A stretch of DNA of 64,000 bases. Origin: Sinohyriopsis cumingii. Taxonomy: Eukaryota; Mollusca; Bivalvia; Unionida; Unionidae. Below the pieces are notes generated by a model. It was not told the origin of the DNA and ran no database searches. It worked only from the letters and a program-made list of their open reading frames with translations. The DNA lies in contig CM068841.1 of the NCBI GenBank assembly GCA_028554795.2, positions 23,431,308-23,495,307 of the forward strand, given 5' to 3'. A program made the position numbers and the translations under genes. Below are positions 1 through 64,000 of this stretch, piece after piece; the first letter of the stretch is position 1; each line of letters starts with the position of its first letter.

Positions 1-23
1 TATATATATATATATATATATAT
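1..23. repeat. (TA)n microsatellite at window edge
   Basis: Pure TA dinucleotide run that is cut by the start of the window, so its true length is unknown. Confidence 0.95.
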
Positions 24-58
24 CGCTTCAGTTCTAGTTTTCAGTTTAGGACGTTTAT

Positions 59-137
59 AAAAAAGATCTGAACATTATTTGTTAGCTATACTTGTAATGA
101 ATCCTGTTAGCTAACAAATACTGTTCAGATATTTTTT
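59..137. repeat. imperfect inverted repeat (hairpin), about 30-bp arms
   Basis: The arm at 59-88 is the reverse complement of 108-137 with about 3 mismatches, leaving a 19-base spacer. It could be the remains of a MITE or a chance palindrome. No coding sequence or target duplication was identified around it. Confidence 0.5.
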
Positions 138-2390
<2,253 letters not shown>

Positions 2391-2399
2391 GCCTCATAA

Positions 2400-2918
2400 A
2401 GCATGGTTGTGTTATTATCGCCTTTGATGAAACGTCAATGGCAGGGCACACCAGGCGTCAAGAAGGTCGATAGTCATGTTCTCTTTACATAGAAGTTTGG
2501 AACATCCTGAGAATGGCAATATCTGAGTTTGCTATATTCCGGGGAAAATTAATATCATGAAGGATAGCTTAACCAGAGGGAACAGCGTGATTCCATTTGT
2601 TGCCATAGTTACATTTTCAGCTTTTGGTGGAGGCTAGAAGTAGACATGTTTGCTAAGTGACTGAGCAGCTAGCTCACTCTTTATGTTTCTCCGGTACCAA
2701 ATCAGAGGACCTGAGCAGTAAATACCTTCAGTCTGAAGTGGAATCGGCTGTAAGTCTACGTCTTATTACCGTCCTAAGTAATTTTGCATGTTTCTCCCCA
2801 TATCCGGATCACCTCTCGACTCATCCTCGTCGATTCCTTTGTCCCCACATTGGCCCTTAGTGTTGAGTTTGAACAACCTACCAAATCTGTTGTTTGACAA
2901 GCCTATAGGTTTACCACC
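2400..2918 (+). pseudogene. RNase H-region remnant of a DIRS-like (tyrosine-recombinase) retroelement
   Basis: With several frame changes, this stretch reads as the C-terminal RNase H part of DIRS/Ngaro polyproteins. Visible pieces are a degenerate TDAS-like strand near 2415, an IPGKINIMKDSLTRGNSVIP block at about 2537-2600 (the family has IPGK-N--AD-LSR-N--IP here), and a C-F-SPYPDHLS block at about 2785-2820 resembling the family's SP-PDP motif. Frameshifts and stops show it is dead. The 17.4-kb Polinton starts at 2925; the matching recombinase domain resumes on its far side (about 20520-21335), so the two were probably one element split by the insertion. Family assignment rests on remembered motifs, not a search. 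Confidence 0.5.
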
Positions 2919-2924
2919 GAGGCG
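2919..2924. repeat. left target-site duplication GAGGCG
   Basis: The hexamer GAGGCG directly precedes the left terminus AGTAGTAAGG and is repeated exactly at 20292-20297 directly after the right terminus CCTTACTACT. Six-bp duplications are the Polinton/Maverick hallmark. Confidence 0.95.
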
Positions 2925-2940
2925 AGTAGTAAGGTGGGGT

Positions 2941-3146
2941 ACATTAGCGACAATGGGAATTAGCATTACAGAGACCCCTGGGTCAGATTAGCGACAAGGG
3001 AAATTTAACATGGCGAAAAATCGTGGATCAGATTAGCGACAAGGGAAATTAACATGGAGAAAAATCGTGGGTCACTCTAGCGACAAGGGGAATTTAACAT
3101 GGAACTATAGTGTGGGTCTGTCTAGCGACAAGGGGAAATTAACATG
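2941..3146. repeat. about 44-bp direct subrepeats inside the left TIR (5 copies)
   Basis: The core TAGCGACAAGGG(G)AAATT-AACATG occurs five times at about 44-bp spacing (near 2944, 2987, 3032, 3076 and 3121); the outermost copy is the most diverged. The same array lies inverted in the right TIR (about 20070-20280). Regular iterons at the ends suggest binding sites for the integrase or a replication initiator; that role is inference. Confidence 0.85.
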
Positions 3147-3179
3147 GGGAATAGAGTTTGGGCTTTTGGGATTTTTTTT

Positions 3180-3222
3180 TAAAATTTTTTTTAAATTTAA
3201 ATTTAAATTTAAATTTAAAAGA
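3180..3222. repeat. A/T tract with AAATTT repeats in left TIR
   Basis: T-run followed by four or five AAATTT units, mirrored at 19996-20045. Its length differs between the two TIRs, as expected for slippage-prone sequence. Confidence 0.8.
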
Positions 3223-3266
3223 AGGGTAGGCAATGGAAAGGCTATCTCTTTTCGAGAAATATGGCT

Positions 3267-3282
3267 GGCCCTGAAAAGGGCC
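3267..3282 (-). terminator. histone-type 3' stem-loop of the left terminal gene
   Basis: Minus-strand GGCCCT-TTTC-AGGGCC: a perfect 6-bp stem with a 4-base TTTC loop. It begins 24 bases after the stop of the minus-strand gene at 3307-3540. The 5' flank is A-rich (AAACCCAAA), and the 3' flank AGCCA replaces ACCCA. A purine-rich stretch (CGAAAAGAGAT) follows about 12 bases on, at the place of a histone downstream element. It lies within the TIR and is identical to the right-end copy. Confidence 0.8.
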
Positions 3283-3306
3283 TTTGGGTTTATGTTAATG
3301 TATTCA

Positions 3307-3540
3307 TTAACATAAATGGTACCGCATTGGTCTTCTTCTTGTCCTTAGGCTACGTCTCACTGTTGGTCCGTAAATCAGCACTCTTTTCAGGCATCCTTGT
3401 CTTTCAACGTAGATCCTACATATCCACAGGCTGGTGTTTGTCCTGTGGACAACGGTCCACTTGGATCGGACATACATGAGCATGTCCGTCCTAAACATCA
3501 TGGAAGACACAAGCGTAGAAGATTGCACATCGGTCCACAT
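3307..3540 (-). CDS. left-terminal small basic protein, unknown function
   Basis: ATG-started 77-codon frame with an Arg-rich C-terminus (RRSLRTRRRPMRYHLC). I recognise no domain. It is supported as a gene by a TATAAATA box about 45 bases upstream of the ATG, a histone-type stem-loop 24 bases past the stop, and a diverged homologue at 24253-24501 that shares the LMYV-S-W block, the SLRTRRR C-terminus, the TATA box and the stop-to-hairpin spacing. It is divergently arranged with the plus-strand gene at 3760. The protein is small and basic but is not a histone by sequence. Confidence is in the gene, not in a function. Confidence 0.6.
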   Translation of the reverse strand: MWTDVQSSTLVSSMMFRTDMLMYVRSKWTVVHRTNTSLWICRIYVERQGCLKRVLIYGPTVRRSLRTRRRPMRYHLC

Positions 3541-3584
3541 CTTGAAGCGACGAGAACAAGTGAATCAATGCAGTGAACTGCGCT

Positions 3585-3592
3585 TATTTATA
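3585..3592 (-). promoter_or_regulatory. TATA box of the left minus-strand terminal gene
   Basis: Minus strand reads CTATAAATAAGCG, with the ATG at 3540 about 45 bases downstream. The same TATAAATA precedes the homologous pseudogene at 24253. Confidence 0.65.
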
Positions 3593-3690
3593 GGTACAGG
3601 AAGGATTGAAACGGATTGAATTCATTCACCAATCCGAACACGCGTTACAAAATTCAGTCAGCTCGCATCCAATCCGAAGAGAGCAGTCTG

Positions 3691-3713
3691 TGACGTCACG
3701 TGGTCTATATAGA
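3691..3713 (+). promoter_or_regulatory. CRE/E-box plus TATA promoter of plus-strand terminal gene
   Basis: TGACGTCA (3691-3698) overlaps CACGTG (3697-3702), and both sit just upstream of CTATATAGA (3705-3713). The ATG is at 3760. The site lies in the 220-bp gap between two divergent genes and could serve both. The degenerate copy at 24100-24160 keeps the flanking block GTTACAAAATTCAGTCAGC and a TATA-like core. Confidence 0.6.
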
Positions 3714-3759
3714 TTCGTTAGCGCTTGTGTGCAGTCAATCTATGCGACAGTGATTCAAC

Positions 3760-4321
3760 ATGACGGAAACTCAGAAAACGATCCATTGGGGTGCACCAGC
3801 AGGGGAGACTGCCCAAGGGAACCCGGACTTACTTTCAGAAGAGGTACATTGGGATTTTGTGGATTTTCTTACCTCGCAAGAATTTGTTCCGGAACCTTCG
3901 TTACCTTCTTCATTACCGCAAGTGGAGAATTTTAGACAGAGACAGAAAGAAGAATTGGAGAAATTTATACAACGACAAAAGGAAGCGGAACAAGCTTTTC
4001 TCCTACAGCAACAGCAACAGCAACAAGAAGAGGTAAGAAAAAAAACAACAGCAACAACAGCAAGAAGAAGTAGCAGCAAAGAAACAAGAGGGTGAAAATC
4101 AAACGGCCACGGTACTGTTGAACATTTTAGCGGAGTTAAGAAGTCTGAAACAAATGTATCAGACTTCTTTATCACGACCGAAGAGAATACGACCTTCCCG
4201 AGCTAAACACGCCAACCCTGTGACTAAGCCTGTCGTACCACCCTTAGTGATTTCAACCCAATCATCAGAAGTAGGCCTTGGCCGTGGCAAAGGCTTAAGG
4301 CAGTTAAAGTTGATTGGTTAA
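3760..4321 (+). CDS. left-terminal Gln/Glu-rich coiled-coil protein, with a +1 frameshift at an A8 run
   Basis: ATG at 3760 opens a frame that ends at 4095. A run of eight A residues (4038-4045) shifts the sensible continuation by one base; the second frame carries on through Gln/Glu/Ala-rich sequence, an LLNILAELRSLKQMYQTSL helix and a basic tail to TAA at 4321. The whole would be about 187 residues: an acidic N-terminus, a charged FRQRQKEELEKF coiled coil, poly-Q, then the helix. The helix is conserved in the pseudogene at 23530-24130, which confirms that the second frame belongs to the gene. The shift may be a mutation, a homopolymer error or slippage. A GAG-GTAAGA donor-like site lies at the junction, but no in-frame acceptor of reasonable intron length was found. 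A histone-type hairpin starts 25 bases after the stop. Confidence 0.6.
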
Positions 4322-4345
4322 ACTCACCCCTACACCAAAATAAAA

Positions 4346-4361
4346 GGCCCTTTTCAGGGCC
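4346..4361 (+). terminator. histone-type 3' stem-loop with ACCCA flank
   Basis: GGCCCT-TTTC-AGGGCC, perfect 6-bp stem, 25 bases past the stop at 4321. It is immediately followed by ACCCA (4362-4366) and, about 9 bases on, a purine-rich CGAAAAGAAAT. This fits the metazoan histone mRNA consensus (6-bp stem, UUUC-type loop, ACCCA, purine-rich downstream element). An AATAAA (4339-4344) overlaps the 5' flank, so ordinary polyadenylation is also possible. Confidence 0.85.
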
Positions 4362-4611
4362 ACCCACATTTCTCGAAAAGAAATACAATTTCAATTTGCC
4401 AATAACTCAAAAATAAACCCCACCCATTTTACCTTATAGTACGTGTCTGTGTATGAGTGCGTGAATGTAGCTTCTTATTTTAAAATCAAAACTCAAAGAC
4501 ACTTACCTTATATCATTCATGTATTCTTTTATCCATTTTTTTACAATCCAATTCACAATTCACCACAGAACACTTTAATTAAAAGTTCATTGACTTCTTC
4601 TTTCTCCTTGT

Positions 4612-5103
4612 TTAGTCTCTCTGTTTTTTTAATTTCTTCACCGTTTTTTCCTCATTTTCTTCCCTTCTTCTTTTCTTCTCCTGTTTCTTTGCTTCTTTTA
4701 AATAGAATTGTCTTCTTTCTTCCTCTTCTTCCTCTGAGGAATCTCTCTCTTCTTTCGAAGAATCCCTCTCTTCTTCCGAAGAATCCCTCTCTTCTTCTGA
4801 AGAATCCTTCTTTTCTTCTGACTCCTCTTGTTTCTTTTTTGGGCAATCTGGAGACCAATGTCCTTTTTCTTTACAATAATAACAGGTATCTTGACTTTTG
4901 TCTTTTTTAGCCCCTGTTTTTTTTCTTTTTTGACGGTCTGGACACTCTGAAGACCAATGCCCTTTCTTCTGACAGATATAGCAAGTATCTTGACTTTTAT
5001 CTCGAAAGGAAGGAGAGTAGTCCGTCGGCTGGTCTGAAGAGAATTTTCTAATGACCCCTCGCAAAGCTCTGACGAAACGTTCCATCTGGGTAGTCTCTTC
5101 CAT
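4612..5103 (-). CDS. two-zinc-knuckle (CCHC) acidic protein
   Basis: I take the ATG at 5103 rather than an upstream GTG because it lies about 55 bases downstream of a clear TATATAAAAA box (5158-5167, minus). The product is 163 residues. Two retroviral Gag-type CCHC knuckles, CYICQKKGHWSSEC (41-54) and CYYCKEKGHWSPDC (74-87), are separated by a basic linker. Next comes an acidic DSSEEER heptad-like repeat (about 95-130) and a Lys-rich coiled-coil tail. CCHC knuckles bind single-stranded nucleic acid, so a role in genome handling or RNA binding is plausible but unproven. It is divergent from the DNA polymerase gene, with a 134-bp shared intergenic region. No histone-type hairpin follows it. Confidence 0.8.
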   Translation of the reverse strand: MEETTQMERFVRALRGVIRKFSSDQPTDYSPSFRDKSQDTCYICQKKGHWSSECPDRQKRKKTGAKKDKSQDTCYYCKEKGHWSPDCPKKKQEESEEKKDSSEEERDSSEEERDSSKEERDSSEEEEEERRQFYLKEAKKQEKKRRREENEEKTVKKLKKQRD

Positions 5104-5157
5104 TGTTGTGCTCGGCTTGAGAGTGAAATGAATAGTGAATGGACAAGACACACACCC

Positions 5158-5167
5158 TTTTTATATA
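5158..5167 (-). promoter_or_regulatory. TATA box of zinc-knuckle gene
   Basis: Minus strand reads GTATATAAAAAGGG, about 55 bases upstream of the chosen ATG at 5103. Confidence 0.7.
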
Positions 5168-5237
5168 CGCTGGTTTGCCAAGACTATACATTAGTCTATG
5201 GAGTTTAAACTTGAGTCTTTGACGTTTTGCACTCAAG

Positions 5238-8200
5238 ATGAAACGATCCCATTCATTCGAGAAGAAAGAAGAAGAAGAAAGTAAGAGGCAGAAACGTGAT
5301 CTATCGCCTCGTACCAGGGCTGAAATCTTGGCACAAATTCATGCCAGTGATTTTGAAGAGGACATGAGTGAACCAGAATCCGAACCCTCTAAACCAAGTT
5401 CACCACCCTTAGTCAACCCTGAAAAGTACTATTCCATTCGAGAGACGGAAAAGCGCTCCTCTAGAAAATTTAGAACCACAGCTTACACCTACACTGTGAA
5501 GTTTAAAGATTTCAAGGCCGACGTACCCTTGGAGAAAGCAGAAGGGTTTATCACCGAGATGTGGGATTCTTTGCTCACCGCACTCAAGCGACAATGTCAA
5601 GCCAAAGAAGACGATCGCTTGACACTATCCATAGATCACGACGGTTTGAAATCCCCTGTTTGGATCGAGTTTAGCAGACCCGCAGAACTGACCCCTTCCA
5701 AAGTCATGGACAAGATACAACAGGTGCAACAATCTAATGACCAGTTTGACATCACCGATGGTAAAGCCACACTGAAAATGGCCCACGTCTCTCCTCCTCA
5801 AGGAACTGGATGCAAAAAAGATGTTATTGGTGGACGACCTTCGCAACACCAAAAAGAGTCTCGTCCGAATTAACAACCCTCAAGACCAGATGTGTTTAGC
5901 CCGTGCCATCGTGGTGGGACGAACCTATGCCAACAAGAACGACACGGTAGAATGGAAAAGAACCTGGAAAACTATTCAACGATGCGATCGAGCCAAACAA
6001 CGAAATGAAGCAGAACTCCTGTTGCAACAAGCCGGACTGTCCAAAGACACACCCTGTGGCATTCCTGAGATGCAAAAATTGCAAGATGCCCTAGCTCCAC
6101 GCTACACCTTGAAAGTGCACCCTCAAGAAATGCGTGGAACTCTGTTGTTTCGAGGCCAAGATTTTAAGGACGGAAAATACATTCATGTCTATCATCACGA
6201 TGACCATTTCGATACCATTACCAGTATCACTGGATTCCTGGGATACAGTTATTATTGTGAGAAATGTGACTATGGTTATAACAATCGAGAGCAACACAAG
6301 CATTGTGGAATGAAATGCCCAGGATGTTTGGCCTCTCCACCCTGTCTGAGCGAAGGACCAGTGCCTTGTTCGACTTGTTTGCGCACGTTTGTTAGTCCTA
6401 CCTGTTACCAACAACATTTGAAAACACAAGGTTCACAGAAGAAATGTGCTTGTCAACTCCTGAGATTGTGCCCTACCTGTGGACAAGGCATACTTACCAA
6501 TAATGCCAAGGCACACGTATGTCGAGGAAAGAAAAAATGTCACATTTGTCACCACATCGTGGACTTGGAACACCAATGCTACGTGCAAAAATACCAACCC
6601 CCACCAGAGAAAGAGGACGGTCACAAGAAGAAAGGCAATTTCATCTTTTTCGATTTCGAATGCATGCAAGAGACTGGCATTCACATTCCTAATTTCTGCG
6701 TGGCTCATCGAGCGTGCGAGAAGTGCATTCAAGAACCTATCTTCAGTCATTGCCCTCGCTGCAGCAAGATTCCTGGAGGACGTGAAAAAATCTTTCGGGG
6801 ACCAAACACGTTAGCCGATTTTGCCCAATGGGTCTTAGACCCCATCGACAAGACGTGGAGCCAAGAGGACATCGAACGTTACGGAGATTGTCATCGTCAT
6901 GCCACGGTGATGGCTCACAATTTCTCCGGATACGATGGACAGTTTCTTTTGAGGTACTATGCGTAACAAGGCACCGAACGTCCTAAAGTGACTTTGAACG
7001 GAGCCAAAATCATTTTCATGCAAGTGGGACAAGTACAGTTTAAAGATTCGATGAGTTACTTGGCCATGCCTTTGAGCCGAATGCCTAAAACGTTTGGAAT
7101 GACAGAAATGGCTAAAGGGTACTTTCCACACTTTTTCAATACGGAAGCCAATCAACATGCCGTTCTACCCCATTTGCCTGAGGCTCACTATTACGACCCC
7201 GACAACATGCGTACCGAACAACGAGAAGCTTTCTACGCTTGGTACCAGGCTCATGCCTCTGACCCCTTCGACTTTCAGGAAGAAATGTTAAAGTATTGTC
7301 GTTCCGACGTGGACATTTTACGGCGTTGCTGTGGAAAAATTCGAGAAGTGTTCATGGAACACGGAGGGGTCGATCCTTTGAAAGAAGCTTGCACCATTGC
7401 CAAAGCGTGTTCCTTAGTGTCGACAACGATTCATGCCTGAAAACACCGTGGCTGTCATCAGTCCTCAAACGACCCACTATGTCAAGCGTCAATACTCGGT
7501 CAAAGCCCTACGTTGGTTACATTACTTGTGCGACAAGGAAGACAAATGGATTCAGCATGCCCGCAACGGAGGAGGCGAAAAGACCATCGGAACGTATTCG
7601 GTCGATGGCTGGGACTTAGAAAACCCCAAGATCGTGTACGAGTTTAACGGTTGCTTATTTCACGGATGTCCCGTCTGCTACCCTGACCGTGACACTAAAA
7701 ATCAGTTTTTGCAACGAACCATGGAAGACTTGTACCAGGACACTTGTCAGCGGCGCCTAAAGTTAGAACAGCAAGGATACCAAGTGGTGGAAATGTGGGA
7801 ACACGAGTACGATCACCGTTTGAAAACCGATCCCGAGTTTAAACGCCTCGTGGAAAGTTACCAGTTCATGGACCCGCTGAACCCGAGGGATAGTTTGTAT
7901 GGAGGAAGGACCAATGCCACCTGTTTGCTGTACCAAGCGGACGAAGAGAAAGGAGAAGAAATCAAATACTTGGACGTGTGTTCGCTGCATCCCTACGTGT
8001 GCAAATATTGTCGCTTTCCTGTAGGGCACCCGCAATTGTTGACGGAACACATCGACCTGAAAAACATTCGACAATACGAAGGCTTGATCAAGTGTAAAGT
8101 TTTGCCTCCCACGAACCTATACCATCCCGTCTTACCTCACCATTGTCAAGGCAAACTGATGTTTCCCTTGTGCCGTACTTGTGCCGAAACGTGCAACCAG

Positions 8201-9301
8201 GACCAACCTTGCCATCACAGCCAGGAAGAACGTGCCTTGACGGGAACCTGGGTCAGCGTGGAATTGTTCAAAGCTCTGGACATGGGATACCAACTGTTAG
8301 AAGTGTACGAAATTTGCCACTTTCCCAAGACACAACAGTATCACAAGGGTGACCCTACTCAGAAAGGCATTTTCGCCGACTACGTGGATGCCTTTTTGAA
8401 ACTGAAACAAGAAGCCAGCGGCTATCCTTCCTGGTGTCACACTCCCGAAGACCAAATACAATTCAAAGAGAAATACTATGCACAAGAAGGCATCTCTTTA
8501 GACCACATCGAAAAAAACGAAGGCAGGCGATCGTTTGCCAAAGTGATGTTAAATTGCTTGTGGGGTAAAATGGCACAACGACCGTGTTTACCCAAGACGG
8601 AATATTTGACAGAACCTTCCCGCTACTTCCAGATGATTCACGACAAAACCAAATACATGAAACACGTGGACGTCGTTCGAGAGGATTTGATCTTGGTCAA
8701 TTACGAAGAAGATCTGGACTTTGTACAAGACGACCCTTTTGGAAATGTCATCATTGCGGCTTACGTGACAGCTCATGCTCGCTTAAAATTGTACGAAGCT
8801 TTAGAACTGTTAGAAGAACGCGTCCTGTACTTTGACACGGACAGTTGCATTTACATCCACCACCCGATTCAACAGCACCCTGACATCGAAGGAGACCGTT
8901 TAGGAGCCTGGACAGACGAGCATCCCGACGACATGATTCTAAGTTTCGTCAGTGGTGGTCCTAAAAATTACGGCTACGAATACCGTGACAAACAAGGAGA
9001 AGTGCACACGACGTGCAAAGTGAAAGGACTGACTCTGAATCATCGTACCAGTCGAGTGGTCAACTTTGGGGTATTGAAAGAAGCCTTGCAATCGGGAGAG
9101 GATGGAAACTTTAAAGTGACCACCTATCAACCGAACAAGATTGTACGTTTACCCACTCACCACATCGTCAATCGACCCTTGGAAAAAGTCTATCAAATTG
9201 TATACCAGAAGCGAGTGGGACTTCCCAATCACTTCACCTTACCGTACGGTCACGTCGGTATTGGTCTGTATATAAAAAGGAACCCTAGGCAAGATCGATA
9301 G
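5238..9301 (+). pseudogene. POLB: protein-primed family B DNA polymerase, interrupted three times
   Basis: The Polinton replicative polymerase (pPolB), which copies the element by protein priming at the TIRs. From the ATG at 5238, a charged N-terminus leads into the family's N-terminal domain (SPPQGTG near 5795). There are Cys/His-rich knuckles (6255-6560), then the exonuclease motifs FDFE (about 6650), NFSGYDG (about 6920) and YCRSDVDIL (about 7290). The palm motifs are LDVCSLHPYV (A, about 7970), NCLWGK (B, about 8552) and YFDTDS (C, about 8830). The frame is broken by a one-base shift at the A6 run 5814-5819, an in-frame TAA at 6964-6966, and a second shift at about 7415-7424 just before the EFNGC-FHGCP region. 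About 1,350 codons in total, normal for Polintons. The coding sequence around the breaks is well conserved, so the lesions look young or partly artefactual. Confidence 0.93.
9269..9280 (+). promoter_or_regulatory. TATA box TATATAAAAAGG inside the polymerase 3' end
   Basis: Lies 48 bases upstream of the ATG at 9328 and within the last codons of the polymerase. The same design (TATA embedded in the upstream gene's end) recurs for the later genes. Confidence 0.7.
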
Positions 9302-9327
9302 TTCATTGTTCATTGAAGTAACTTACC

Positions 9328-9713
9328 ATGTCGTTGACGAAGAAGAAACCAGATTGGTTAGGAGTCAAATGTTGGACATCACCGAGACCAGGGTTTTGAG
9401 GCTTGGACACAAGAGGTGGCCCAGTATGCACGAGAGTTATTCAAGGAAAAAAGTTACTTTTCAACCTGTGTTAGTGACGGTGCCAGAAGAACCCGTCACC
9501 CAGGACAGGACTGTCGTGGACAGGCCTGAAAGACCCTTTCGGGAGGACACTTGTGTGACCTTACCCCCTACTATAGAACTGGTTAGAACTTTACCCAAAA
9601 CATGTTGTACAGACACTTGTGTTTATTCCACGTTCATGGTTATCATGTGCCTTTTATTCTTGTACTTAAGCCTTTGGCTTTTATGTATTTTTGTCTTTCG
9701 TATTCATGTTTGA
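9328..9713 (+). CDS. small C-terminally membrane-anchored protein, frame uncertain
   Basis: The first ATG after the TATA box (9328) opens a frame that stops at 9399, after 23 codons rich in Lys and Trp. A different frame, which has an ATG at 9369, runs to TGA at 9713 and ends in a strongly hydrophobic segment (about 25 residues, STFMVIMCLLFLYLSLWLLC) that looks like a single transmembrane anchor. It is preceded by a Pro/Arg/Asp-rich stalk. Either the gene is frameshifted between 9369 and 9400, or translation starts at 9369. AATAAA follows at 9727. I do not recognise the family; its position between polymerase and ATPase is the only context. Confidence 0.45.
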
Positions 9714-9726
9714 AAAAAAAACATTC

Positions 9727-9732
9727 AATAAA
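9727..9732 (+). terminator. polyadenylation signal AATAAA
   Basis: Fourteen bases after the stop of the small membrane protein and just before the TATA box of the ATPase. It contrasts with the histone-type ends of the terminal genes. Confidence 0.55.
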
Positions 9733-9747
9733 CGTGTTCTGAAAAAG

Positions 9748-9755
9748 TATATAAA
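9748..9755 (+). promoter_or_regulatory. TATA box of the ATPase gene
   Basis: TATATAAA, 48 bases upstream of the ATG at 9803. Confidence 0.65.
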
Positions 9756-9802
9756 CTCTTGTCTTGTTTGTTTTTCGTGTCACAAGTGACATTTCTCACA
9801 CC

Positions 9803-10546
9803 ATGGCTACCTCTGCTGTCTCTGCTCCCTCTTCCTCTACTGTCAAAGTCATCGACGAACGCTTAGATCGTGCCAGTTGGGAGGCTTTGTATCTTCGCCA
9901 TCCCTTTAACATGCTCATTGCTGGACCTAGCGGTTCAGGCAAAACCGAATTCGTCAAACGTTTGATCGAACATAAACATCATTTGATCGATCGACACCCT
10001 CAACGAATCGTGTGGTGTTACAAAGAGTGGCAATCGGCGTACAGCCTCTTGCGAGAAAGTCAAGGCGATTCCATCGTGTTTGTGGAAGGCATTCCTAAAG
10101 AAGACGATGGCATCGTCTCTGACTCCCGTCTAACCCATTTGGTCATTTTTGACGACATGTTAGGAGAAGACGAAGAAGAAATTAAACTGTGGTTCACGCG
10201 CAAAGGGCATCACCGTAATGCCAGTGTCGTTTACATCACCCAAAATTTGTTTCAACAAAGTAAAGCCCATCGCACCATCAGTCTCAATGCGCATTACGTG
10301 GTCTTGTTTAAAAGCCCTCGAGATAAATCGCAAGTGCAAGTCTTAGCCAAACAGTTAGGAACGCCTTGGCTGACTCAGGCGTACGACGATGCCACTCAAA
10401 CTCCACACGCCTATTTACTCGTCGATTTGAAACCTACGACCCCCGAGGATTTGCGATTTCGTACCCACTTGTTTCACCACTGGTGCCAAGACGGAGGGCC
10501 TGTCCTGTACACGTCTCCGTCCTCGACTTCATTTCACTCCCCATAA
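9803..10546 (+). CDS. ATP: A32/FtsK-HerA-type DNA packaging ATPase
   Basis: The ATG in CACCATGG context at 9803 gives 247 residues, the usual size for Polinton ATPases. Walker A is GPSGSGKT (residues 41-48) and Walker B is LVIFDDML (113-120). They are followed by a sensor-like VVYITQNLFQQS segment and the basic C-terminal region typical of the family. Homologues in poxviruses, adintoviruses and other double-jelly-roll viruses pump genomic DNA into preformed capsids. Intact. The preceding TATA box is 48 bases upstream; the next gene's TATA box follows directly after the stop (10554). It implies the element has, or recently had, a packaged virion stage together with the capsid genes at 14204-16879. 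Confidence 0.93.
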   Translation: MATSAVSAPSSSTVKVIDERLDRASWEALYLRHPFNMLIAGPSGSGKTEFVKRLIEHKHHLIDRHPQRIVWCYKEWQSAYSLLRESQGDSIVFVEGIPKEDDGIVSDSRLTHLVIFDDMLGEDEEEIKLWFTRKGHHRNASVVYITQNLFQQSKAHRTISLNAHYVVLFKSPRDKSQVQVLAKQLGTPWLTQAYDDATQTPHAYLLVDLKPTTPEDLRFRTHLFHHWCQDGGPVLYTSPSSTSFHSP

Positions 10547-10553
10547 AAAAATC

Positions 10554-10561
10554 TATAAAAA
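10554..10561 (+). promoter_or_regulatory. TATA box upstream of the basic Ser-Pro-rich gene
   Basis: CTATAAAAA, 41 bases upstream of the ATG at 10602. Confidence 0.65.
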
Positions 10562-10601
10562 CCTCAGACCCTTTTTCGTCTGTCTCACTCTCAGTGCGAA
10601 C

Positions 10602-11516
10602 ATGACATCCCTTCAGTCGCATCTTCCCGTCAAATTGATTCGTGCCTTGTATGGCATCAGTCGAGAAAAAGATCCACAAACACGAGCTCGTGTCTTAGAA
10701 GCTAGTCTCAAAGAAGTCTTACGATGGTTCACGGTGACGGCACGTCAATTACTCCAAGGAATCATTCAGATTCCTCATCAAACCAAACGCTTTTTCGATC
10801 GAAACAAAGTCGCTTTGGTCCAACTGGCCGATCCCTGCATCGACACTCAAGCCAAAATACAAATCATTTTGAAACCTGGAGGGAGCGGTACTCTAGGAGG
10901 GGTCATCATTCGCTCACTCTTAAGATGGGATCCTAATGCCCCCAAAGTTATACCCAAGACAAAATTCCAACGAAGCCCCAAGAAGAAAAAGACCAGGTCC
11001 CCAAGGAGAACTTCTCCAGTGGCAGGACCCTCCTCTGACCAGACACCACCCCGGAAAAAGAAAAGAAGCCCCCAGAAAAAGAAAAGTCCACAGAAAACTA
11101 GTCGCAAGAGAGGCACTTCGGCCAGGACGCAACCTTACACTCGCAAACCACGACCTGTCACAGCGGTGACTGCGTCTCCGTCAGCTTCACATTTGTCCAC
11201 TTCTCCGTTAATGACACCCAGAACTGAAGAGTACTTGGAGACGTTGATCACACCAAGAACTTCTCCGTTGATGACCCCCAAAAGAACTTCCCCAGTGGCA
11301 GGACCTTCCAATTTAGTGGCAGTGGCTGCTGCTCACAAAGTACCTTCTCCCAAAATCAAAGTTCAAGAAAGATCGGGCATGTTACAAAGTTTACTGGATT
11401 TGTCCAAGCAAGAACTGGCTCGATTTAGTCCGTTACGTACCCCTGCACGACGTGTCATGCCTGTCCTCAAACTGATACGACGTAAAGACAATCAGTGGCG
11501 ACGCGTTCCAGTATAA
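10602..11516 (+). CDS. basic Ser/Thr-Pro-rich protein, probable virion core or DNA-associated
   Basis: 304 residues from an ATG with a TATA box 41 bases upstream. Residues 1 to about 110 look folded and end in a Gly-rich hydrophobic block (KPGGSGTLGGVIIRSLL). From about 115 to 270 it is low-complexity, with repeated KKKKTRSPRR-type basic clusters and recurring RTSPVAGPS and SPLMTP motifs. The last 40 residues are again mixed hydrophobic and basic. The charge and the position between the packaging ATPase and the pX-like protein suggest a DNA-condensing virion component, which is inference. The SP/TP sites could be phosphorylated. I know no close relative. The frame is intact. Confidence 0.75.
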   Translation: MTSLQSHLPVKLIRALYGISREKDPQTRARVLEASLKEVLRWFTVTARQLLQGIIQIPHQTKRFFDRNKVALVQLADPCIDTQAKIQIILKPGGSGTLGGVIIRSLLRWDPNAPKVIPKTKFQRSPKKKKTRSPRRTSPVAGPSSDQTPPRKKKRSPQKKKSPQKTSRKRGTSARTQPYTRKPRPVTAVTASPSASHLSTSPLMTPRTEEYLETLITPRTSPLMTPKRTSPVAGPSNLVAVAAAHKVPSPKIKVQERSGMLQSLLDLSKQELARFSPLRTPARRVMPVLKLIRRKDNQWRRVPV

Positions 11517-11522
11517 AAAAGG
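11512..11522 (+). promoter_or_regulatory. TATA box overlapping stop of upstream gene
   Basis: TATAAAAAAGG includes the TAA stop of the 10602-11516 gene and lies 64 bases before the ATG at 11576. Confidence 0.6.
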
Positions 11523-11575
11523 CCTGTGACCAAGTCGGGTATCAGTGTTTTTTTGGTGCTCCTGAAGACTCAAAG

Positions 11576-11962
11576 ATGTCACCCTTCAGAAAACCCCAAG
11601 GAAAGAAAAGGAAAGGACTGCCACCACGTTTAGCCAAACATGGGGACATGTTATCTGTCCTGTCCAAAGCTTCTCCACCCCTACGAAAAAAACTCATTCA
11701 AACAGCCTCCAAAGAGGTCATCGATACCGTGTGCGAATGTTGTTTGAACGTTTTGAAAGGCACGATCCCTTTGTCCAAACACCAGAAACAATGCTTAAGC
11801 AAACATCGTCACGTTCTTCGCCAAATGGTTCAAAAGAAAATTCCCATTCGTCAAAAAAAGAAGATGTTAGTGCAACGTGGAGGTATTTTACCTCTCTTGT
11901 TAGGCCCCATACTGAAAGGAGTCTTGGGAACCATGTTGGGAGGACTGGTGGGAGCAAGATAA
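11576..11962 (+). CDS. adenovirus pX (mu)-like basic core protein
   Basis: 128 residues from the ATG at 11576; an upstream in-frame GTG is ignored because the TATA box lies between. The N-terminal part is Lys/Arg-rich, with a Cys-containing helix in the middle. The C-terminus (101-128) is a hydrophobic Gly-rich tail starting RGGILPLLLGPI, the signature shared by adenovirus pX/mu and its adintovirus homologues. Such proteins condense viral DNA and are normally cleaved by the adenain-type protease. In this copy that protease gene is deleted, so maturation would need another copy. The frame is intact. Confidence 0.8.
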   Translation: MSPFRKPQGKKRKGLPPRLAKHGDMLSVLSKASPPLRKKLIQTASKEVIDTVCECCLNVLKGTIPLSKHQKQCLSKHRHVLRQMVQKKIPIRQKKKMLVQRGGILPLLLGPILKGVLGTMLGGLVGAR

Positions 11963-11967
11963 AAAGG
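11958..11967 (+). promoter_or_regulatory. TATA-like box GATAAAAAGG
   Basis: Overlaps the stop codon of the pX-like gene and lies 44 bases before the ATG at 12011. It is weaker than the other TATA boxes of the element. Confidence 0.45.
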
Positions 11968-12010
11968 CCTCGGAAGGTCCAAGATCTCAGAATCGACCCC
12001 TGACAACCCC

Positions 12011-12655
12011 ATGGAAGGACGAAAACTAGCTTTAGTGCCTTACAAACGATGGATGGAATACCATCGGTGGCAAGAACAACGCACCCCGCATTTACCTCCC
12101 AATCCCCATTTGAGCGAGATGTCCCAGTTACAACACGAATTGCAGTCCTTGATGGATCGCCAAGATTTGTTCGAAACAGAAAAATCGCAAAAGTACGGTC
12201 AACTCTTGCAACGACTGCAACTCTTTCACCAGAAAGCTTTAGACGAAACAGCTCTACCCACTCTGAAAGATTTTAAGAGCTTGATGAAAAGTCCAGCACC
12301 ATCACCAGTACCAGTACCAGTACCAGTACCACCAGTACCAGTGACCAAGACAGAAAAAGGAGAAGAAGAAGAAGGGTTTCAAACTCCACCAGAAAAAGTA
12401 CGCAAGTTAGCAACACCACCTACCTCCAGAATTGGATGGATTAAAAAGATGATGGCCACCCCTTCTTCATCACAAGAGAAAAAGAAAGTGAAGACAGAAG
12501 TGAAGACAGAAGTGAAACAAGAACCGATATCCCCCGCTCAGACATCCTCCTCCTCTTCAACACCTATTGCCGGTCGCACACGCAAAGCACTGCAATCCAA
12601 GAAAGTACCCCAAGAGAAAAAGAGTAACATCCTCCAAGAGTGGGTGTCTTATTAA
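12011..12655 (+). CDS. coiled-coil, Pro-Val-repeat basic protein of Polintons
   Basis: 214 residues. The N-terminus (LALVPYKRWMEY) resembles a widespread Polinton protein that begins with a -LVPY- block. Then come a Gln/Leu-rich coiled coil (about 35-85), a short PVPVPVP repeat (about 97-112, from tandem CCAGTA codons), an acidic patch, and Lys-rich tail repeats (KTEVKTEVKQEP). The order (pX-like, this, integrase) is common in the family as I remember it; function is unknown. The start ATG has a TATA-like box 44 bases upstream. The frame is intact and the stop lies 20 bases before the integrase start. Confidence 0.7.
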   Translation: MEGRKLALVPYKRWMEYHRWQEQRTPHLPPNPHLSEMSQLQHELQSLMDRQDLFETEKSQKYGQLLQRLQLFHQKALDETALPTLKDFKSLMKSPAPSPVPVPVPVPPVPVTKTEKGEEEEGFQTPPEKVRKLATPPTSRIGWIKKMMATPSSSQEKKKVKTEVKTEVKQEPISPAQTSSSSSTPIAGRTRKALQSKKVPQEKKSNILQEWVSY

Positions 12656-12675
12656 CACACCAACCAACACAAAAA

Positions 12676-13785
12676 ATGGAAAAAGTCTTAGCCAGCATTT
12701 ACTACGATCCCTCCCATCCTGCAGGTTACGCAGGAGTTCAAAAATTGTATCGTGCTGCCAAAACGCGACTGAAAAGTCTCCGTTTACCTCAAGTGCAACG
12801 ATGGTTACAAGAACAAGCTACCTACACTTTACACAAACCCATTCGACGCAAGTTTGCCAGAAGTCGCACCCGAGTGGAAGGCATCGATCATCAATGGCAA
12901 GCCGATTTAGCCGATGTCTCTCATTTGGCCAGCTACAATCGTGGCTACAAATATTTGTTTTGTGTCATCGACGTCTTTTCCAAATTTGCCTGGGTCGTGT
13001 CCTTGACTTCCAAATCGAGCAGCGAGTTAGTGTGAGCCCTGCAACGAGTGTTGAAACAAAGCGGTCGTCACCCTCTTCGATGGCAAACGGACAAAGGCAC
13101 CGAATTTCTGAACCAAGCTTTCCAAAAAGAATTAAAGAAACGTGACATTCATTTTTTTACCACCGAGAATCCCGAAACCAAAGCCAGCATCGTAGAACGT
13201 TTTCAACGCACTTTGAAAGAACGCATGTGGAAATATTTTGCGCATCACCACACTCTGAAGTACATCGACATCTTATCGCACCTGGTGCAAGCGTACAACC
13301 AATCTTACCATCGAAGCATCGGACGTGCCCCGCAAGACGTGACTCCCGACAACGAAGTGTTGGTGTTCGAGCACCTGTTTGGTACGTCCCCGACGAGGGC
13401 TGTCCCCAAGAAAAGTGGAGAATTGGCCGTAGGAGATTGGGTGCGCATTGGCAAAACCAAACGCACTTTCGACAAAGGTTACTTACCTAACTGGACGACC
13501 GAATTGTTTCGCGTCACTGGACGAGTGCATGGCCGTCATCCTACCGTCTATAAATTGGAAGACATGAACGGAGAAGTACTCAAAGGAACGTTTTATTTAC
13601 CCGAGTTACAACGTGTCACCAAAAAAGAAGACGACGTGTACGACATCGAAAGCATTCTCGAACGCAGAACCCGTAAAGTGGGCAAACGACGTGTCAAAGA
13701 AGTCAAAGTACGTTGGAAAGGATATCCGCCCAGTTTTGATTCTTGGATCGACGCTTCGCAAGTCATCGACTATAAAAAGAAGTGA
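12676..13785 (+). pseudogene. INT: retroviral-type integrase with chromodomain, interrupted by one in-frame TGA
   Basis: Inserts the element, generating the 6-bp duplication. From the ATG at 12676 the reading frame is continuous to 13785 apart from a single TGA at 13033-13035. The catalytic core shows WQADLADV (first Asp, about 12897), TDKGTEF (second Asp, about 13090) and VERF (Glu, about 13195). The second Asp and the Glu are separated by 34 residues, close to the usual 35. The C-terminus has a chromodomain-like YDIESIL---VKVRWKGYPPSFDSWI block (about 13640-13770), usual for Polinton integrases and thought to guide target choice. The TGA could derive from CGA by C-to-T change at a CpG. With readthrough the protein would be 369 residues, normal length. 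Confidence 0.93.
13771..13778 (+). promoter_or_regulatory. TATA box at the end of the integrase gene
   Basis: CTATAAAAAGAAG in the last integrase codons, about 20 bases before the next ATG. This is close for a TATA-initiated transcript with a 5' leader, so it may be fortuitous coding sequence. Confidence 0.35.
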
Positions 13786-13790
13786 CCATC

Positions 13791-14207
13791 ATGCCTTTTC
13801 ACACAGCAGACGCAGCTACGTCGACCACTCCTCCTTCCCCTAGTTCTTCTGTGCAAGATTTACAAAAACAACCCTTGTGGGTGTGGTGTGGAGAACGTGT
13901 GCCTAAAACGCAAATCGTCTTTTTCTGCCAAATCTTCGTGGTGTATTGTGTCATCGGGGCAGCCATCGCCAATTTGAGTTTGCAACAAGGAGACAAACAA
14001 TTGTGGACCATTTTATTGAGCAGTTGCATCGGTTACCTGCTTCCTAATCCCTCCCTGAAATTCACCTCGAACGGGAACCCCGGGAACCTTGTGTCCAGTG
14101 CCAGTGCCAGTCACCACTTCAATCACAACCAGAACCCCATTTTAGACGGAGGCACGCCTCTGACGTCCAGTAACCCCTCGGACAGCCACAGAACTCTGGA
14201 ATTATGA
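13791..14207 (+). CDS. small two-helix membrane protein conserved in Polintons
   Basis: 138 residues from the ATG at 13791. A Ser/Pro/Thr-rich N-terminus precedes a WVWCGERVPKTQIVFF segment. TM1 is at about 42-62 and TM2 at about 72-86, ending in the motif LLPNPSLKF. A Ser/Asn-rich tail follows. I recall similar short proteins with two hydrophobic helices and an LPNP motif next to the minor capsid gene in many invertebrate Polintons; function is unknown, perhaps a virion or host membrane component. Its stop overlaps the next start (ATGA), implying coupled translation or overlapping transcripts. Confidence 0.7.
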   Translation: MPFHTADAATSTTPPSPSSSVQDLQKQPLWVWCGERVPKTQIVFFCQIFVVYCVIGAAIANLSLQQGDKQLWTILLSSCIGYLLPNPSLKFTSNGNPGNLVSSASASHHFNHNQNPILDGGTPLTSSNPSDSHRTLEL

Positions 14208-15127
14208 GTCACCAAAACCAATTTTACTTAACTTTACCCAGTGACAGTTCCATGGAGGTGTTTCCCAAGAACACGTTGTGCTGTTACACGGCCAAATTAC
14301 CTCAGGCCATCCAGTTAGATCACGAAGCCCATTGGGAAGTGGCTTTAGTAGAAATGATTCACCCGACCCAAGTCCTCAATGTCCTTCCCAATCAAAATAA
14401 ATTTGATGTGGAAGTTCATGACGAGCAAATGCAACAGTGGATGGATAGCAATGTCAAATATGACAAGAAAACCCGTACACAAAAGTACACCACCTATCAC
14501 TTGTTCATTCCCCCAGGCAATTATTTTAGTGGTCAACATTTGGTCAGCACCATAACCTCCAGGTTTAATGTCGTGTTTCTGAAAGCTTTGGAGCATGTCA
14601 ACAAAAATGTCACCATGGAGTACCACAAAGCAGCTCGTCGCTTCTTGATGAAATTTGAACGAAGTAAAATCGTGTCCATTTTATTTTGTCCTGAATTGTT
14701 TGACATGTTGGGCGGAGACATGGACATGAGAAAGGCCATGCTCAAGAAAAACGAATTACCCATCGTTTACGACAACGAGTCTTTTAGCAAGTTATTTCGT
14801 GCCCCGGTAGAACTGAACCAAGGACTGAATTTGATGTTCGTGTATTCCGATGTGGTGGAGTACAACGTGGTGGGACACACCTCCGTACCGTTACTACGTG
14901 TCATTCCTTTCAAAGTAGATTCTGCCACGGACGCTGACGAGGAAGGTGGAAACACTTACCACGTCCACCGCGAATTTGTACATCCTCACTATTTGCCGGT
15001 CAGCAAGTCGTATTTGGACACGGTCAACATTGCTATAAAAGGAGATTTGGGACAAAATATTCCATTCACCAAAGGAAAAGTCACGGTGAAACTCCATTTT
15101 CGAAAACGGTTCTCTCACGACTCTTAA
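14204..15127 (+). CDS. mCP: minor capsid protein (penton-type, single jelly roll)
   Basis: 307 residues from the ATG in the ATGA overlap with the upstream gene. It begins FYLTLPSDSSMEVFPKNT, then WEVALVEMIHPTQVLNV: the family's opening strands. A long polar middle and a C-terminal hydrophobic strand region (VPLLRVIPFKVD; GKVTVKLHFRKRF) match the Polinton minor capsid family, predicted to form the vertex pentons. Intact. Directly followed, 3 bases on, by the pVI-like gene and then the major capsid gene, the canonical virion cassette. A decayed homologue occupies 63745-64000 in the same relative order. Confidence 0.85.
   Translation: MSHQNQFYLTLPSDSSMEVFPKNTLCCYTAKLPQAIQLDHEAHWEVALVEMIHPTQVLNVLPNQNKFDVEVHDEQMQQWMDSNVKYDKKTRTQKYTTYHLFIPPGNYFSGQHLVSTITSRFNVVFLKALEHVNKNVTMEYHKAARRFLMKFERSKIVSILFCPELFDMLGGDMDMRKAMLKKNELPIVYDNESFSKLFRAPVELNQGLNLMFVYSDVVEYNVVGHTSVPLLRVIPFKVDSATDADEEGGNTYHVHREFVHPHYLPVSKSYLDTVNIAIKGDLGQNIPFTKGKVTVKLHFRKRFSHDS
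15034..15040 (+). promoter_or_regulatory. TATAAAA within minor capsid 3' end
   Basis: Possible promoter for the pVI-like gene, whose ATG (15131) is about 95 bases downstream. It is coding sequence, so this is tentative. Confidence 0.35.
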
Positions 15128-15130
15128 GTC

Positions 15131-15547
15131 ATGTATCCAGTGTACCGAGGGGTTGCTCGACAGCGAGGACACGGCTTAGGAGACTTGTTAAAATCGGTCT
15201 TTCGTTCGGTGGCCCCGGTGTTGAAACCGATGGTGACACGCGGATTGCACGCCTTGAAAGATGCGGCACTGACGCAAGGCAAAGAATTTCTCCAAAATGT
15301 CATCATCTACAAACAAAACCCTAAAGAAGCCTTCATGAGGGCAGGCAAAAATGTCTTGCTGCAAACGGGCAAAGACATTTTAGGCCAACGAGAAACACCT
15401 ATAAATGCCCTGCACGCTACCGAGTCAGGCATTCAGCAAGGACAAGGCAGAACGAGACGACGAAGAAAACACCCTTTCACCAGACTTCAAGCGAGAAAGG
15501 CCAAGAAAAGAAGAACCGTTCGAGACTTAGACGTTTTCGATTATTGA
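15131..15547 (+). CDS. pVI-like membrane-active virion protein
   Basis: 138 residues. It opens MYPVYRGVARQRGHGLGDLLKS: a short N-terminus, then a Gly-rich amphipathic helix of the G-G-GLG-L type found in adenovirus pVI and adintovirus equivalents. A helical middle follows, then an Arg/Lys-rich C-terminus ending DLDVFDY. pVI-type proteins line the capsid interior and disrupt endosomal membranes after protease cleavage. The position between minor and major capsid genes supports the call. Intact here; the copy at 63343-63738 is frameshifted but keeps both ends. Confidence 0.75.
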   Translation: MYPVYRGVARQRGHGLGDLLKSVFRSVAPVLKPMVTRGLHALKDAALTQGKEFLQNVIIYKQNPKEAFMRAGKNVLLQTGKDILGQRETPINALHATESGIQQGQGRTRRRRKHPFTRLQARKAKKRRTVRDLDVFDY

Positions 15548-15565
15548 GAAAAGAGACAAAAAAAA

Positions 15566-16879
15566 ATGATGCACCGAGAATCTTGCGCTTGTTCCAAGAC
15601 GGAACTGGATCTGTTTGCCATGCCCCTTACCATGATGACCATGCAAGAATCCCAGTGGGTGGAATTTCACCCCGTCTCCTCACTGACCGATTCCGCTCCC
15701 ATCGAGTTTGAAATCAAAGGACAGCCCGAAGATTACATCGATCTGAATAGCAGTTACTTGTACCTGAAAGTCAAAATTCTAGATAAGACTGGAGGTGCTA
15801 TAGACGATGAAGCAGTAGCTCCCGTCAACAATTTCATGCATTCCTTGTTCAGTGGAGTGGACTTGTACTTGAATAACAAACTGGTCAGTAGCAGCATGGA
15901 TACTTACCCTTATCGTGCCTACCTGGAAAATCTCTTGACGTACGGAATAGATGCCAAGAACACTCATCTCAATGCCTGTGTGGTATGGGAAGCTGACGAA
16001 CCTACCAAGTTTGAAATATTGGAAACTGATGAAAAGAAAGACAACAATGATGGATTTGTAGAACGAAGAAAGAGAATCACGGGAGCAGACACAAGTTTAG
16101 AACTGATGGATCGTTTGCATTTGGACATGTGGTTGCAAGAAAAGTATTTGCTGAACGGGGTGGATGTCCGCCTGAGACTGAATCGTAGCAGTGCCGCTTT
16201 CCATTTGATGGCTGATAGTGACGGTTACAAAACCAAAATCCTAGAAGCCAGACTCTACGTACGCCGTGTGGAAGTGTTACCTAAAGTGGGAAACGACATC
16301 AGTCAGACGTTGAGCAGAACGACCGCCAAGTATCCCATACGACGCGTGGAAGTGAAAACCTTCACCATTCCCAAGGGACAGCGATCCATGATCGAAAATC
16401 ATCTGTTCCAAGGACAGTTACCCAAACGTTTGATCGTTGGTATCGTCGAGAATACAGCCTTCAACGGAGCTGCCGAAAAAAATCCTTTCTACTTTCAACA
16501 CTTTGGCGTGTCCAAAATCGAAGTCAGTCGCGATGGCAAGACCTTGTGTACCCGACCTTTCGAACCTGACTTTACCAAGAAGAATTACTTGAGATCGTAC
16601 TTGTCCCTGTACGAAGCCACCGGACAGTTAGCAACCAATACCAGTCACGGTATTACGTACGAGGATTATGCAGGAGGCTACGCTTTGTGGGCTTTCGATT
16701 TCACTCCAGACCAAGGCAGCGACGAGGGACATTTCCACCCTATAAAATCCGGCCAGATTCGTGTGGAAATTCAGTTTAAAGACCGAGACCCTGATGAAAC
16801 GGTGAACGTCATCCTGTATGCAGAATTCGATAATACCATAGAAATCAACAGTTTGAGAGAAGTCATCCTAGATTACTAG
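15566..16879 (+). CDS. MCP: major capsid protein (double jelly roll)
   Basis: 437 residues from the ATG at 15566 (a second ATG follows at 15569). Diagnostic blocks include PIEFEIKGQPEDYIDLNSSY at about residue 45, VNNFMHSLFSGVDLYLN at about 86, LLNGVDVRLRLNR-S at about 193, and the C-terminal RVEIQFKD---ETVNVILYAEF-NTIEI. These match the hexon-like capsid protein of Polintons and adintoviruses, which trimerises into icosahedral capsids. The frame is fully intact, in contrast to the broken polymerase and integrase. A near-complete but decayed homologue lies at 62106-63309. Confidence 0.93.
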   Translation: MMHRESCACSKTELDLFAMPLTMMTMQESQWVEFHPVSSLTDSAPIEFEIKGQPEDYIDLNSSYLYLKVKILDKTGGAIDDEAVAPVNNFMHSLFSGVDLYLNNKLVSSSMDTYPYRAYLENLLTYGIDAKNTHLNACVVWEADEPTKFEILETDEKKDNNDGFVERRKRITGADTSLELMDRLHLDMWLQEKYLLNGVDVRLRLNRSSAAFHLMADSDGYKTKILEARLYVRRVEVLPKVGNDISQTLSRTTAKYPIRRVEVKTFTIPKGQRSMIENHLFQGQLPKRLIVGIVENTAFNGAAEKNPFYFQHFGVSKIEVSRDGKTLCTRPFEPDFTKKNYLRSYLSLYEATGQLATNTSHGITYEDYAGGYALWAFDFTPDQGSDEGHFHPIKSGQIRVEIQFKDRDPDETVNVILYAEFDNTIEINSLREVILDY

Positions 16880-16884
16880 AAACC

Positions 16885-17010
16885 ATGGAAGACTGTTATC
16901 CCTCTTTACCTAGTGGAGAAACTTTAAAGATGGAATGTGATGAGACTGTGGAAAAAATGTTGTGTTTTGAAAAAAAATTGTTTGATGTTATGATGTTGGA
17001 TTATTGTTAA
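16885..17010 (+). pseudogene. truncated Cys-rich Polinton protein fused to 3'-UTR sequence
   Basis: A 41-codon frame starting MEDCYPSLPSGETLKMECDETVE five bases after the major capsid stop. Its first 23 residues match the start of the 123-codon minus-strand gene at 61729-62100 in the second Polinton. After that the sequence switches to an AAAAAATGTTGTGTTTTG block, which is otherwise the 3' flank of the protease in the second copy and is repeated at 17051-17069. The rest of this gene and the whole protease are therefore missing: an internal deletion of roughly 1 kb relative to the second copy. TATAAAA at 16741-16747 could have been its promoter. Confidence 0.75.
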
Positions 17011-17075
17011 AAATGTTAGAGTTGTTGTTTAGTGTTAAGTGATTTTTGAATAAAAAATGTTGTGTTTTGAAAAAA
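16950..17075 (+). repeat. direct repeat flanking the protease deletion scar
   Basis: An A6-TGTTGTGTTTTG-A7 block (about 25 bp) occurs at about 16956-16979 and again at about 17051-17075. In the second Polinton the equivalent occurs at the AATAAA end of the protease gene (60901-60930, minus). An AATAAA is present at 17050. It probably records the deletion or a template-switch event. Confidence 0.65.
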
Positions 17076-17181
17076 ATGCCTTTGTCTTTTGTTTAGCTAT
17101 AAGAATGTTGGATTGATGCTCTTTCATTTCTTACTATCCCTCTCATGACACTCACTAAACGTTGCGACTCAAAAACCGTGT

Positions 17182-17220
17182 GGGGGATGTTTTCCTTCAC
17201 GTCCGCGCTTTGACTTTAAG
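17182..17220 (+). promoter_or_regulatory. shared upstream box 1 of the right-terminal genes
   Basis: GGGGGATGTTTTCC (17182-17195) continues as TTCACGTCCGCGCTTT (17196-17211), followed by a CTTTAAGAA TATA-like element. The ATG at 17274 is about 63 bases on. The box is repeated nearly exactly at 18038, 19152 and 19223, each before a terminal gene. It contains CACGTC and CGCG, rare in this AT-rich spacer. Confidence 0.75.
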
Positions 17221-17273
17221 AACCGGGTTGTTTCCAGTCTAACCATCCATTGTCGACTCATCCTCCTACGAAG

Positions 17274-17630
17274 ATGTGCTCCAAACTAGCTAAACTCAAC
17301 GAAGCCTACGTGAATTTGCATAGGGTCAGACACAGTCTGATACCGAAGCCAGAAGAAATAGAGAATGTGAGAATGTTAAAAATCACTGAAGACCTGATAG
17401 AAGAGCTCTTCAGAGAAGAAATGAACAGGGAAAAAGAAGAATGGACAGAGAAGTACAGACTTCAGAGACAGCAGCAACAACATCAACAAGAGCAGCAGCA
17501 GCAACCTGAAGCTGACAGAGGCTTTGTCGATTGTCGTATCGACACCAAAGAGTTCTTCTTCTCTTTCCGAAGAAGCAGACCTATCGCCAGAAAGTCTATC
17601 CTCAGAGGACATCGCATTCTTAGAAACTAA
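17274..17630 (+). CDS. right-terminal helical protein 1 (Gln-rich)
   Basis: 118 residues from the ATG at 17274. The N-terminal helix LAKLNEAYVNLHRVRHSL is followed by a second charged helix ending EELFREEMNREKEEW, a poly-Gln/His stretch and a basic Ser/Arg tail. I recognise no known family. The helix pattern (L--L-----L--R--L, then an EE-rich helix) recurs in the genes at 18129 and 19366, and a decayed orthologue lies at about 60560-60715 in the second Polinton. The shared upstream box and a histone-type hairpin 27 bases after the stop mark it as a transcription unit. Confidence 0.65.
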   Translation: MCSKLAKLNEAYVNLHRVRHSLIPKPEEIENVRMLKITEDLIEELFREEMNREKEEWTEKYRLQRQQQQHQQEQQQQPEADRGFVDCRIDTKEFFFSFRRSRPIARKSILRGHRILRN

Positions 17631-17657
17631 AAAGAATGCCATAGCAAACAAAAAAAC

Positions 17658-17673
17658 AGCCCTTTTCAGGGCT
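17658..17673 (+). terminator. histone-type 3' stem-loop with ACCCA flank
   Basis: AGCCCT-TTTC-AGGGCT, perfect 6-bp stem, 27 bases past the stop at 17630. The 5' flank is A-rich, ACCCA follows at 17674-17678, and a purine-rich AGAAAAGAAATAA lies about 9 bases further. Relative to the hairpin at 4346 the terminal base pair has changed from G-C to A-T on both sides, a compensatory change that keeps the stem. Confidence 0.87.
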
Positions 17674-17679
17674 ACCCAA

Positions 17680-18030
17680 ATACTCTAGAAAAGAAATAAC
17701 GATCGATTTGCCAATGTGTGTAGGTAGAGTAGTGTGAAAATAAACACTAACTCTTTTTTAAAAAGATGTGAGGGTATGTGTTTGTGTGTTTGTGTTTGTA
17801 AGTGGTTAAGTAAGTTGGTATGGATAGTAGATTAAAATGATGTCTTTTTTGGTGTTTGAGGTGTATATCTGGGGTTAGATTGGATTGCTTTGCGTATGTG
17901 GATAGTCTATTGAAGTGATTTATAAAAAATTTTAAAATAGTGATGGGTAGCATAAAAAAGTGAGTGAGTGTTTCTTTTAGGTCCGAGTGTTGTTGTTTTT
18001 TGGTCATGATCTAGGTAAGATCAATTTTAT
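17680..18030. other. spacer between terminal genes 1 and 2
   Basis: G/T-rich sequence after the hairpin. The first ~100 bp (to about 17790) are clearly homologous to 18572-18690 after the second hairpin, showing that gene, hairpin and spacer were duplicated as a block. The last ~35 bp (about 17999-18035) are repeated at 19184-19220. No gene seen. Confidence 0.7.
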
Positions 18031-18037
18031 GTTTTTA

Positions 18038-18078
18038 GGGGGATGTTTTCCTTCACGTCCGCGCTTTCACTATAAATT
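18038..18078 (+). promoter_or_regulatory. shared upstream box 2 plus TATA
   Basis: GGGGGATGTTTTCC then TTCACGTCCGCGCTTT, followed by CACTATAAATT (TATA at 18071). The ATG at 18129 is about 55 bases after the TATA. Confidence 0.78.
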
Positions 18079-18128
18079 GAAACTCGTTCGGCAGTCCAAC
18101 TACCCTTGTTGATTGATCAACACCAAAA

Positions 18129-18518
18129 ATGAACACGAGACTGGAGAAACTGTTGGAACTTCATGTGCATCTGGAATATGCCAGGCACATATTAAATGAA
18201 CTGGCCGCGGAAGCCATTGTGGAGGAGGGAAGGATAGGAGAGGAGGAAGAAAGAAGAAACAAAGAAGAGGAGGAGAGAAGATATAAAGAAGAAGAGGAAA
18301 GAAGATACAAAGAGGAGGAGAGAAGATACAAAGAAGAGGAGGAGGAGGAGGAGGAGGAGGAAAAGGAGAGAAGAAGAAGAAATTTCAGAATCCCAGAGAG
18401 CGAAAATTGGGATTCTGAAGCGACATATCCTGCCTCTGCTCTCTCCCCCCAAAAGGTAAAAAGTAACTGGGGGATAAGATGTGTATGCGGCGCCAGGCCT
18501 GGAAGGTACCACCATTAA
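18129..18518 (+). CDS. right-terminal helical protein 2 (Glu/Arg-repeat coiled coil)
   Basis: 129 residues. An N-terminal helix (LEKLLELHVHLEYARHIL) matches that of the neighbouring terminal genes. It is followed by a long EEERRYKEE repeat, probably a single alpha-helix or coiled coil, expanded at the DNA level as GAGGAG/AGAAGA repeats, and a Ser/Pro-containing tail. No known domain. It is flanked by the shared promoter box and, 31 bases after the stop, a histone-type stem-loop. It appears to be a tandem paralogue of the 17274 gene whose second helix has been replaced or expanded by repeats. Confidence 0.62.
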   Translation: MNTRLEKLLELHVHLEYARHILNELAAEAIVEEGRIGEEEERRNKEEEERRYKEEEERRYKEEERRYKEEEEEEEEEEKERRRRNFRIPESENWDSEATYPASALSPQKVKSNWGIRCVCGARPGRYHH

Positions 18519-18549
18519 CCAGGTGTCCATGAAGTTCCAAACAAAAAAC

Positions 18550-18565
18550 AGCCCTTTTCAGGGCT
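18550..18565 (+). terminator. histone-type 3' stem-loop with ACCCA flank
   Basis: AGCCCT-TTTC-AGGGCT, perfect 6-bp stem, 31 bases past the stop at 18518. ACCCA is at 18566-18570, with the purine-rich AGAAAAGAAATAA about 8 bases further on. Confidence 0.87.
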
Positions 18566-18682
18566 ACCCAATACTCTAGAAAAGAAATAACCATCAATTT
18601 GCCAATGTGTAGGTAGAGTAGTGTGAATATAAACACTAACTCTTTTTTAAGATAGTGTGAGGGTATGTGTTTGTGTGTTGGT

Positions 18683-19130
18683 GCTTGTAAGAGCTAAGGT
18701 ATGTTTGTGTGAATAGTAGATTATGGGTTTCTTTATTGTTTCTTAGCGTAGGTGAAGAGTATAGTTAGGGTTTTGTAAGCGCTCACGTACGATTGTGTGG
18801 ATAGTAGATTATGGATTTTGTTTATTGTTTCTTAGCGTATGTGGAGAGTATAGTTTGGGTTTTGTAAGCGCTCTCGTAAGATTGTGTGGATAGTAGATTA
18901 TGGATTTTGTTTATTGTTTTTTAGCGTAGGTGGAGAGTATAGTTAGGGTTTTGTAAGCGCTCACGTACGATTGTGTGGATAGTAGATTATGGATTTTGTT
19001 TATTGTTTCTTAGCGTAGGTGGAGAGTATAGTTAGGGTTTTGTAAGCACTCACGTACGATTGTGTGGATAGTAGATTATGGATTTTGTTTATTGTTTCTT
19101 AGCGTATGTGGAGAGTATAGTTTTGGTTCT
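18683..19130. repeat. 89-bp tandem repeat, about five copies
   Basis: The block beginning TTTTGTAAGCGCTCACGTAC recurs at 18771, 18860, 18949 and 19038 with an exact 89-bp period. A more diverged copy precedes it and a partial one follows. It sits in the non-coding spacer between terminal genes 2 and 3. Confidence 0.9.
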
Positions 19131-19151
19131 ATTATATGAAATGAGAAAGTA

Positions 19152-19260
19152 GGGGGATGTTTTCTTTCACGTCCGCGCGTTGTTTGGTCATGATCTAGGT
19201 AAGATCAATTTTATGTTTTTTAGGGGATGTTTTCCATCACGTCCGCGCTTTCACTATAAG
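19152..19260 (+). promoter_or_regulatory. shared upstream boxes 3 and 4 plus TATA
   Basis: Two copies of the box, at 19152-19180 and 19223-19251, are separated by a 40-bp block that also precedes box 2. The downstream copy is followed by CACTATAAGAACC (TATA at 19255). The doubled promoter suggests a lost gene or unequal crossover between terminal units. Confidence 0.72.
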
Positions 19261-19365
19261 AACCCACAAAGTTTGATGTTGGAACCATTCTAAGGAATAA
19301 CTGAGACAAAATTGACTCAAGTATCAGTTCTATTTAATTTATTGAGAGACATCTATTTCTGGATA

Positions 19366-19905
19366 ATGGATGTAGAATATGTTTTAGGAAGAATAGAAGA
19401 GGAATGGAGGCATGGAGATATGAAAGACTTTGTAACGAGTCAAGTTCAAGGCCTAAAGACAGCAAGAGATATCATAACAGGGATGATTGAAGAAGAAGTC
19501 AGTAAGTCAAGAGGCTTCATTAACCCACCTTACTTCAGAGTGGGAAGTTTGAAGGAAGCACTGGATCATGTCATCCAAGTCCGGTGCTTCCTAGAAAAAA
19601 TATTGTACTGGACAGAGTGGAGAAATGTAAAATGGGGATTGGAAAAGGTGAAGAAAGGGGAAGATCTGATGAGAAAAGTAATGGAGGAAGAAGTAGAGAA
19701 GATTAAAGTGAAATGGAGGGAAGAAAGAAAAGATGTGGAAAGCAAAAAGAAACAGACAGAGTTTGAGAGGATGAATGAGAATTGGATCAAAGTCCAGGAA
19801 AAGTTTAGAGCCTTGGGCCATCCAGACTGGATGCCAGAGGAGAAAAAGAAGAAGAAAGGAATAATGGAAAAAGTGAGGACTTGGTGGAAGAAGTTAAGGA
19901 GTTAG
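19366..19905 (+). CDS. right-terminal helical protein 3 (internally duplicated)
   Basis: The first in-frame ATG at 19366 gives 179 residues; the frame is open back to a TTG at 19312, which by position relative to the TATA box could be a mutated original start. Two repeats of the terminal-gene helix pair are visible, one starting before MDVEYVLGRIEEEW and ending MIEEEVSKSRG, the other LKEALDHVIQVRCFLEKIL to RKVMEEEVEKIKVKW. A Lys/Trp-rich tail follows. The function of the family is unknown. The promoter box is upstream, and a histone-type stem-loop lies 27 bases past the stop, within the right TIR. Confidence 0.65.
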   Translation: MDVEYVLGRIEEEWRHGDMKDFVTSQVQGLKTARDIITGMIEEEVSKSRGFINPPYFRVGSLKEALDHVIQVRCFLEKILYWTEWRNVKWGLEKVKKGEDLMRKVMEEEVEKIKVKWREERKDVESKKKQTEFERMNENWIKVQEKFRALGHPDWMPEEKKKKKGIMEKVRTWWKKLRS

Positions 19906-19923
19906 AAGAAGAAGAAGAAGAAG

Positions 19924-20291
19924 AAACCCAAAGGCCCTTTTCAGGGCCAGCCATATTTCTCGAAAAGAGATAGCCTTTCCATTGCCTACCCTTTTTTAAA
20001 ATTTAAATTTAAATTTAAATTTAAAAAAATTTAAAAAAAAAAAATCCCAAAAGCCCAAACTCTATTCCCCATGTTAATTTCCCCTTGTCGCTAGACAGAC
20101 CCACACTATAGTTCCATGTTAAATTCCCCTTGTCGCTAGAGTGACCCACGATTTTTCTGCATGTTAATTTCCCTTGTCGCTAATCTGACCCACGATTTTT
20201 CGCCATGTTAAATTTCCCTTGTCGCTAATCTGACCCAGGGTTCTCTGTAATGCTAATTCCCATTGTCGCTAATGTACCCCACCTTACTACT
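19924..20291. repeat. right terminal inverted repeat, about 368 bp
   Basis: Inverted copy of 2925-3291, differing at a few positions plus A/T-tract length. It contains the hairpin, the purine-rich stretch, the AAATTT tract and five 44-bp subrepeats, and ends CCTTACTACT. Confidence 0.93.
19933..19948 (+). terminator. histone-type 3' stem-loop in right TIR
   Basis: GGCCCT-TTTC-AGGGCC, perfect 6-bp stem, 27 bases past the stop at 19905. The flank is AGCCA rather than ACCCA, with a purine-rich CGAAAAGAGAT about 11 bases on. Confidence 0.82.
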
Positions 20292-20297
20292 GAGGCG
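20292..20297. repeat. right target-site duplication GAGGCG
   Basis: Exact copy of 2919-2924. Confidence 0.95.
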
Positions 20298-20519
20298 GGA
20301 CCTGATTTCGCAGCACAGTGTTCAAATTACTCAACATTCTCCTGATTCTGCACCTTTAAATCTGGCTCATCTCAAACAATCGATCCATCAAGACTAGTTT
20401 TCGGGGAAGGTTGTCATCCGCATAGCCCAGTTTAGTTTGAATCCACTTCTAAAGTTTACGATGCCGTGTTATACATCGTATGCAATTGATGGTAAATGCA
20501 CTGATCATGGTGGTCCGTC
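20298..20519. other. flank of decayed retroelement, no clear motif
   Basis: Continues the pre-insertion locus; probably the inter-domain region between RNase H and recombinase of the DIRS-like element. Confidence 0.4.
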
Positions 20520-21335
20520 TATGACTGCCGTTGAAGATTTTCTTCTCTTCCTTTCCGCGAGAAGACAGTGATCAATATCTATCATTAAGGACTATCTAAT
20601 AGATCTTTCTAACACTGTCTAGCTTCCTCCATTGGGTCGGGCCCCCCATTTGTGTGATATTATAAGGCATTTGGATCTTTAAAGATATATATATCTCCCT
20701 CACTAATGCCAAACTGTAATATGTTACGTGGTTTTGAGCGTTATCACCCTATTATTCTTGGATAAGTTCCTTACTCCCATTCGCGTTAGCGAGGAGAAGG
20801 ATCGAAATCTATGCTATGTCTATCGAATAGGGTTGTTCAATGGTAACTATAAAACGGTGTTTCTTCTTTGCCAACCTGGACCTCTGGATAAGAATAAGAT
20901 ACCCACAGTAGCCACTGTTCCTAATGAGACTCCAAGTCTCAGTCGTATCTATGCTGGGTATTATCAAAATTGGCTCCTTTGCCCAGTTAAGGCGTTATGG
21001 TTTTATTTGGCTTCCTTTAAAAGGAGTAGGGCATGTCAAAATTGTCTCTTTCTACCTTAATATGATCCAGTGATATTCTGGAGGCTACCAAAATCCAGGT
21101 GGATTGTCCTCATTACCAAAGAGCTTAATATTTTTTTTACTGAGAGGGGTCCTTCTTTCATGCTAATTAAAACCCACTAGATTTGGCCACAACTGACTCT
21201 TGGGCCTACTGGAATCACTCGTCTTTGGATGAGGCAGTGCGATCCGCCCTCTATCGATGTCACTTTACCTTTGAACCATTTTACTTTCAATGTTTTGAGT
21301 ACCATAATGAAAGCATTACTTGCTAGGTCGAATTG
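20520..21335 (+). pseudogene. tyrosine recombinase remnant of the DIRS-like retroelement
   Basis: Shifted-frame fragments of a tyrosine-recombinase domain: a VEDFLLFL---STI-Y-like N-terminal core at about 20530-20600; PGPLDKNKIPTVATVP and LLCPVKALWFYL blocks at about 20877-21012; then a degenerate SRWI-like start and a SWAYWNH-S--EAVRSALY block at about 21195-21260. DIRS/Ngaro recombinases have FL-K, LCPVRAL-YYL and a final A--W region in this order. Several stops; no intact catalytic Tyr was identified. With the RNase H remnant left of the Polinton it indicates a nested insertion. Confidence 0.5.
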
Positions 21336-23529
21336 AGACAGGACAATATATGGTTAAGCAAACAACCTGCTTATAGTATTAATCACTCCTACAATTGTGA
21401 AGGTGTAATGTTTAATGCCAGTTTTTTTTTGGAGGCTAACAAAAACACTTACCACCTAACTGGTAAATTCAGCAATGTAATCAGCACATTTTGTATTACT
21501 GTTATTAAAATTTAGTTTCTCTTTTGACGAGTGGTTAAAAGTAATTTTAATTACTTAATTCTTATCTGCCTATATTGCAAAAACTGCCTTCACTCTGCCC
21601 GCTTTGATGTCATATAGTCTCTATTTTCGTCAAAATAAGAATATATTCATTACGTTGGTTATAGAATCAGACTGAGATCATGTTCGTTTCACTTACTGGC
21701 CTCTAATTGTTAGCTGAAGGACTGCTAATTAGCATCAAATTCGGGTCTTGGCAAAAATTTGAATAGATGGCATTGCAATAGTAAATCCCGCCTTGTTGGA
21801 AAGCTTAAGCAATCCAACAGTTGACAAGCGACCATCTTCAAATGTTAGTCCTGACGTATTAAAACCTAGGCATGATATACTAACTGTAATCCCTTACATG
21901 GTCAGTCCGTATGAACTTAAAGATGAGTCACAATATATTGAAAAACAAAAATCAGTCAGGCTAGTTATTAGATTGCTTATAGTCAGTGAGACAGGTTTAT
22001 GAAATAATGACCTACTTTTATAAATTCTTTACAGTGCATATTTTGTCGCAGAATAATTGACTGTAAAATGTTTCACACATGAATGTATGTATGTATGTAT
22101 GTATGTATGTACGTACGTATGTATGATACAAATCCGTCAAATTAAATGTCTAAGTGTAACATGTTACCAAGAATAAATAAATAAAGGATATACCCCCTGA
22201 GTAATAATGAGCTTGCGTTTTTATGGAAAAGTACGTGTTCCTGCAAGATACTCGTGATGCCTTGAAAGCAAGATATCAAACATATATTGATGCATTTAGG
22301 AATTATAATGCAGTCAGTCAGCTAAAGAATAGGAGGGGGCAGGCAGGCAGGCAAGAAGATGTGGTGTATGACACCGTAGCCCTCGCCGAAGAATTTGGCC
22401 GGTGAGAATGGAAGATTGGAAGTGTGGGAAAGTAAGATTCCATAAGAGGGACCTCACTGAGCGTAATCGGCGGTGAAAAGGATATTAAAATATAAGCAGG
22501 ACAGCAAAGATACTGTGTCGATTTCTTGGACAGTGATTAGTGTTCAATTGTAACTACGTTTAGATGTTATTTTGTGAAGAATACATACAAACAAAAATAT
22601 CATGCGGGTCTGAACGCGAACGCGTCTCACACAGCAACTTATCTATCCATATTAAAAGTCGAAAGTGAAAGCTACTCCAGAGAAAGTTCCGCCTTCCGCC
22701 ATTGATGTCACGGAAGAGTGAACTGATTCAAAATGTGATAGCAGGTCATAAAAGTATCAAAGATATGTTAGAATCAAGACAAATTGCATGAGATGATATC
22801 ACAGTGGGGTTAATGAAAATTTTGTACTACTGATTAAACTGACAATATAGATCGCAGTCAAAACGCTTTAAAATGGTGTTACCAGACCATCTTATACTCT
22901 AAAGTATAATCTGATTAAAAGTAAAATAGAAATCAACCCTTGAAATCACTTTAGTGTCTCTCTTCCAACTTGGATCAACTTGAAATCGTCAAATGTGCAC
23001 GTTAAAATACCAGATTGATGACTGTACTACCAGGTATGAAAACACTCCTAACTGTTTCTACGACGACGAAGTGGAATTTCACAGATGATCACACTCTGGT
23101 TACATTTTTCAATGAATATGTAACACCAACATTAACCATATTGAGAGAAAATAGATCTCGAGTGTTATTCAGCAAGGACGCACTTCTCCGTGCTACTGCT
23201 TTTTGGCGAAGCGATAACAATCATTTCAGAGATCATTCAGTGATGAAATTCACTTTTTTCGATTTCTTTCACAAATATTGTTGCCACAACTTCTTGCGTC
23301 CAAGCATCGAAGCCAAAATGTTTCCAGTCAGGTACATCTTTCCAGTGTTCGTGTAATCAACAAACTACACACACTTCTTCGTACGCATGACAAGTCAAAA
23401 GAAAACACTGAGCTTCCGTGAAGACGAACACCTGGTCTTGGAATCCTTCCTGGAAAACGTTACAGGATATTGTGAAAATCATGGACTGAAAATGATGAGC
23501 CCTTATCACATCCAAGTCCTACTTCTTAT
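21336..23529. other. no recognisable gene
   Basis: AT-rich sequence with short open frames only (for example 22223-22405 and 23015-23356) that match nothing I know. It contains a TATG/TACG microsatellite at 22081-22126. Part of 22.5-23.5 kb could be further interior sequence of the decayed Polinton fragment that follows, but no zinc-knuckle or polymerase motif was found. Confidence 0.5.
22081..22126. repeat. (TATG)n microsatellite
   Basis: About eleven GTAT-phase tetranucleotides with a few GTAC variants. Confidence 0.9.
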
Positions 23530-24130
23530 CACGGTGCTGTGGATGAACTGATAGTGGTCACTATTGTTGATGGTATCTCAGCGGTAGTCAGCGTAAAGGT
23601 AGTGATATTTGGGATGGAGTATTTGCCCGTTATGGCTTCTTTCTCTTGATCTGAGCTAAAGACGTTCGATACATATGTCTCAGATACCTTAACCCTATCA
23701 AAATATCTTGCAACACCCACAACGTTCGGTTTTCACCATCATTCTTCTGTCCTTCTCCGTCGCATTTTCTCTTCTCTTCTCGTTTTCTTCTCACCCGTCT
23801 TGCTGTTGTTCAATCACAAAGAACTGCACTTCTTCTTTCATTCATTATCTCTCTGTCTAAAACCTTTTACCCAGGGCAATGAGGGAGGGAGAAGGCGATG
23901 AAGGCACTGGTGCAGGTAAAATTCTTGTGAAGACGAAACAAAATCCATTACATAATAAAAAATCTTCCTCTGTTAGTATGACCGTGGCTTTCGTAGCCGT
24001 CGTACTATCACTTCTCGTCTCCACCGCAGGCGCACGACATTATATTGTTTTCCAAGTTTCAGCCCTACTCAAACTATGTGGCATCGATTTACTGCATAGA
24101 TATAGTGTGTGCGACGTTACGCAGAGCTCT
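23530..24130 (-). pseudogene. decayed homologue of the Polinton left-terminal plus-strand gene (3760-4321)
   Basis: On the minus strand, the LLNILAELRSLKQMYQTSL helix of the 3760 gene is matched by VLQDILIGLRYLRHMYRTSL at about 23640-23720. Its TACCTTCTTC/FRQRQ region is matched by nucleotides around 23860-23910. The promoter-proximal block GTTACAAAATTCAGTCAGC is present exactly at about 24133-24155. Many frameshifts and stops. It lies divergently from the companion pseudogene at 24253-24501, exactly as in the intact element but inverted. Confidence 0.75.
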
Positions 24131-24202
24131 CTGCTGACTGAATTTTGTAACGCGATTTTGGATTGGTGAAACATTTCAATTCGTTTCGATTCGACCTTGG
24201 AC

Positions 24203-24210
24203 TATAAATA
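24203..24210 (+). promoter_or_regulatory. TATA box of the inverted left-terminal pseudogene
   Basis: TATAAATA identical to that of the intact element's minus-strand terminal gene; the ATG at 24253 is about 43 bases downstream. Confidence 0.55.
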
Positions 24211-24252
24211 TCAGAGACTCGTCTCGTGTTTCCACCTGTTCTCCCGATCAAG

Positions 24253-24501
24253 ATGCACATAATGTTGACCACTGTAGAGTTCATGCCGTATACCATGATA
24301 GCAAGCAAGCGCGGAGGCATTCACACTCATTTGGGATCAACCTCAACTATCTCATGTATGTGAAATCATCATGGATTATCACCAAGATGGGTTCACAGCT
24401 ATTTGGAAGAGAAGGATATCTGTGGAGTCGTGCTGTACGGTCTCGCTGTGAAACGAAGTTTAAGGACGAGAAGAAGGTCGGTGAGATTAAACGTATGCTA
24501 A
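24253..24501 (+). pseudogene. decayed homologue of the left-terminal minus-strand gene (3307-3540)
   Basis: With frame changes, LMYVKSSWIITKMGSQLF corresponds to LMYVRSKWTVVHRTNTSLW of the intact gene, and the C-terminus AVKRSLRTRRRSVRLNVC to TVRRSLRTRRRPMRYHLC. The stop is at the equivalent codon. TATA box upstream and degenerate hairpin 25 bases after the stop. It represents the left end of a second, older Polinton copy in inverted orientation. Confidence 0.75.
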
Positions 24502-24526
24502 CTTGTTATGGTTAGCAAAGCCCAAC

Positions 24527-24541
24527 GGCCCTTTTCTAGCC
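24527..24541 (+). terminator. degenerate histone-type stem-loop
   Basis: GGCCCTTTTCTAGCCC, 25 bases after the stop at 24501. The 5' arm and loop match the intact elements' hairpin, but the 3' arm is mutated and the ACCCA flank is lost. Confidence 0.55.
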
Positions 24542-24599
24542 CTTCCTGGAAAATATACTCTTTCATTCTTCCCGAAACTGTATATTCATTGCCGGCCTT

Positions 24600-27500
24600 A
24601 GGCTTCTTTTGTCGATTTTGAACTTACGGAAGAGTTTATTGTACTTAACGTATGCAAATAATTCCAGATATATATCATACTGTTTTTGACATGATTCTAT
24701 TTTGCTCAGATAACTTAGGAGTGTAACCGAATACTTCGCCATTTTCTGGCGAATAGCCCATACAATGCTGTATCACTCCATTAAAATATCTGAGAGGTTG
24801 AAACGACATGAGATGTTCCGATTGCAGAGATGACACTAGGCCAGTATACCCTGTCCCAGCTTTTGCTTGCCAAATGGCAGATTAGGGTGTCTGTCATTAT
24901 GTGTTTTCCTCATCACTGATATCACCGATGAGGTTTATTACGTGGATAGCCTATAACTTTAATATTGGTATGAAACTCTCGCTACAAGGGAAACCGTAAT
25001 ATTCAAAATGTCCGTATGTCAGATAAGCATCTTGATAATATTAGAAGACGAAAAGAAGGATACACAATTTCAAAAATATTCTTACTAACGAACACCCCGT
25101 TTTGACGGACCAACATCCACTCATCTGCTAACCATCACATACATTTACTAACCAAAACGCTGGTTGGACTGACCAACATCACACTTCCTAACCTATACAA
25201 ATATAAAGGAGTGGTCACATATACATACAAACACCCATGAAAAGACTAGATTGGATCATACATACACATATATTCAAACATATTTGAAGTGGACTAGGTA
25301 GTGCTTACTCATGCATACAAACATTTTGGAAACTTTTGAGAGTGTACACACATTATGAACACAAACACACTTATATGCTAATGAATATTATCACATTAAA
25401 GAGAGTAGGACTACTTATACGCTATCTACACAAACATTCATGGTGTTTAAGAGTTAGTTGTGAAAGAAATACAAAACATCAACAATTGGAAATAATTGAG
25501 TAGCATGTATCTATTACTGAAAGAACTCGGTGACCCTAAAATGGGATGCTGGTGATTGTTGAATCATTAAAGTTGTCTATATCCATAACAACTGCACCTC
25601 TTAGGCCAGGGTCGACAAAAGGGACACATCTATCCTCATTTAGTCCGTCTGCCGACGGAGACGAAGAATATCTATATCCTTCCACCTTCAAATTCTCCAC
25701 TTGTCGAAACAAAGACTGTTTTGATGGCTGCTGGTGCTGCAGCGTCAGTTCCAGCTTCATGTCCCATTCTTATTGTGCTTCTTCTGCCTCAGCTGATGCT
25801 GTATTCTTTCCCACCTTTCGCTGTGGGTCTGCTGATTCCTTTCCTATTCTCCTCCTCTCAAGCCGTCTTGATCTTCTTTTGTCCTCCCTCTATTCGTACC
25901 TCTTTGTTGAGCCTCTTCGCTCCTTGTAAGGATATCATTTACCTCTTGATGCGATGCTTTTTCGGATAGCACTCCATTTCCTTCACCCGGTCTAAGACAT
26001 TCTCTGATTTATTTAGCAAGCACATGACTTCACCCAACTTAACAGCGTTTATCTTCTTGCTGTTGTTTTGAAATTTAGCTTACATCTTGTACATACGGTT
26101 TCTGAAACAGCCATAAACCTGTACCATGTCTATGTTACCCTTTAATTTTGTTGTTGTCTTAATCAGGTAATGTTCTAGTACCCGTTTTAGAACGTTGGGC
26201 GAATAGATCGAACTTGTTCTTTTAGATCAAATAGGGTTTACCATGCCAAAGTTGAAAACTTAAGCAATTGATTGTTTCTTTATTTTAGCCCGAACAAGGG
26301 GTGATTGGTGGTTGCTATAGCACTAGAACGTTCATGAGGTGGTTTGGGGCGCGAAATTGTGTCCAACGCATTCTTAGAATTCTCCTGGATCGATCATGTC
26401 TGCCACGATATAGTTTGCTAGCGTGTCGTCATGCCAGATGCTGTCTGATCTTGCAAAGAGTGAAACGCGATCAATCTGTTGCTTAGCATTGTTACTAACA
26501 TAACTGGACATTCTACGTAGAAATGTCCCCAATATATTACTTTGTTCGATGGTTTCCTCCATCTTGTTTTCTTTGTATGCCCTCATTTCATTGCTCTCCA
26601 TACCATCCGATTGTCGTAATATCTTGAGATGAAAGTTTCTTTTCCTTTATCACGTCTTGTTATATTCCCAGATGTTTCATTCTCTCCCCCTTTTTTGGCA
26701 ACCCGTGGACTTGAACTCACTGTCACTGGCACTATGGTAGTGAGGGGTGGTGTAGTTGATCTTATAAGAGGGGCTACTCGGCAAGGGCGCTCGCTGAAAA
26801 GGTTAAATTTGTCTTGAAGCTTGATAAATAATATTGAAATATCCCTGTACTGGTGGTTGTAAATAGATTTAATTTTATTTCATAGAAAGGAAGAATTATC
26901 AAAGTAATGGTATGTTTGGCTGTTCATTATCTATTAGTTACTGCAGATAACCAGTTACTGCATTGTGGATTGGACCCTGATGGTCTGATGGTCTTGAATT
27001 TAACCACCTCATTATATAAGCTGTATAGCAGGTGTCAGTATCACAATACAATGTTGTCACACTGTGCGGCATGCTCCGAAGGTCTAGGCTTACGACATCT
27101 TGAAATTCTTCATTTTATGGGGTTGCACTAATATAGGTCACCTATCTGGTTTCCAACTCATTTTCTTTTTATTTTATGTGTCTCGTTATCAAAAGGTCTT
27201 GTAGAGCGATATATTTTTTAAGTTGTGAGTGGGTTATATAATGTTGTTAGTAGGTTGCTTGGTTAGTAACATTTCAATCGGTGATGTTTGTTTTGAGGAC
27301 TTCGTTCTATATGCAATTCAACTTTGAACCTTCTGACGAGTCATACTCTTGTTGATCCATCTTATGGGATGGCAAGACGATACGATACAACATTTTGTTG
27401 AGGTCTCTTTTTTCCTTGGGGCATGTACGACTAGTTTATTCCCACAAGGTGGAATTTTGATTTGGTCGAGTGGAGAGGAAAGGAGCCAATTTCCACTCGC

Positions 27501-29210
27501 GTTCATGTATGCAGGGCTTGTTTTATATTTGCATTTCTGGAACTGGAAATGATTGTTATCAATAGTTCTGTTGAGTGCAGCATTGAAGACAATGCCAATA
27601 AACAAACGTTTAGGAAGCTGACACTGGAAAACATGATTTTCGATCTTGAATCGGAGTGCAGAGAAAACAGTGAAGGTATTGAATTCCAGTCGTCGTCTTC
27701 GTTTCCCCTTTAGGTAAAACTTCCACGCGATACACGTATAATCTGGCTTCTCTACGTTTGTTTGTAGTCGTTAGCATTTGCTATTAAATGGAACACGGTA
27801 TTTTTGCGATTCAGTCTCAGACGTACATTCACGCTGTTCAACAAATACTTGTCTTGGCAATGTGTCGCCTACAAAACCCAAATTATTGGTCAAGATGATA
27901 TATTGGGCTCAAATAGACGTTGAAATGAAAATTTACACAAAGATGTATATTCACAACAAATGTGTTGTGTACCACACAAATTCTAATAGTTCCAGTGTCA
28001 AACTCTGCGCCGAGGTTCAAATCATGAATTTATGCGTAAATATGCATTTTAATTTGATCATGCATCGCTTTCAACACCCAGGCTCCTCACCACAAGGCCA
28101 ATGCCACATTAAGGGTTTAAATATCAACATAATGGATCATAGGATTGAAATGAAACGTTGCACAAATTTGTATCTCTGATAGAAGTTGTGGTTGTGTCGC
28201 GTTCCAACTCAGACCAGTGTGCCCAAGATTAAGATCAGAGACATGGCCCAAAAGCCAACTTAGCATATTCGTGTCCGCTCTATAATTATGCTAATATAAT
28301 ATACCAAACATCTGATTGAACGTAACATTTATTCGACTAAAGAAAAAAGTTGTTTCGCCTAGTTCTAATTGCCATAATTGAGAATTACATCAAAGTCATC
28401 GTCCAAAGAAGGGCATGTGATACATTTTTTGCGTTTGTTTTGGTGGTTCTAGTGGCAGCAGCAGCAGCAGCAGCAGCAGAGAGAGAGTATACATGGACTT
28501 GGTGGTGGCCAGTGTCATAGTGGCAGCAAATTTAGTAGTAATAAAGGATGGATATCATTTTAAATTATTAAAGCGATGCGCGAGTACTCGATATGTGTAA
28601 GCTATCAAAACTTTTGGCCTTCTTAAGGACATCAATGGCAAACAATTATTATCCCATCAATCATAAATAAACCATGCAGACATTTTGAAGTGCATATACG
28701 TTTCAAGCGTTAGAAGACAATACAACCAACATCAGTCTACCTTCCTCCCATTGCAACGGTTGACATATCAGAAATGTTTTTAATTTCCCTTAGACAAGGT
28801 GTCTTTTATTCCCTCAAAAATTCTTTCTTAGGTAGACAAAGGGTATTCACTACAAATGAGATCAGAATTTTTCATCTGTAATAAGTTTGTTTTTCTCTAT
28901 AGGACTCACCGTAGAAGGCCCATTCAACTTCCTAGCAAGTCCATGGAAAAGATTACACTGGTCAACAGTGAAATCATTACTGACTTGAAAAGGCCCTAAT
29001 CTGTAGTATTTTGGTGTGCCAAACACGAATATAACCGTGAAAAATTTGTATTGGCTCTCGTTTTGAAGATATTCATATACCTCATTTTCTATGTTTCACT
29101 GTGTAAATTTCTCCAGTAGGACTGCAGCAACATCCGGAATAATGATGTAACATTGCATAATACCATCATGCTCACATCATCCACAGTTGATTGCATCATT
29201 TTCTGATGCA
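24600..29210. other. intergenic, no gene recognised
   Basis: Only short frames. Minus 26374-26601 has a weak BESS-like helix pattern, and minus 25536-26000 has Gln/Lys-rich stretches loosely like the terminal genes; neither is good enough to call. A CAG repeat is at 28456-28479. TIR sequence expected next to the fragment at 24541 was not detectable. Confidence 0.5.
28456..28489. repeat. (CAG)n followed by (GA)n
   Basis: About eight CAG units, then GAGAGAGAG. There is no convincing coding context. Confidence 0.9.
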
Positions 29211-29217
29211 ATGCAAT

Positions 29218-29335
29218 ACTAATGCCATGCGGCTGCTGAAGTAAGTTGACGTCAGCAGTGTACTATACATGTGTAGGCCTATTATACTAATGCCAGGCGG
29301 CTGCTGAAGCTGACGTAAGCAGTGTACTATATAAA
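29218..29335 (+). promoter_or_regulatory. tandemly duplicated CRE-like promoter with TATA box
   Basis: Two copies (29218-29267 and 29286-29331) of a roughly 46-50-bp block beginning ACTAATGCCA. Each contains a CRE-like site, TGACGTCAGC in the first and TGACGTAAGC in the second. TATATAAA (29328-29335) ends the second copy. The long open gene starts at 29450, about 115 bases downstream. Confidence 0.65.
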
Positions 29336-29449
29336 GCCCAATCAGATAGGTTCAGCATTTAAAATATTTTAGACGTTGTGCGAGACAGTTCAAGCTACTG
29401 TTACATAAAACTTATTATTTTATCCATTTACGTACAATAAAGAACAGTA

Positions 29450-31138
29450 ATGCCTCGAAAGTGTGTTAATACCGCGGACAATTTTTGCTATATTTGTGGG
29501 GAAGTGACATTTGCCAACCAGAAGAAAAGTATCAATTCTCAAGTGAAGAAGGCATATCATCTTTACTTCGGATGCAAGGTTGGTGACCAAGACAAGCCTT
29601 GGGCTCCGCATATATGCTGTGCTACATGTACAACACAGCTTTCACAGTGGTTGAATTGCAAAAGGTCATCAATGCCGTTTGCAGTCCCAATGGTGTGGAG
29701 AGAGCCAAGCAACCACCTAAATGACTGTTACTTCTGCTTGGTTCCTCCTCTTTCCGGCGGAATAACGAAGCGAAAGAAGTCGAGAATAGTCTACCCAAAC
29801 ATTCCGTCTGCATTGAGACCAGTTCCACATGGTGAGGGACTTCCTATTCCAGAACCTCCAGCAGAATATTCTCTTGATTCATCTGACGAAGACAAAGGTG
29901 AGTCGACCTGTTCTTCTCCTGGTCCATCAGCATGCAGTGATCCAGCTTTTCACTGTGGTGCATCATCAACCCCACACAGAATAACACAGGAAGAACTAAA
30001 TGACCTGATTCGTGATTTGGACTTATCAAAGAACAAGGCAGAATTGCTAGGATCAAGACTCCAACAATGGAATCTTCTAGAAGAAGATGTCACAATTACT
30101 GCATATCGAAAGCGCCACCAGCAATTGGAGCCTTTCTTCAGAAAGGAAAGTAATCTGATATTCTGTTCCGATATTGAGGGCCTCATGAATGCTTTAAAAA
30201 TCACTCATGACCCACAAGAATGGAGACTATTTGTGGACTCTTCGAAACTGAGTCTCAAGGCTGTGCTTTTGCACAATGGAAACATTCTTCCATCTATTCC
30301 AGTAGCGTATGCTGTCCACATGAAAGAGACATACGATAACTTAAGGCAGCTACTGAATTCCATTGAGTATAACAAGTACAGCTGGCACCTCTGTGGTGAT
30401 TTGAAGGTAGTTGCCCTTTTAATGGGACTGCAGCAAGGATATACAAAATACATGTGTTTCTTATGCGAGTGGGATAGCCGAGCAAGGGAAATGCACTACA
30501 TGAGGAAGGAATGGACTCACAGGCAGAATGTAGCCATTGGAGAGAAGAATATCCAACACCCAGCTCTGGTTGAGGCTCAGAAAATCTTGCTACCACCCCT
30601 TCACATCAAACTAGGTTTGATGAAGAACTTCGTGAAAGCCATTGACCGGACTTTGCCAGCATTCCGATACCTGCATGAAAAATTCCCTCGACTCAGCAAA
30701 GCAAAGATTAAAGAGGGAGATTTTGTGGGTCCTCAGATTCGAGAGCTTTTCAAAGATGACCGGTTCAACAACTTGCTGGAAGGTGACGCGAAACAAGCAT
30801 GGAATGCTTTTCGCCTAGTTTCTACAAACTTCCTCGGAAATGTTAGGGCAGAAAACTATAAGGAACTAGTAGAAGACATGTTGATGAAGTATAAGAAACT
30901 TGGCTGCAATATGTCTCTAAAGATTCACTTCCTTCATTCCCATTTGGATTTCTTTCCTAGCAACTGTGGTATTGTTAGTGATGAACACGGCGAACGTTTT
31001 CATCAAGATATCGCAACAATGGAACAAAGATACCAGGGAAAATGGTCCACTACAATGCTGGCTGACTACTGCTGGACACTCCTCAGAGATGCTCCCGAAC
31101 AGCTGTACAAGAGACAGGCGAAGAAATCTAAGATGTAG
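29450..31138 (+). CDS. intact 562-residue transposase-like protein with N-terminal Cys-rich zinc module
   Basis: A single uninterrupted exon with ATG at 29450. The N-terminal 75 residues carry paired cysteines (FCYICGEVTF, then YFGCKVGD and HICCATC), a probable zinc-binding module. A Ser/Asp-rich linker (about 140-175) follows, then a long conserved body. In it, FVDSSKLSLKAVLLHNG (Asp), WHLCGDLKVVALLMGLQ (Asp), FLCEWDSRA and DEHGERFHQDI (Glu) are arranged like an RNase H-fold DDE catalytic core; that reading is inference. I recall this protein type in many copies in invertebrate genomes as an unnamed, probably transposon-derived, family. No TIRs were found. Its intactness among decayed DNA means recent insertion or selection. 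TATA and CRE-like sites precede it. Confidence 0.8.
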   Translation: MPRKCVNTADNFCYICGEVTFANQKKSINSQVKKAYHLYFGCKVGDQDKPWAPHICCATCTTQLSQWLNCKRSSMPFAVPMVWREPSNHLNDCYFCLVPPLSGGITKRKKSRIVYPNIPSALRPVPHGEGLPIPEPPAEYSLDSSDEDKGESTCSSPGPSACSDPAFHCGASSTPHRITQEELNDLIRDLDLSKNKAELLGSRLQQWNLLEEDVTITAYRKRHQQLEPFFRKESNLIFCSDIEGLMNALKITHDPQEWRLFVDSSKLSLKAVLLHNGNILPSIPVAYAVHMKETYDNLRQLLNSIEYNKYSWHLCGDLKVVALLMGLQQGYTKYMCFLCEWDSRAREMHYMRKEWTHRQNVAIGEKNIQHPALVEAQKILLPPLHIKLGLMKNFVKAIDRTLPAFRYLHEKFPRLSKAKIKEGDFVGPQIRELFKDDRFNNLLEGDAKQAWNAFRLVSTNFLGNVRAENYKELVEDMLMKYKKLGCNMSLKIHFLHSHLDFFPSNCGIVSDEHGERFHQDIATMEQRYQGKWSTTMLADYCWTLLRDAPEQLYKRQAKKSKM

Positions 31139-32290
31139 TCAATGACTTGATTTTTTATAGGTAGGCTATTACAGTTGACCTTTTACTATTGGAATGCATT
31201 TCGTTATGTAAACATTAATTTCTTGCAGATTACAAAAAAACTAGAGCCAATTTTGCAATTTGACTGTCATATTCGTGTTCAGCACATAAAAATTGATAAG
31301 AATTGACTAATTTTATTTCAGTAACATGACTTTTGTAAAAATTTGTTGTCCAGTGTTATAATATTAAAACATTAAATTTCTAAATGCTCATCACGACCTA
31401 TTTTTCTCAATATAGACCCATCCTTTATGCTTTTGAGTAGAGAACACCTTATGACTCGATGGCATTCTTTTATCTTTTATCTACATGTGTTTGAAACATA
31501 TGATTTTAATTCCGTAGTGTAAGAATCATATACTAATTGCATTACTGTGTGATCCAAAGTCAAGTCCGTAAAAGACATTGTCACTTATTTTTCAGTTACA
31601 AATGGATACACTCGCAAAAGATTATATTTTAGTGAAATTTTACTTTTCACTATGAACCAGTTATGGCCATCCAAACTCATATGCAACGTATCTGATATTT
31701 ACCCATTTCTACCATTTTTAGATTGTTTCCCAATTTTTCATATAATTGCAAGCGGGAGTCCTTCAGCGTTCAATATGCATTTCGTGAAAGCGTAATTGAA
31801 AACAACGAGCACCTTATATAATAGTTTTTTATGTGGGAAAGTTCTACTTAACAATAAGTTACCGCCTCTTGCATATCTGTCAGATCAGGATTGAGTTTGT
31901 TCTCATTTTTCTTTACCAGCAACCTCGGTGCGGTAAGGATCATTTTGTAAAGATTTTCCCTTGGGTTTAGATTGGGTCATTTGTTTTCTCTCTGTTAAGC
32001 GTTGTTTTGTCATGTTTTATACCAAAATGTCAGTAAGAGACTTTAAGTTGTTAACATCTTGAAATGTTCTGGAAATGAACATTTGATTCTTATCCTGGTC
32101 CTCTTATGGTGTCATAGGTTTTCGTATTAAGGTCGTTTACTTGAGAATTACTCATTCCTGCTTTGACACTTGACAAGTTGAAATAAGTCTTTTGAATGTT
32201 CTCAGTTATAATTTGAGAGGATTTATTTAAATTATTTTTTGAAATTACACAACCCGCATTGCTTTGGATTAATTTACTATTTTGGAATTA
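31139..32290. other. AT-rich 3' flank, nothing recognised
   Basis: No gene or repeat could be supported here. Confidence 0.5.
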
Positions 32291-32512
32291 CTGTGAATTT
32301 ATTCAAGAACATTCTAGATTATAGCAATGTGATAGATAAAGACTGTTAATACATTAGCACATACTATGAATTTATTCAAGAACATTCTAGATTATAGCAA
32401 TGTGATAGATAAAGACTGTTAATACATTAGCACATACTATGAATTTATTCAAGAACATTCTAGATTATAGTAATGTGATAGAAAAAGACTGTTAATACAT
32501 TAGCACATTTGT
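32291..32512. repeat. 73-bp tandem repeat, three copies
   Basis: TGAATTTATTCAAGAACATT recurs at 32294, 32367 and 32440. The first two units are almost identical and the third carries a few changes. Confidence 0.93.
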
Positions 32513-33146
32513 AGCTGCTGGCGCATAAACACATTCAAGATTGGAATTAATTAGTAATACAGCTTGAATTCATTCGGAATATTCTTTTCTGTAGGACTTG
32601 TGATAAAACTTTTAGGACAACTTGTGATAGCAAGGCACCTTACGCTCGAAATTAAACACGGGCGAGCAAGTTACAATATAAATTGTACGTGCATCACTTA
32701 TTATAATGAGATGATCTTTGACCAAATGATTATATTTTATTACTTTTGGTTTGTGTTTTTCTTTTATGCTTATTGCACGCAAGCCTGTCCTTATTCAAAA
32801 TCCGATTGTACCAAATGTTACAATTCTATAGCCATAAACAAAGTAACAGATGAAAGCAAAGCCATCACGTATTCTAAATCTTATCAAATAATTTAATTAT
32901 CAAAGTTATAAATGAAAATTTAAAAAGAACTTAAGTATTATTAATTGAATAGAGACTAATCATAAAAATGTATATTCAAGTCATAAAGAGTCTAATGTCC
33001 AGAATGAATGTCAAGTCTCAAAGGTACTGTAATGCCAATAGTTCGGATTCATGACGATGACATTGCGAAGAACGGCTTTCATTAATTCACAATAGTCCCA
33101 ATAATGACATTTCAGTCCAATGAACACTTTGCAGTTTCAATGAACA
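32513..33146. other. no gene recognised
   Basis: AT-rich. The frame at 32564-32896 has one hydrophobic segment (about 32725-32775) but no family resemblance. Confidence 0.4.
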
Positions 33147-33154
33147 GTCTAGAC

Positions 33155-33505
33155 CACATGTGTCAAACTCAAGGCCCGCGGGCCACATCAGGCCCGGCGT
33201 ACAATTATATCCGGCCCGAGAGAGAATTTTAGGCAAAAACATTTTTTAATGGCCCTGCGATATAAAGTGCAAATAAATTCCCTAATTAGCAGCCTTGCCA
33301 AACATCCAGCTCTGACAAATTGGCATAAGAGCGAAAATGGGTATGCCAATGATTTTTTATTATTAAAACTTTTTTCTGTTTTAATTTATATTAATGTTTA
33401 AAAAAGGTTTAATTTTCCGCTTATTGAATGTTTATCCTGTTCGGCCCGCAACCTTACGTGTGATTTGAGTTTTGGCCCGCTGAGCGATTGAGTTTGACAC
33501 CCCTG
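33155..33505. mobile_element. hAT-type MITE, 351 bp, with 8-bp target duplication
   Basis: Termini read CACATGTGTCAAACTCA on the left and, inverted, CAGGGGTGTCAAACTCA on the right. GC-rich GGCCCGC clusters lie inside both ends, a well-known hAT non-autonomous layout. Flanks GTCTAGAC (33147-33154) and ATCTAGAC (33506-33513) match at 7 of 8 positions. No coding capacity. Confidence 0.85.
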
Positions 33506-33513
33506 ATCTAGAC

Positions 33514-36500
33514 AAATGTTTTCTCTCAGATAATATCTGCAGACTGATGTTGTAGCAAAAAACAGAAGAAATAAGAACGACTAATTTGTCTATCACATAC
33601 TTATAAACAAGCATAAGAGGTCAAAACGAATTTTACCCCAACTATCTACGCGACAGTTTGAAAATATCCACATCATAAAACAACCCACTTGACCTAACCC
33701 ATCGAATGGGAAGAAACATACTTTTTCTAATATCCCACCTGACCCAACCAGCTAATGAGAATTTACCTCAAACTAGTCAAGAACTATTATTACGAATAGT
33801 ACTATTAATGATTGTAAACACCAACTTGAATACGTATTTATAGATCCTACGCAATCTAGACTCTTAATATCTTAAAAGAGAATATAATACAAGTGTACAA
33901 TAGTTATCTATCTATTACATTCATTTTAGATGATCGTGATAATTTACACTCATGAACAAAAATTACACCATATAGATACAGTCATGTTCCAAGTGTTACA
34001 AACATATAGATAAACATAACACCAAACTACACAACTGCTTGTAAATGCCAATGCGTCAAATTGTGAATTTAATAAAAGCTAGACCCATAAAAGATAATAT
34101 ATCTGATAGCGAATTACAATATGAAAATTGTATCACATAATTTCATGGACTTGGGAGATGCAGAACAAGGGATGAAAGCATTGCACTTTATTAGAAAGAA
34201 ACAGTGTAATATTATTTTGTTTACGAGATATAGATGTCAATTTAGAATTAGAATGTAATTTAAGAACATTATGAGAAAGACTTGTATCTAGTTCCAGTTC
34301 TATATATCCAGTTCTTTTATAGTAACAATGGGTTAAATATAAATTCTTTTCAATAGTTATTTTGAATTTAGTTATACTGAGTTGAAAACCCCCCACCTGA
34401 AAGCCATTATGTATTATGAAAGATAAACTCTCCATGTCAAATTATTATGATATATGTTGGGTTTGTTGCCGGGTTGATCATAAATGTTGTTTCCATCATA
34501 ACTCCCACGAGGCTTGCTTGTTTGGTGAGGAAACTCTCGGATCTAAAGGCAGTGAGAAGCATTCTTGTTCTCCTCTCCGGCACTGTGACCACGGAGGTGT
34601 CACACCATACTGTATGCAATAGGTGTTGGATTGCGTTGATTGCGGGGCTGCGAGAGGTAACCAGATTCTAACTACATTTGTTAGGAACTGAAGAGAACTC
34701 TGAAGTCTGCAGACACAACAACGCTTTATTAAACCAAGCAGCATGCTATATCTAAACTTATGCAAGACAATAACAGGAAATTGTTTTACTTAATTAAAGA
34801 CGTTCAACTTCATATTTTTTAAAATATATTTCCTGCGTTTGAAATAACATATTAACTTTTGTAAATAATCAATCAATCAATTAACCAAATCGTAATCAAT
34901 ATATATTCAAAATATAATAGGAATATAATATGCAAGAATTAAAATCAATACACAATTTCGAATGCTGGACCATAATACCGAAAAGTCGTGGTTTATAATT
35001 TTCAAAGAGAAAATTCGTTTCCAAATATAATTATCGTACGTCATGAAGGTGGCAGAGCAATGTGTGTACAAACAACAACAAATGACAAAATTACAAGGAA
35101 TCAAGTTCGAGGTTTACTGCACTTTCTAATTTCTATATATGATATTAGATGATGGAGAAATTGAACTTTATTGATTTTCCTAGCAGGCCATTACACACAG
35201 TAAAAGATTATGCAATGAGGAAATATATATAATCGTGTTGGAAACTCGTATGTATTTTCTAAATCCACTTCATGGTGGTAAGTCGTATAATCAAATATGG
35301 ATATATATAACAGAATATGCACAATTACGGAATTTGTAGTGTATTTTTTCTTAGCATGAAGGAAAAATATATAAACTAGGCTGTTCTTTTGATTACCACA
35401 TCAGATGTATCACAAAGCAAATTGCAAAATATTTCCCAATATTGGTACGCGTAACAGTAGTTTGCAAAAAACTTAAATTTTAATTCTAAGTCTTTTTTTT
35501 GAAAAGCATTTTAATTAAAAAGTTGAATTCATCCACAATTAAGCCGTGTCACATAAATAACGTAATCGACGTGCCCTATCTGCAATATTTAGGTCTGTCT
35601 TAACAATACGATCAAGGAATTTTCTAATCTAAACAGGGTCTACGGCCATCTTATTTAGTTTTTGTCAGCAACATATAAGTATGTTTACATTCTATAAGGC
35701 TTGTATAAATCCTCCAATTCGTTAATTCGATCAACTCCTTCGTTAAAGAAGTTGATACATTTTGTTCTTCTTGCTATTGTTGCAAGTTAAAATCATTAAC
35801 CTCTGTAAAAGTGTACAATAAATAAGTCAACATAGCAAATATGTTATGATATCCGCACAAAGCCAAAATAATATTTACAAAGTAGTCGTATGATAAAGGT
35901 TGCCCTATTCATACAGTTTTAATAAACATATAACAATCCGTTGCAAAATAGTTTGCACAATTTCACATATATAAAATTGAAACTATTGCTGCAATAGTTT
36001 CAGCACTACTCGTTATGGTTGCTGACATAGCCTACTAGAAAAGAGTTAAAAATCCACAGAGAACAAAGATGCATACGAGTTCAAAGATTAAGATAATTTC
36101 GTAATTGTAAAAAAGATAAAGAAGTCTTAGGAGAGCAGGTACAGCTATGTTAACACATTAAAAACCTTATCCTCAGAGAGAGAGATATGCTTTTTTGGCG
36201 TCAAATATGATATTAACTGCATTTGAAAGGCATGACGTAAAACGAAAGAAATTTGGCTGAATAATTTTCTGTACGCTAAGAAAATGATATATGCCCATAG
36301 GTGACAAAACAAAAGAGAGGAAGAGAGTTGGTGGACTTATCTTTATGCTAACAGATTTTATTTGTTCTTAACCGACAAAGAGAAACGTGAAACTTGTCTC
36401 ACTATCTTATACTTGTTTGTTATGAGAGCAACAATACTTTACAGTCAATATGTAAATTTGACTTATGATAAATTGTAGCAAACTAATGGTAACAGATGCT

Positions 36501-38012
36501 ACATTACAGGGTAAAAAATCTTACTGGTAAATTTATGAGACCAATAATAAATGTCAACAATGCCCTGAAAAATCTATTTAAAAAATACAACACTTCAAAA
36601 ATGAATCTATTATCATTTGGTATTATTTCAATTTGCTGTGAACCATAAAAATTACCTAAAACATGAAATTGACATGAATAATTCTAATGCAAGAAACAAC
36701 GCTTTGTATATAATCGAACCAATTAATCACAATGATATATGAACATCTGTACACGAGGATAAAAAGATAGATACTTGGCATATATACAAATTCAAAACAA
36801 CAGGCTAGTCTGAATTTTCATTTAACGTCGGAAATCAGAAAACACGACAACTGCATCAATCACAGTAACCTGTTTATATATAGACTCATTCTGAATTTAT
36901 TTTAAATGGTATTCATCGGTATGTAATACTTCATTTCTATGATATTAAGAATATGTTAAATTAATTATAAAGACTTACCAAGAAGTTAAAACTATATTTG
37001 CAGATGAAGTTACCAATATAAATTTTCAAATTATAAACCTGCGTAATATTAGCTATTTTTAAAAACATTTCTCTTAACGTAAAAGGAAAATGCTTGAAAA
37101 TATTTTTCGAAGAGGAAAAGATCAATGATTGAAAAAATTAATTATAAAATATAGTCGAAACATTGGCGAAAAGGCATGGGAATATATCATGACCAGAGAA
37201 AATGTTAAACAATTAAGCTAAGCCAAAAGAAAGAGGAATTAGAGGATTTAAGAACATAAAAATTGATTAGTAAAGCTCCGGTCAGGAAAGCCATTTTAAT
37301 TTCAATAAAAATTCTACAAGTCATTATATCAATCTTGAACATAGAAACCGTGTAAATAAGGAAAGTTCTAATTTTTTTTAGAATGATGGAAATTAATATT
37401 TTACATCAGATAAATAACTATGAAAATTGATGCAAGAACAAATATACAGTATCGAGGTTCAATTCGAACTAGAAATGTGAAACTGGACGATAATGACACA
37501 AAATAAAGTGTCCAAGTACTTTAACATATGCAGAACTGAAAATGTCCTGGGTAAGACGGATTTACAATTTGGTATCTTGAAATAAGGAAGTAGAAATCCT
37601 AATTTCCGAATTACAATCTATGCCTATCTCGTAGGTCCAGTGTTTGTTTTGGGTAGATTTCTATCCGAAGTCAGGAGCCTGATACATTGTTCTTCGTAAC
37701 TACCTTTGTAACGATGTCTATCAGTTCTAAGTTAATGTAGATGAAGCACATTTTCGTAAAGTGTCGGTCATTATTTTGACTCTAATCAAACACACTTGTT
37801 CGTACAGTCTAGTCTCATTAATTACAATTCCATATTACATATTTTCTCTAAGTCCAGTCTCTTTACTTTCGACTTTCATCCGAACAGTATTGTACAGTCT
37901 GGACTCATTAGTTGGACTTATATCTAAACATTTGAGTACATTTAGGATCGTCACGATATTGCTTCCAAGTGCAAGATAGGCACACGAGATGTAATAAATC
38001 GACAATGCAACC

Positions 38013-38014
<2 letters not shown>
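33514..38014. other. long AT-rich intergenic region, no gene recognised
   Basis: The less AT-rich patch at 34440-34660 has overlapping open frames on both strands, one with a hydrophobic stretch. It may be an exon or repeat fragment, but I cannot identify it. Otherwise featureless. Confidence 0.5.

Positions 38015-38106
<92 letters not shown>
38015..38106. repeat. (AT)n microsatellite
   Basis: Pure alternating AT run of about 92 bp. Confidence 0.97.
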
Positions 38107-38109
<3 letters not shown>

Positions 38110-38736
38110 CAAGATTACAAACATGTTGACTAAGAAACCATGCAGTGTGTACCTTATAAAACTTAGCGTTGTGTTGTTCTTTAAGAAAATCAAAGGTTTT
38201 GTAACAAACATGATTTAAACTTAAATAATGCAGATTAATGACCGTGTTATCGACATCATTAGTAAATCAACCTGTGTAAATTTCACTACAATCAATTATC
38301 ATCCAAGTGTACTTTTTTCTTGCGTTACACACATTCAAAGTGAACGACAATACATACTTTAAGAAATGAATTAAGAGAGAAACCCCACCTAACATTCCTC
38401 TTGAGCATAGTTTCCCAATGGTTCCAGTTAGACAACGCTCTTCTTCAGGAGAGAAACATATGTAACAAAACAAACACGTACCACAAATTCTAAGAAACAT
38501 TATGGACTTCTTCATATTAGAATCACTAGTTTAATTTAAAAAATAATAGACGAATGGTTCTTGTGTATATCACACAGCGAACCAGTATGTTTGACCTAAT
38601 TGTAAGTTATGAATAAAGGACCAAAACACAGCGTGGCAAGTGATCATCGCCAGACTTGGTAAACAAATTATATCCCGGTATGCATGCAGGTTCAGAAGGA
38701 AAGATGTTAAGAGGCTTCTTTGTTGGTATAATGCAC

Positions 38737-38738
<2 letters not shown>

Positions 38739-38768
<30 letters not shown>

Positions 38769-38780
38769 TAATAATAATAA
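38739..38780. repeat. (AAT)n microsatellite
   Basis: About fourteen AAT units with one ATG interruption. Confidence 0.95.
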
Positions 38781-39287
38781 ATACAATAAAATCATAGAAA
38801 TGTAATTACTTGGAGAGATATTAGCAAACAGTTTGTTTCGGATGCATTCTGATGAATAGCTGTAATTTGTATAAGACTGCAACTGAAAGGTTAGATTTTT
38901 TCATTAAGTCCTAATTCTCCATGAATATGCAGTTGTAGTATCCAGAATCGTTCCTCACGTGTCCGTTCAATGTTTGTCCACCATAAGATAGATACAATTG
39001 GTAACACCTCGAGAGACTCGATTGACTGGCCATTTGTGTAGTGGTTGTCGTCTTTCAAATTGTATTCGTTGCGAGTTTAGCTTTCATGATTTTTCATTCG
39101 CTCTGTGAAATCAGTGGTTTCGCCAACATATTGAATGTAACCTGATCTTGCACGTCAGAAGACATCGTACGTTTCTGATTGATCGTGTAGTTAACTCCTG
39201 TTGTCGAACTTCTCAAAGATTTAGTCCTCGCCAAGTTTGTAAATTAAGCGACGCCTTAATCTGTAGTCATGTTTCAAGCTACAATGG

Positions 39288-39290
<3 letters not shown>

Positions 39291-39361
<71 letters not shown>
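39291..39361. repeat. (TA)n microsatellite
   Basis: Pure TA run of about 71 bp. Confidence 0.97.
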
Positions 39362-39363
<2 letters not shown>

Positions 39364-40554
39364 GGTAGTTGCTAGTTACTATCATTGACATCCACATGTG
39401 CATGTTTACACGCTCATCTATTTTATAAATATTTACAGGCAATAAACTAACAAAACTGTTTATTCGTGTAAACATTTGAGTCTTACTTACATGAGACATC
39501 TCTCACCAAAATCTATGGCTGTTCGTGCAACATATGTAATCGACGTTTCACTAATCCGGTATCAAAGAATTGACTGTTTATGTAGATTGTGTGGTCCATT
39601 TTTATGCTTCTTGACATCATCTATCCTGTAATATATAAAGTTCAACTCTTAGAATTACAAATCGTTATATTAAAAAAAATAACAATTCGCACAAAATAAC
39701 TAACACATTTTTTACTATTTTGTTTTAATTTGTCAAAGTACGCGAGAGGGAAGCTTGAATACACAATTAGTCCCTTTAAGGTTTTCTGAAACTGATCACT
39801 TCGTGTTCTACAAATTAATATTTTAAATTCAGTCTAAATCCTCGGCTGAGTCCCTATTATTTTTCTCTTTGCTGATGTTGTCGACTTCACATGTCAACAG
39901 CTGTGATGATGTTACCATACTGAATCTCTCTCTCTGTCTCTCTCTCTCTCTCATACACACATATGCACACATATCTTTCTGAAAGTAAATTTTCAGGAGT
40001 TAAGACACAGACTCCAAACATGCAAGACAATAAGTGATAGAGAAATTTGTATCACCTCACTAGTAAAAATGTTCGTTCCGAGTTTATGTAAAAATCATTT
40101 CTAAAGCAGATAGTTTACGTGTCTGTTGTTTTCTAGTGTTGGTGTAATTAGATAGGACCTTAATACAGAACTGCTAGTGATTTTTTAGCTTGACAAATCA
40201 AGTGGAGAAATAATTCGCTTCCGAAGCATATGCTGGGAATATTTCTGGACCAACCCAATAGACTATATAAAGATGGGTAAGTAAATTGTTCAACTGAAAA
40301 AATGTGAAAAGTATGTGATTGTGTTTTTTTTTATTCATGTAAATTTAGACTAGAGGTAATTCTTTGAAGTCAATCAATCATAATGGCTCAAATATTATTC
40401 CAAAAGCTGTTGTGAATTTTCAGATTATCTGACATTATATAGAAAACCATAATAGTGGTGTGAAAGCTAAAGGGTTTAATGGTGATGCATGCTTTGGTAG
40501 ACACATAAAGCCACATTCGTATTTCTTAGGGATTAGTGGTAACACCCTACCCTA
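39362..40554. other. no gene recognised
   Basis: AT-rich, with a short CTCT tract near 39926-39952. Confidence 0.5.
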
Positions 40555-40572
40555 CGTATTGTCAAATATAAA

Positions 40573-40815
40573 TAATATACTATCAGAGAAAACTAATGGA
40601 AAGCTTACTTAACGAAGAAATTATTCATTATAAATAATGCACTGTCAGAGAAACCCAGTGGAAAGCTTACCTTGTCAAGGAATATTCAGTGTAAGAGCAC
40701 TCTCAGAGAAAAACGATCGAAAACTGACATTGCAAAGGAATTTTCAGTGAATGTGCACTGTGAGAGAAAACCAATGGAAAGCTTAACTTGTCAAGGAAGT
40801 TTCAGTGAGAGTAGA
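40573..40815. repeat. degenerate tandem repeat of about 60 bp, four copies
   Basis: The block CAGAGAAAAC-AATGGAAAGCTTA recurs, with changes, near 40581, 40647, 40703 and 40760. Most copies are followed by a TGTCAAGGAA-TTTCAGTG-like segment. Confidence 0.7.
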
Positions 40816-41299
40816 AAATGTATCGTATAAGATAGAATGAAATGAACTACTTCTTAATATCAAACCTGGACCTGCTCATGAGCAACGCTATGCATCTGAG
40901 ATGAATGTCATGAGTCAAAGTGATACTAAAATTAGCAACCAAATGTCAACTTGGCAATGAAGCACCAAAACGATTTGTATGGATTCTCTTTCTGTTTTAT
41001 ATCTAACTGGTGTGACCATGACCTTTCATTTTCTCTCATGCTAAACTGATATTTGACCTGCAGCTGAACATCCAGGAAGGAAGTTCAGAATCACATGACG
41101 TGTATTATGTTAACATAATATTCTCTACAGTGTAGTGAAAAGTACGTTAATTATAGAATTGATGCCTGTCCCATTATTGGGAATGATAAATGTCCTCAAC
41201 TAGTAGAAAGACACAAGTATAAGATTTTGTGGTCATGTAAACTTGGTTGGTTATAATTTGTTCTTCTTGTTATTGTTGTTGTTGTGATTTGGATTTTTA

Positions 41300-41557
41300 A
41301 GGTAGCTTTAACAATTTTTCAGTCATATCGCTACGATGTCTGCAGTGTGGCAGTTTATAGTGATGTCTAGCACTGGGGCATCATGCCGCAGACATGTAGC
41401 ATGATGTCCCACCCAGTCACATTATCCTGACACCGGGCCGACCAGTCCTAACACTAACCTCTTAATGCTGAGCGCCAAGCGAGGCAGCTGTTAGTACCAT
41501 TTTTGTAAGTCTTTGGTATGACTCGGCCGGGGATCGAACCCACGACCTCCCGCATCC
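41300..41557 (-). mobile_element. tRNA-derived SINE fragment
   Basis: The minus strand begins with GGGAGGTCGTGGGTTCGATC, which includes a tRNA B box (GGTTCGATCC, plus 41531-41540), followed by about 200 bp of non-tRNA body containing a GGCGCTCAGCATTAAGAGG segment that I associate with molluscan SINEs. The A box and head are missing, so the copy is 5'-truncated. Useful as a taxonomic hint. Confidence 0.65.
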
Positions 41558-41645
41558 GATAATTTGTTCTTCATAAGATTATCAAGGCAATATATGAATG
41601 TTTCTGCAATTGCAATAAAAATATTTTTCAAGCCTTAAAGATCAG

Positions 41646-41695
<50 letters not shown>
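41646..41695. repeat. (TG)n microsatellite
   Basis: About 24 TG units. Confidence 0.97.
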
Positions 41696-41697
<2 letters not shown>

Positions 41698-44600
41698 CGT
41701 AGGCATAAGCCCACATTTGAAAACCTAAATACCCTTCAATTGTATTCCGGACAGAACAAGTTAAAATCCATATATGAGGTTCTATACCATTCACATGTAT
41801 GCATGAGATCATACGGTAATGTCCATTTTTGAAGTTATATACTGGAAATATATGACCTAAATTATATTTGTGCAGATTAGAAACTGCGCTTGAGCAAGTT
41901 TTGTCTGTTTACTACAATCCAGCAAGCGACCAGAAGTGATGATTGGAAGGAACATACGCTTTTCAGTTAGATTCGTATTAAATATTAAAAAATTTCCAAC
42001 ATCAAATAATAAAAACATAAAAAAGTTTCTTAATGTATGCACTCTTACACATATAGATGCTCTGTAATCATCAGTCTATACATTTTATTTGATAAGGTCA
42101 GGCACTTCTGGAGAGACAATCAGTGTGTGAGGATGATGTTTTTATATATCATTAACAACATATGTTGCTGATGGAAAATAATTTATCATTTGTTTATGTT
42201 TTCAATTGGATACCATAGAAAGATCTGCAGAACTCAATGTTGTGTTATAGAAATTCAAAATATGCCTTCCACTAAGTCGCTATAGAAGCCACATCATTTC
42301 TAGAGGGAACCGTTGAAAGAAATATGAGGGGACATGCGATGTAAATTGTCCCAACCAACATCAACGAGCCATTCTAAAGAAGCTGAAAACATGTTTCAGT
42401 GGGCATGCAATGAAATATTTCTACCAAATTGCCTCAGCCATTTTAAAACACATACTCAATATACATTTTCTATATGGTAATTATGAATATCGCCCCATTG
42501 TCATAAAATCCAACTTATAAATAATTATAATGGAGCATCACCTACGATACAGTGTTATCCATTTATATAAGAAAGTGTTTCAAATATTATGGAGCAGTAG
42601 TTGAAAAATATGTCCGTATATTGCTAAGGAAGCCACGCCATTGCTAGGGGAGGCATCCAGTCAACATTGTGAATAAATACAAGCCATTAGAAACATTCCT
42701 TCCAAATTAAAGTTGACTCAGCTATTCTAGAGACAAAAATGCAAAAAGATTTTCCACCTGGTTGCTCGGAAGCTATACTGTTGATTGGTGAGCTACTCCA
42801 TAATACGTTTGACAGAGCATATCCTAGAAAACACTTCAACCAATCTAGTTTGAAGTAATAGAAAAGACATTTTCTACCTCATAGTTTAAAAATCAACACC
42901 ATCTGCTATGAACTAATTCAAAGAAAAAATGTAGAGAAAGAAGTAGAGCACACTCCTATAAAGTTTCTCGGTTTGATCAATCCTGGCTCCACTCTCTGGA
43001 GAAATTATAAAATAGGTTTTCTATATGGTTGCTATGGAAGCCACATTGTTCCTAGATTAATCACTCTGAATATATTTGGATAGTGCATGTATTAAGGAAC
43101 AGTCATGCCAAATTTGTTTATAAAATGCGCATACATTTTCAGAAGAATCCAAGAAAGCAAATCTGGACAGACAGCTGATGGACGATGGATGATTGGTCAT
43201 GCCATAAAGACAGATGATCTTTAGCCACATGAGCTAAAATGTCACAGAACCATTTGTTGTCCTGGTAGCTTCATCTGAAAAACTATATGACAATAGAAAC
43301 AGAACAAGTCTTAATTAGGCAGACATGTAATGCTTTGATTTGATGCGAAAAAAGAATAAGTACCACATTCCCATGATCATCATAATAAAATCTGCGTATT
43401 ATAATTCTGAAATGAAACGGATTAGCAAGACTAGAGAAACAAATCCGACACCGCCTTTTTAGATAATCTACTGCAAGGTATATAAGAAAATATTTAAATC
43501 GGCATCTATTCTTTTTTAAGCGAAAATCAATTTAAAGCTGCGATATGCTCTCAGGCAAAAGAGGATCCGCTCTTTCACTCAGGGGAATTCTGTTGGCTTA
43601 GAAACGACATGTATGTCCTAATGACACTAAACTTACTGTCCTCAGATAATAAAAGCATATCTGACCCCGTCATCACACATCTTGTCAGGAAAATAACACT
43701 AATTGAGACGTAAAAGACTTAAACAGTTTGCATGCACAACCGTGGTACACATATTGGAGTGTTAAAAACTTAGAAGTGAATCATCATGATCAATTTTAGG
43801 AATGCATGTAACTATTAATTCATTGCATATATTATATCATGGCAGATTGGGTCTATGATATTTGCGCTAGTGTCTATATATAGTATATAATGAAAGACCT
43901 GGCTCTATGCTGTTTGCATTAGTGACCACCCTACATTATCGAAAACAAATTAAGAGGTTAAATTTCCTAAAGTAATAAACAATTCGCTATGCAAAGATAA
44001 ATACATGTATCGCATTTACTAGCTTTGAAGTCAGGTCTAACTGCAAACCATGATGACGCTGATCGGTTGTTGCACAATACACTGGGAGATGGAATATCAG
44101 AATAGAGCTTTTAGATTTCGGTTGATGAAAAAGGCTAACGTCTTTCCATACCCAATGATTTTGCTACTTTTACTTTTACCTCCATCATCACACAAGAGTG
44201 TATCCGATGTGAAATTATCAACTATAAACTTGCAGTGAAGGAGTTTTGAGCAAAGAAACAAAACGATTCACATGCAGAGATATCGAAACTATGGAATCAA
44301 TACATCAACAGTGCATAGAATTTCATAGTCTAAGCGGCTCCTATTTACGAGTTGTACAATATTTCTGTACTGAACAGCGTGAAGTGATTTGGCCAAATAT
44401 AGAATTAAGGAAATGATATTATAACACAAATCTATTCGACATTTATTCTCAGTTGCTGCGGCCTGGTGGAAATGTGTTTTAACAACACACTGCCCAGAGT
44501 TTGGAATTTACAATCACAAATGATAATGTTTTACAGCGAACTGTCTTACAATCAAATATTATCCACTCAAAGTATTTCAGAAAATATCTTTAAAAATACT
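41696..44600. other. no gene; weak dispersed repeats
   Basis: Between 42270 and 43060 a GTTGCTATGGAAGCCACATT-like phrase recurs at irregular spacing (near 42277, 42622, 42762 and 43027), the trace of an old repeat. No coding sequence was recognised. Confidence 0.45.
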
Positions 44601-44629
44601 GTGCATCACATTTGCCTGTGTTACGTGTT

Positions 44630-45930
44630 AGTCTAGGTGATAGACCATGTCTCAAATGTGGTATCGGAGTATAGTCTCGTAATCAGCAATGCCGACCAAG
44701 CGGATAGGCTTCGCGAGTACTATCGTGTGCGTCGACGAAGATTCACGAAAGCAACAAATATGGAAATAACCGACTATTGTATACTTGATGTAATTGGACC
44801 AACAACCGAACTACTGCCTGTTTCGCGAGATAAACGAAGGCAAGAGCAACTAACATAACGCAAGAAGCGCTGATGTACTTGCTTTATTAGGACTCTTAAC
44901 AGATCCACGTCCGACTGAGACAGCTGTTTGGTAACATGAATGAAAATGTTGCTGATAAGTTCAAGATGAATGTACTGGAAATTAAATCTAAGAGTATGAG
45001 GGGCTGAGTCCTAAAACCTAAAACGTAACTGATTGTGGTTGGATAGCAGACCGGTAAAACATCCCCAACATGATATGTATGTTGAATTTGTGCATGAATG
45101 GCACGAATTCGCACACACAGCCAACCGGGTCCGGTGGAAGACATATTGAATGGGTGTGTATCGTTGCACCAAGGTGAGTTTGGATCCGCTGGACACAAGC
45201 GATGGGTTTTTACGGATGGAATCACTACTTAAGCCACGGGATTATTAACAATTTTGTGTCCGCGAAAACGACTTTTAATTCCCCTTGCACACAATGCTCT
45301 ACTCAATGGATGCTTTGCTGGTCGTTCGCCACCAGAAACCAGAAGATAACGTGTTGCTTGTTTAGGAAAATCAATTTTTTTCTGAAATTTTAAATGCACC
45401 ACCATACCATACAGGGCCTTTAGTACATTGTATACATATACCGAACGAATTTGTTTCTGATTCAATCTAACAGAGGTGGTTGTGGAACTGATATGTGAAA
45501 CGTTGACAGTCCTCTGCAGTATCGTCGCAGCGGTTTTTACCCCGAAGGCTCTTGTGATTTCATTATTTAACGCTCTTATGACTGATCGAAGCCTCGCGAG
45601 ATGGAGCACGCTGGATTCGAGACCTCATTAACAACATCTGCTCGTGTCAAAATAACCGTCCCGCAAGTATACGGCTAAACTAAGCTTGAATGGCCTGATC
45701 GTGATGGTTCGGGTACGTAAATTTGTAAAATGTATGTTAGGCTAAACCATGCTCAAGCAATCCCAAGGATGACTTTTGTTGCACTCTCTAACTTTTGAAC
45801 GCTATTTCACCCTTCTGATAACAACAAAATATGCGCGGAAACTATGCTTTTCTTATTAATGGTCGCTTGTTTGATTGTTTATTACTTTAATATATTTTAT
45901 TTCCAATGACCGAACTTGGCCTGCTTCAAA
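44630..45930. other. gene-like remnants on both strands, unidentified
   Basis: More balanced base composition and overlapping mid-length frames: plus 44637-44858; minus 44896-45225 with a SSTGPGWLCVRIRA-like string; minus 45229-45609. On the minus strand these follow the PLA2-like fragment at 45934-46149 and could be capsid remnants of a parvovirus-like protein, but no motif was strong enough to name one. Confidence 0.3.
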
Positions 45931-45933
45931 GTG

Positions 45934-46149
45934 CTATGATAGTCTAAATAACTCCTTTTGTGATCCATCTGGCGATCCTTTCTCCGAGTGTAGGTTTAAT
46001 AGCTTCACGTCATGTTGGTGTGCATGAAAATAGTTTGATATTTTATAAGCAAGGTCATGTATGTAACATGCAGTATCCACGAGTTTAATATGTTCTTTAC
46101 CAGGCTTTCTTAGTTTGTATATCCAGCCGTGTATCAAGGCTGCAGTCAC
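45934..46149 (-). pseudogene. phospholipase A2-like motif fragment (parvovirus VP1-like), tentative
   Basis: The open frame includes KPGKEHIKLVDTACYIHDLAYK. The -VD-AC--HDLAY- core resembles the catalytic HD--Y of parvoviral and Polinton-associated PLA2 domains, which help virions escape endosomes; the glycine-rich calcium loop before it is degenerate. The fragment starts about 380 bases from, and divergent to, the ATPase remnant at 46505-47041. No intact gene. This is a resemblance from memory, not a search. Confidence 0.35.
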
Positions 46150-46504
46150 TTTTATCTAGGCCTGCTAAAGGAGCCATAGATGGTTTTTAACATGGCATTT
46201 ACTCCATGATTTTCCGGGTATTGTCATTAATCAAGCAGCGAAATCATCGCTGTGACATTTTGTTTAATGAATGAATGTAAACTTCTTTGTTCCACACCGA
46301 ACATGAGTTCCAGTTTTAGCAACTCAATCACTGCATGGTTGAACCTGCGTCTCATTTTCTTCACGTTTTCTTGCTTTATCGTACACAGGATGGACGCATG
46401 TTTGTGTTCCACAATAATTGATATTTAATATGGCATCACGAAAGATAGATAAACATTAACCGCCATCGACTTTTCTGCTCAGGCATAGCCCAGCGTACCC
46501 AAGT

Positions 46505-47041
46505 ACGGTGTTTCCAAACTCTGTTTGCGTGTTTATAACTGGCCCGGATAGATGCGGGAAAAAATCAACTTTTGTTGAATCTGATAATGAACAGTTTAAC
46601 ATGGGGGAGTTTTTACGCGGTTGTGACCTCAACAGATGATGAGCCATGTTATAATTTATTCAAATATATTATGAAAGCGGTTCAATCATTAATCGAGGAA
46701 TCTCCTACCATTGATGACTTTGATTCGAACGCAGCTATTCCATCTTGTCAAGTTATGCGTGGATAAGAAGAAAATACCGTGATGATATATCCCGTAGGCC
46801 GACAATAAAATACAGACGTGATTTATGTAGCACAAAGATACGCACAAGTAACGAAAGTAATGTGAGAAAACTGAAAAATGGTAAGGATATTTCATGGTAT
46901 TGACGAACATGGTTTCGCAAATGTTTATTGGACTTGGTGTGCTGCTGACCACTTTTTTATGGGATGAGTTTCGGTATATGTCTGTGGTGGTAACCCAGGA
47001 CCGGTATGGTGTCATCGCGATCAACTTTATCAGACTATTAT
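46505..47041 (+). pseudogene. A32-like packaging ATPase remnant of another virus-like element
   Basis: A Walker A string FITGPDRCGK (about 46529-46558) runs, after a shift at an A-run, into a LLLNLIMNSLTWGSFYAVVT block, then TIDDFD. Further on come VIYVAQRYAQVTKVM, ENLKMVRIFHGIDEHG and a RYGVIAINFIR ending. The order (P-loop, LLLNL-I, Walker-B-distal Q-Y sensor, C-terminal IN strand) matches A32/Polinton-type ATPases. It is only distantly like the intact ATPase at 9803-10546, so it comes from a different lineage. Several stops and shifts; dead. Confidence 0.5.
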
Positions 47042-47059
47042 AATACATTTTTGACTCAT

Positions 47060-47820
47060 ATCAAACTGGAGGCTACGACAAAGTATAACGTTTGCAAGAC
47101 TTAAGGAAAAAAAAGAAGCTGTAAAACCTCTGAAACAAGATCCCAGGCGGCAAGTTCGTGCACCTGAACCTAAACCTAAACACGAACCGCAAGTAGGGCA
47201 AAAAACATCTAACAACACGGCACACATTTACACATCTACTAAAACAAATATCTAAATACTATTGGCGAAGAAAGAAAAAAAAAAAACAACAACAAACAAC
47301 TGCAATAAGCTAAGGAAAGGACGAGGTCTTTGTAGACTGCGTGATATCCACGAAATTGCGGATCATTTGGAAACATCGGTGTGTTCGGTTCGCGTGGGCA
47401 ACAACGCCCCATAAATCGATTTATAAGCAGTTACTCGGCCAATGACACCATGGAACTATGAACGTTCCGCGCGTTGATGCATGAACTTAATGGAGACATT
47501 GATGATTTATGCAACATCGATGATGAATTCTGATGCATACATCATTATCACAGAGCAGATTATTGTTATAAATACCCCGAATGTTACCTGAATAATTTTT
47601 GTTGTTGTTGTATATATCTTTATTTAATGATCAAGTTTAAGTCGGGGAACTTTCAATTTCTCTAATAATACTTCGTTCTGAGGATAACATAGACAATCTT
47701 CTGCAACATGAAGATGGAGACTATGATGCAATTGTAGAAGAATTACATCTTGTTACAAAATTGTTGAGACTATATCATCATAAGGACACAAGCAGGGAAT
47801 TGTATGTTTAAATTATTGCA
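47060..47820 (+). other. charged coding-like stretches, unidentified
   Basis: RLKEKKEAVKPLKQDPRRQ plus a Pro/Lys-rich string at about 47093-47200, and a YDAIVEELHLVTKLLRLYHH-like helix at about 47720-47790, both on plus. They may be further genes of the decayed virus-like element. Confidence 0.3.
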
Positions 47821-50559
47821 TTTGTTGAAAGTAGAAAAATAAGATTAAAAAGCAGACATTTCGTTTTGAAAAATATCCAACTGAGTATTAAATTAGTAAA
47901 AATCTAGTCCGCATGTTAGAAAGAGGTTTCGTTCTGTTAAATAGTTATGCTTAAGTTATCACCGTTACATTCAATGCATCAATAAGTTCATATAATGAAA
48001 ATGTAAAAATAGAGAGAGTATATAACAACTCGAAAATGTAAACGGGGGATGGGGCAAGATTACGAATATACCTAGACAGAAATGTCAGCAAACAAACAAT
48101 GTCAAGAGAGCTAATGCTGACTCGGGTAAGCACTTAGAACGAGGGCAAATACTCTCAATAAGCGCGATACAAGTAATAAAAAATTTTATATTCACTCTGT
48201 ATGACGTGGAGCAAAAGCAATTATTCCGGAGAGCGTTATTTTCACCAACTAAACATGGAGTCATCTGAAAAAAAGTTGAGAGCATGTGCCAGATCGTAAT
48301 GTAGACTTCGAGAATCTTTTTCAAGTCATCATATTGGAGGATAGACTGTCATCATAAGGATGTGATAAATGTCTATTTGTGTGAAAAGAAGCTAAACAAT
48401 AACAACATTAATGTATTACTGACATTAAATGCCGAAATCATAACTGACTGGATTTTTATCAGACACTCACAAAAGAACTTTTCTCAAAACTAGGTCATAA
48501 TGGTTTCCTATTTCACACGTGCGAAACGAGTGCTCGTTTATCCCTGCAAAGCAATATAAACTTTGTGGGTGTATACTTACGTAAAGCAGAATAAATGAGA
48601 TGGATTCATTGCAGTTGAGGCCCACTTTTTCAAAAAAAATGTGCTCGTAATTAAGGAGGTTGTGTGTTTTGATTAACCCTCCTACCACCACCAGCTCCTT
48701 TTGATCCACCATTACAAGCAACTAAACGTGCATATTATTCCTGACTTTCCTTTACTGATGGGTTGCTTTCCACATGATAAAGTTCACATACTTACATCAG
48801 GTAGACTATTGTGCCCTGACTTCTAGATCACATGACTTCTTGATAAAGGGAACTGGCCCATTCATGCTACGTCTGGTGCGCACATACTGTTTACCCATGG
48901 GACCTGAATCGACATGATGATGATAAAATATTACCAATCTTTATCAGAAAACGGAAGAAATGTCAGTGGATGACAAGTAATCATTTTCAATGAATATCCT
49001 TTTTTTGTTAGCACATGAAATTGCCACTTTACGAAAAAAACAAAATTGGTTGCACATGACAATAACATTCACCCATATAAATGTGTGATTAGAAATTTAT
49101 CTGTATGGACAAGTAAACAAAGTCACCCCTTTCCTTATTTTAAAGTACTAATCAGTGAATAGAGTGGCCACACTTGTGCAGTTTCTGAAATTATCTTCTT
49201 ACACAGTTTGGGGATTCGCAGCAGATTTAACACTTTTGCAGACTTTTTAGTCATCTGGATAGTTGTGCAGCACACTTTAAAAAATTTCCAAATGGCAAAA
49301 AAATGTTATTTAAGCTCTTGGTTGCTAAATATGCAAATTGGCAAATAATACTATGCTGCATGTAAAGCAGCATGTGTGACAAAAATATGGGTCTGTTTTG
49401 TGCTCCTGTCCTCCAAAAGTGGATTTAGCTCACATATAATTTGCTTAGATAAATGTTTTCAGACTGTGTATTTTGCGATGAGAATTCGTGGATTTGTCAT
49501 GAAATATTCGTGGTGAACCTGAATTAGGCACATCTAATGCTTGAATTAGCAACCTTTAGAATAGGCGTACCGCTGACGACATAATATGCGCCTTCCTTGT
49601 GCTAACATTTCTCTGTATACATGTAGACACTAGAAGAACATGACTTAATTGAAATTATTGACCAATGGGTCACAAATCCCCGGATCTTCGGTTAAGGTAT
49701 GCTGTCTTGGACCAAATGTACTGTGCATAACTATTTTTGTTCATATCAGACGCAGCGGAAAAGTGATCTTTGACTTTTAGACCAGACATCTGTATTTTTC
49801 TTTATTATTCAAAGTGCAAGTAATCTACAAAATACTCTAAAATGAACATTATTTTGCAAAGCCTTTTCTGTTTGGGCCGCTATGACATTTTCCTTTGATG
49901 TTTCAATGGCAAATTCAATGATACTTCCACAAACTTTGGTCAAAGTACATGGTCTAGAACTAAAGTTTTCATAAGTGTCACTTCCTCAAGTCACAATGTG
50001 CTTGACCATTGTCCTTTTGACTCTGACTCCACAATAAATAGTCTTCGTTCTTACTCAACACGTAAGTCGTCCACAGTCTCCACAGATATTTGTGCTATAG
50101 AAATAAAGATATCATGCAAGAACTATTTTGCTTCTTTGACTCACAATATCATTGACTTTTGGACGACAATCAGTTGGTTTCTTTCTTACCCAATCATCCG
50201 CAAACAATGGTCAATATTGGTGGTATACACTAACATTAATATGCAAAATCCATTGTTCTTATGACCTTTAACTCCAACATCAACAGCGTGTTTTATGGCC
50301 CTTACACAACGTGTAAGTGATCCACAAACATTGATAAAGGCACATGGTTGAGAATAAAAATGTTTGGGCAGAAATTGTTTTCAGTCGCAGTTACAGTGAC
50401 CCTTTGACCTTTTATCCGAACATGAAAATGGCAATGGATGGGGAGACGAACAATCAACATGATATCACAATATGTTCTGCCTTAAACTAGGCATACAAAG
50501 ACTTTCAGTGATCTTGATTCTCAGCAACACTTTAAGGATACGTGCAATGATCAACCGTT
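47821..50559. other. no gene recognised
   Basis: AT-rich. From about 49870 the sequence has recurrent TTGACCTTTTGACTC-like phrases, resembling an old dispersed repeat. Confidence 0.45.
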
Positions 50560-53310
50560 TAACTACATCTAAAAATACAGGGAAATTCAATACTACTGAC
50601 TCTTAACTTTATCTAACAATCTAATGATATGAACAATGCACACATATTTTAACTCAATCAAAAAGGTACCGAGGAAATCAATGCTCTTGACTCTTTACTC
50701 CATCTTACAATTTTATGAGATGAGGCATGCACACATATTTTAACTACATCAACAATGTACTGTGAAATTGAATACTTTTGATTTTTAACTCCATCTAACG
50801 TTCTAAATAGAGGCAATGCCAAATATTTTAACGCCATTTAACATTCTAAACATACGGGTAATGGCAAACAGTTTAACTCCAAATAACAGTCTAAATAGAC
50901 TGGAAAAGACAAACAATTTAAAATGTACTGGAAATTGAATCTTGACTCTTAACTACATCTAACAATCTCTTGAGATGAGCAATGCATCTCAACTACATCT
51001 AAATAGACGGGCTAAGACAAACGATTAACAGTTTAATTCCATCTAACGGTCTTAATAGACGGGCAATGTCAAAAAGTTTAACTCTATCCAAAGTAAACTG
51101 GGAAATTCAACTCTCTTGTCTCTTAACTCCATCTAACAATCTAATGAAATGATCAATGCACATTAGTCTAACTCCATCTAAAATGTACTGCGAAATTCAA
51201 TGAGCTTGACTCTTAACTCCATCTACCAGTCAAATTGGAAGGGCAATACCTGCCATTTTAACTTCATTCAACAGTTTAAATAGACGGGCGATGACAAGCA
51301 GTTTAAATCGATCTATCAGTCTAAATAGACGAACAATGACAAACAGTTTAGCTCCATCTAAAATGTACTGGGAAATTAAATAATCTCGACTCTTAACTCC
51401 TAACAATCTAATGAGATGAGCAATGCATTTGTTTAAAAACTACCTCTAAAATATAATGGGAAATGTAATACACTTGACTCTTAACACCATTTAATAAGCT
51501 AATGAGATGTGCAATACGCAAATAATTTAACCACATCTAAAATGTACTGGGCAATTCAATACCATATTCTCTTAACTCTATATAACAATCTAATGAGATG
51601 AGTTATGTACAAACAGTTTAACTCGATCTGAAATTTACTGGGAATTTCAATGCTTTTGACTCTTAACTCCATCTAGCAGTCTAAATGAACGGGCAGTGAC
51701 ACATTTTTTAATTCCATCTAACAGTCTTAACAGATGGGCCATGACAACACGTTTAACTTCATCTAACGGTCTAAATAGACGGGCCATGACAACACGTTTA
51801 ACTCCATCTAACGGTCTAAATAGACGAGCAATGCGAACCAGTTTAACTCTATCTAAAATGTACTGGGAAAGGCAATACTCTTGACTCTTAAAGCATCTAC
51901 CAATCTAATGAGATGAGCAATGCACAAACAGTTTAAATCCATCCAAAATGTACTTCTTGATTCAATGCTTTTGATTCTTGACTCCATCTGACAGTGTAAT
52001 TAGACGGGTAATGACAAATAGTTTAAATGCATCAAACAGTCAAACTAGAGGGACAATGAAAAACAGGTTAGCTCCATCTAAAATGTACTGGGAAATTTAA
52101 TTGAGATGAGCAATGTACAAACAATTCTAAAATATAATGGGTAATTAAATACTCTTGACACTTAACTCCATCTAACAATTTCTTGAGATGAGCAATGCAA
52201 ACATAATTAAACTCGATCTGAAATGTACTGAGAAAGTCAATACCTTTGACTATTAACAACATCAAACAATCTAATGCGCTGAGCAATGCACATATAATTA
52301 AACCCCATCTAAAAAGTACTGTAAATTTAATACTCTTCACTGTTAACTCCATCTAATAATCTAATTAGATGAGCAATGCACAAACAGTTTAACTGCATCT
52401 AACAGTCTAAGTAGACTGGCAGTGACAAACAGTTTAATTCTATCTAACAGTTTAAACAGATGGGTAATGAAAAAACGTTTAACTCCATTTAACGGTCTAA
52501 ATAGATCGGCAATGACAAACAGTTTAAACCCATCTAACATTCTAAATAGACTGGCAATTCAATTTGTTTAGCTCTATCTGAAATGTACTGGGAAATTCAA
52601 CACACCCGTCTCATAAATCAATATACCAGTCTATATAGACTGGCAATGACATACCTTTTCACTACATCTAACAGTCTAAATAGATGGGTAATGGCAGACG
52701 GTTTAAATGCATCTGTCTAAATAGAGGGGCAATGACAAACATTTTAGCTCCATCTAAAATGTACTGGGAAATACAACAATCTTGACTCTTATCTCCATAT
52801 AACAATCTCTTGAGATGAGCAATGCACATACAGTTTTACTCCATCTAACAGTCTAATTAGACGGGCAGTGACAAACAGTTTAACGCCTTCTAACAGCCTA
52901 AACAGACGGGCAATGACAAACAGTTTAACTCCTTTTAACAGTCGAAACAGACGGGTAATGACAGACAGGTTACCTCCATCTAAATCTAATATAGACGGGC
53001 AATGACAAACATGTTAACTACATCTAAAATGTACTGGGAAATTCAACACTCTTGAGTCTTAACTCCATCTAACAATCTCTTGAGATTAGCAATGCACATA
53101 CAGTTTACCTCCATCTAACATTCTAAATAGACGGGCTATGCCAAACAGTTTATCTCCATCTAACAGTCTAAATAGACGGGCAATGACAAACAGTTTATCT
53201 CCATCTAACAGTCTAAATAGACGGCCAATGACAAACAGTTTACTCCATCTAACAGTCCAAATAGACGGGCAATGACAGACAGTTTATTCCCGTCTGTGAT
53301 TGTATCGGGG
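50560..53310. repeat. 2.7-kb minisatellite of two to three 45-bp monomer types
   Basis: All monomers begin CTCCATCTAA and are about 45 bp. Type A continues CAGTCTAAATAGACGGGCAA and ends ACAAACAGTTTAA. Type B continues AATGTACTGGGAAATTCAAT and ends CTTGACTCTTAA. Type C continues CAATCTAATGAGATGAGCAA. Types mostly follow a B-C-A order, giving a higher-order repeat; the right end (53148-53290) is a homogeneous run of type A. Monomers are diverged on the left and most uniform on the right. Confidence 0.93.
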
Positions 53311-54706
53311 AATTAAATATACTCACATATTGACTCCATCTGAGTATGTAGTTATATTTGTTGTGTACTGCACATTTCAATAAATTACGCTTGAGACCAT
53401 GCATAAATTCCAGTTCTGAGTTTCCTCACGAAATTACAACACTGGCGCATGCACGGACATCAAAATTCCATTCCAGCAAGGAGTCACCAGGTGTCAAAGT
53501 TCAACACTGAATATGCTAATACAAACTGTTTATTCTAAAACAAACTCGATTGGATCGCCACGAAAATATTCGGAAAAAGTCACGATTTCATAAATATGAT
53601 CTTCAGAATAGTTTGTATTGGTATAGGAAGCTAGGAAGCTTATTGCAAACACCTACGCGCAATGGTTGGCTATAAAAAGATGCTATACAACTATACTATA
53701 TTGAAAGCAATTACAGTAAATCAAGGTGTTTATTAAAAATGTGTACGTACAGCAACCAATACTATCTCAATAGCAACAACCCCAGTTTGAACTCACAATC
53801 TGTAACATATATGTGTTCTCTTTTAAGTGAATATAGTGTACAAAGTTTGGACAAAAATATTAAAGAATGTCATTGTAAAACAGTTTTGTATATATGACAT
53901 ATAGCCCATTCCAGGTACACCAAGATATTTCCAGCCTGTTGACTGTCATGTAAATCTCTCAAATTTGATATTATGCGATAATGTTATGGCGAGATAACCT
54001 CATTCATCTTACCGATTGTTCGTTCTTGTGATAAGCAATTATCCTTTTCTACTACTCCAAACAAGGTTCTTCAGTAATTTTCATTTCTTTTAAATATAGG
54101 TCCCATGAAAAACAAACATTTTGTTATATTTTCTAGTGAAACATGCACTAAGTAATAATTTTATTCCACTAGTTATGTCTGGAATCGTCAACATAATATA
54201 TATTTGTTTTTGAGAGTGCAAAACATCTATTAGAAATGAGGCATAACCTGATATCCAGTATTATATGCTGTATTATGTACCATAAACTCTCTACCTGAAT
54301 GTATAATAATACTAAAACAAAAGCAATCCAAATATTAAAGTTTGCAAGAACATCTATAAGGCACAACGGGCATACAAGCGAGGTTTGAATAGGGCACAAC
54401 ATGCATGCAAGCGATTTTTCAACCTGTTTTGTGCTTTTGCATATTTAATTCTGTATACTTATGAGCTTGAGCCACCCGGCCATCTTCTGATCACGCCCTT
54501 TCAAAATAATGGTTGTGCAGTCTTCTCACGTTTTTAGGTAGGTAGAAAATTAGAAACAGAACATAAAAGAAGTTTACAATTTGATGTCTGCAAAAAGCAC
54601 TTAGTACGTTACATAATTCATATACCATGGACTGATGCATAAATGAATGAATAAACGAATGATTAATGGAGATTTATATTTAAAAAAACTTGTGCACATC
54701 AATTCT

Positions 54707-54757
<51 letters not shown>

Positions 54758-55832
54758 GGAACTACATGTTAGCCTTGCTTATGGGAAACATGTTAATTAA
54801 ATTGGTTTATTTCCACAAGTCTATCTTGCCAATAACCATATGCCCCATCCCAACGCCTCTTTCATGTATGTGCCATAAAAATAATCACAATAATCACTTT
54901 ACGGTATCGGCATTTGCATGACAGCTTTACGTTATTGACACTTGTACTATTACCGAATGGCTGTACATTATTGACATTTGTGTGATAGCTTTATAGTATT
55001 GACACTTGTACCATTACACCATGGCTCTACATTATTGACATTTGAGTCTTTGTAAAATGGCTTTTATGTATTTTCATTTATGTTTCATAAAAACTGGTCT
55101 CATACTATTGGTGATGGTGTCGTCTGTGACTCTAGCCCTACACTACAACAACAGTGTTATTTGTGACTCTAGCAGTACACTACAACAACAGTGTCCTTTG
55201 TGACAGTTGTCATACACTTGTGTTAGAATTACACTTCTGCAATTATGTCCTTTTGAAACCTCAACCCACACTATTGGCGACTGTATTCTTTGTGATCCTA
55301 GTCCAACACTAATAGTAACTGTATCCTTTTGAACCCCATCCCTACACTACTGCAGTTGTGTTATTGTGTCCTTTGGAACCAAGACTCTACAATATTGGGA
55401 ACGCAACAGTGTCCTTTCTGACCCTAGTCCTACTCTACGTTTAACTGTCTTCTGTGACCGGAGACCTAAATTGTACCCTCTGTATTGTCAGCCCTATCAC
55501 TAGCACTTCTACGTTTAAGTAGTTTCCTTAGGTACGATGCAAATGACATTATGCTGATTCTAGTGATGTGCAACTAGATGATAAAATATGTATTCCAATG
55601 CACCTTGTATATGATCTTGTGATAACTGTCAACTCCCTAACCAAGACTATACATTATTACCCCTTGTTAGTGAAATCGAGTTGGTTACTTATTACTTATT
55701 TCAAATTCAATAAGGAATAGGTAGCCAGTTACTTATATCCGATTCAATCATTTTCACACACATTTTGATACTTATTCCTTATTCACATCCAGTGAACTAT
55801 TTATTCCTTATTCCCAATTCAGAATGTAATTA
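53311..55832. other. no gene recognised; includes (GA)n
   Basis: AT-rich. Around 54960-55520 short phrases (TGTCCTTTGTGAC-, CACTACAACAACAGTG) recur irregularly. No coding signal. Confidence 0.45.
54708..54754. repeat. (GA)n microsatellite
   Basis: About 23 GA units. Confidence 0.97.
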
Positions 55833-55836
55833 TTTA

Positions 55837-56484
55837 GGTGGCAGGGTCCAGTTTCGTAAATTGGCCCCTGGCAAATTTCTTAACTTAAGGCTATGGTGTG
55901 ACTTTTTCAGCTATTATTGTTTACTATTTATAGATATGGATATATTTGTGAACTAGGTGTTTTCGGCTTGTGTTGTTCTTGAAATTGATGTCAGGCATGT
56001 ACACCTTCCATAGTTGCTCTGCAGTATGTTGATAGTGAAATACCAATAGTTGGCTAGGAAGAAGAGCTAGCCTCCCATAGCAGTAGACACGTGGGTTCAA
56101 GGCAAGCCGAGTATCTCAAAAACGGCTTGGATGACAACTATTCTGAATTGCATCAAACTATTTAGTAGACAATGTTTTTCAAACTTTTCATCCAGGGAAA
56201 GGGCTTGTGTTTGCACTGTGAGCACTACATGCTGTCAAAAATGGTATTTGGATGTGAAAAATGCAGGTATAAAATAGGGGTTGGGGTGCATAAACCTCTT
56301 CTGCTATGAATTGCCATTGACTTCTCTGGTCAAGTGAATACTATTCTTATGCTTTGTTTTAATATAGGTATCTAAAAATATGGACCTTTTTGACCTCACT
56401 TGTGTATTTGATTTTTTATGATTTTTTATGCTAGGTCGCTGATGGCGGCATTAAATTTGTACATAAAAACTGGACCCTGCCCCC
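55837..56484. mobile_element. TTAA-type MITE, copy 1 (648 bp)
   Basis: Termini GGTGGCAGGGTCCAGTTT and, inverted, GGGGGCAGGGTCCAGTTT. Flanked by TTTA on the left and TTAA on the right, i.e. a TTAA duplication with one change. Nearly identical to the copy at 58364. No coding capacity; TTAA duplication points to piggyBac- or Kolobok-type mobilisation. Confidence 0.87.
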
Positions 56485-58359
56485 TTAAGGAAAATTGATC
56501 ATTTTTTGATGGTGCAGTCAGCCACATCTATTATACTTTTCTGTTTCTTTGTGTATATTTAAATAATTTTTATGCATTAGCTTTATTATATCTCCTTCCT
56601 TTTTCCATATATTACTTAGTGTTGTATGTGATGTTCTTTGGAGAGGGAGGTAACTGTGTTTTGTACCTCCATGTGAGAACTGTTTACATCATGACAAAAT
56701 AGCATATTTTGGATATAACTTACTAAATATGGGAACAAAATGGTAACCATAATGTATTGTCTTGCACTTTCTGTAGCTGTCAAGGTTTTGCACCTCTATT
56801 TTTATGAATACTATTCACATTTCAATACAGACACACCTAAACAATTGCATAGCATGTCAACATGTATTCTTTAAAGTAATTTAACTCCACAGGAGCAGAT
56901 AGAATTCAGAGGAATCATACATAAACATACTGTTGTGAATATTGAATGTCACCAGTGGAATGGTCTTAGAAATAATGATGCATATGGCATATTACTTGCT
57001 ATATTTTGGTGAGAAGAATGAAAGTTTTAGCACACCGACATAGTTTCTACCTTCATGACCCCACTCTGAAGTTGACATAAGAGATTCATATCTCACACTT
57101 GGGTGATAATAGAAAATGTTTCAATGTTATGTATATATCTTGAAATTTCTAGGTTCAGTTAACAAAGGGGGAAAAGCTTAAAATTAAGTGGCAGCTTCAT
57201 GCATTTGACAATGCACATACAGTTTCTCCTCTGAAAGTCTTATGTTTTCACTGAATGTTAAAAGTACATCAATATCACTTGTTTCTTTTCTTTTTGCAGG
57301 TGTCAGTTTGCATAGTAAGAGATTAGGATTAATCGGTTAGTCATGTTGAAAGAAACAATAGCTTCAATCTCATCCAGATACTCATTCTGATCTAAGTGCA
57401 CAAGAGAGTGACTTTGACGGACAGACTTAGCTTCTGCAAGAGTTGTTTTATGGTACGTGCTTATCAAAAGCCAAGCCAGTGATATGCTTTTTACCTTTAA
57501 CTGGATTTTCCACTATAAATATTTGTTCTATGCCTTATCTTATTATTTACTTTGATTTTGTAAACTCAGAAAACATTAAAGTCAGTTGTAAGTAAATTGG
57601 TGTCTGAGAAGAAATTTCTCTGTTAAACTGTATTGAGTAATTTGTATATGTATGGTCAATTTCATTGGCTATGTATCAATGAATTTATTTGATATGTCAC
57701 TCTTTGTAAGTTTTAGGGTCCTACACATCAGTATATCAATATTCCAGCATTGTCTAATGTTAACTGATTAAACTTTGACTTTTCCAGACTAGCTAGACTT
57801 GTGTTGCGATTACCCCCCCCCAATATACACTGACACAAAACTGATGTTGCTATTAGCATCTCCAGAATGATAATGAAAAGTTAGGAACCACTTCTTTTAT
57901 ATCAGTCTAAGAGTACTTCTAAAGCACATGATTTACTTAAATGTGTGATTTCTTTAAGTTTGCTAGAAGAGTTTAGAGAAACTTTTCACTTCTGTCACTG
58001 ACACCTAACATAGCATTTCTGTTATTCCCTTCTAAAATTTATAACTTCCAGATCTCTTCTTGACATTCCTGAAACATTGTAAAGGAATTTTGATTTTGTA
58101 CTGATGCTATGGTGGTAAACAAAGACCAAGAGCATTGTAGGTTGCAAACAATTTGAAATCTTTCAAGAAATGCAGTCAGTCATAATTCACAATGTAAATA
58201 ATGCAGTGCTTTTTGCCGCAAAGAGGTAACTTTTTTAGAAGCATAATACCATTTTTAGTTTTGTGCACAAAAAGTTTTCCTTTATACCATTGTACTAGAT
58301 AATGTCTAAATATGTGATATGTACACAACTTTTGACATAAACCATTTTGAGCCAAATCC
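56485..58359. other. no gene recognised
   Basis: AT-rich sequence between the two MITE copies. Confidence 0.5.
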
Positions 58360-58363
58360 TTAA

Positions 58364-59011
58364 GGTGGCAGGGTCCAGTTTCGTAAATTGGCCCCTGGCA
58401 AATTTCTTAACTTAAGGCTATGGTGTGACTTTTTCAGCTATTATTGTTTACTATTTATAGATATGGATATATTTGTGAACTAGGTGTTTTCGGCTTGTGT
58501 TGTTCTTGAAATTGATGTCAGGCATGTACACCTTCCATAGCTGCTCTGCAGTATGTTGATAGTGAAATACCAATAGTTGGCTAGGAAGAAGAGCTAGCCT
58601 CCCATAGCAGTAGACACGTGGGTTCAAGGCAAGCCGAGTATCTCAAAAACGGCTTGGATGACAACTATTCTGAATTGCATCAAACTATTTAGTAGACAAT
58701 GTTTTTCAAACTTTTCATCCAGGGAAAGGGCTTGTGTTTGCACTGTGAGCACTACATGCTGTCAAAAATGGTATTTGGATGTGAAAAATGCAGGTATAAA
58801 ATAGGGGTTGGGGTGCATAAACCTCTTCTGCTATGAACTGCCATTGACTTCTCTGGTCAAGTGAATACTATTCTTATGCTTTGTTTTAATATAGGTATCT
58901 AAAAATATGGACCTTTTTGACCTCACTTGTGTATTTGATTTTTTATGATTTTTTATACTAGGTCGCTGATGGCGGCATTAAATTTGTACATAAAAACTGG
59001 ACCCTGCCCCC
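58364..59011. mobile_element. TTAA-type MITE, copy 2 (648 bp)
   Basis: Same length and orientation as copy 1, with only about three substitutions noticed. Flanks TTAA (58360-58363) and TTAC (59012-59015). Confidence 0.87.
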
Positions 59012-60319
59012 TTACCATTTAGTTATTAACGATGAAAGCTCTTCAGGGCATGTATTGATTCTTATTCTAACCAAGCTGGAGAAATTGGAGTGTTCGTTTG
59101 GTGCCAAATGTATAAAGCTAGGCCTAATAAGGAAAGATCACGGACTATGTGTAGGAAGATATTATGATGTTGGTAGGTATACACGTTTACTAAATTGAGA
59201 TATGATTTATTAGTTGTGTTAGGCGTTTGGGTCGTGCCTTGTGTTGCATCGCGTGAAGTAGTACTATTTGGATTCGCTAAACTTACTCATGACTCATGGA
59301 GACGGGAAAACACAAAAATATACATACAAGTGTGAAATTGGAGATTTCACTTGTTTGATCATAATGTGCTTAGACGAAAATTATTTAAGTATTTACGAGT
59401 TTAGGAAGCTTTCACTTGACGCTCATTTTCGATCAGTTCTATCAATACATATTAATTAAACAATTTTGATTTCAGCGTTTCATGGATTGTTTCTATTCAA
59501 CGATATGTTTCACAACATGCGAAAGTTATAAGATAAATCGTCAAGCCGATTTCTAAAAATTGGGACCACATAAAGGGGTGGGGTGCAGTACAGCACATGC
59601 CGCAAGAAGAGTATAGCTTACTTATACAGATGTGCCGTTACGCCGCATCTTATAAGAGTTCTGACAATGACCTTTTAGACATTTTATCTCACCTGGACAT
59701 TAGTTCTGACGGATTTCGTTGAGAGAAATCAGCGAAAAAAGGGGCTACCTACGGTCACTGGGTATGAAAAATACGCACATTCTGCATCGATTGGAATATA
59801 TTGTAATTATTGAATCCCTACTTAGAATATATTGATTTCAACGCCTCTTTGCATGTGTTCCACCTGTAGGAAAATGTTAGTGAAAATTCATCCGCCCGAT
59901 TTCTAGAAATCCAGAGATCAATAGAAGGACGCTCGGATGTAGTGTTCTCAGACGTCCTCTTGCTGAATGAATAATTGAATGACAAATATAGCCAGACTGA
60001 CGAACGCTTTCGCTTTATATTTGTGAAGCGCGGACATGAAAAAGAATATCCCCATAATACCAAATCTAGCAAGACCCATATTATCACAAAAATATGGAAC
60101 GTGTGGACCTAAAAGAAACACTCACATTTTTACTTACAATCACTAACTGCAAACCAAAATACCCAGACAATCGGACAAGACAGTCAGATGCTTATATATA
60201 CGCTTCTAACAAAGTCAAACAAACGAAGTACTAAAAGGAACACTTCTATGCTTTGACTTAAAGCAAAGAAACGAAGTGATTATAGACTCACTTCTAATTA
60301 TTTTAACTTACTAAAATAC
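59012..60319. other. no gene recognised
   Basis: Short frames only (59268-59459, and minus 59818-60087), with no resemblance to known proteins. Confidence 0.45.
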
Positions 60320-60362
60320 AATTGGCAATTTAATTGGTATCTGCTTTCTAGAGGATTGGGTT

Positions 60363-60377
60363 AGCCCTGAATGGGCT
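60363..60377 (-). terminator. degenerate histone-type stem-loop of second Polinton
   Basis: The minus strand reads AGCCC-ATTCA-GGGCT followed by AACCCA: one loop/stem base lost and one changed relative to the intact AGCCCTTTTCAGGGCT. The ACCCA flank is kept, as is the CTCTAGAAAG stretch downstream. Confidence 0.6.
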
Positions 60378-60439
60378 GTTGTTTTGAACGACGTGTTATG
60401 GCAATCTCTTATCGTCTAAGATTGCTTCCCCGTCTGGCG

Positions 60440-60715
60440 GCAGGCTTTCCTACATGATAAGTTTGCTTCCTATGAAAGAGAAGGAGAACTTTTTCGTGTC
60501 TACACGGCAGTCAAAAATTCCTCTGCCTGGTTCCTGCTGTTGCAGGTGATGCTGTTGCTGCAGCTCTTTCTGCTTCTGAAGTCTCTACTTCGCCGTCCCT
60601 TTTTTGTGCTCTTTCTTGATTTCTTCTCTAAAGAGCTCTTCTATCAGGTCTTCATTCACTTTGCCTGACACGATGTAAATTTACATAAGCTTCACTCAGC
60701 TTGGCTAGTCATGAA
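60440..60715 (-). pseudogene. decayed right-terminal gene 1 homologue
   Basis: The minus strand contains AKLSEAYVNLHRVR, matching AKLNEAYVNLHRVR of the gene at 17274, and then a nucleotide-level match through GACCTGATAGAAGAGCTCTT. Frameshifts start right after the putative ATG. A degenerate copy of the upstream box (GAAAACATCCC, plus 60787-60797) lies on the expected side. Confidence 0.75.
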
Positions 60716-61047
60716 CACGTATTCTTAGGAGGAGGATTCAACAATGGATGGTCAGACTTATATGTTCAAGAAAGGACACGATAGAAAACATCCCTACAAT
60801 GTTTAGAGTTGGAACGCTATGATAGTTAGATTTGAGGGAAAGGGATAGAAAGAAGCATATATCATGATAAAAATTGAGAAGAAACGACACGCACAAACTT
60901 TTTCAAAACACAACATTTTTATTCAAATAGTTAACAACCAACAATTAACAATTTTTCAAACAATCAAATAAACTATACAAAACATTTTTCAAATAACAAA
61001 CTATTTCTGACAGGTTGAGAACGTTGTGAAGTGTAGCTATGCTTCCA

Positions 61048-61672
61048 CTAATTGAAGCAATTTGGCCATTGATATACACTACGTTTCATAGCTAAAGACA
61101 AAAGATGACCATAAGGGTCACAAAACACTCGATGTACTTTGTCATCGTTTCTAGAAGAGTGACGATCAAAATAAGTCACTAAATATTATAAAGAATGTCC
61201 AAGACAGCGTTGATAAAAAAATACACACAATATTATCCACACACCAGAGAATCTGTGCCTTGAAATTTCATATTATTCAATCGTGTCGTCTGGGCATTTC
61301 TTCTCGTAATGTCGATGATGTCGCCTTCCAAAGGTGGCAATCCATACGATTCAAAATACACCACACCATCTTCTTTAGGAAAGTAGACGGCTACCCAGTG
61401 GGTTCCTGGGAGATGACCGTCGTCCGTGTTGGTGACATACGCTTGATGGTCTTGAGGTTTGCGATGAGGAAGTTCATCTTTAGCACACACAACAGGGTTC
61501 CAAGAAGCAGTGTACGAAGTGTGGTTCAAAAAGTAATAAAGTTCCCAGGTATCGATTTTTGTGGGTTTTTTTTCTTCTTTCTTCTTCTTGTGGTTCTTCA
61601 CAGGTAATGATATCTTATCAATTCAATCCGAACTTTTTTCTTGAAAATGTGTGACAAGTAACCGTTTCTTCA
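61048..61672 (-). pseudogene. PRO: adenain-like cysteine protease (broken)
   Basis: Polinton maturation protease of the adenovirus/Ulp1-like fold, which cleaves virion proteins such as pVI and pX. Visible are AKDELPHR (family D-LP), GTHWVAVYF (catalytic His), YFESYGLPP (acidic residue; SYG motif) and SLVCG (catalytic Cys). The codon after CG, normally Gln, is TAA at about 61233-61235; coding resemblance resumes with YCVYFF and, after another shift, a ND-KV-----FCDPYG region to a stop at 61048. The N-terminus is also shifted near 61620. The long frame starting at 61601 uses GTG, so a better start is an ATG at about 61672. The homologous gene is absent from the intact element. Confidence 0.85.
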
Positions 61673-61728
61673 TTTCGTCTCCGCACTCTGAGCCAAGAGA
61701 GCTTCGATGTGATGGATCTATATAGTCG

Positions 61729-62100
61729 TCAATAGAGGGAAAGAAGGATCATCCAAGTATTTGAGCCACTTATGCAACACGGCTCCTCCGAGATGAGACT
61801 CAAAGCTTTGTCCAGATAATCGTGTATTGTTTCTTCTTGACCCAGCATTAAACATTTATCATGTTGAATTTGACAGGGATGATCGCTTTGACATCCATAG
61901 CAATCTTTCTTGATCCATTCCGTAATGTTTTCTACCAAGTGTTTGGCGAAACAGGAGACTAAATATTGTTCTTGTTCTGGCCATCTGGACCTCATCACTA
62001 TGACCTCTTTGTATTTGTCTTGGGGTTCTACTTCCACGGTATCCTCCCATTCCATTCCCGTTGATTCTCCACTATTCAAAGGGTCTTTACAGTCTTCCAT
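61729..62100 (-). CDS. Cys-rich Polinton protein of unknown function
   Basis: An open 123-codon frame from the ATG at 62100. It begins MEDCKDPLNSGESTGMEWED, homologous to the truncated frame at 16885-17010. The central KKDCYGCQSDHPCQIQHDKC block has the spaced Cys/His pattern I associate with a small Polinton protein encoded near the capsid genes. The C-terminal ~20 residues may be frameshifted. It starts six bases after the major capsid pseudogene's stop, as in the intact element. No function known. Confidence 0.7.
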   Translation of the reverse strand: MEDCKDPLNSGESTGMEWEDTVEVEPQDKYKEVIVMRSRWPEQEQYLVSCFAKHLVENITEWIKKDCYGCQSDHPCQIQHDKCLMLGQEETIHDYLDKALSLISEEPCCISGSNTWMILLSLY

Positions 62101-62105
62101 AACTT

Positions 62106-63309
62106 CTAATAGTCTAGAATGACTTCTCTCAAACTGTTGATGTCTATCGCATTATCAAATTCGGCAAACAGGATGACGATCAGCGTTACATCAGGATCTC
62201 CGTTTACAAACTGAAGTTCCAATGAATTTTGCAGTATTTTTTAGGGTGGAAATGTCGTCGTCGCTAACTTGTTCTGGAGTGAATTCAAAAGTCCACAATG
62301 CGTAGCCTCCTCCATAATCCTCGTACGTAATACCAAGAGAAAAGTCAGGTTCGAAAGGTATGGTACACAATGTTTTGCCATCGCAATTGACTTAAATCTT
62401 GGGCACGCCAAAGTTCTGAATGTTTTAAGGATTTTCTAGGGTTCCGTCGAAGGCTTCGTTCTCGATCATACCAATGATTGGGTAACTGTCCATGGAACGT
62501 CATGGATTTCTGTCGTCTGGGAATGGTAAAATGTTTCACTCCACGGGTCGTAGGGATACTTGGCCGTTGTTCTGCTTAACGTGCGACTGATTTCGTTTCC
62601 CACTTTAAGCAACCCTTCTACATATCGCACGTAAAGTCTAGTTTCTTGGATCACAGTTTTGTGCTCGGAAAGCGACACTGCTACAATTCAGTCTCAGGCG
62701 GAGATCCACCCAGTTCAGCAAATACTTCTCTTGTAACCACATGTCCAAATGCAAGCGATCCGTCAGTTAAAAATACTGCTTCCAGCAATTTCTTTCGTCT
62801 TTCTATAAATCCCGATACATTTTTACTATCCCCATCAATCGCAGTGCTGTCGAACGTGGAGCCTATTGCGCCAGGTTTCCATACAACACAAGCATCCATA
62901 TGAGTATTCCTAGCGTCTTTTCCTTCCGTCAAGAGATTTTCCAGGTAGGCTCGGTAAGGTTAGGTATCTAAGCTGATGCTGACCAGTTTGTTATTCAAGT
63001 ACAAATCCACTCCACTGAACAATAAATGCATGAAATTGTTGACGTGAGCTACTATAAATGCGTCAGTTACATGGGCACGATCCGCTTCTTATACTTTGAC
63101 TTTCAAGTACAAGTAACTGCTATTCAGATCAATGGAATCTTCGTTTGCCCTTTGTCTTTGGTTACAAACCCAGTTGGAGTGGAATCCATCAAAGAGGAGA
63201 CGGGATGAGATTCTACCCATTGTGATACTTGCGTTGTCATCATAGTGGGTGCCATGGCAAACAGATACAGTTCCGACCTGAAACATGAGCAAAACTCACG
63301 TTGCATCAT
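62106..63309 (-). pseudogene. MCP: major capsid protein pseudogene
   Basis: Homologous along its whole length to 15566-16879. It starts MMQREFCSCF-SELYLFAM (plus end 63309), passes through an IDLNSSYLYLKVKV block and a ARNTHMDACVVW block, and ends with the -SLREVILDY region and TAG at 62106-62108. Multiple frameshifts and stops, including around 63120, 62935, 62680 and 62345. Confidence 0.9.
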
Positions 63310-63342
63310 TTTCTTTCTTTCTCTCTATCTCTTTGATTGTTG

Positions 63343-63738
63343 TTAATAATCAAAAACGTCTAAGTCTTGGATGGTTCTTCTTTCTGGGTTATGAGTATGA
63401 AGTCATTTGAAGGGTGTTTTCGTTGTCTTTTTCTGCCCTGTACCTGTTGTGGCGTCAGGGAAGCAGGAATGCTTGACTCCGAGGCGTCCAGGTCATTTTT
63501 AGGAGTTTTCAGGAAATCATTTTTCCTGCTCTAGAAGGCTTCTTTAGGGTTTTGTTTATCGATGATGACTTTTTGGAAGAAATTCTTTGCCTTGCGTCAA
63601 TGCGGTATTTTTCAAATCGTGCAATTCTTCTGTCACCATCGGTTTCAAAACTGAGGCCACCTAACGTAAAGCCGATTTCAGTATATCTCTTAAGCCATGT
63701 CCTCGCTGTCGAGCGACGCCTCGGGACGCTGGATACAT
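63343..63738 (-). pseudogene. pVI-like protein pseudogene
   Basis: The minus-strand ATG at 63738 starts MYP, and RGVARQRGHGL follows; the C-terminus DLDVFDY is kept up to a TAA at 63343-63345. Frameshifts disrupt the middle. Homologous to 15131-15547. Confidence 0.85.
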
Positions 63739-63744
63739 GACTTT

Positions 63745-64000
63745 ACGAGTCGTTATAGATGTTTTATTTCGAAAATGGAGTTTCACCGTGACTTTCTTTT
63801 TGATGAATGGAATATTGTGTCCCAGATCTCCTTATAAAGTAACGTTGACAGTGTCAAAATACGATTTACTGGTTGGTAAATAGTGAGGATGTACAAATTC
63901 GCTGTGAACGTGATAGATGTCTCGTTAGCATTCGTGGCAGAATCCACTTTGAAAGGAATGACACGCATTAACGGTACGGCGGTGTGTCCCACCACGTTGT
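63745..64000 (-). pseudogene. mCP: minor capsid protein pseudogene, C-terminal part
   Basis: VVGHT-VPL-RVIPFKVDSAT and downstream pieces match the end of the 14204-15127 gene, with shifts after that block. The N-terminal part lies beyond the window. Confidence 0.87.

Follow-up and report, generated by a model that had tools for sequence, protein, structure and literature searches.

The window, by which we mean the whole 64-kb stretch of DNA that was analysed, contains a Polinton, and the gene content and terminal repeats bear out the identity that an earlier note on this DNA had given the element. It has a type B DNA polymerase (PolB), an rve integrase, an A32-type ATPase and terminal inverted repeats, and shares these, together with the chromo domain of the integrase and a capsid-type protein, with known Polinton/Maverick elements and adintoviruses. 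The ends and the core of the element are arranged as follows:

2925..3226, no strand: left terminal inverted repeat, 302 nt, 93% against the right repeat
4612..5103, minus strand: zinc-knuckle protein gene, convergent with G2 and without a hairpin
5238..16879, plus strand: core block without hairpins (PolB, ATPase, integrase, capsid-type protein and unassigned genes)
7018-7440 and 7433-9301, plus strand: PolB, in two frames, from Pfam searches of ORFs
9803-10546, plus strand: A32-type ATPase
12676-13035 and 13225-13785, plus strand: integrase core and chromo pieces
15566-16879, plus strand: capsid-type protein, assigned through its relatives by sequence
19990..20291, no strand: right terminal inverted repeat, of the same repeat pair as the left

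The rve match of 12676-13035 falls below the Pfam cut-off (24.4 versus 32.6 bits), and the chromo piece lies above it. The capsid-type protein has 1020 relatives at E values up to 0.001; among the best 120 of these, the animal-named ones are bivalve 'F54H12.2-like' proteins, and relatives are annotated in Mercenaria and oysters. By sequence it has no solved relative in the PDB, and no relative of it or of PolB was confirmed in IMG/VR. Comparison with PHROGs gave one marginal match only, and no adenovirus-type protease is present among the Pfam matches of the window ORFs. The zinc-knuckle gene carries an AATAAA/ATTAAA-type signal 32 nt past its stop.

Five small genes occupy the two ends of the element, two on the left and three on the right:

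3307..3540, minus strand: left-end gene L, 77 aa, basic, calculated pI 11.3
3760..4321, plus strand: left-end gene G2, Q-rich
17274..17630, plus strand: right-end gene C0, 118 aa
18129..18518, plus strand: right-end gene C, 129 aa
19366..19905, plus strand: right-end gene R, 179 aa

G2 is out of frame in the window copy (frames 3760-4095 and 4037-4321), so that the 'stop' at 4321 belongs to the 3' frame; open copies of G2 are found elsewhere (L110 and L135). In the protein collection, G2 has 19 relatives and R has four, the latter on contigs of about 1 kb, and together the relatives of G2 and R sit on contigs of 0.9-2.3 kb. Searched for histone coding, the products of L, C0, C and R in the window match no Pfam family, and neither does G2, represented by its 5' frame in the window and by one open copy. 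One weak Pfam match, to TAF4 (16.6 bits versus a cut-off of 33), was obtained for the protein of a copy of the R2 type. We also considered whether the end genes encode DNA-packaging proteins that replace histones, and dropped this idea because the most positively charged proteins come from core genes that lack hairpins (10602-11516, 11576-11962 and 15131-15547).

Each end gene is followed, 24-31 nt past its stop, by a hairpin of the form R-GCCCT-TTTC-AGGGC-Y:

3267..3282, minus strand: hairpin of L, followed by AGCCA and the purine box GAAAAGAGAT at 3253-3244; RF00032 35.6 bits over 3242-3287
4346..4361, plus strand: hairpin of G2, followed by ACCCA and GAAAAGAAAT at 4375-4384; RF00032 40.8 bits over 4341-4385
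17658..17673, plus strand: hairpin of C0, with an A-T outer pair, followed by ACCCA and GAAAAGAAAT at 17688-17697; below RF00032 gathering
18550..18565, plus strand: hairpin of C, with an A-T outer pair, followed by ACCCA and GAAAAGAAAT at 18579-18588; below RF00032 gathering
19933..19948, plus strand: hairpin of R, followed by AGCCA and GAAAAGAGAT at 19962-19971; RF00032 35.6 bits over 19928-19973

The anatomy described in the earlier note is reproduced in nearly every detail. All five hairpins lie at the positions and on the strands it had given, each with a perfect stem of 6 bp and the loop TTTC; the outer base pair varies as reported, being G-C in three and A-T in two; ACCCA directly follows three of the five (those at 4346, 17658 and 18550) and AGCCA the other two; and the purine-rich stretch reported downstream is present in all five as GAAAAGARAT, separated from the stem by 13 or 14 nt. 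The reported distances from stop to hairpin hold for L (24 nt on the minus strand, 3306 to 3283), C0 (27 nt), C (31 nt) and R (27 nt), while that of G2 is 24 nt (4322-4345) rather than 25. Likewise, a scan of the window confirms that the capsid and replication block is free of such hairpins. Of the 432 perfect hairpins with a 6-bp stem and a 4-nt loop in the window, only seven have at least four G-C pairs, and five of these seven are the Polinton hairpins; under a first-order Markov model the hairpin motif is expected about 4e-5 times in the window. Folding of the five 3' regions gives modest z-scores, from −0.67 to −3.15.

The histone type of the hairpins, which had been recognised from the letters of the sequence, is supported by the covariance model RF00032 (Histone3) and by direct comparison with histone genes of the same species. 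Specifically, three of the five hairpins score at or above the gathering threshold (40.8, 35.6 and 35.6 bits), both A-T-capped hairpins score below it, and no other Rfam family reaches gathering within the 64 kb. The species' own histone repeat has an RF00032 match in all five histone genes, and these share with the Polinton genes the hairpin, the purine-box core and the spacing of the two, GAAAAG lying 13-14 nt past the stem in five of five Polinton and five of five host genes. When the ten hairpins are taken jointly, 60 of 60 cells pair and two of the six pairs covary. The end genes thus resemble replication-dependent histone genes of animals in being small, in having a short 3' region and in carrying the hairpin and the purine-box core at an equal distance; they differ in that their proteins are not histone-like, with no Pfam match above cut-off, and in that they sit in a virus-like transposon.

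The hairpins could instead be a DNA-level feature of the element ends, such as a replication origin, a packaging signal or part of a terminal-repeat structure. Indeed, inverted similarity runs past the left repeat through the purine box and hairpin to about 3287, and the hairpins at 3267 and 19933 are not mutually independent, because both lie within this extension of the terminal repeats. However, the hairpins at 4346, 17658 and 18550 are internal and lie in the sense direction 24-31 nt past a stop, as they do in other copies; ACCCA and the purine box keep a fixed spacing, and in class C the signals are conserved while the DNA between them varies; and the layout is identical in host histone genes. 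We consider a DNA-level feature very improbable.

The earlier note had suggested looking for the pattern after stops in other Polintons, and within the same genome it recurs. Further copies were anchored on coding 3' ends rather than on the hairpin, and in a count that includes duplicate and hairpin-selected loci the hairpin is present with at most one mismatch at 103 of 110 gene ends and is exact at 87, some copies having broken stems. In the opposite direction, at least 75 places in the genome match RF00032, all 75 of those listed lying above the cut-off, and 30 of 30 loci taken from these 75 are Polinton gene ends, one central site being assigned to Polinton by its surroundings only.

Conservation of the signals (the hairpin, the five following bases and the purine box) relative to the sequence elsewhere was assessed with copies not selected by hairpin in three of six classes (C, L and G2), the remaining classes having six (C0, left out), zero (R1) and two (R2) such copies; since the copies are related, the p-values serve only as a guide. 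In class C (n = 17), the pairwise difference is 0.038 in the signals versus 0.162 elsewhere (permutation p = 0.0002), and the signal mask is the lowest of 185 slid masks. In class L (n = 10), the values are 0.051 versus 0.201 (p = 0.0001), masks shifted 1-6 nt upstream being equally low or lower, and in class G2 (n = 23) the signals are not clearly more conserved than their surroundings (p = 0.052). The 7 nt between the hairpin-side and purine-box signals are the most variable part of class C (identity 0.728), as expected for two signals that are read separately; classes R1 and C0 show no such excess of variation between their signals. Identity of the purine box is 0.975-1.0 in C, L, G2 and C0 and 0.90 in R1 and R2, while that of the ACCCA-like region is 1.00 in class C, 0.949 in G2 and only 0.724 in L.

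These data also bear on the idea of inert relics, in which the element captured part of a histone gene and its hairpins have since been copied passively. Such a capture was possible because the genome holds many histone repeats with signals nearly identical to those of the end genes, and the copies with changed hairpins and the lack of clear extra conservation in class G2 speak for the idea. Nevertheless, the end-gene products show no histone coding sequence, the signals follow five different genes and are retained by two distinct types of right-end gene (R1 and R2), and in classes C and L the hairpin, the following bases and the purine box are less variable than their surroundings. We regard inert relics as quite unlikely. 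A terminator or chance hairpin was rejected as well: the bare motif RGCCCTTTTCAGGGCY occurs in 107 IMG/VR stretches, none of which has ACC after the stem together with a purine box, and a wider hairpin pattern requiring ACMMA has no exact match in IMG/VR. In the prokaryote genome collection, hairpin plus ACCCA is matched once, by a mycobacterial contig, and this match is taken as chance.

The end genes on the right carry a second histone-type signal, in their promoters, which goes beyond the earlier note. The promoter features are as follows:

3541..3759, no strand: divergent promoter region common to L and G2, with TGACGTCA at 3691, TATATA at 3706 and CCAAT motifs
17183..17211, plus strand: histone-type promoter box of C0
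18039..18067, plus strand: histone-type promoter box of C
19153..19181, plus strand: first of two histone-type promoter boxes upstream of R
19223..19251, plus strand: second promoter box of R, of which 19226-19249 equals the host H2B promoter over 24 nt

The match of the second box of R to the host H2B promoter (24 of 24, E = 1.6e-6) has no comparable counterpart in the element core or flanks. Over 29 positions, the box resembles the host promoters of H1 (24), H2B (23) and H2A (21, in inverse orientation), compared with maxima of 20 in 1000 shuffles and 18 in a 39.5-kb flank; likeness to the H4 promoter (19) is within the shuffle range. Mostly a few nucleotides upstream of a TATA-like motif, the box precedes all 30 testable right-end gene ends (those with 900 nt covered) and none of 59 left-end gene ends, so a histone box in the divergent L/G2 promoter was rejected. 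Such boxes number 33,032 genome-wide, and IMG/VR contains no exact match. Both signals of the right-end genes are like the host's own, and the core genes (PolB, ATPase, integrase and capsid) have neither the hairpin nor the box.

Histone-like promoters could also drive end genes whose messages are polyadenylated, leaving the hairpin as an element of stability or translation only. Histone genes of some animals yield polyadenylated messages that retain the hairpin in certain cells. Polyadenylated ends are possible because AATAAA or ATTAAA is present 3' of some end genes in the window copy, namely G2 (+17, +90 and +256) and C0 (+108 and +200). Yet the first 400 nt downstream of L, C and R contain neither motif, the AATAAA just upstream of the G2 hairpin is absent from several other copies, and the purine box, which would be relevant only to U7-type cutting, is well conserved (0.90-1.0). 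Polyadenylated messages seem unlikely to us.

We put at roughly 80% the probability that the end-gene messages are of histone type, that is, made by SLBP and U7, non-polyadenylated and produced in S phase from non-histone genes. In this model, both ends hold small genes that have the layout of a replication-dependent histone gene while encoding no histone. Host SLBP would hold the hairpin of the transcript, U7 snRNP would pair with the GAAAAGA box 13-14 nt past it, and the message would be cut after ACCCA without receiving a poly(A) tail. Expression of the end genes would accompany DNA replication in dividing cells, since the hairpin machinery and histone promoters act mainly in S phase, and this link is strengthened by the host histone promoter box of the right-end genes. 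That box would also drive C0, C and R, while the left pair would use its own divergent promoter, and the end genes would form an early, S-phase class of the element's genes. We infer the processing, timing and role of these messages from the anatomy. Searches of the host with the Rfam U7 model and for the SLBP domain gave no match, nor did they in control genomes; a U7 pattern occurs at 17 places in the host genome versus 26 for a reversed control, and no clear U7-like 3' hairpin accompanies any of the 17.

End genes with histone-type 3' ends (here all five) and promoters (here the right end) are not known from other Polinton/Maverick elements and adintoviruses. Our literature search found no precedent, and a term search in two papers on Polinton- and adintovirus-type viruses (PMC11071296 and PMC11071308) gave no instance of 'stem-loop'. 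The 'Histoid' genes of adomaviruses, as presented in passages of PMC11071296, give another small animal DNA virus a histone connection; there a histone-like protein is encoded, whereas the Polinton end genes have histone-like regulation and proteins that are not histone-like. PMC6303110 describes histone messages as the only protein-coding messages of animals with a hairpin in place of poly(A) at their end.

The sequence evidence suggests that a virus-like element has put the S-phase histone programme of the cell to use for genes that do not encode histones. If the element does use the histone 3' end system, genes other than histones have access to that system, coupling to S phase becomes a directly testable transposon strategy, and the end genes would have escaped notice in poly(A)-selected RNA data. 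The many natural copies, set beside the host histone genes, offer a comparative set for how SLBP and U7 read their targets beyond the few model animals. A more speculative and doubtful extension is a parasitic histone regulon, in which a single animal genome would hold thousands of Polinton copies, with tens of thousands of boxes plus hairpins on non-histone genes. The end genes would be switched on in S phase along with the histone genes, possibly inside histone locus bodies, and would compete at each division for the SLBP and U7 of the host. If this were true, animals would have a regulon for non-polyadenylated messages that reaches beyond histones.

The window contains a Polinton of ~17 kb, identifiable by its gene content and its terminal inverted repeats:

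2925–3226, left terminal inverted repeat, pairs with the right copy (93% complementary)
19990–20291, right terminal inverted repeat, pairs with the left copy (93% complementary)

A Pfam search of the ORFs revealed a PolB gene that spans two frames, a packaging ATPase of the A32 type, and pieces of an integrase core and a chromo-domain, with the rve match of the integrase core lying below Pfam's own cut-off. The capsid-type protein has 1020 relatives; among the 120 of these that were listed, the animal-named ones carry the label 'F54H12.2-like' and come from Mercenaria, Crassostrea, Ostrea and Saccostrea, which makes a molluscan host probable and a bivalve one possible. Several genes are broken in this copy, including PolB, the integrase and G2. 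A zinc-knuckle (CCHC) gene with acidic repeats (4612–5103, minus strand) is convergent to G2 and carries no hairpin, a tandem repeat with 89-nt units, of which five overlapping copies are listed, lies between genes C and R (18639–19172), and an array of 8- to 10-nt repeats at 303–745 is also self-complementary.

Re-reading of the sequence located all five 16-nt hairpins (R-GCCCT-TTTC-AGGGC-Y) that the earlier note had reported, each at its position 3′ of an end gene:

3267–3282, minus strand, hairpin of left-end gene L
from 4346, plus strand, hairpin of left-end gene G2
from 17658, plus strand, hairpin of right-end gene C0
from 18550, plus strand, hairpin of right-end gene C
from 19933, plus strand, hairpin of right-end gene R

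The stop codons precede the hairpins by 24, 24, 27, 31 and 27 nt, four of which agree with the note, while the second had been given as 25. There are 432 perfect hairpins with a 6-bp stem and a 4-nt loop in the 64 kb, but only seven have at least four G-C pairs, and the five Polinton hairpins are among these seven; by chance, the motif would be expected ~4e-5 times in the window. In an Rfam search of the window, three of the five reach the gathering score of Histone3 (RF00032), the two whose outer pair is A-T score below it, and no other Rfam family reaches gathering in the 64 kb. On the minus strand at ~3287–3312, a second inverted repeat, TTATGTTAA..TTAACATAA, overlaps the stop of gene L immediately 5′ of its hairpin and recurs in other Polinton copies.

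The host encodes roughly 100 full-length H3 copies of identical sequence (at least 104 by our own count, among the 148 matches listed), mostly within repeats of ~8.3 kb. One such histone repeat (L166) carries H3, H4, H2B, H2A and H1, with a Histone3 match of 35.0–39.4 bits at each. The comparison with the species' own histone genes that the note had proposed reveals a shared arrangement, in which the hairpin is followed by a GAAAAG core 13–14 nt past the stem. Over ten hairpins from host and Polinton, all 60 cells pair, and two of the six pairs show changes on both sides: the outermost one in Polinton C0 and C, and the third one in host H1. The best Polinton copy scores 45.6 bits, above the host genes of that repeat. 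Beyond the purine box, ~25–45 nt after the hairpins, a TCAATTTTGCCA-like stretch occurs both in Polinton G2 and in the 3′ region of host H2A (L166, 3619–3694), a likeness that may be due to chance.

A Histone3 search of the window's own assembly (2.9 Gb; 589,472 first-look candidates) scored 75 places, all over the cut-off. Thirty of these were cut out as loci and 25 more as 6-kb stretches, with 20 left out; the first three loci were also taken as longer stretches, which brought the set to 58, with those three loci present twice. Each of the 30 loci proved to be a Polinton gene end, the central site of L115 being assigned by its surroundings only. Because a hairpin-based search risks circularity, coding 3′ ends alone served as anchors in the 58 stretches, and the downstream sequence was then inspected. 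The hairpin is present with at most one mismatch at 103 of 110 gene ends and exactly at 87, a set that includes doubles from the three stretches and in which L, R1 and R2 ends were mostly fetched via their own hairpin.

Gene ends with the hairpin (at most one mismatch) in own-genome Polinton copies, by class
C, 16 of 18
C0, 6 of 7
G2, 33 of 37
L, 28 of 28
R1, 7 of 7
R2, 13 of 13

The right-end genes include two types, R1 and R2, with N-terminal parts that seem, by eye, unrelated, and the hairpin is kept in both.

For classes C, L and G2, conservation of the signals (the hairpin with the next five bases, plus the purine box) was compared with that of their surroundings, excluding copies selected by hairpin; the permutation p-values are only a guide, because the copies are related. 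In class C (n = 17), copies differ by 0.038 in the signals versus 0.162 in the surroundings (p 0.0002), and of 185 slid masks the one at the true position gives the lowest value. In class L (n = 10) the values are 0.051 and 0.201 (p 0.0001), with masks 1–6 nt further upstream equally low or lower. In class G2 (n = 23) the difference falls short of significance (p 0.052), and the masks with the lowest values begin 44–53 nt before the hairpin. The 7 nt between the hairpin and purine-box signals are the most variable part in class C (identity 0.728); the identity of this stretch is 0.81–0.87 in L, G2 and R2 and 0.95–0.96 in R1 and C0.

Furthermore, a 29-nt promoter box is repeated 5′ of the right-end genes. 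It matches the host histone repeat at 24/29 positions in the promoter of H1, 23/29 in that of H2B and 21/29 in that of H2A (inverse orientation), versus best control matches of 20/29 over 1000 dinucleotide shuffles of the repeat and 18/29 in both the 39.5 kb window flank and the Polinton core. The H4 promoter, with 19/29 and a shared 15-nt piece at E 0.37, is within chance. When the histone repeat was compared with the window by short-word BLAST, the best hit linked the H2B promoter to the box at 19226–19249, with 24/24 positions identical (E 1.6e-6); the other hits with E <0.1, besides GA-rich low-complexity sequence, fall in promoter box and hairpin regions, and in the Polinton core and flank no hit is better than E 0.37. 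Among gene ends with 900 nt of upstream sequence, the box lies within that distance at 30 of 30 right ends versus 0 of 59 left ends. Genome-wide, GTTTTCNNTCACGTCCGCGC has 33,032 exact matches (those in Polintons and histone repeats counted together with any others) versus 0 for the reversed control; the first 100 form 40 clusters, from which we extrapolate, as a rough figure, ~13,000 right ends. Seven boxes on one strand, ~1,851 bp apart, lie at G000:C1:5073951-5085057, as if a box-bearing unit had been tandemly amplified. A decayed piece of a second Polinton in the window (59990–63970, minus strand), with ORF fragments resembling the capsid-type protein, has a diverged box (23/29) and TATAAA at 60053, with no hairpin alongside.

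In histone messages the hairpin is bound by SLBP and the downstream element base-pairs with U7 snRNP; CPSF73 cleaves the RNA 3′ of ACCCA, and the message persists for the duration of S phase. Parts of this scheme are described in PMC5011920. Since both signals are present and match those of the same genome's own histone genes, the simplest reading of the sequence is that expression and processing of the Polinton end genes follow the histone pattern. By being compact, the 3′ ends would also stop transcription before the terminal repeats, to the advantage of L and R, which face outwards. The left pair, L and G2, uses a promoter other than the histone-type box. In the literature searched, mainly open-access, we found no paper that connects histone 3′ ends with Polintons, Mavericks or other virus-like elements. 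The parts are already known, and what appears to be new is the proposed recruitment of the histone system to non-histone genes in a mobile element. As Polinton hairpin regions can outscore the genes of one host histone repeat, annotation based on Histone3 could mislabel these transposon regions as histone ends.
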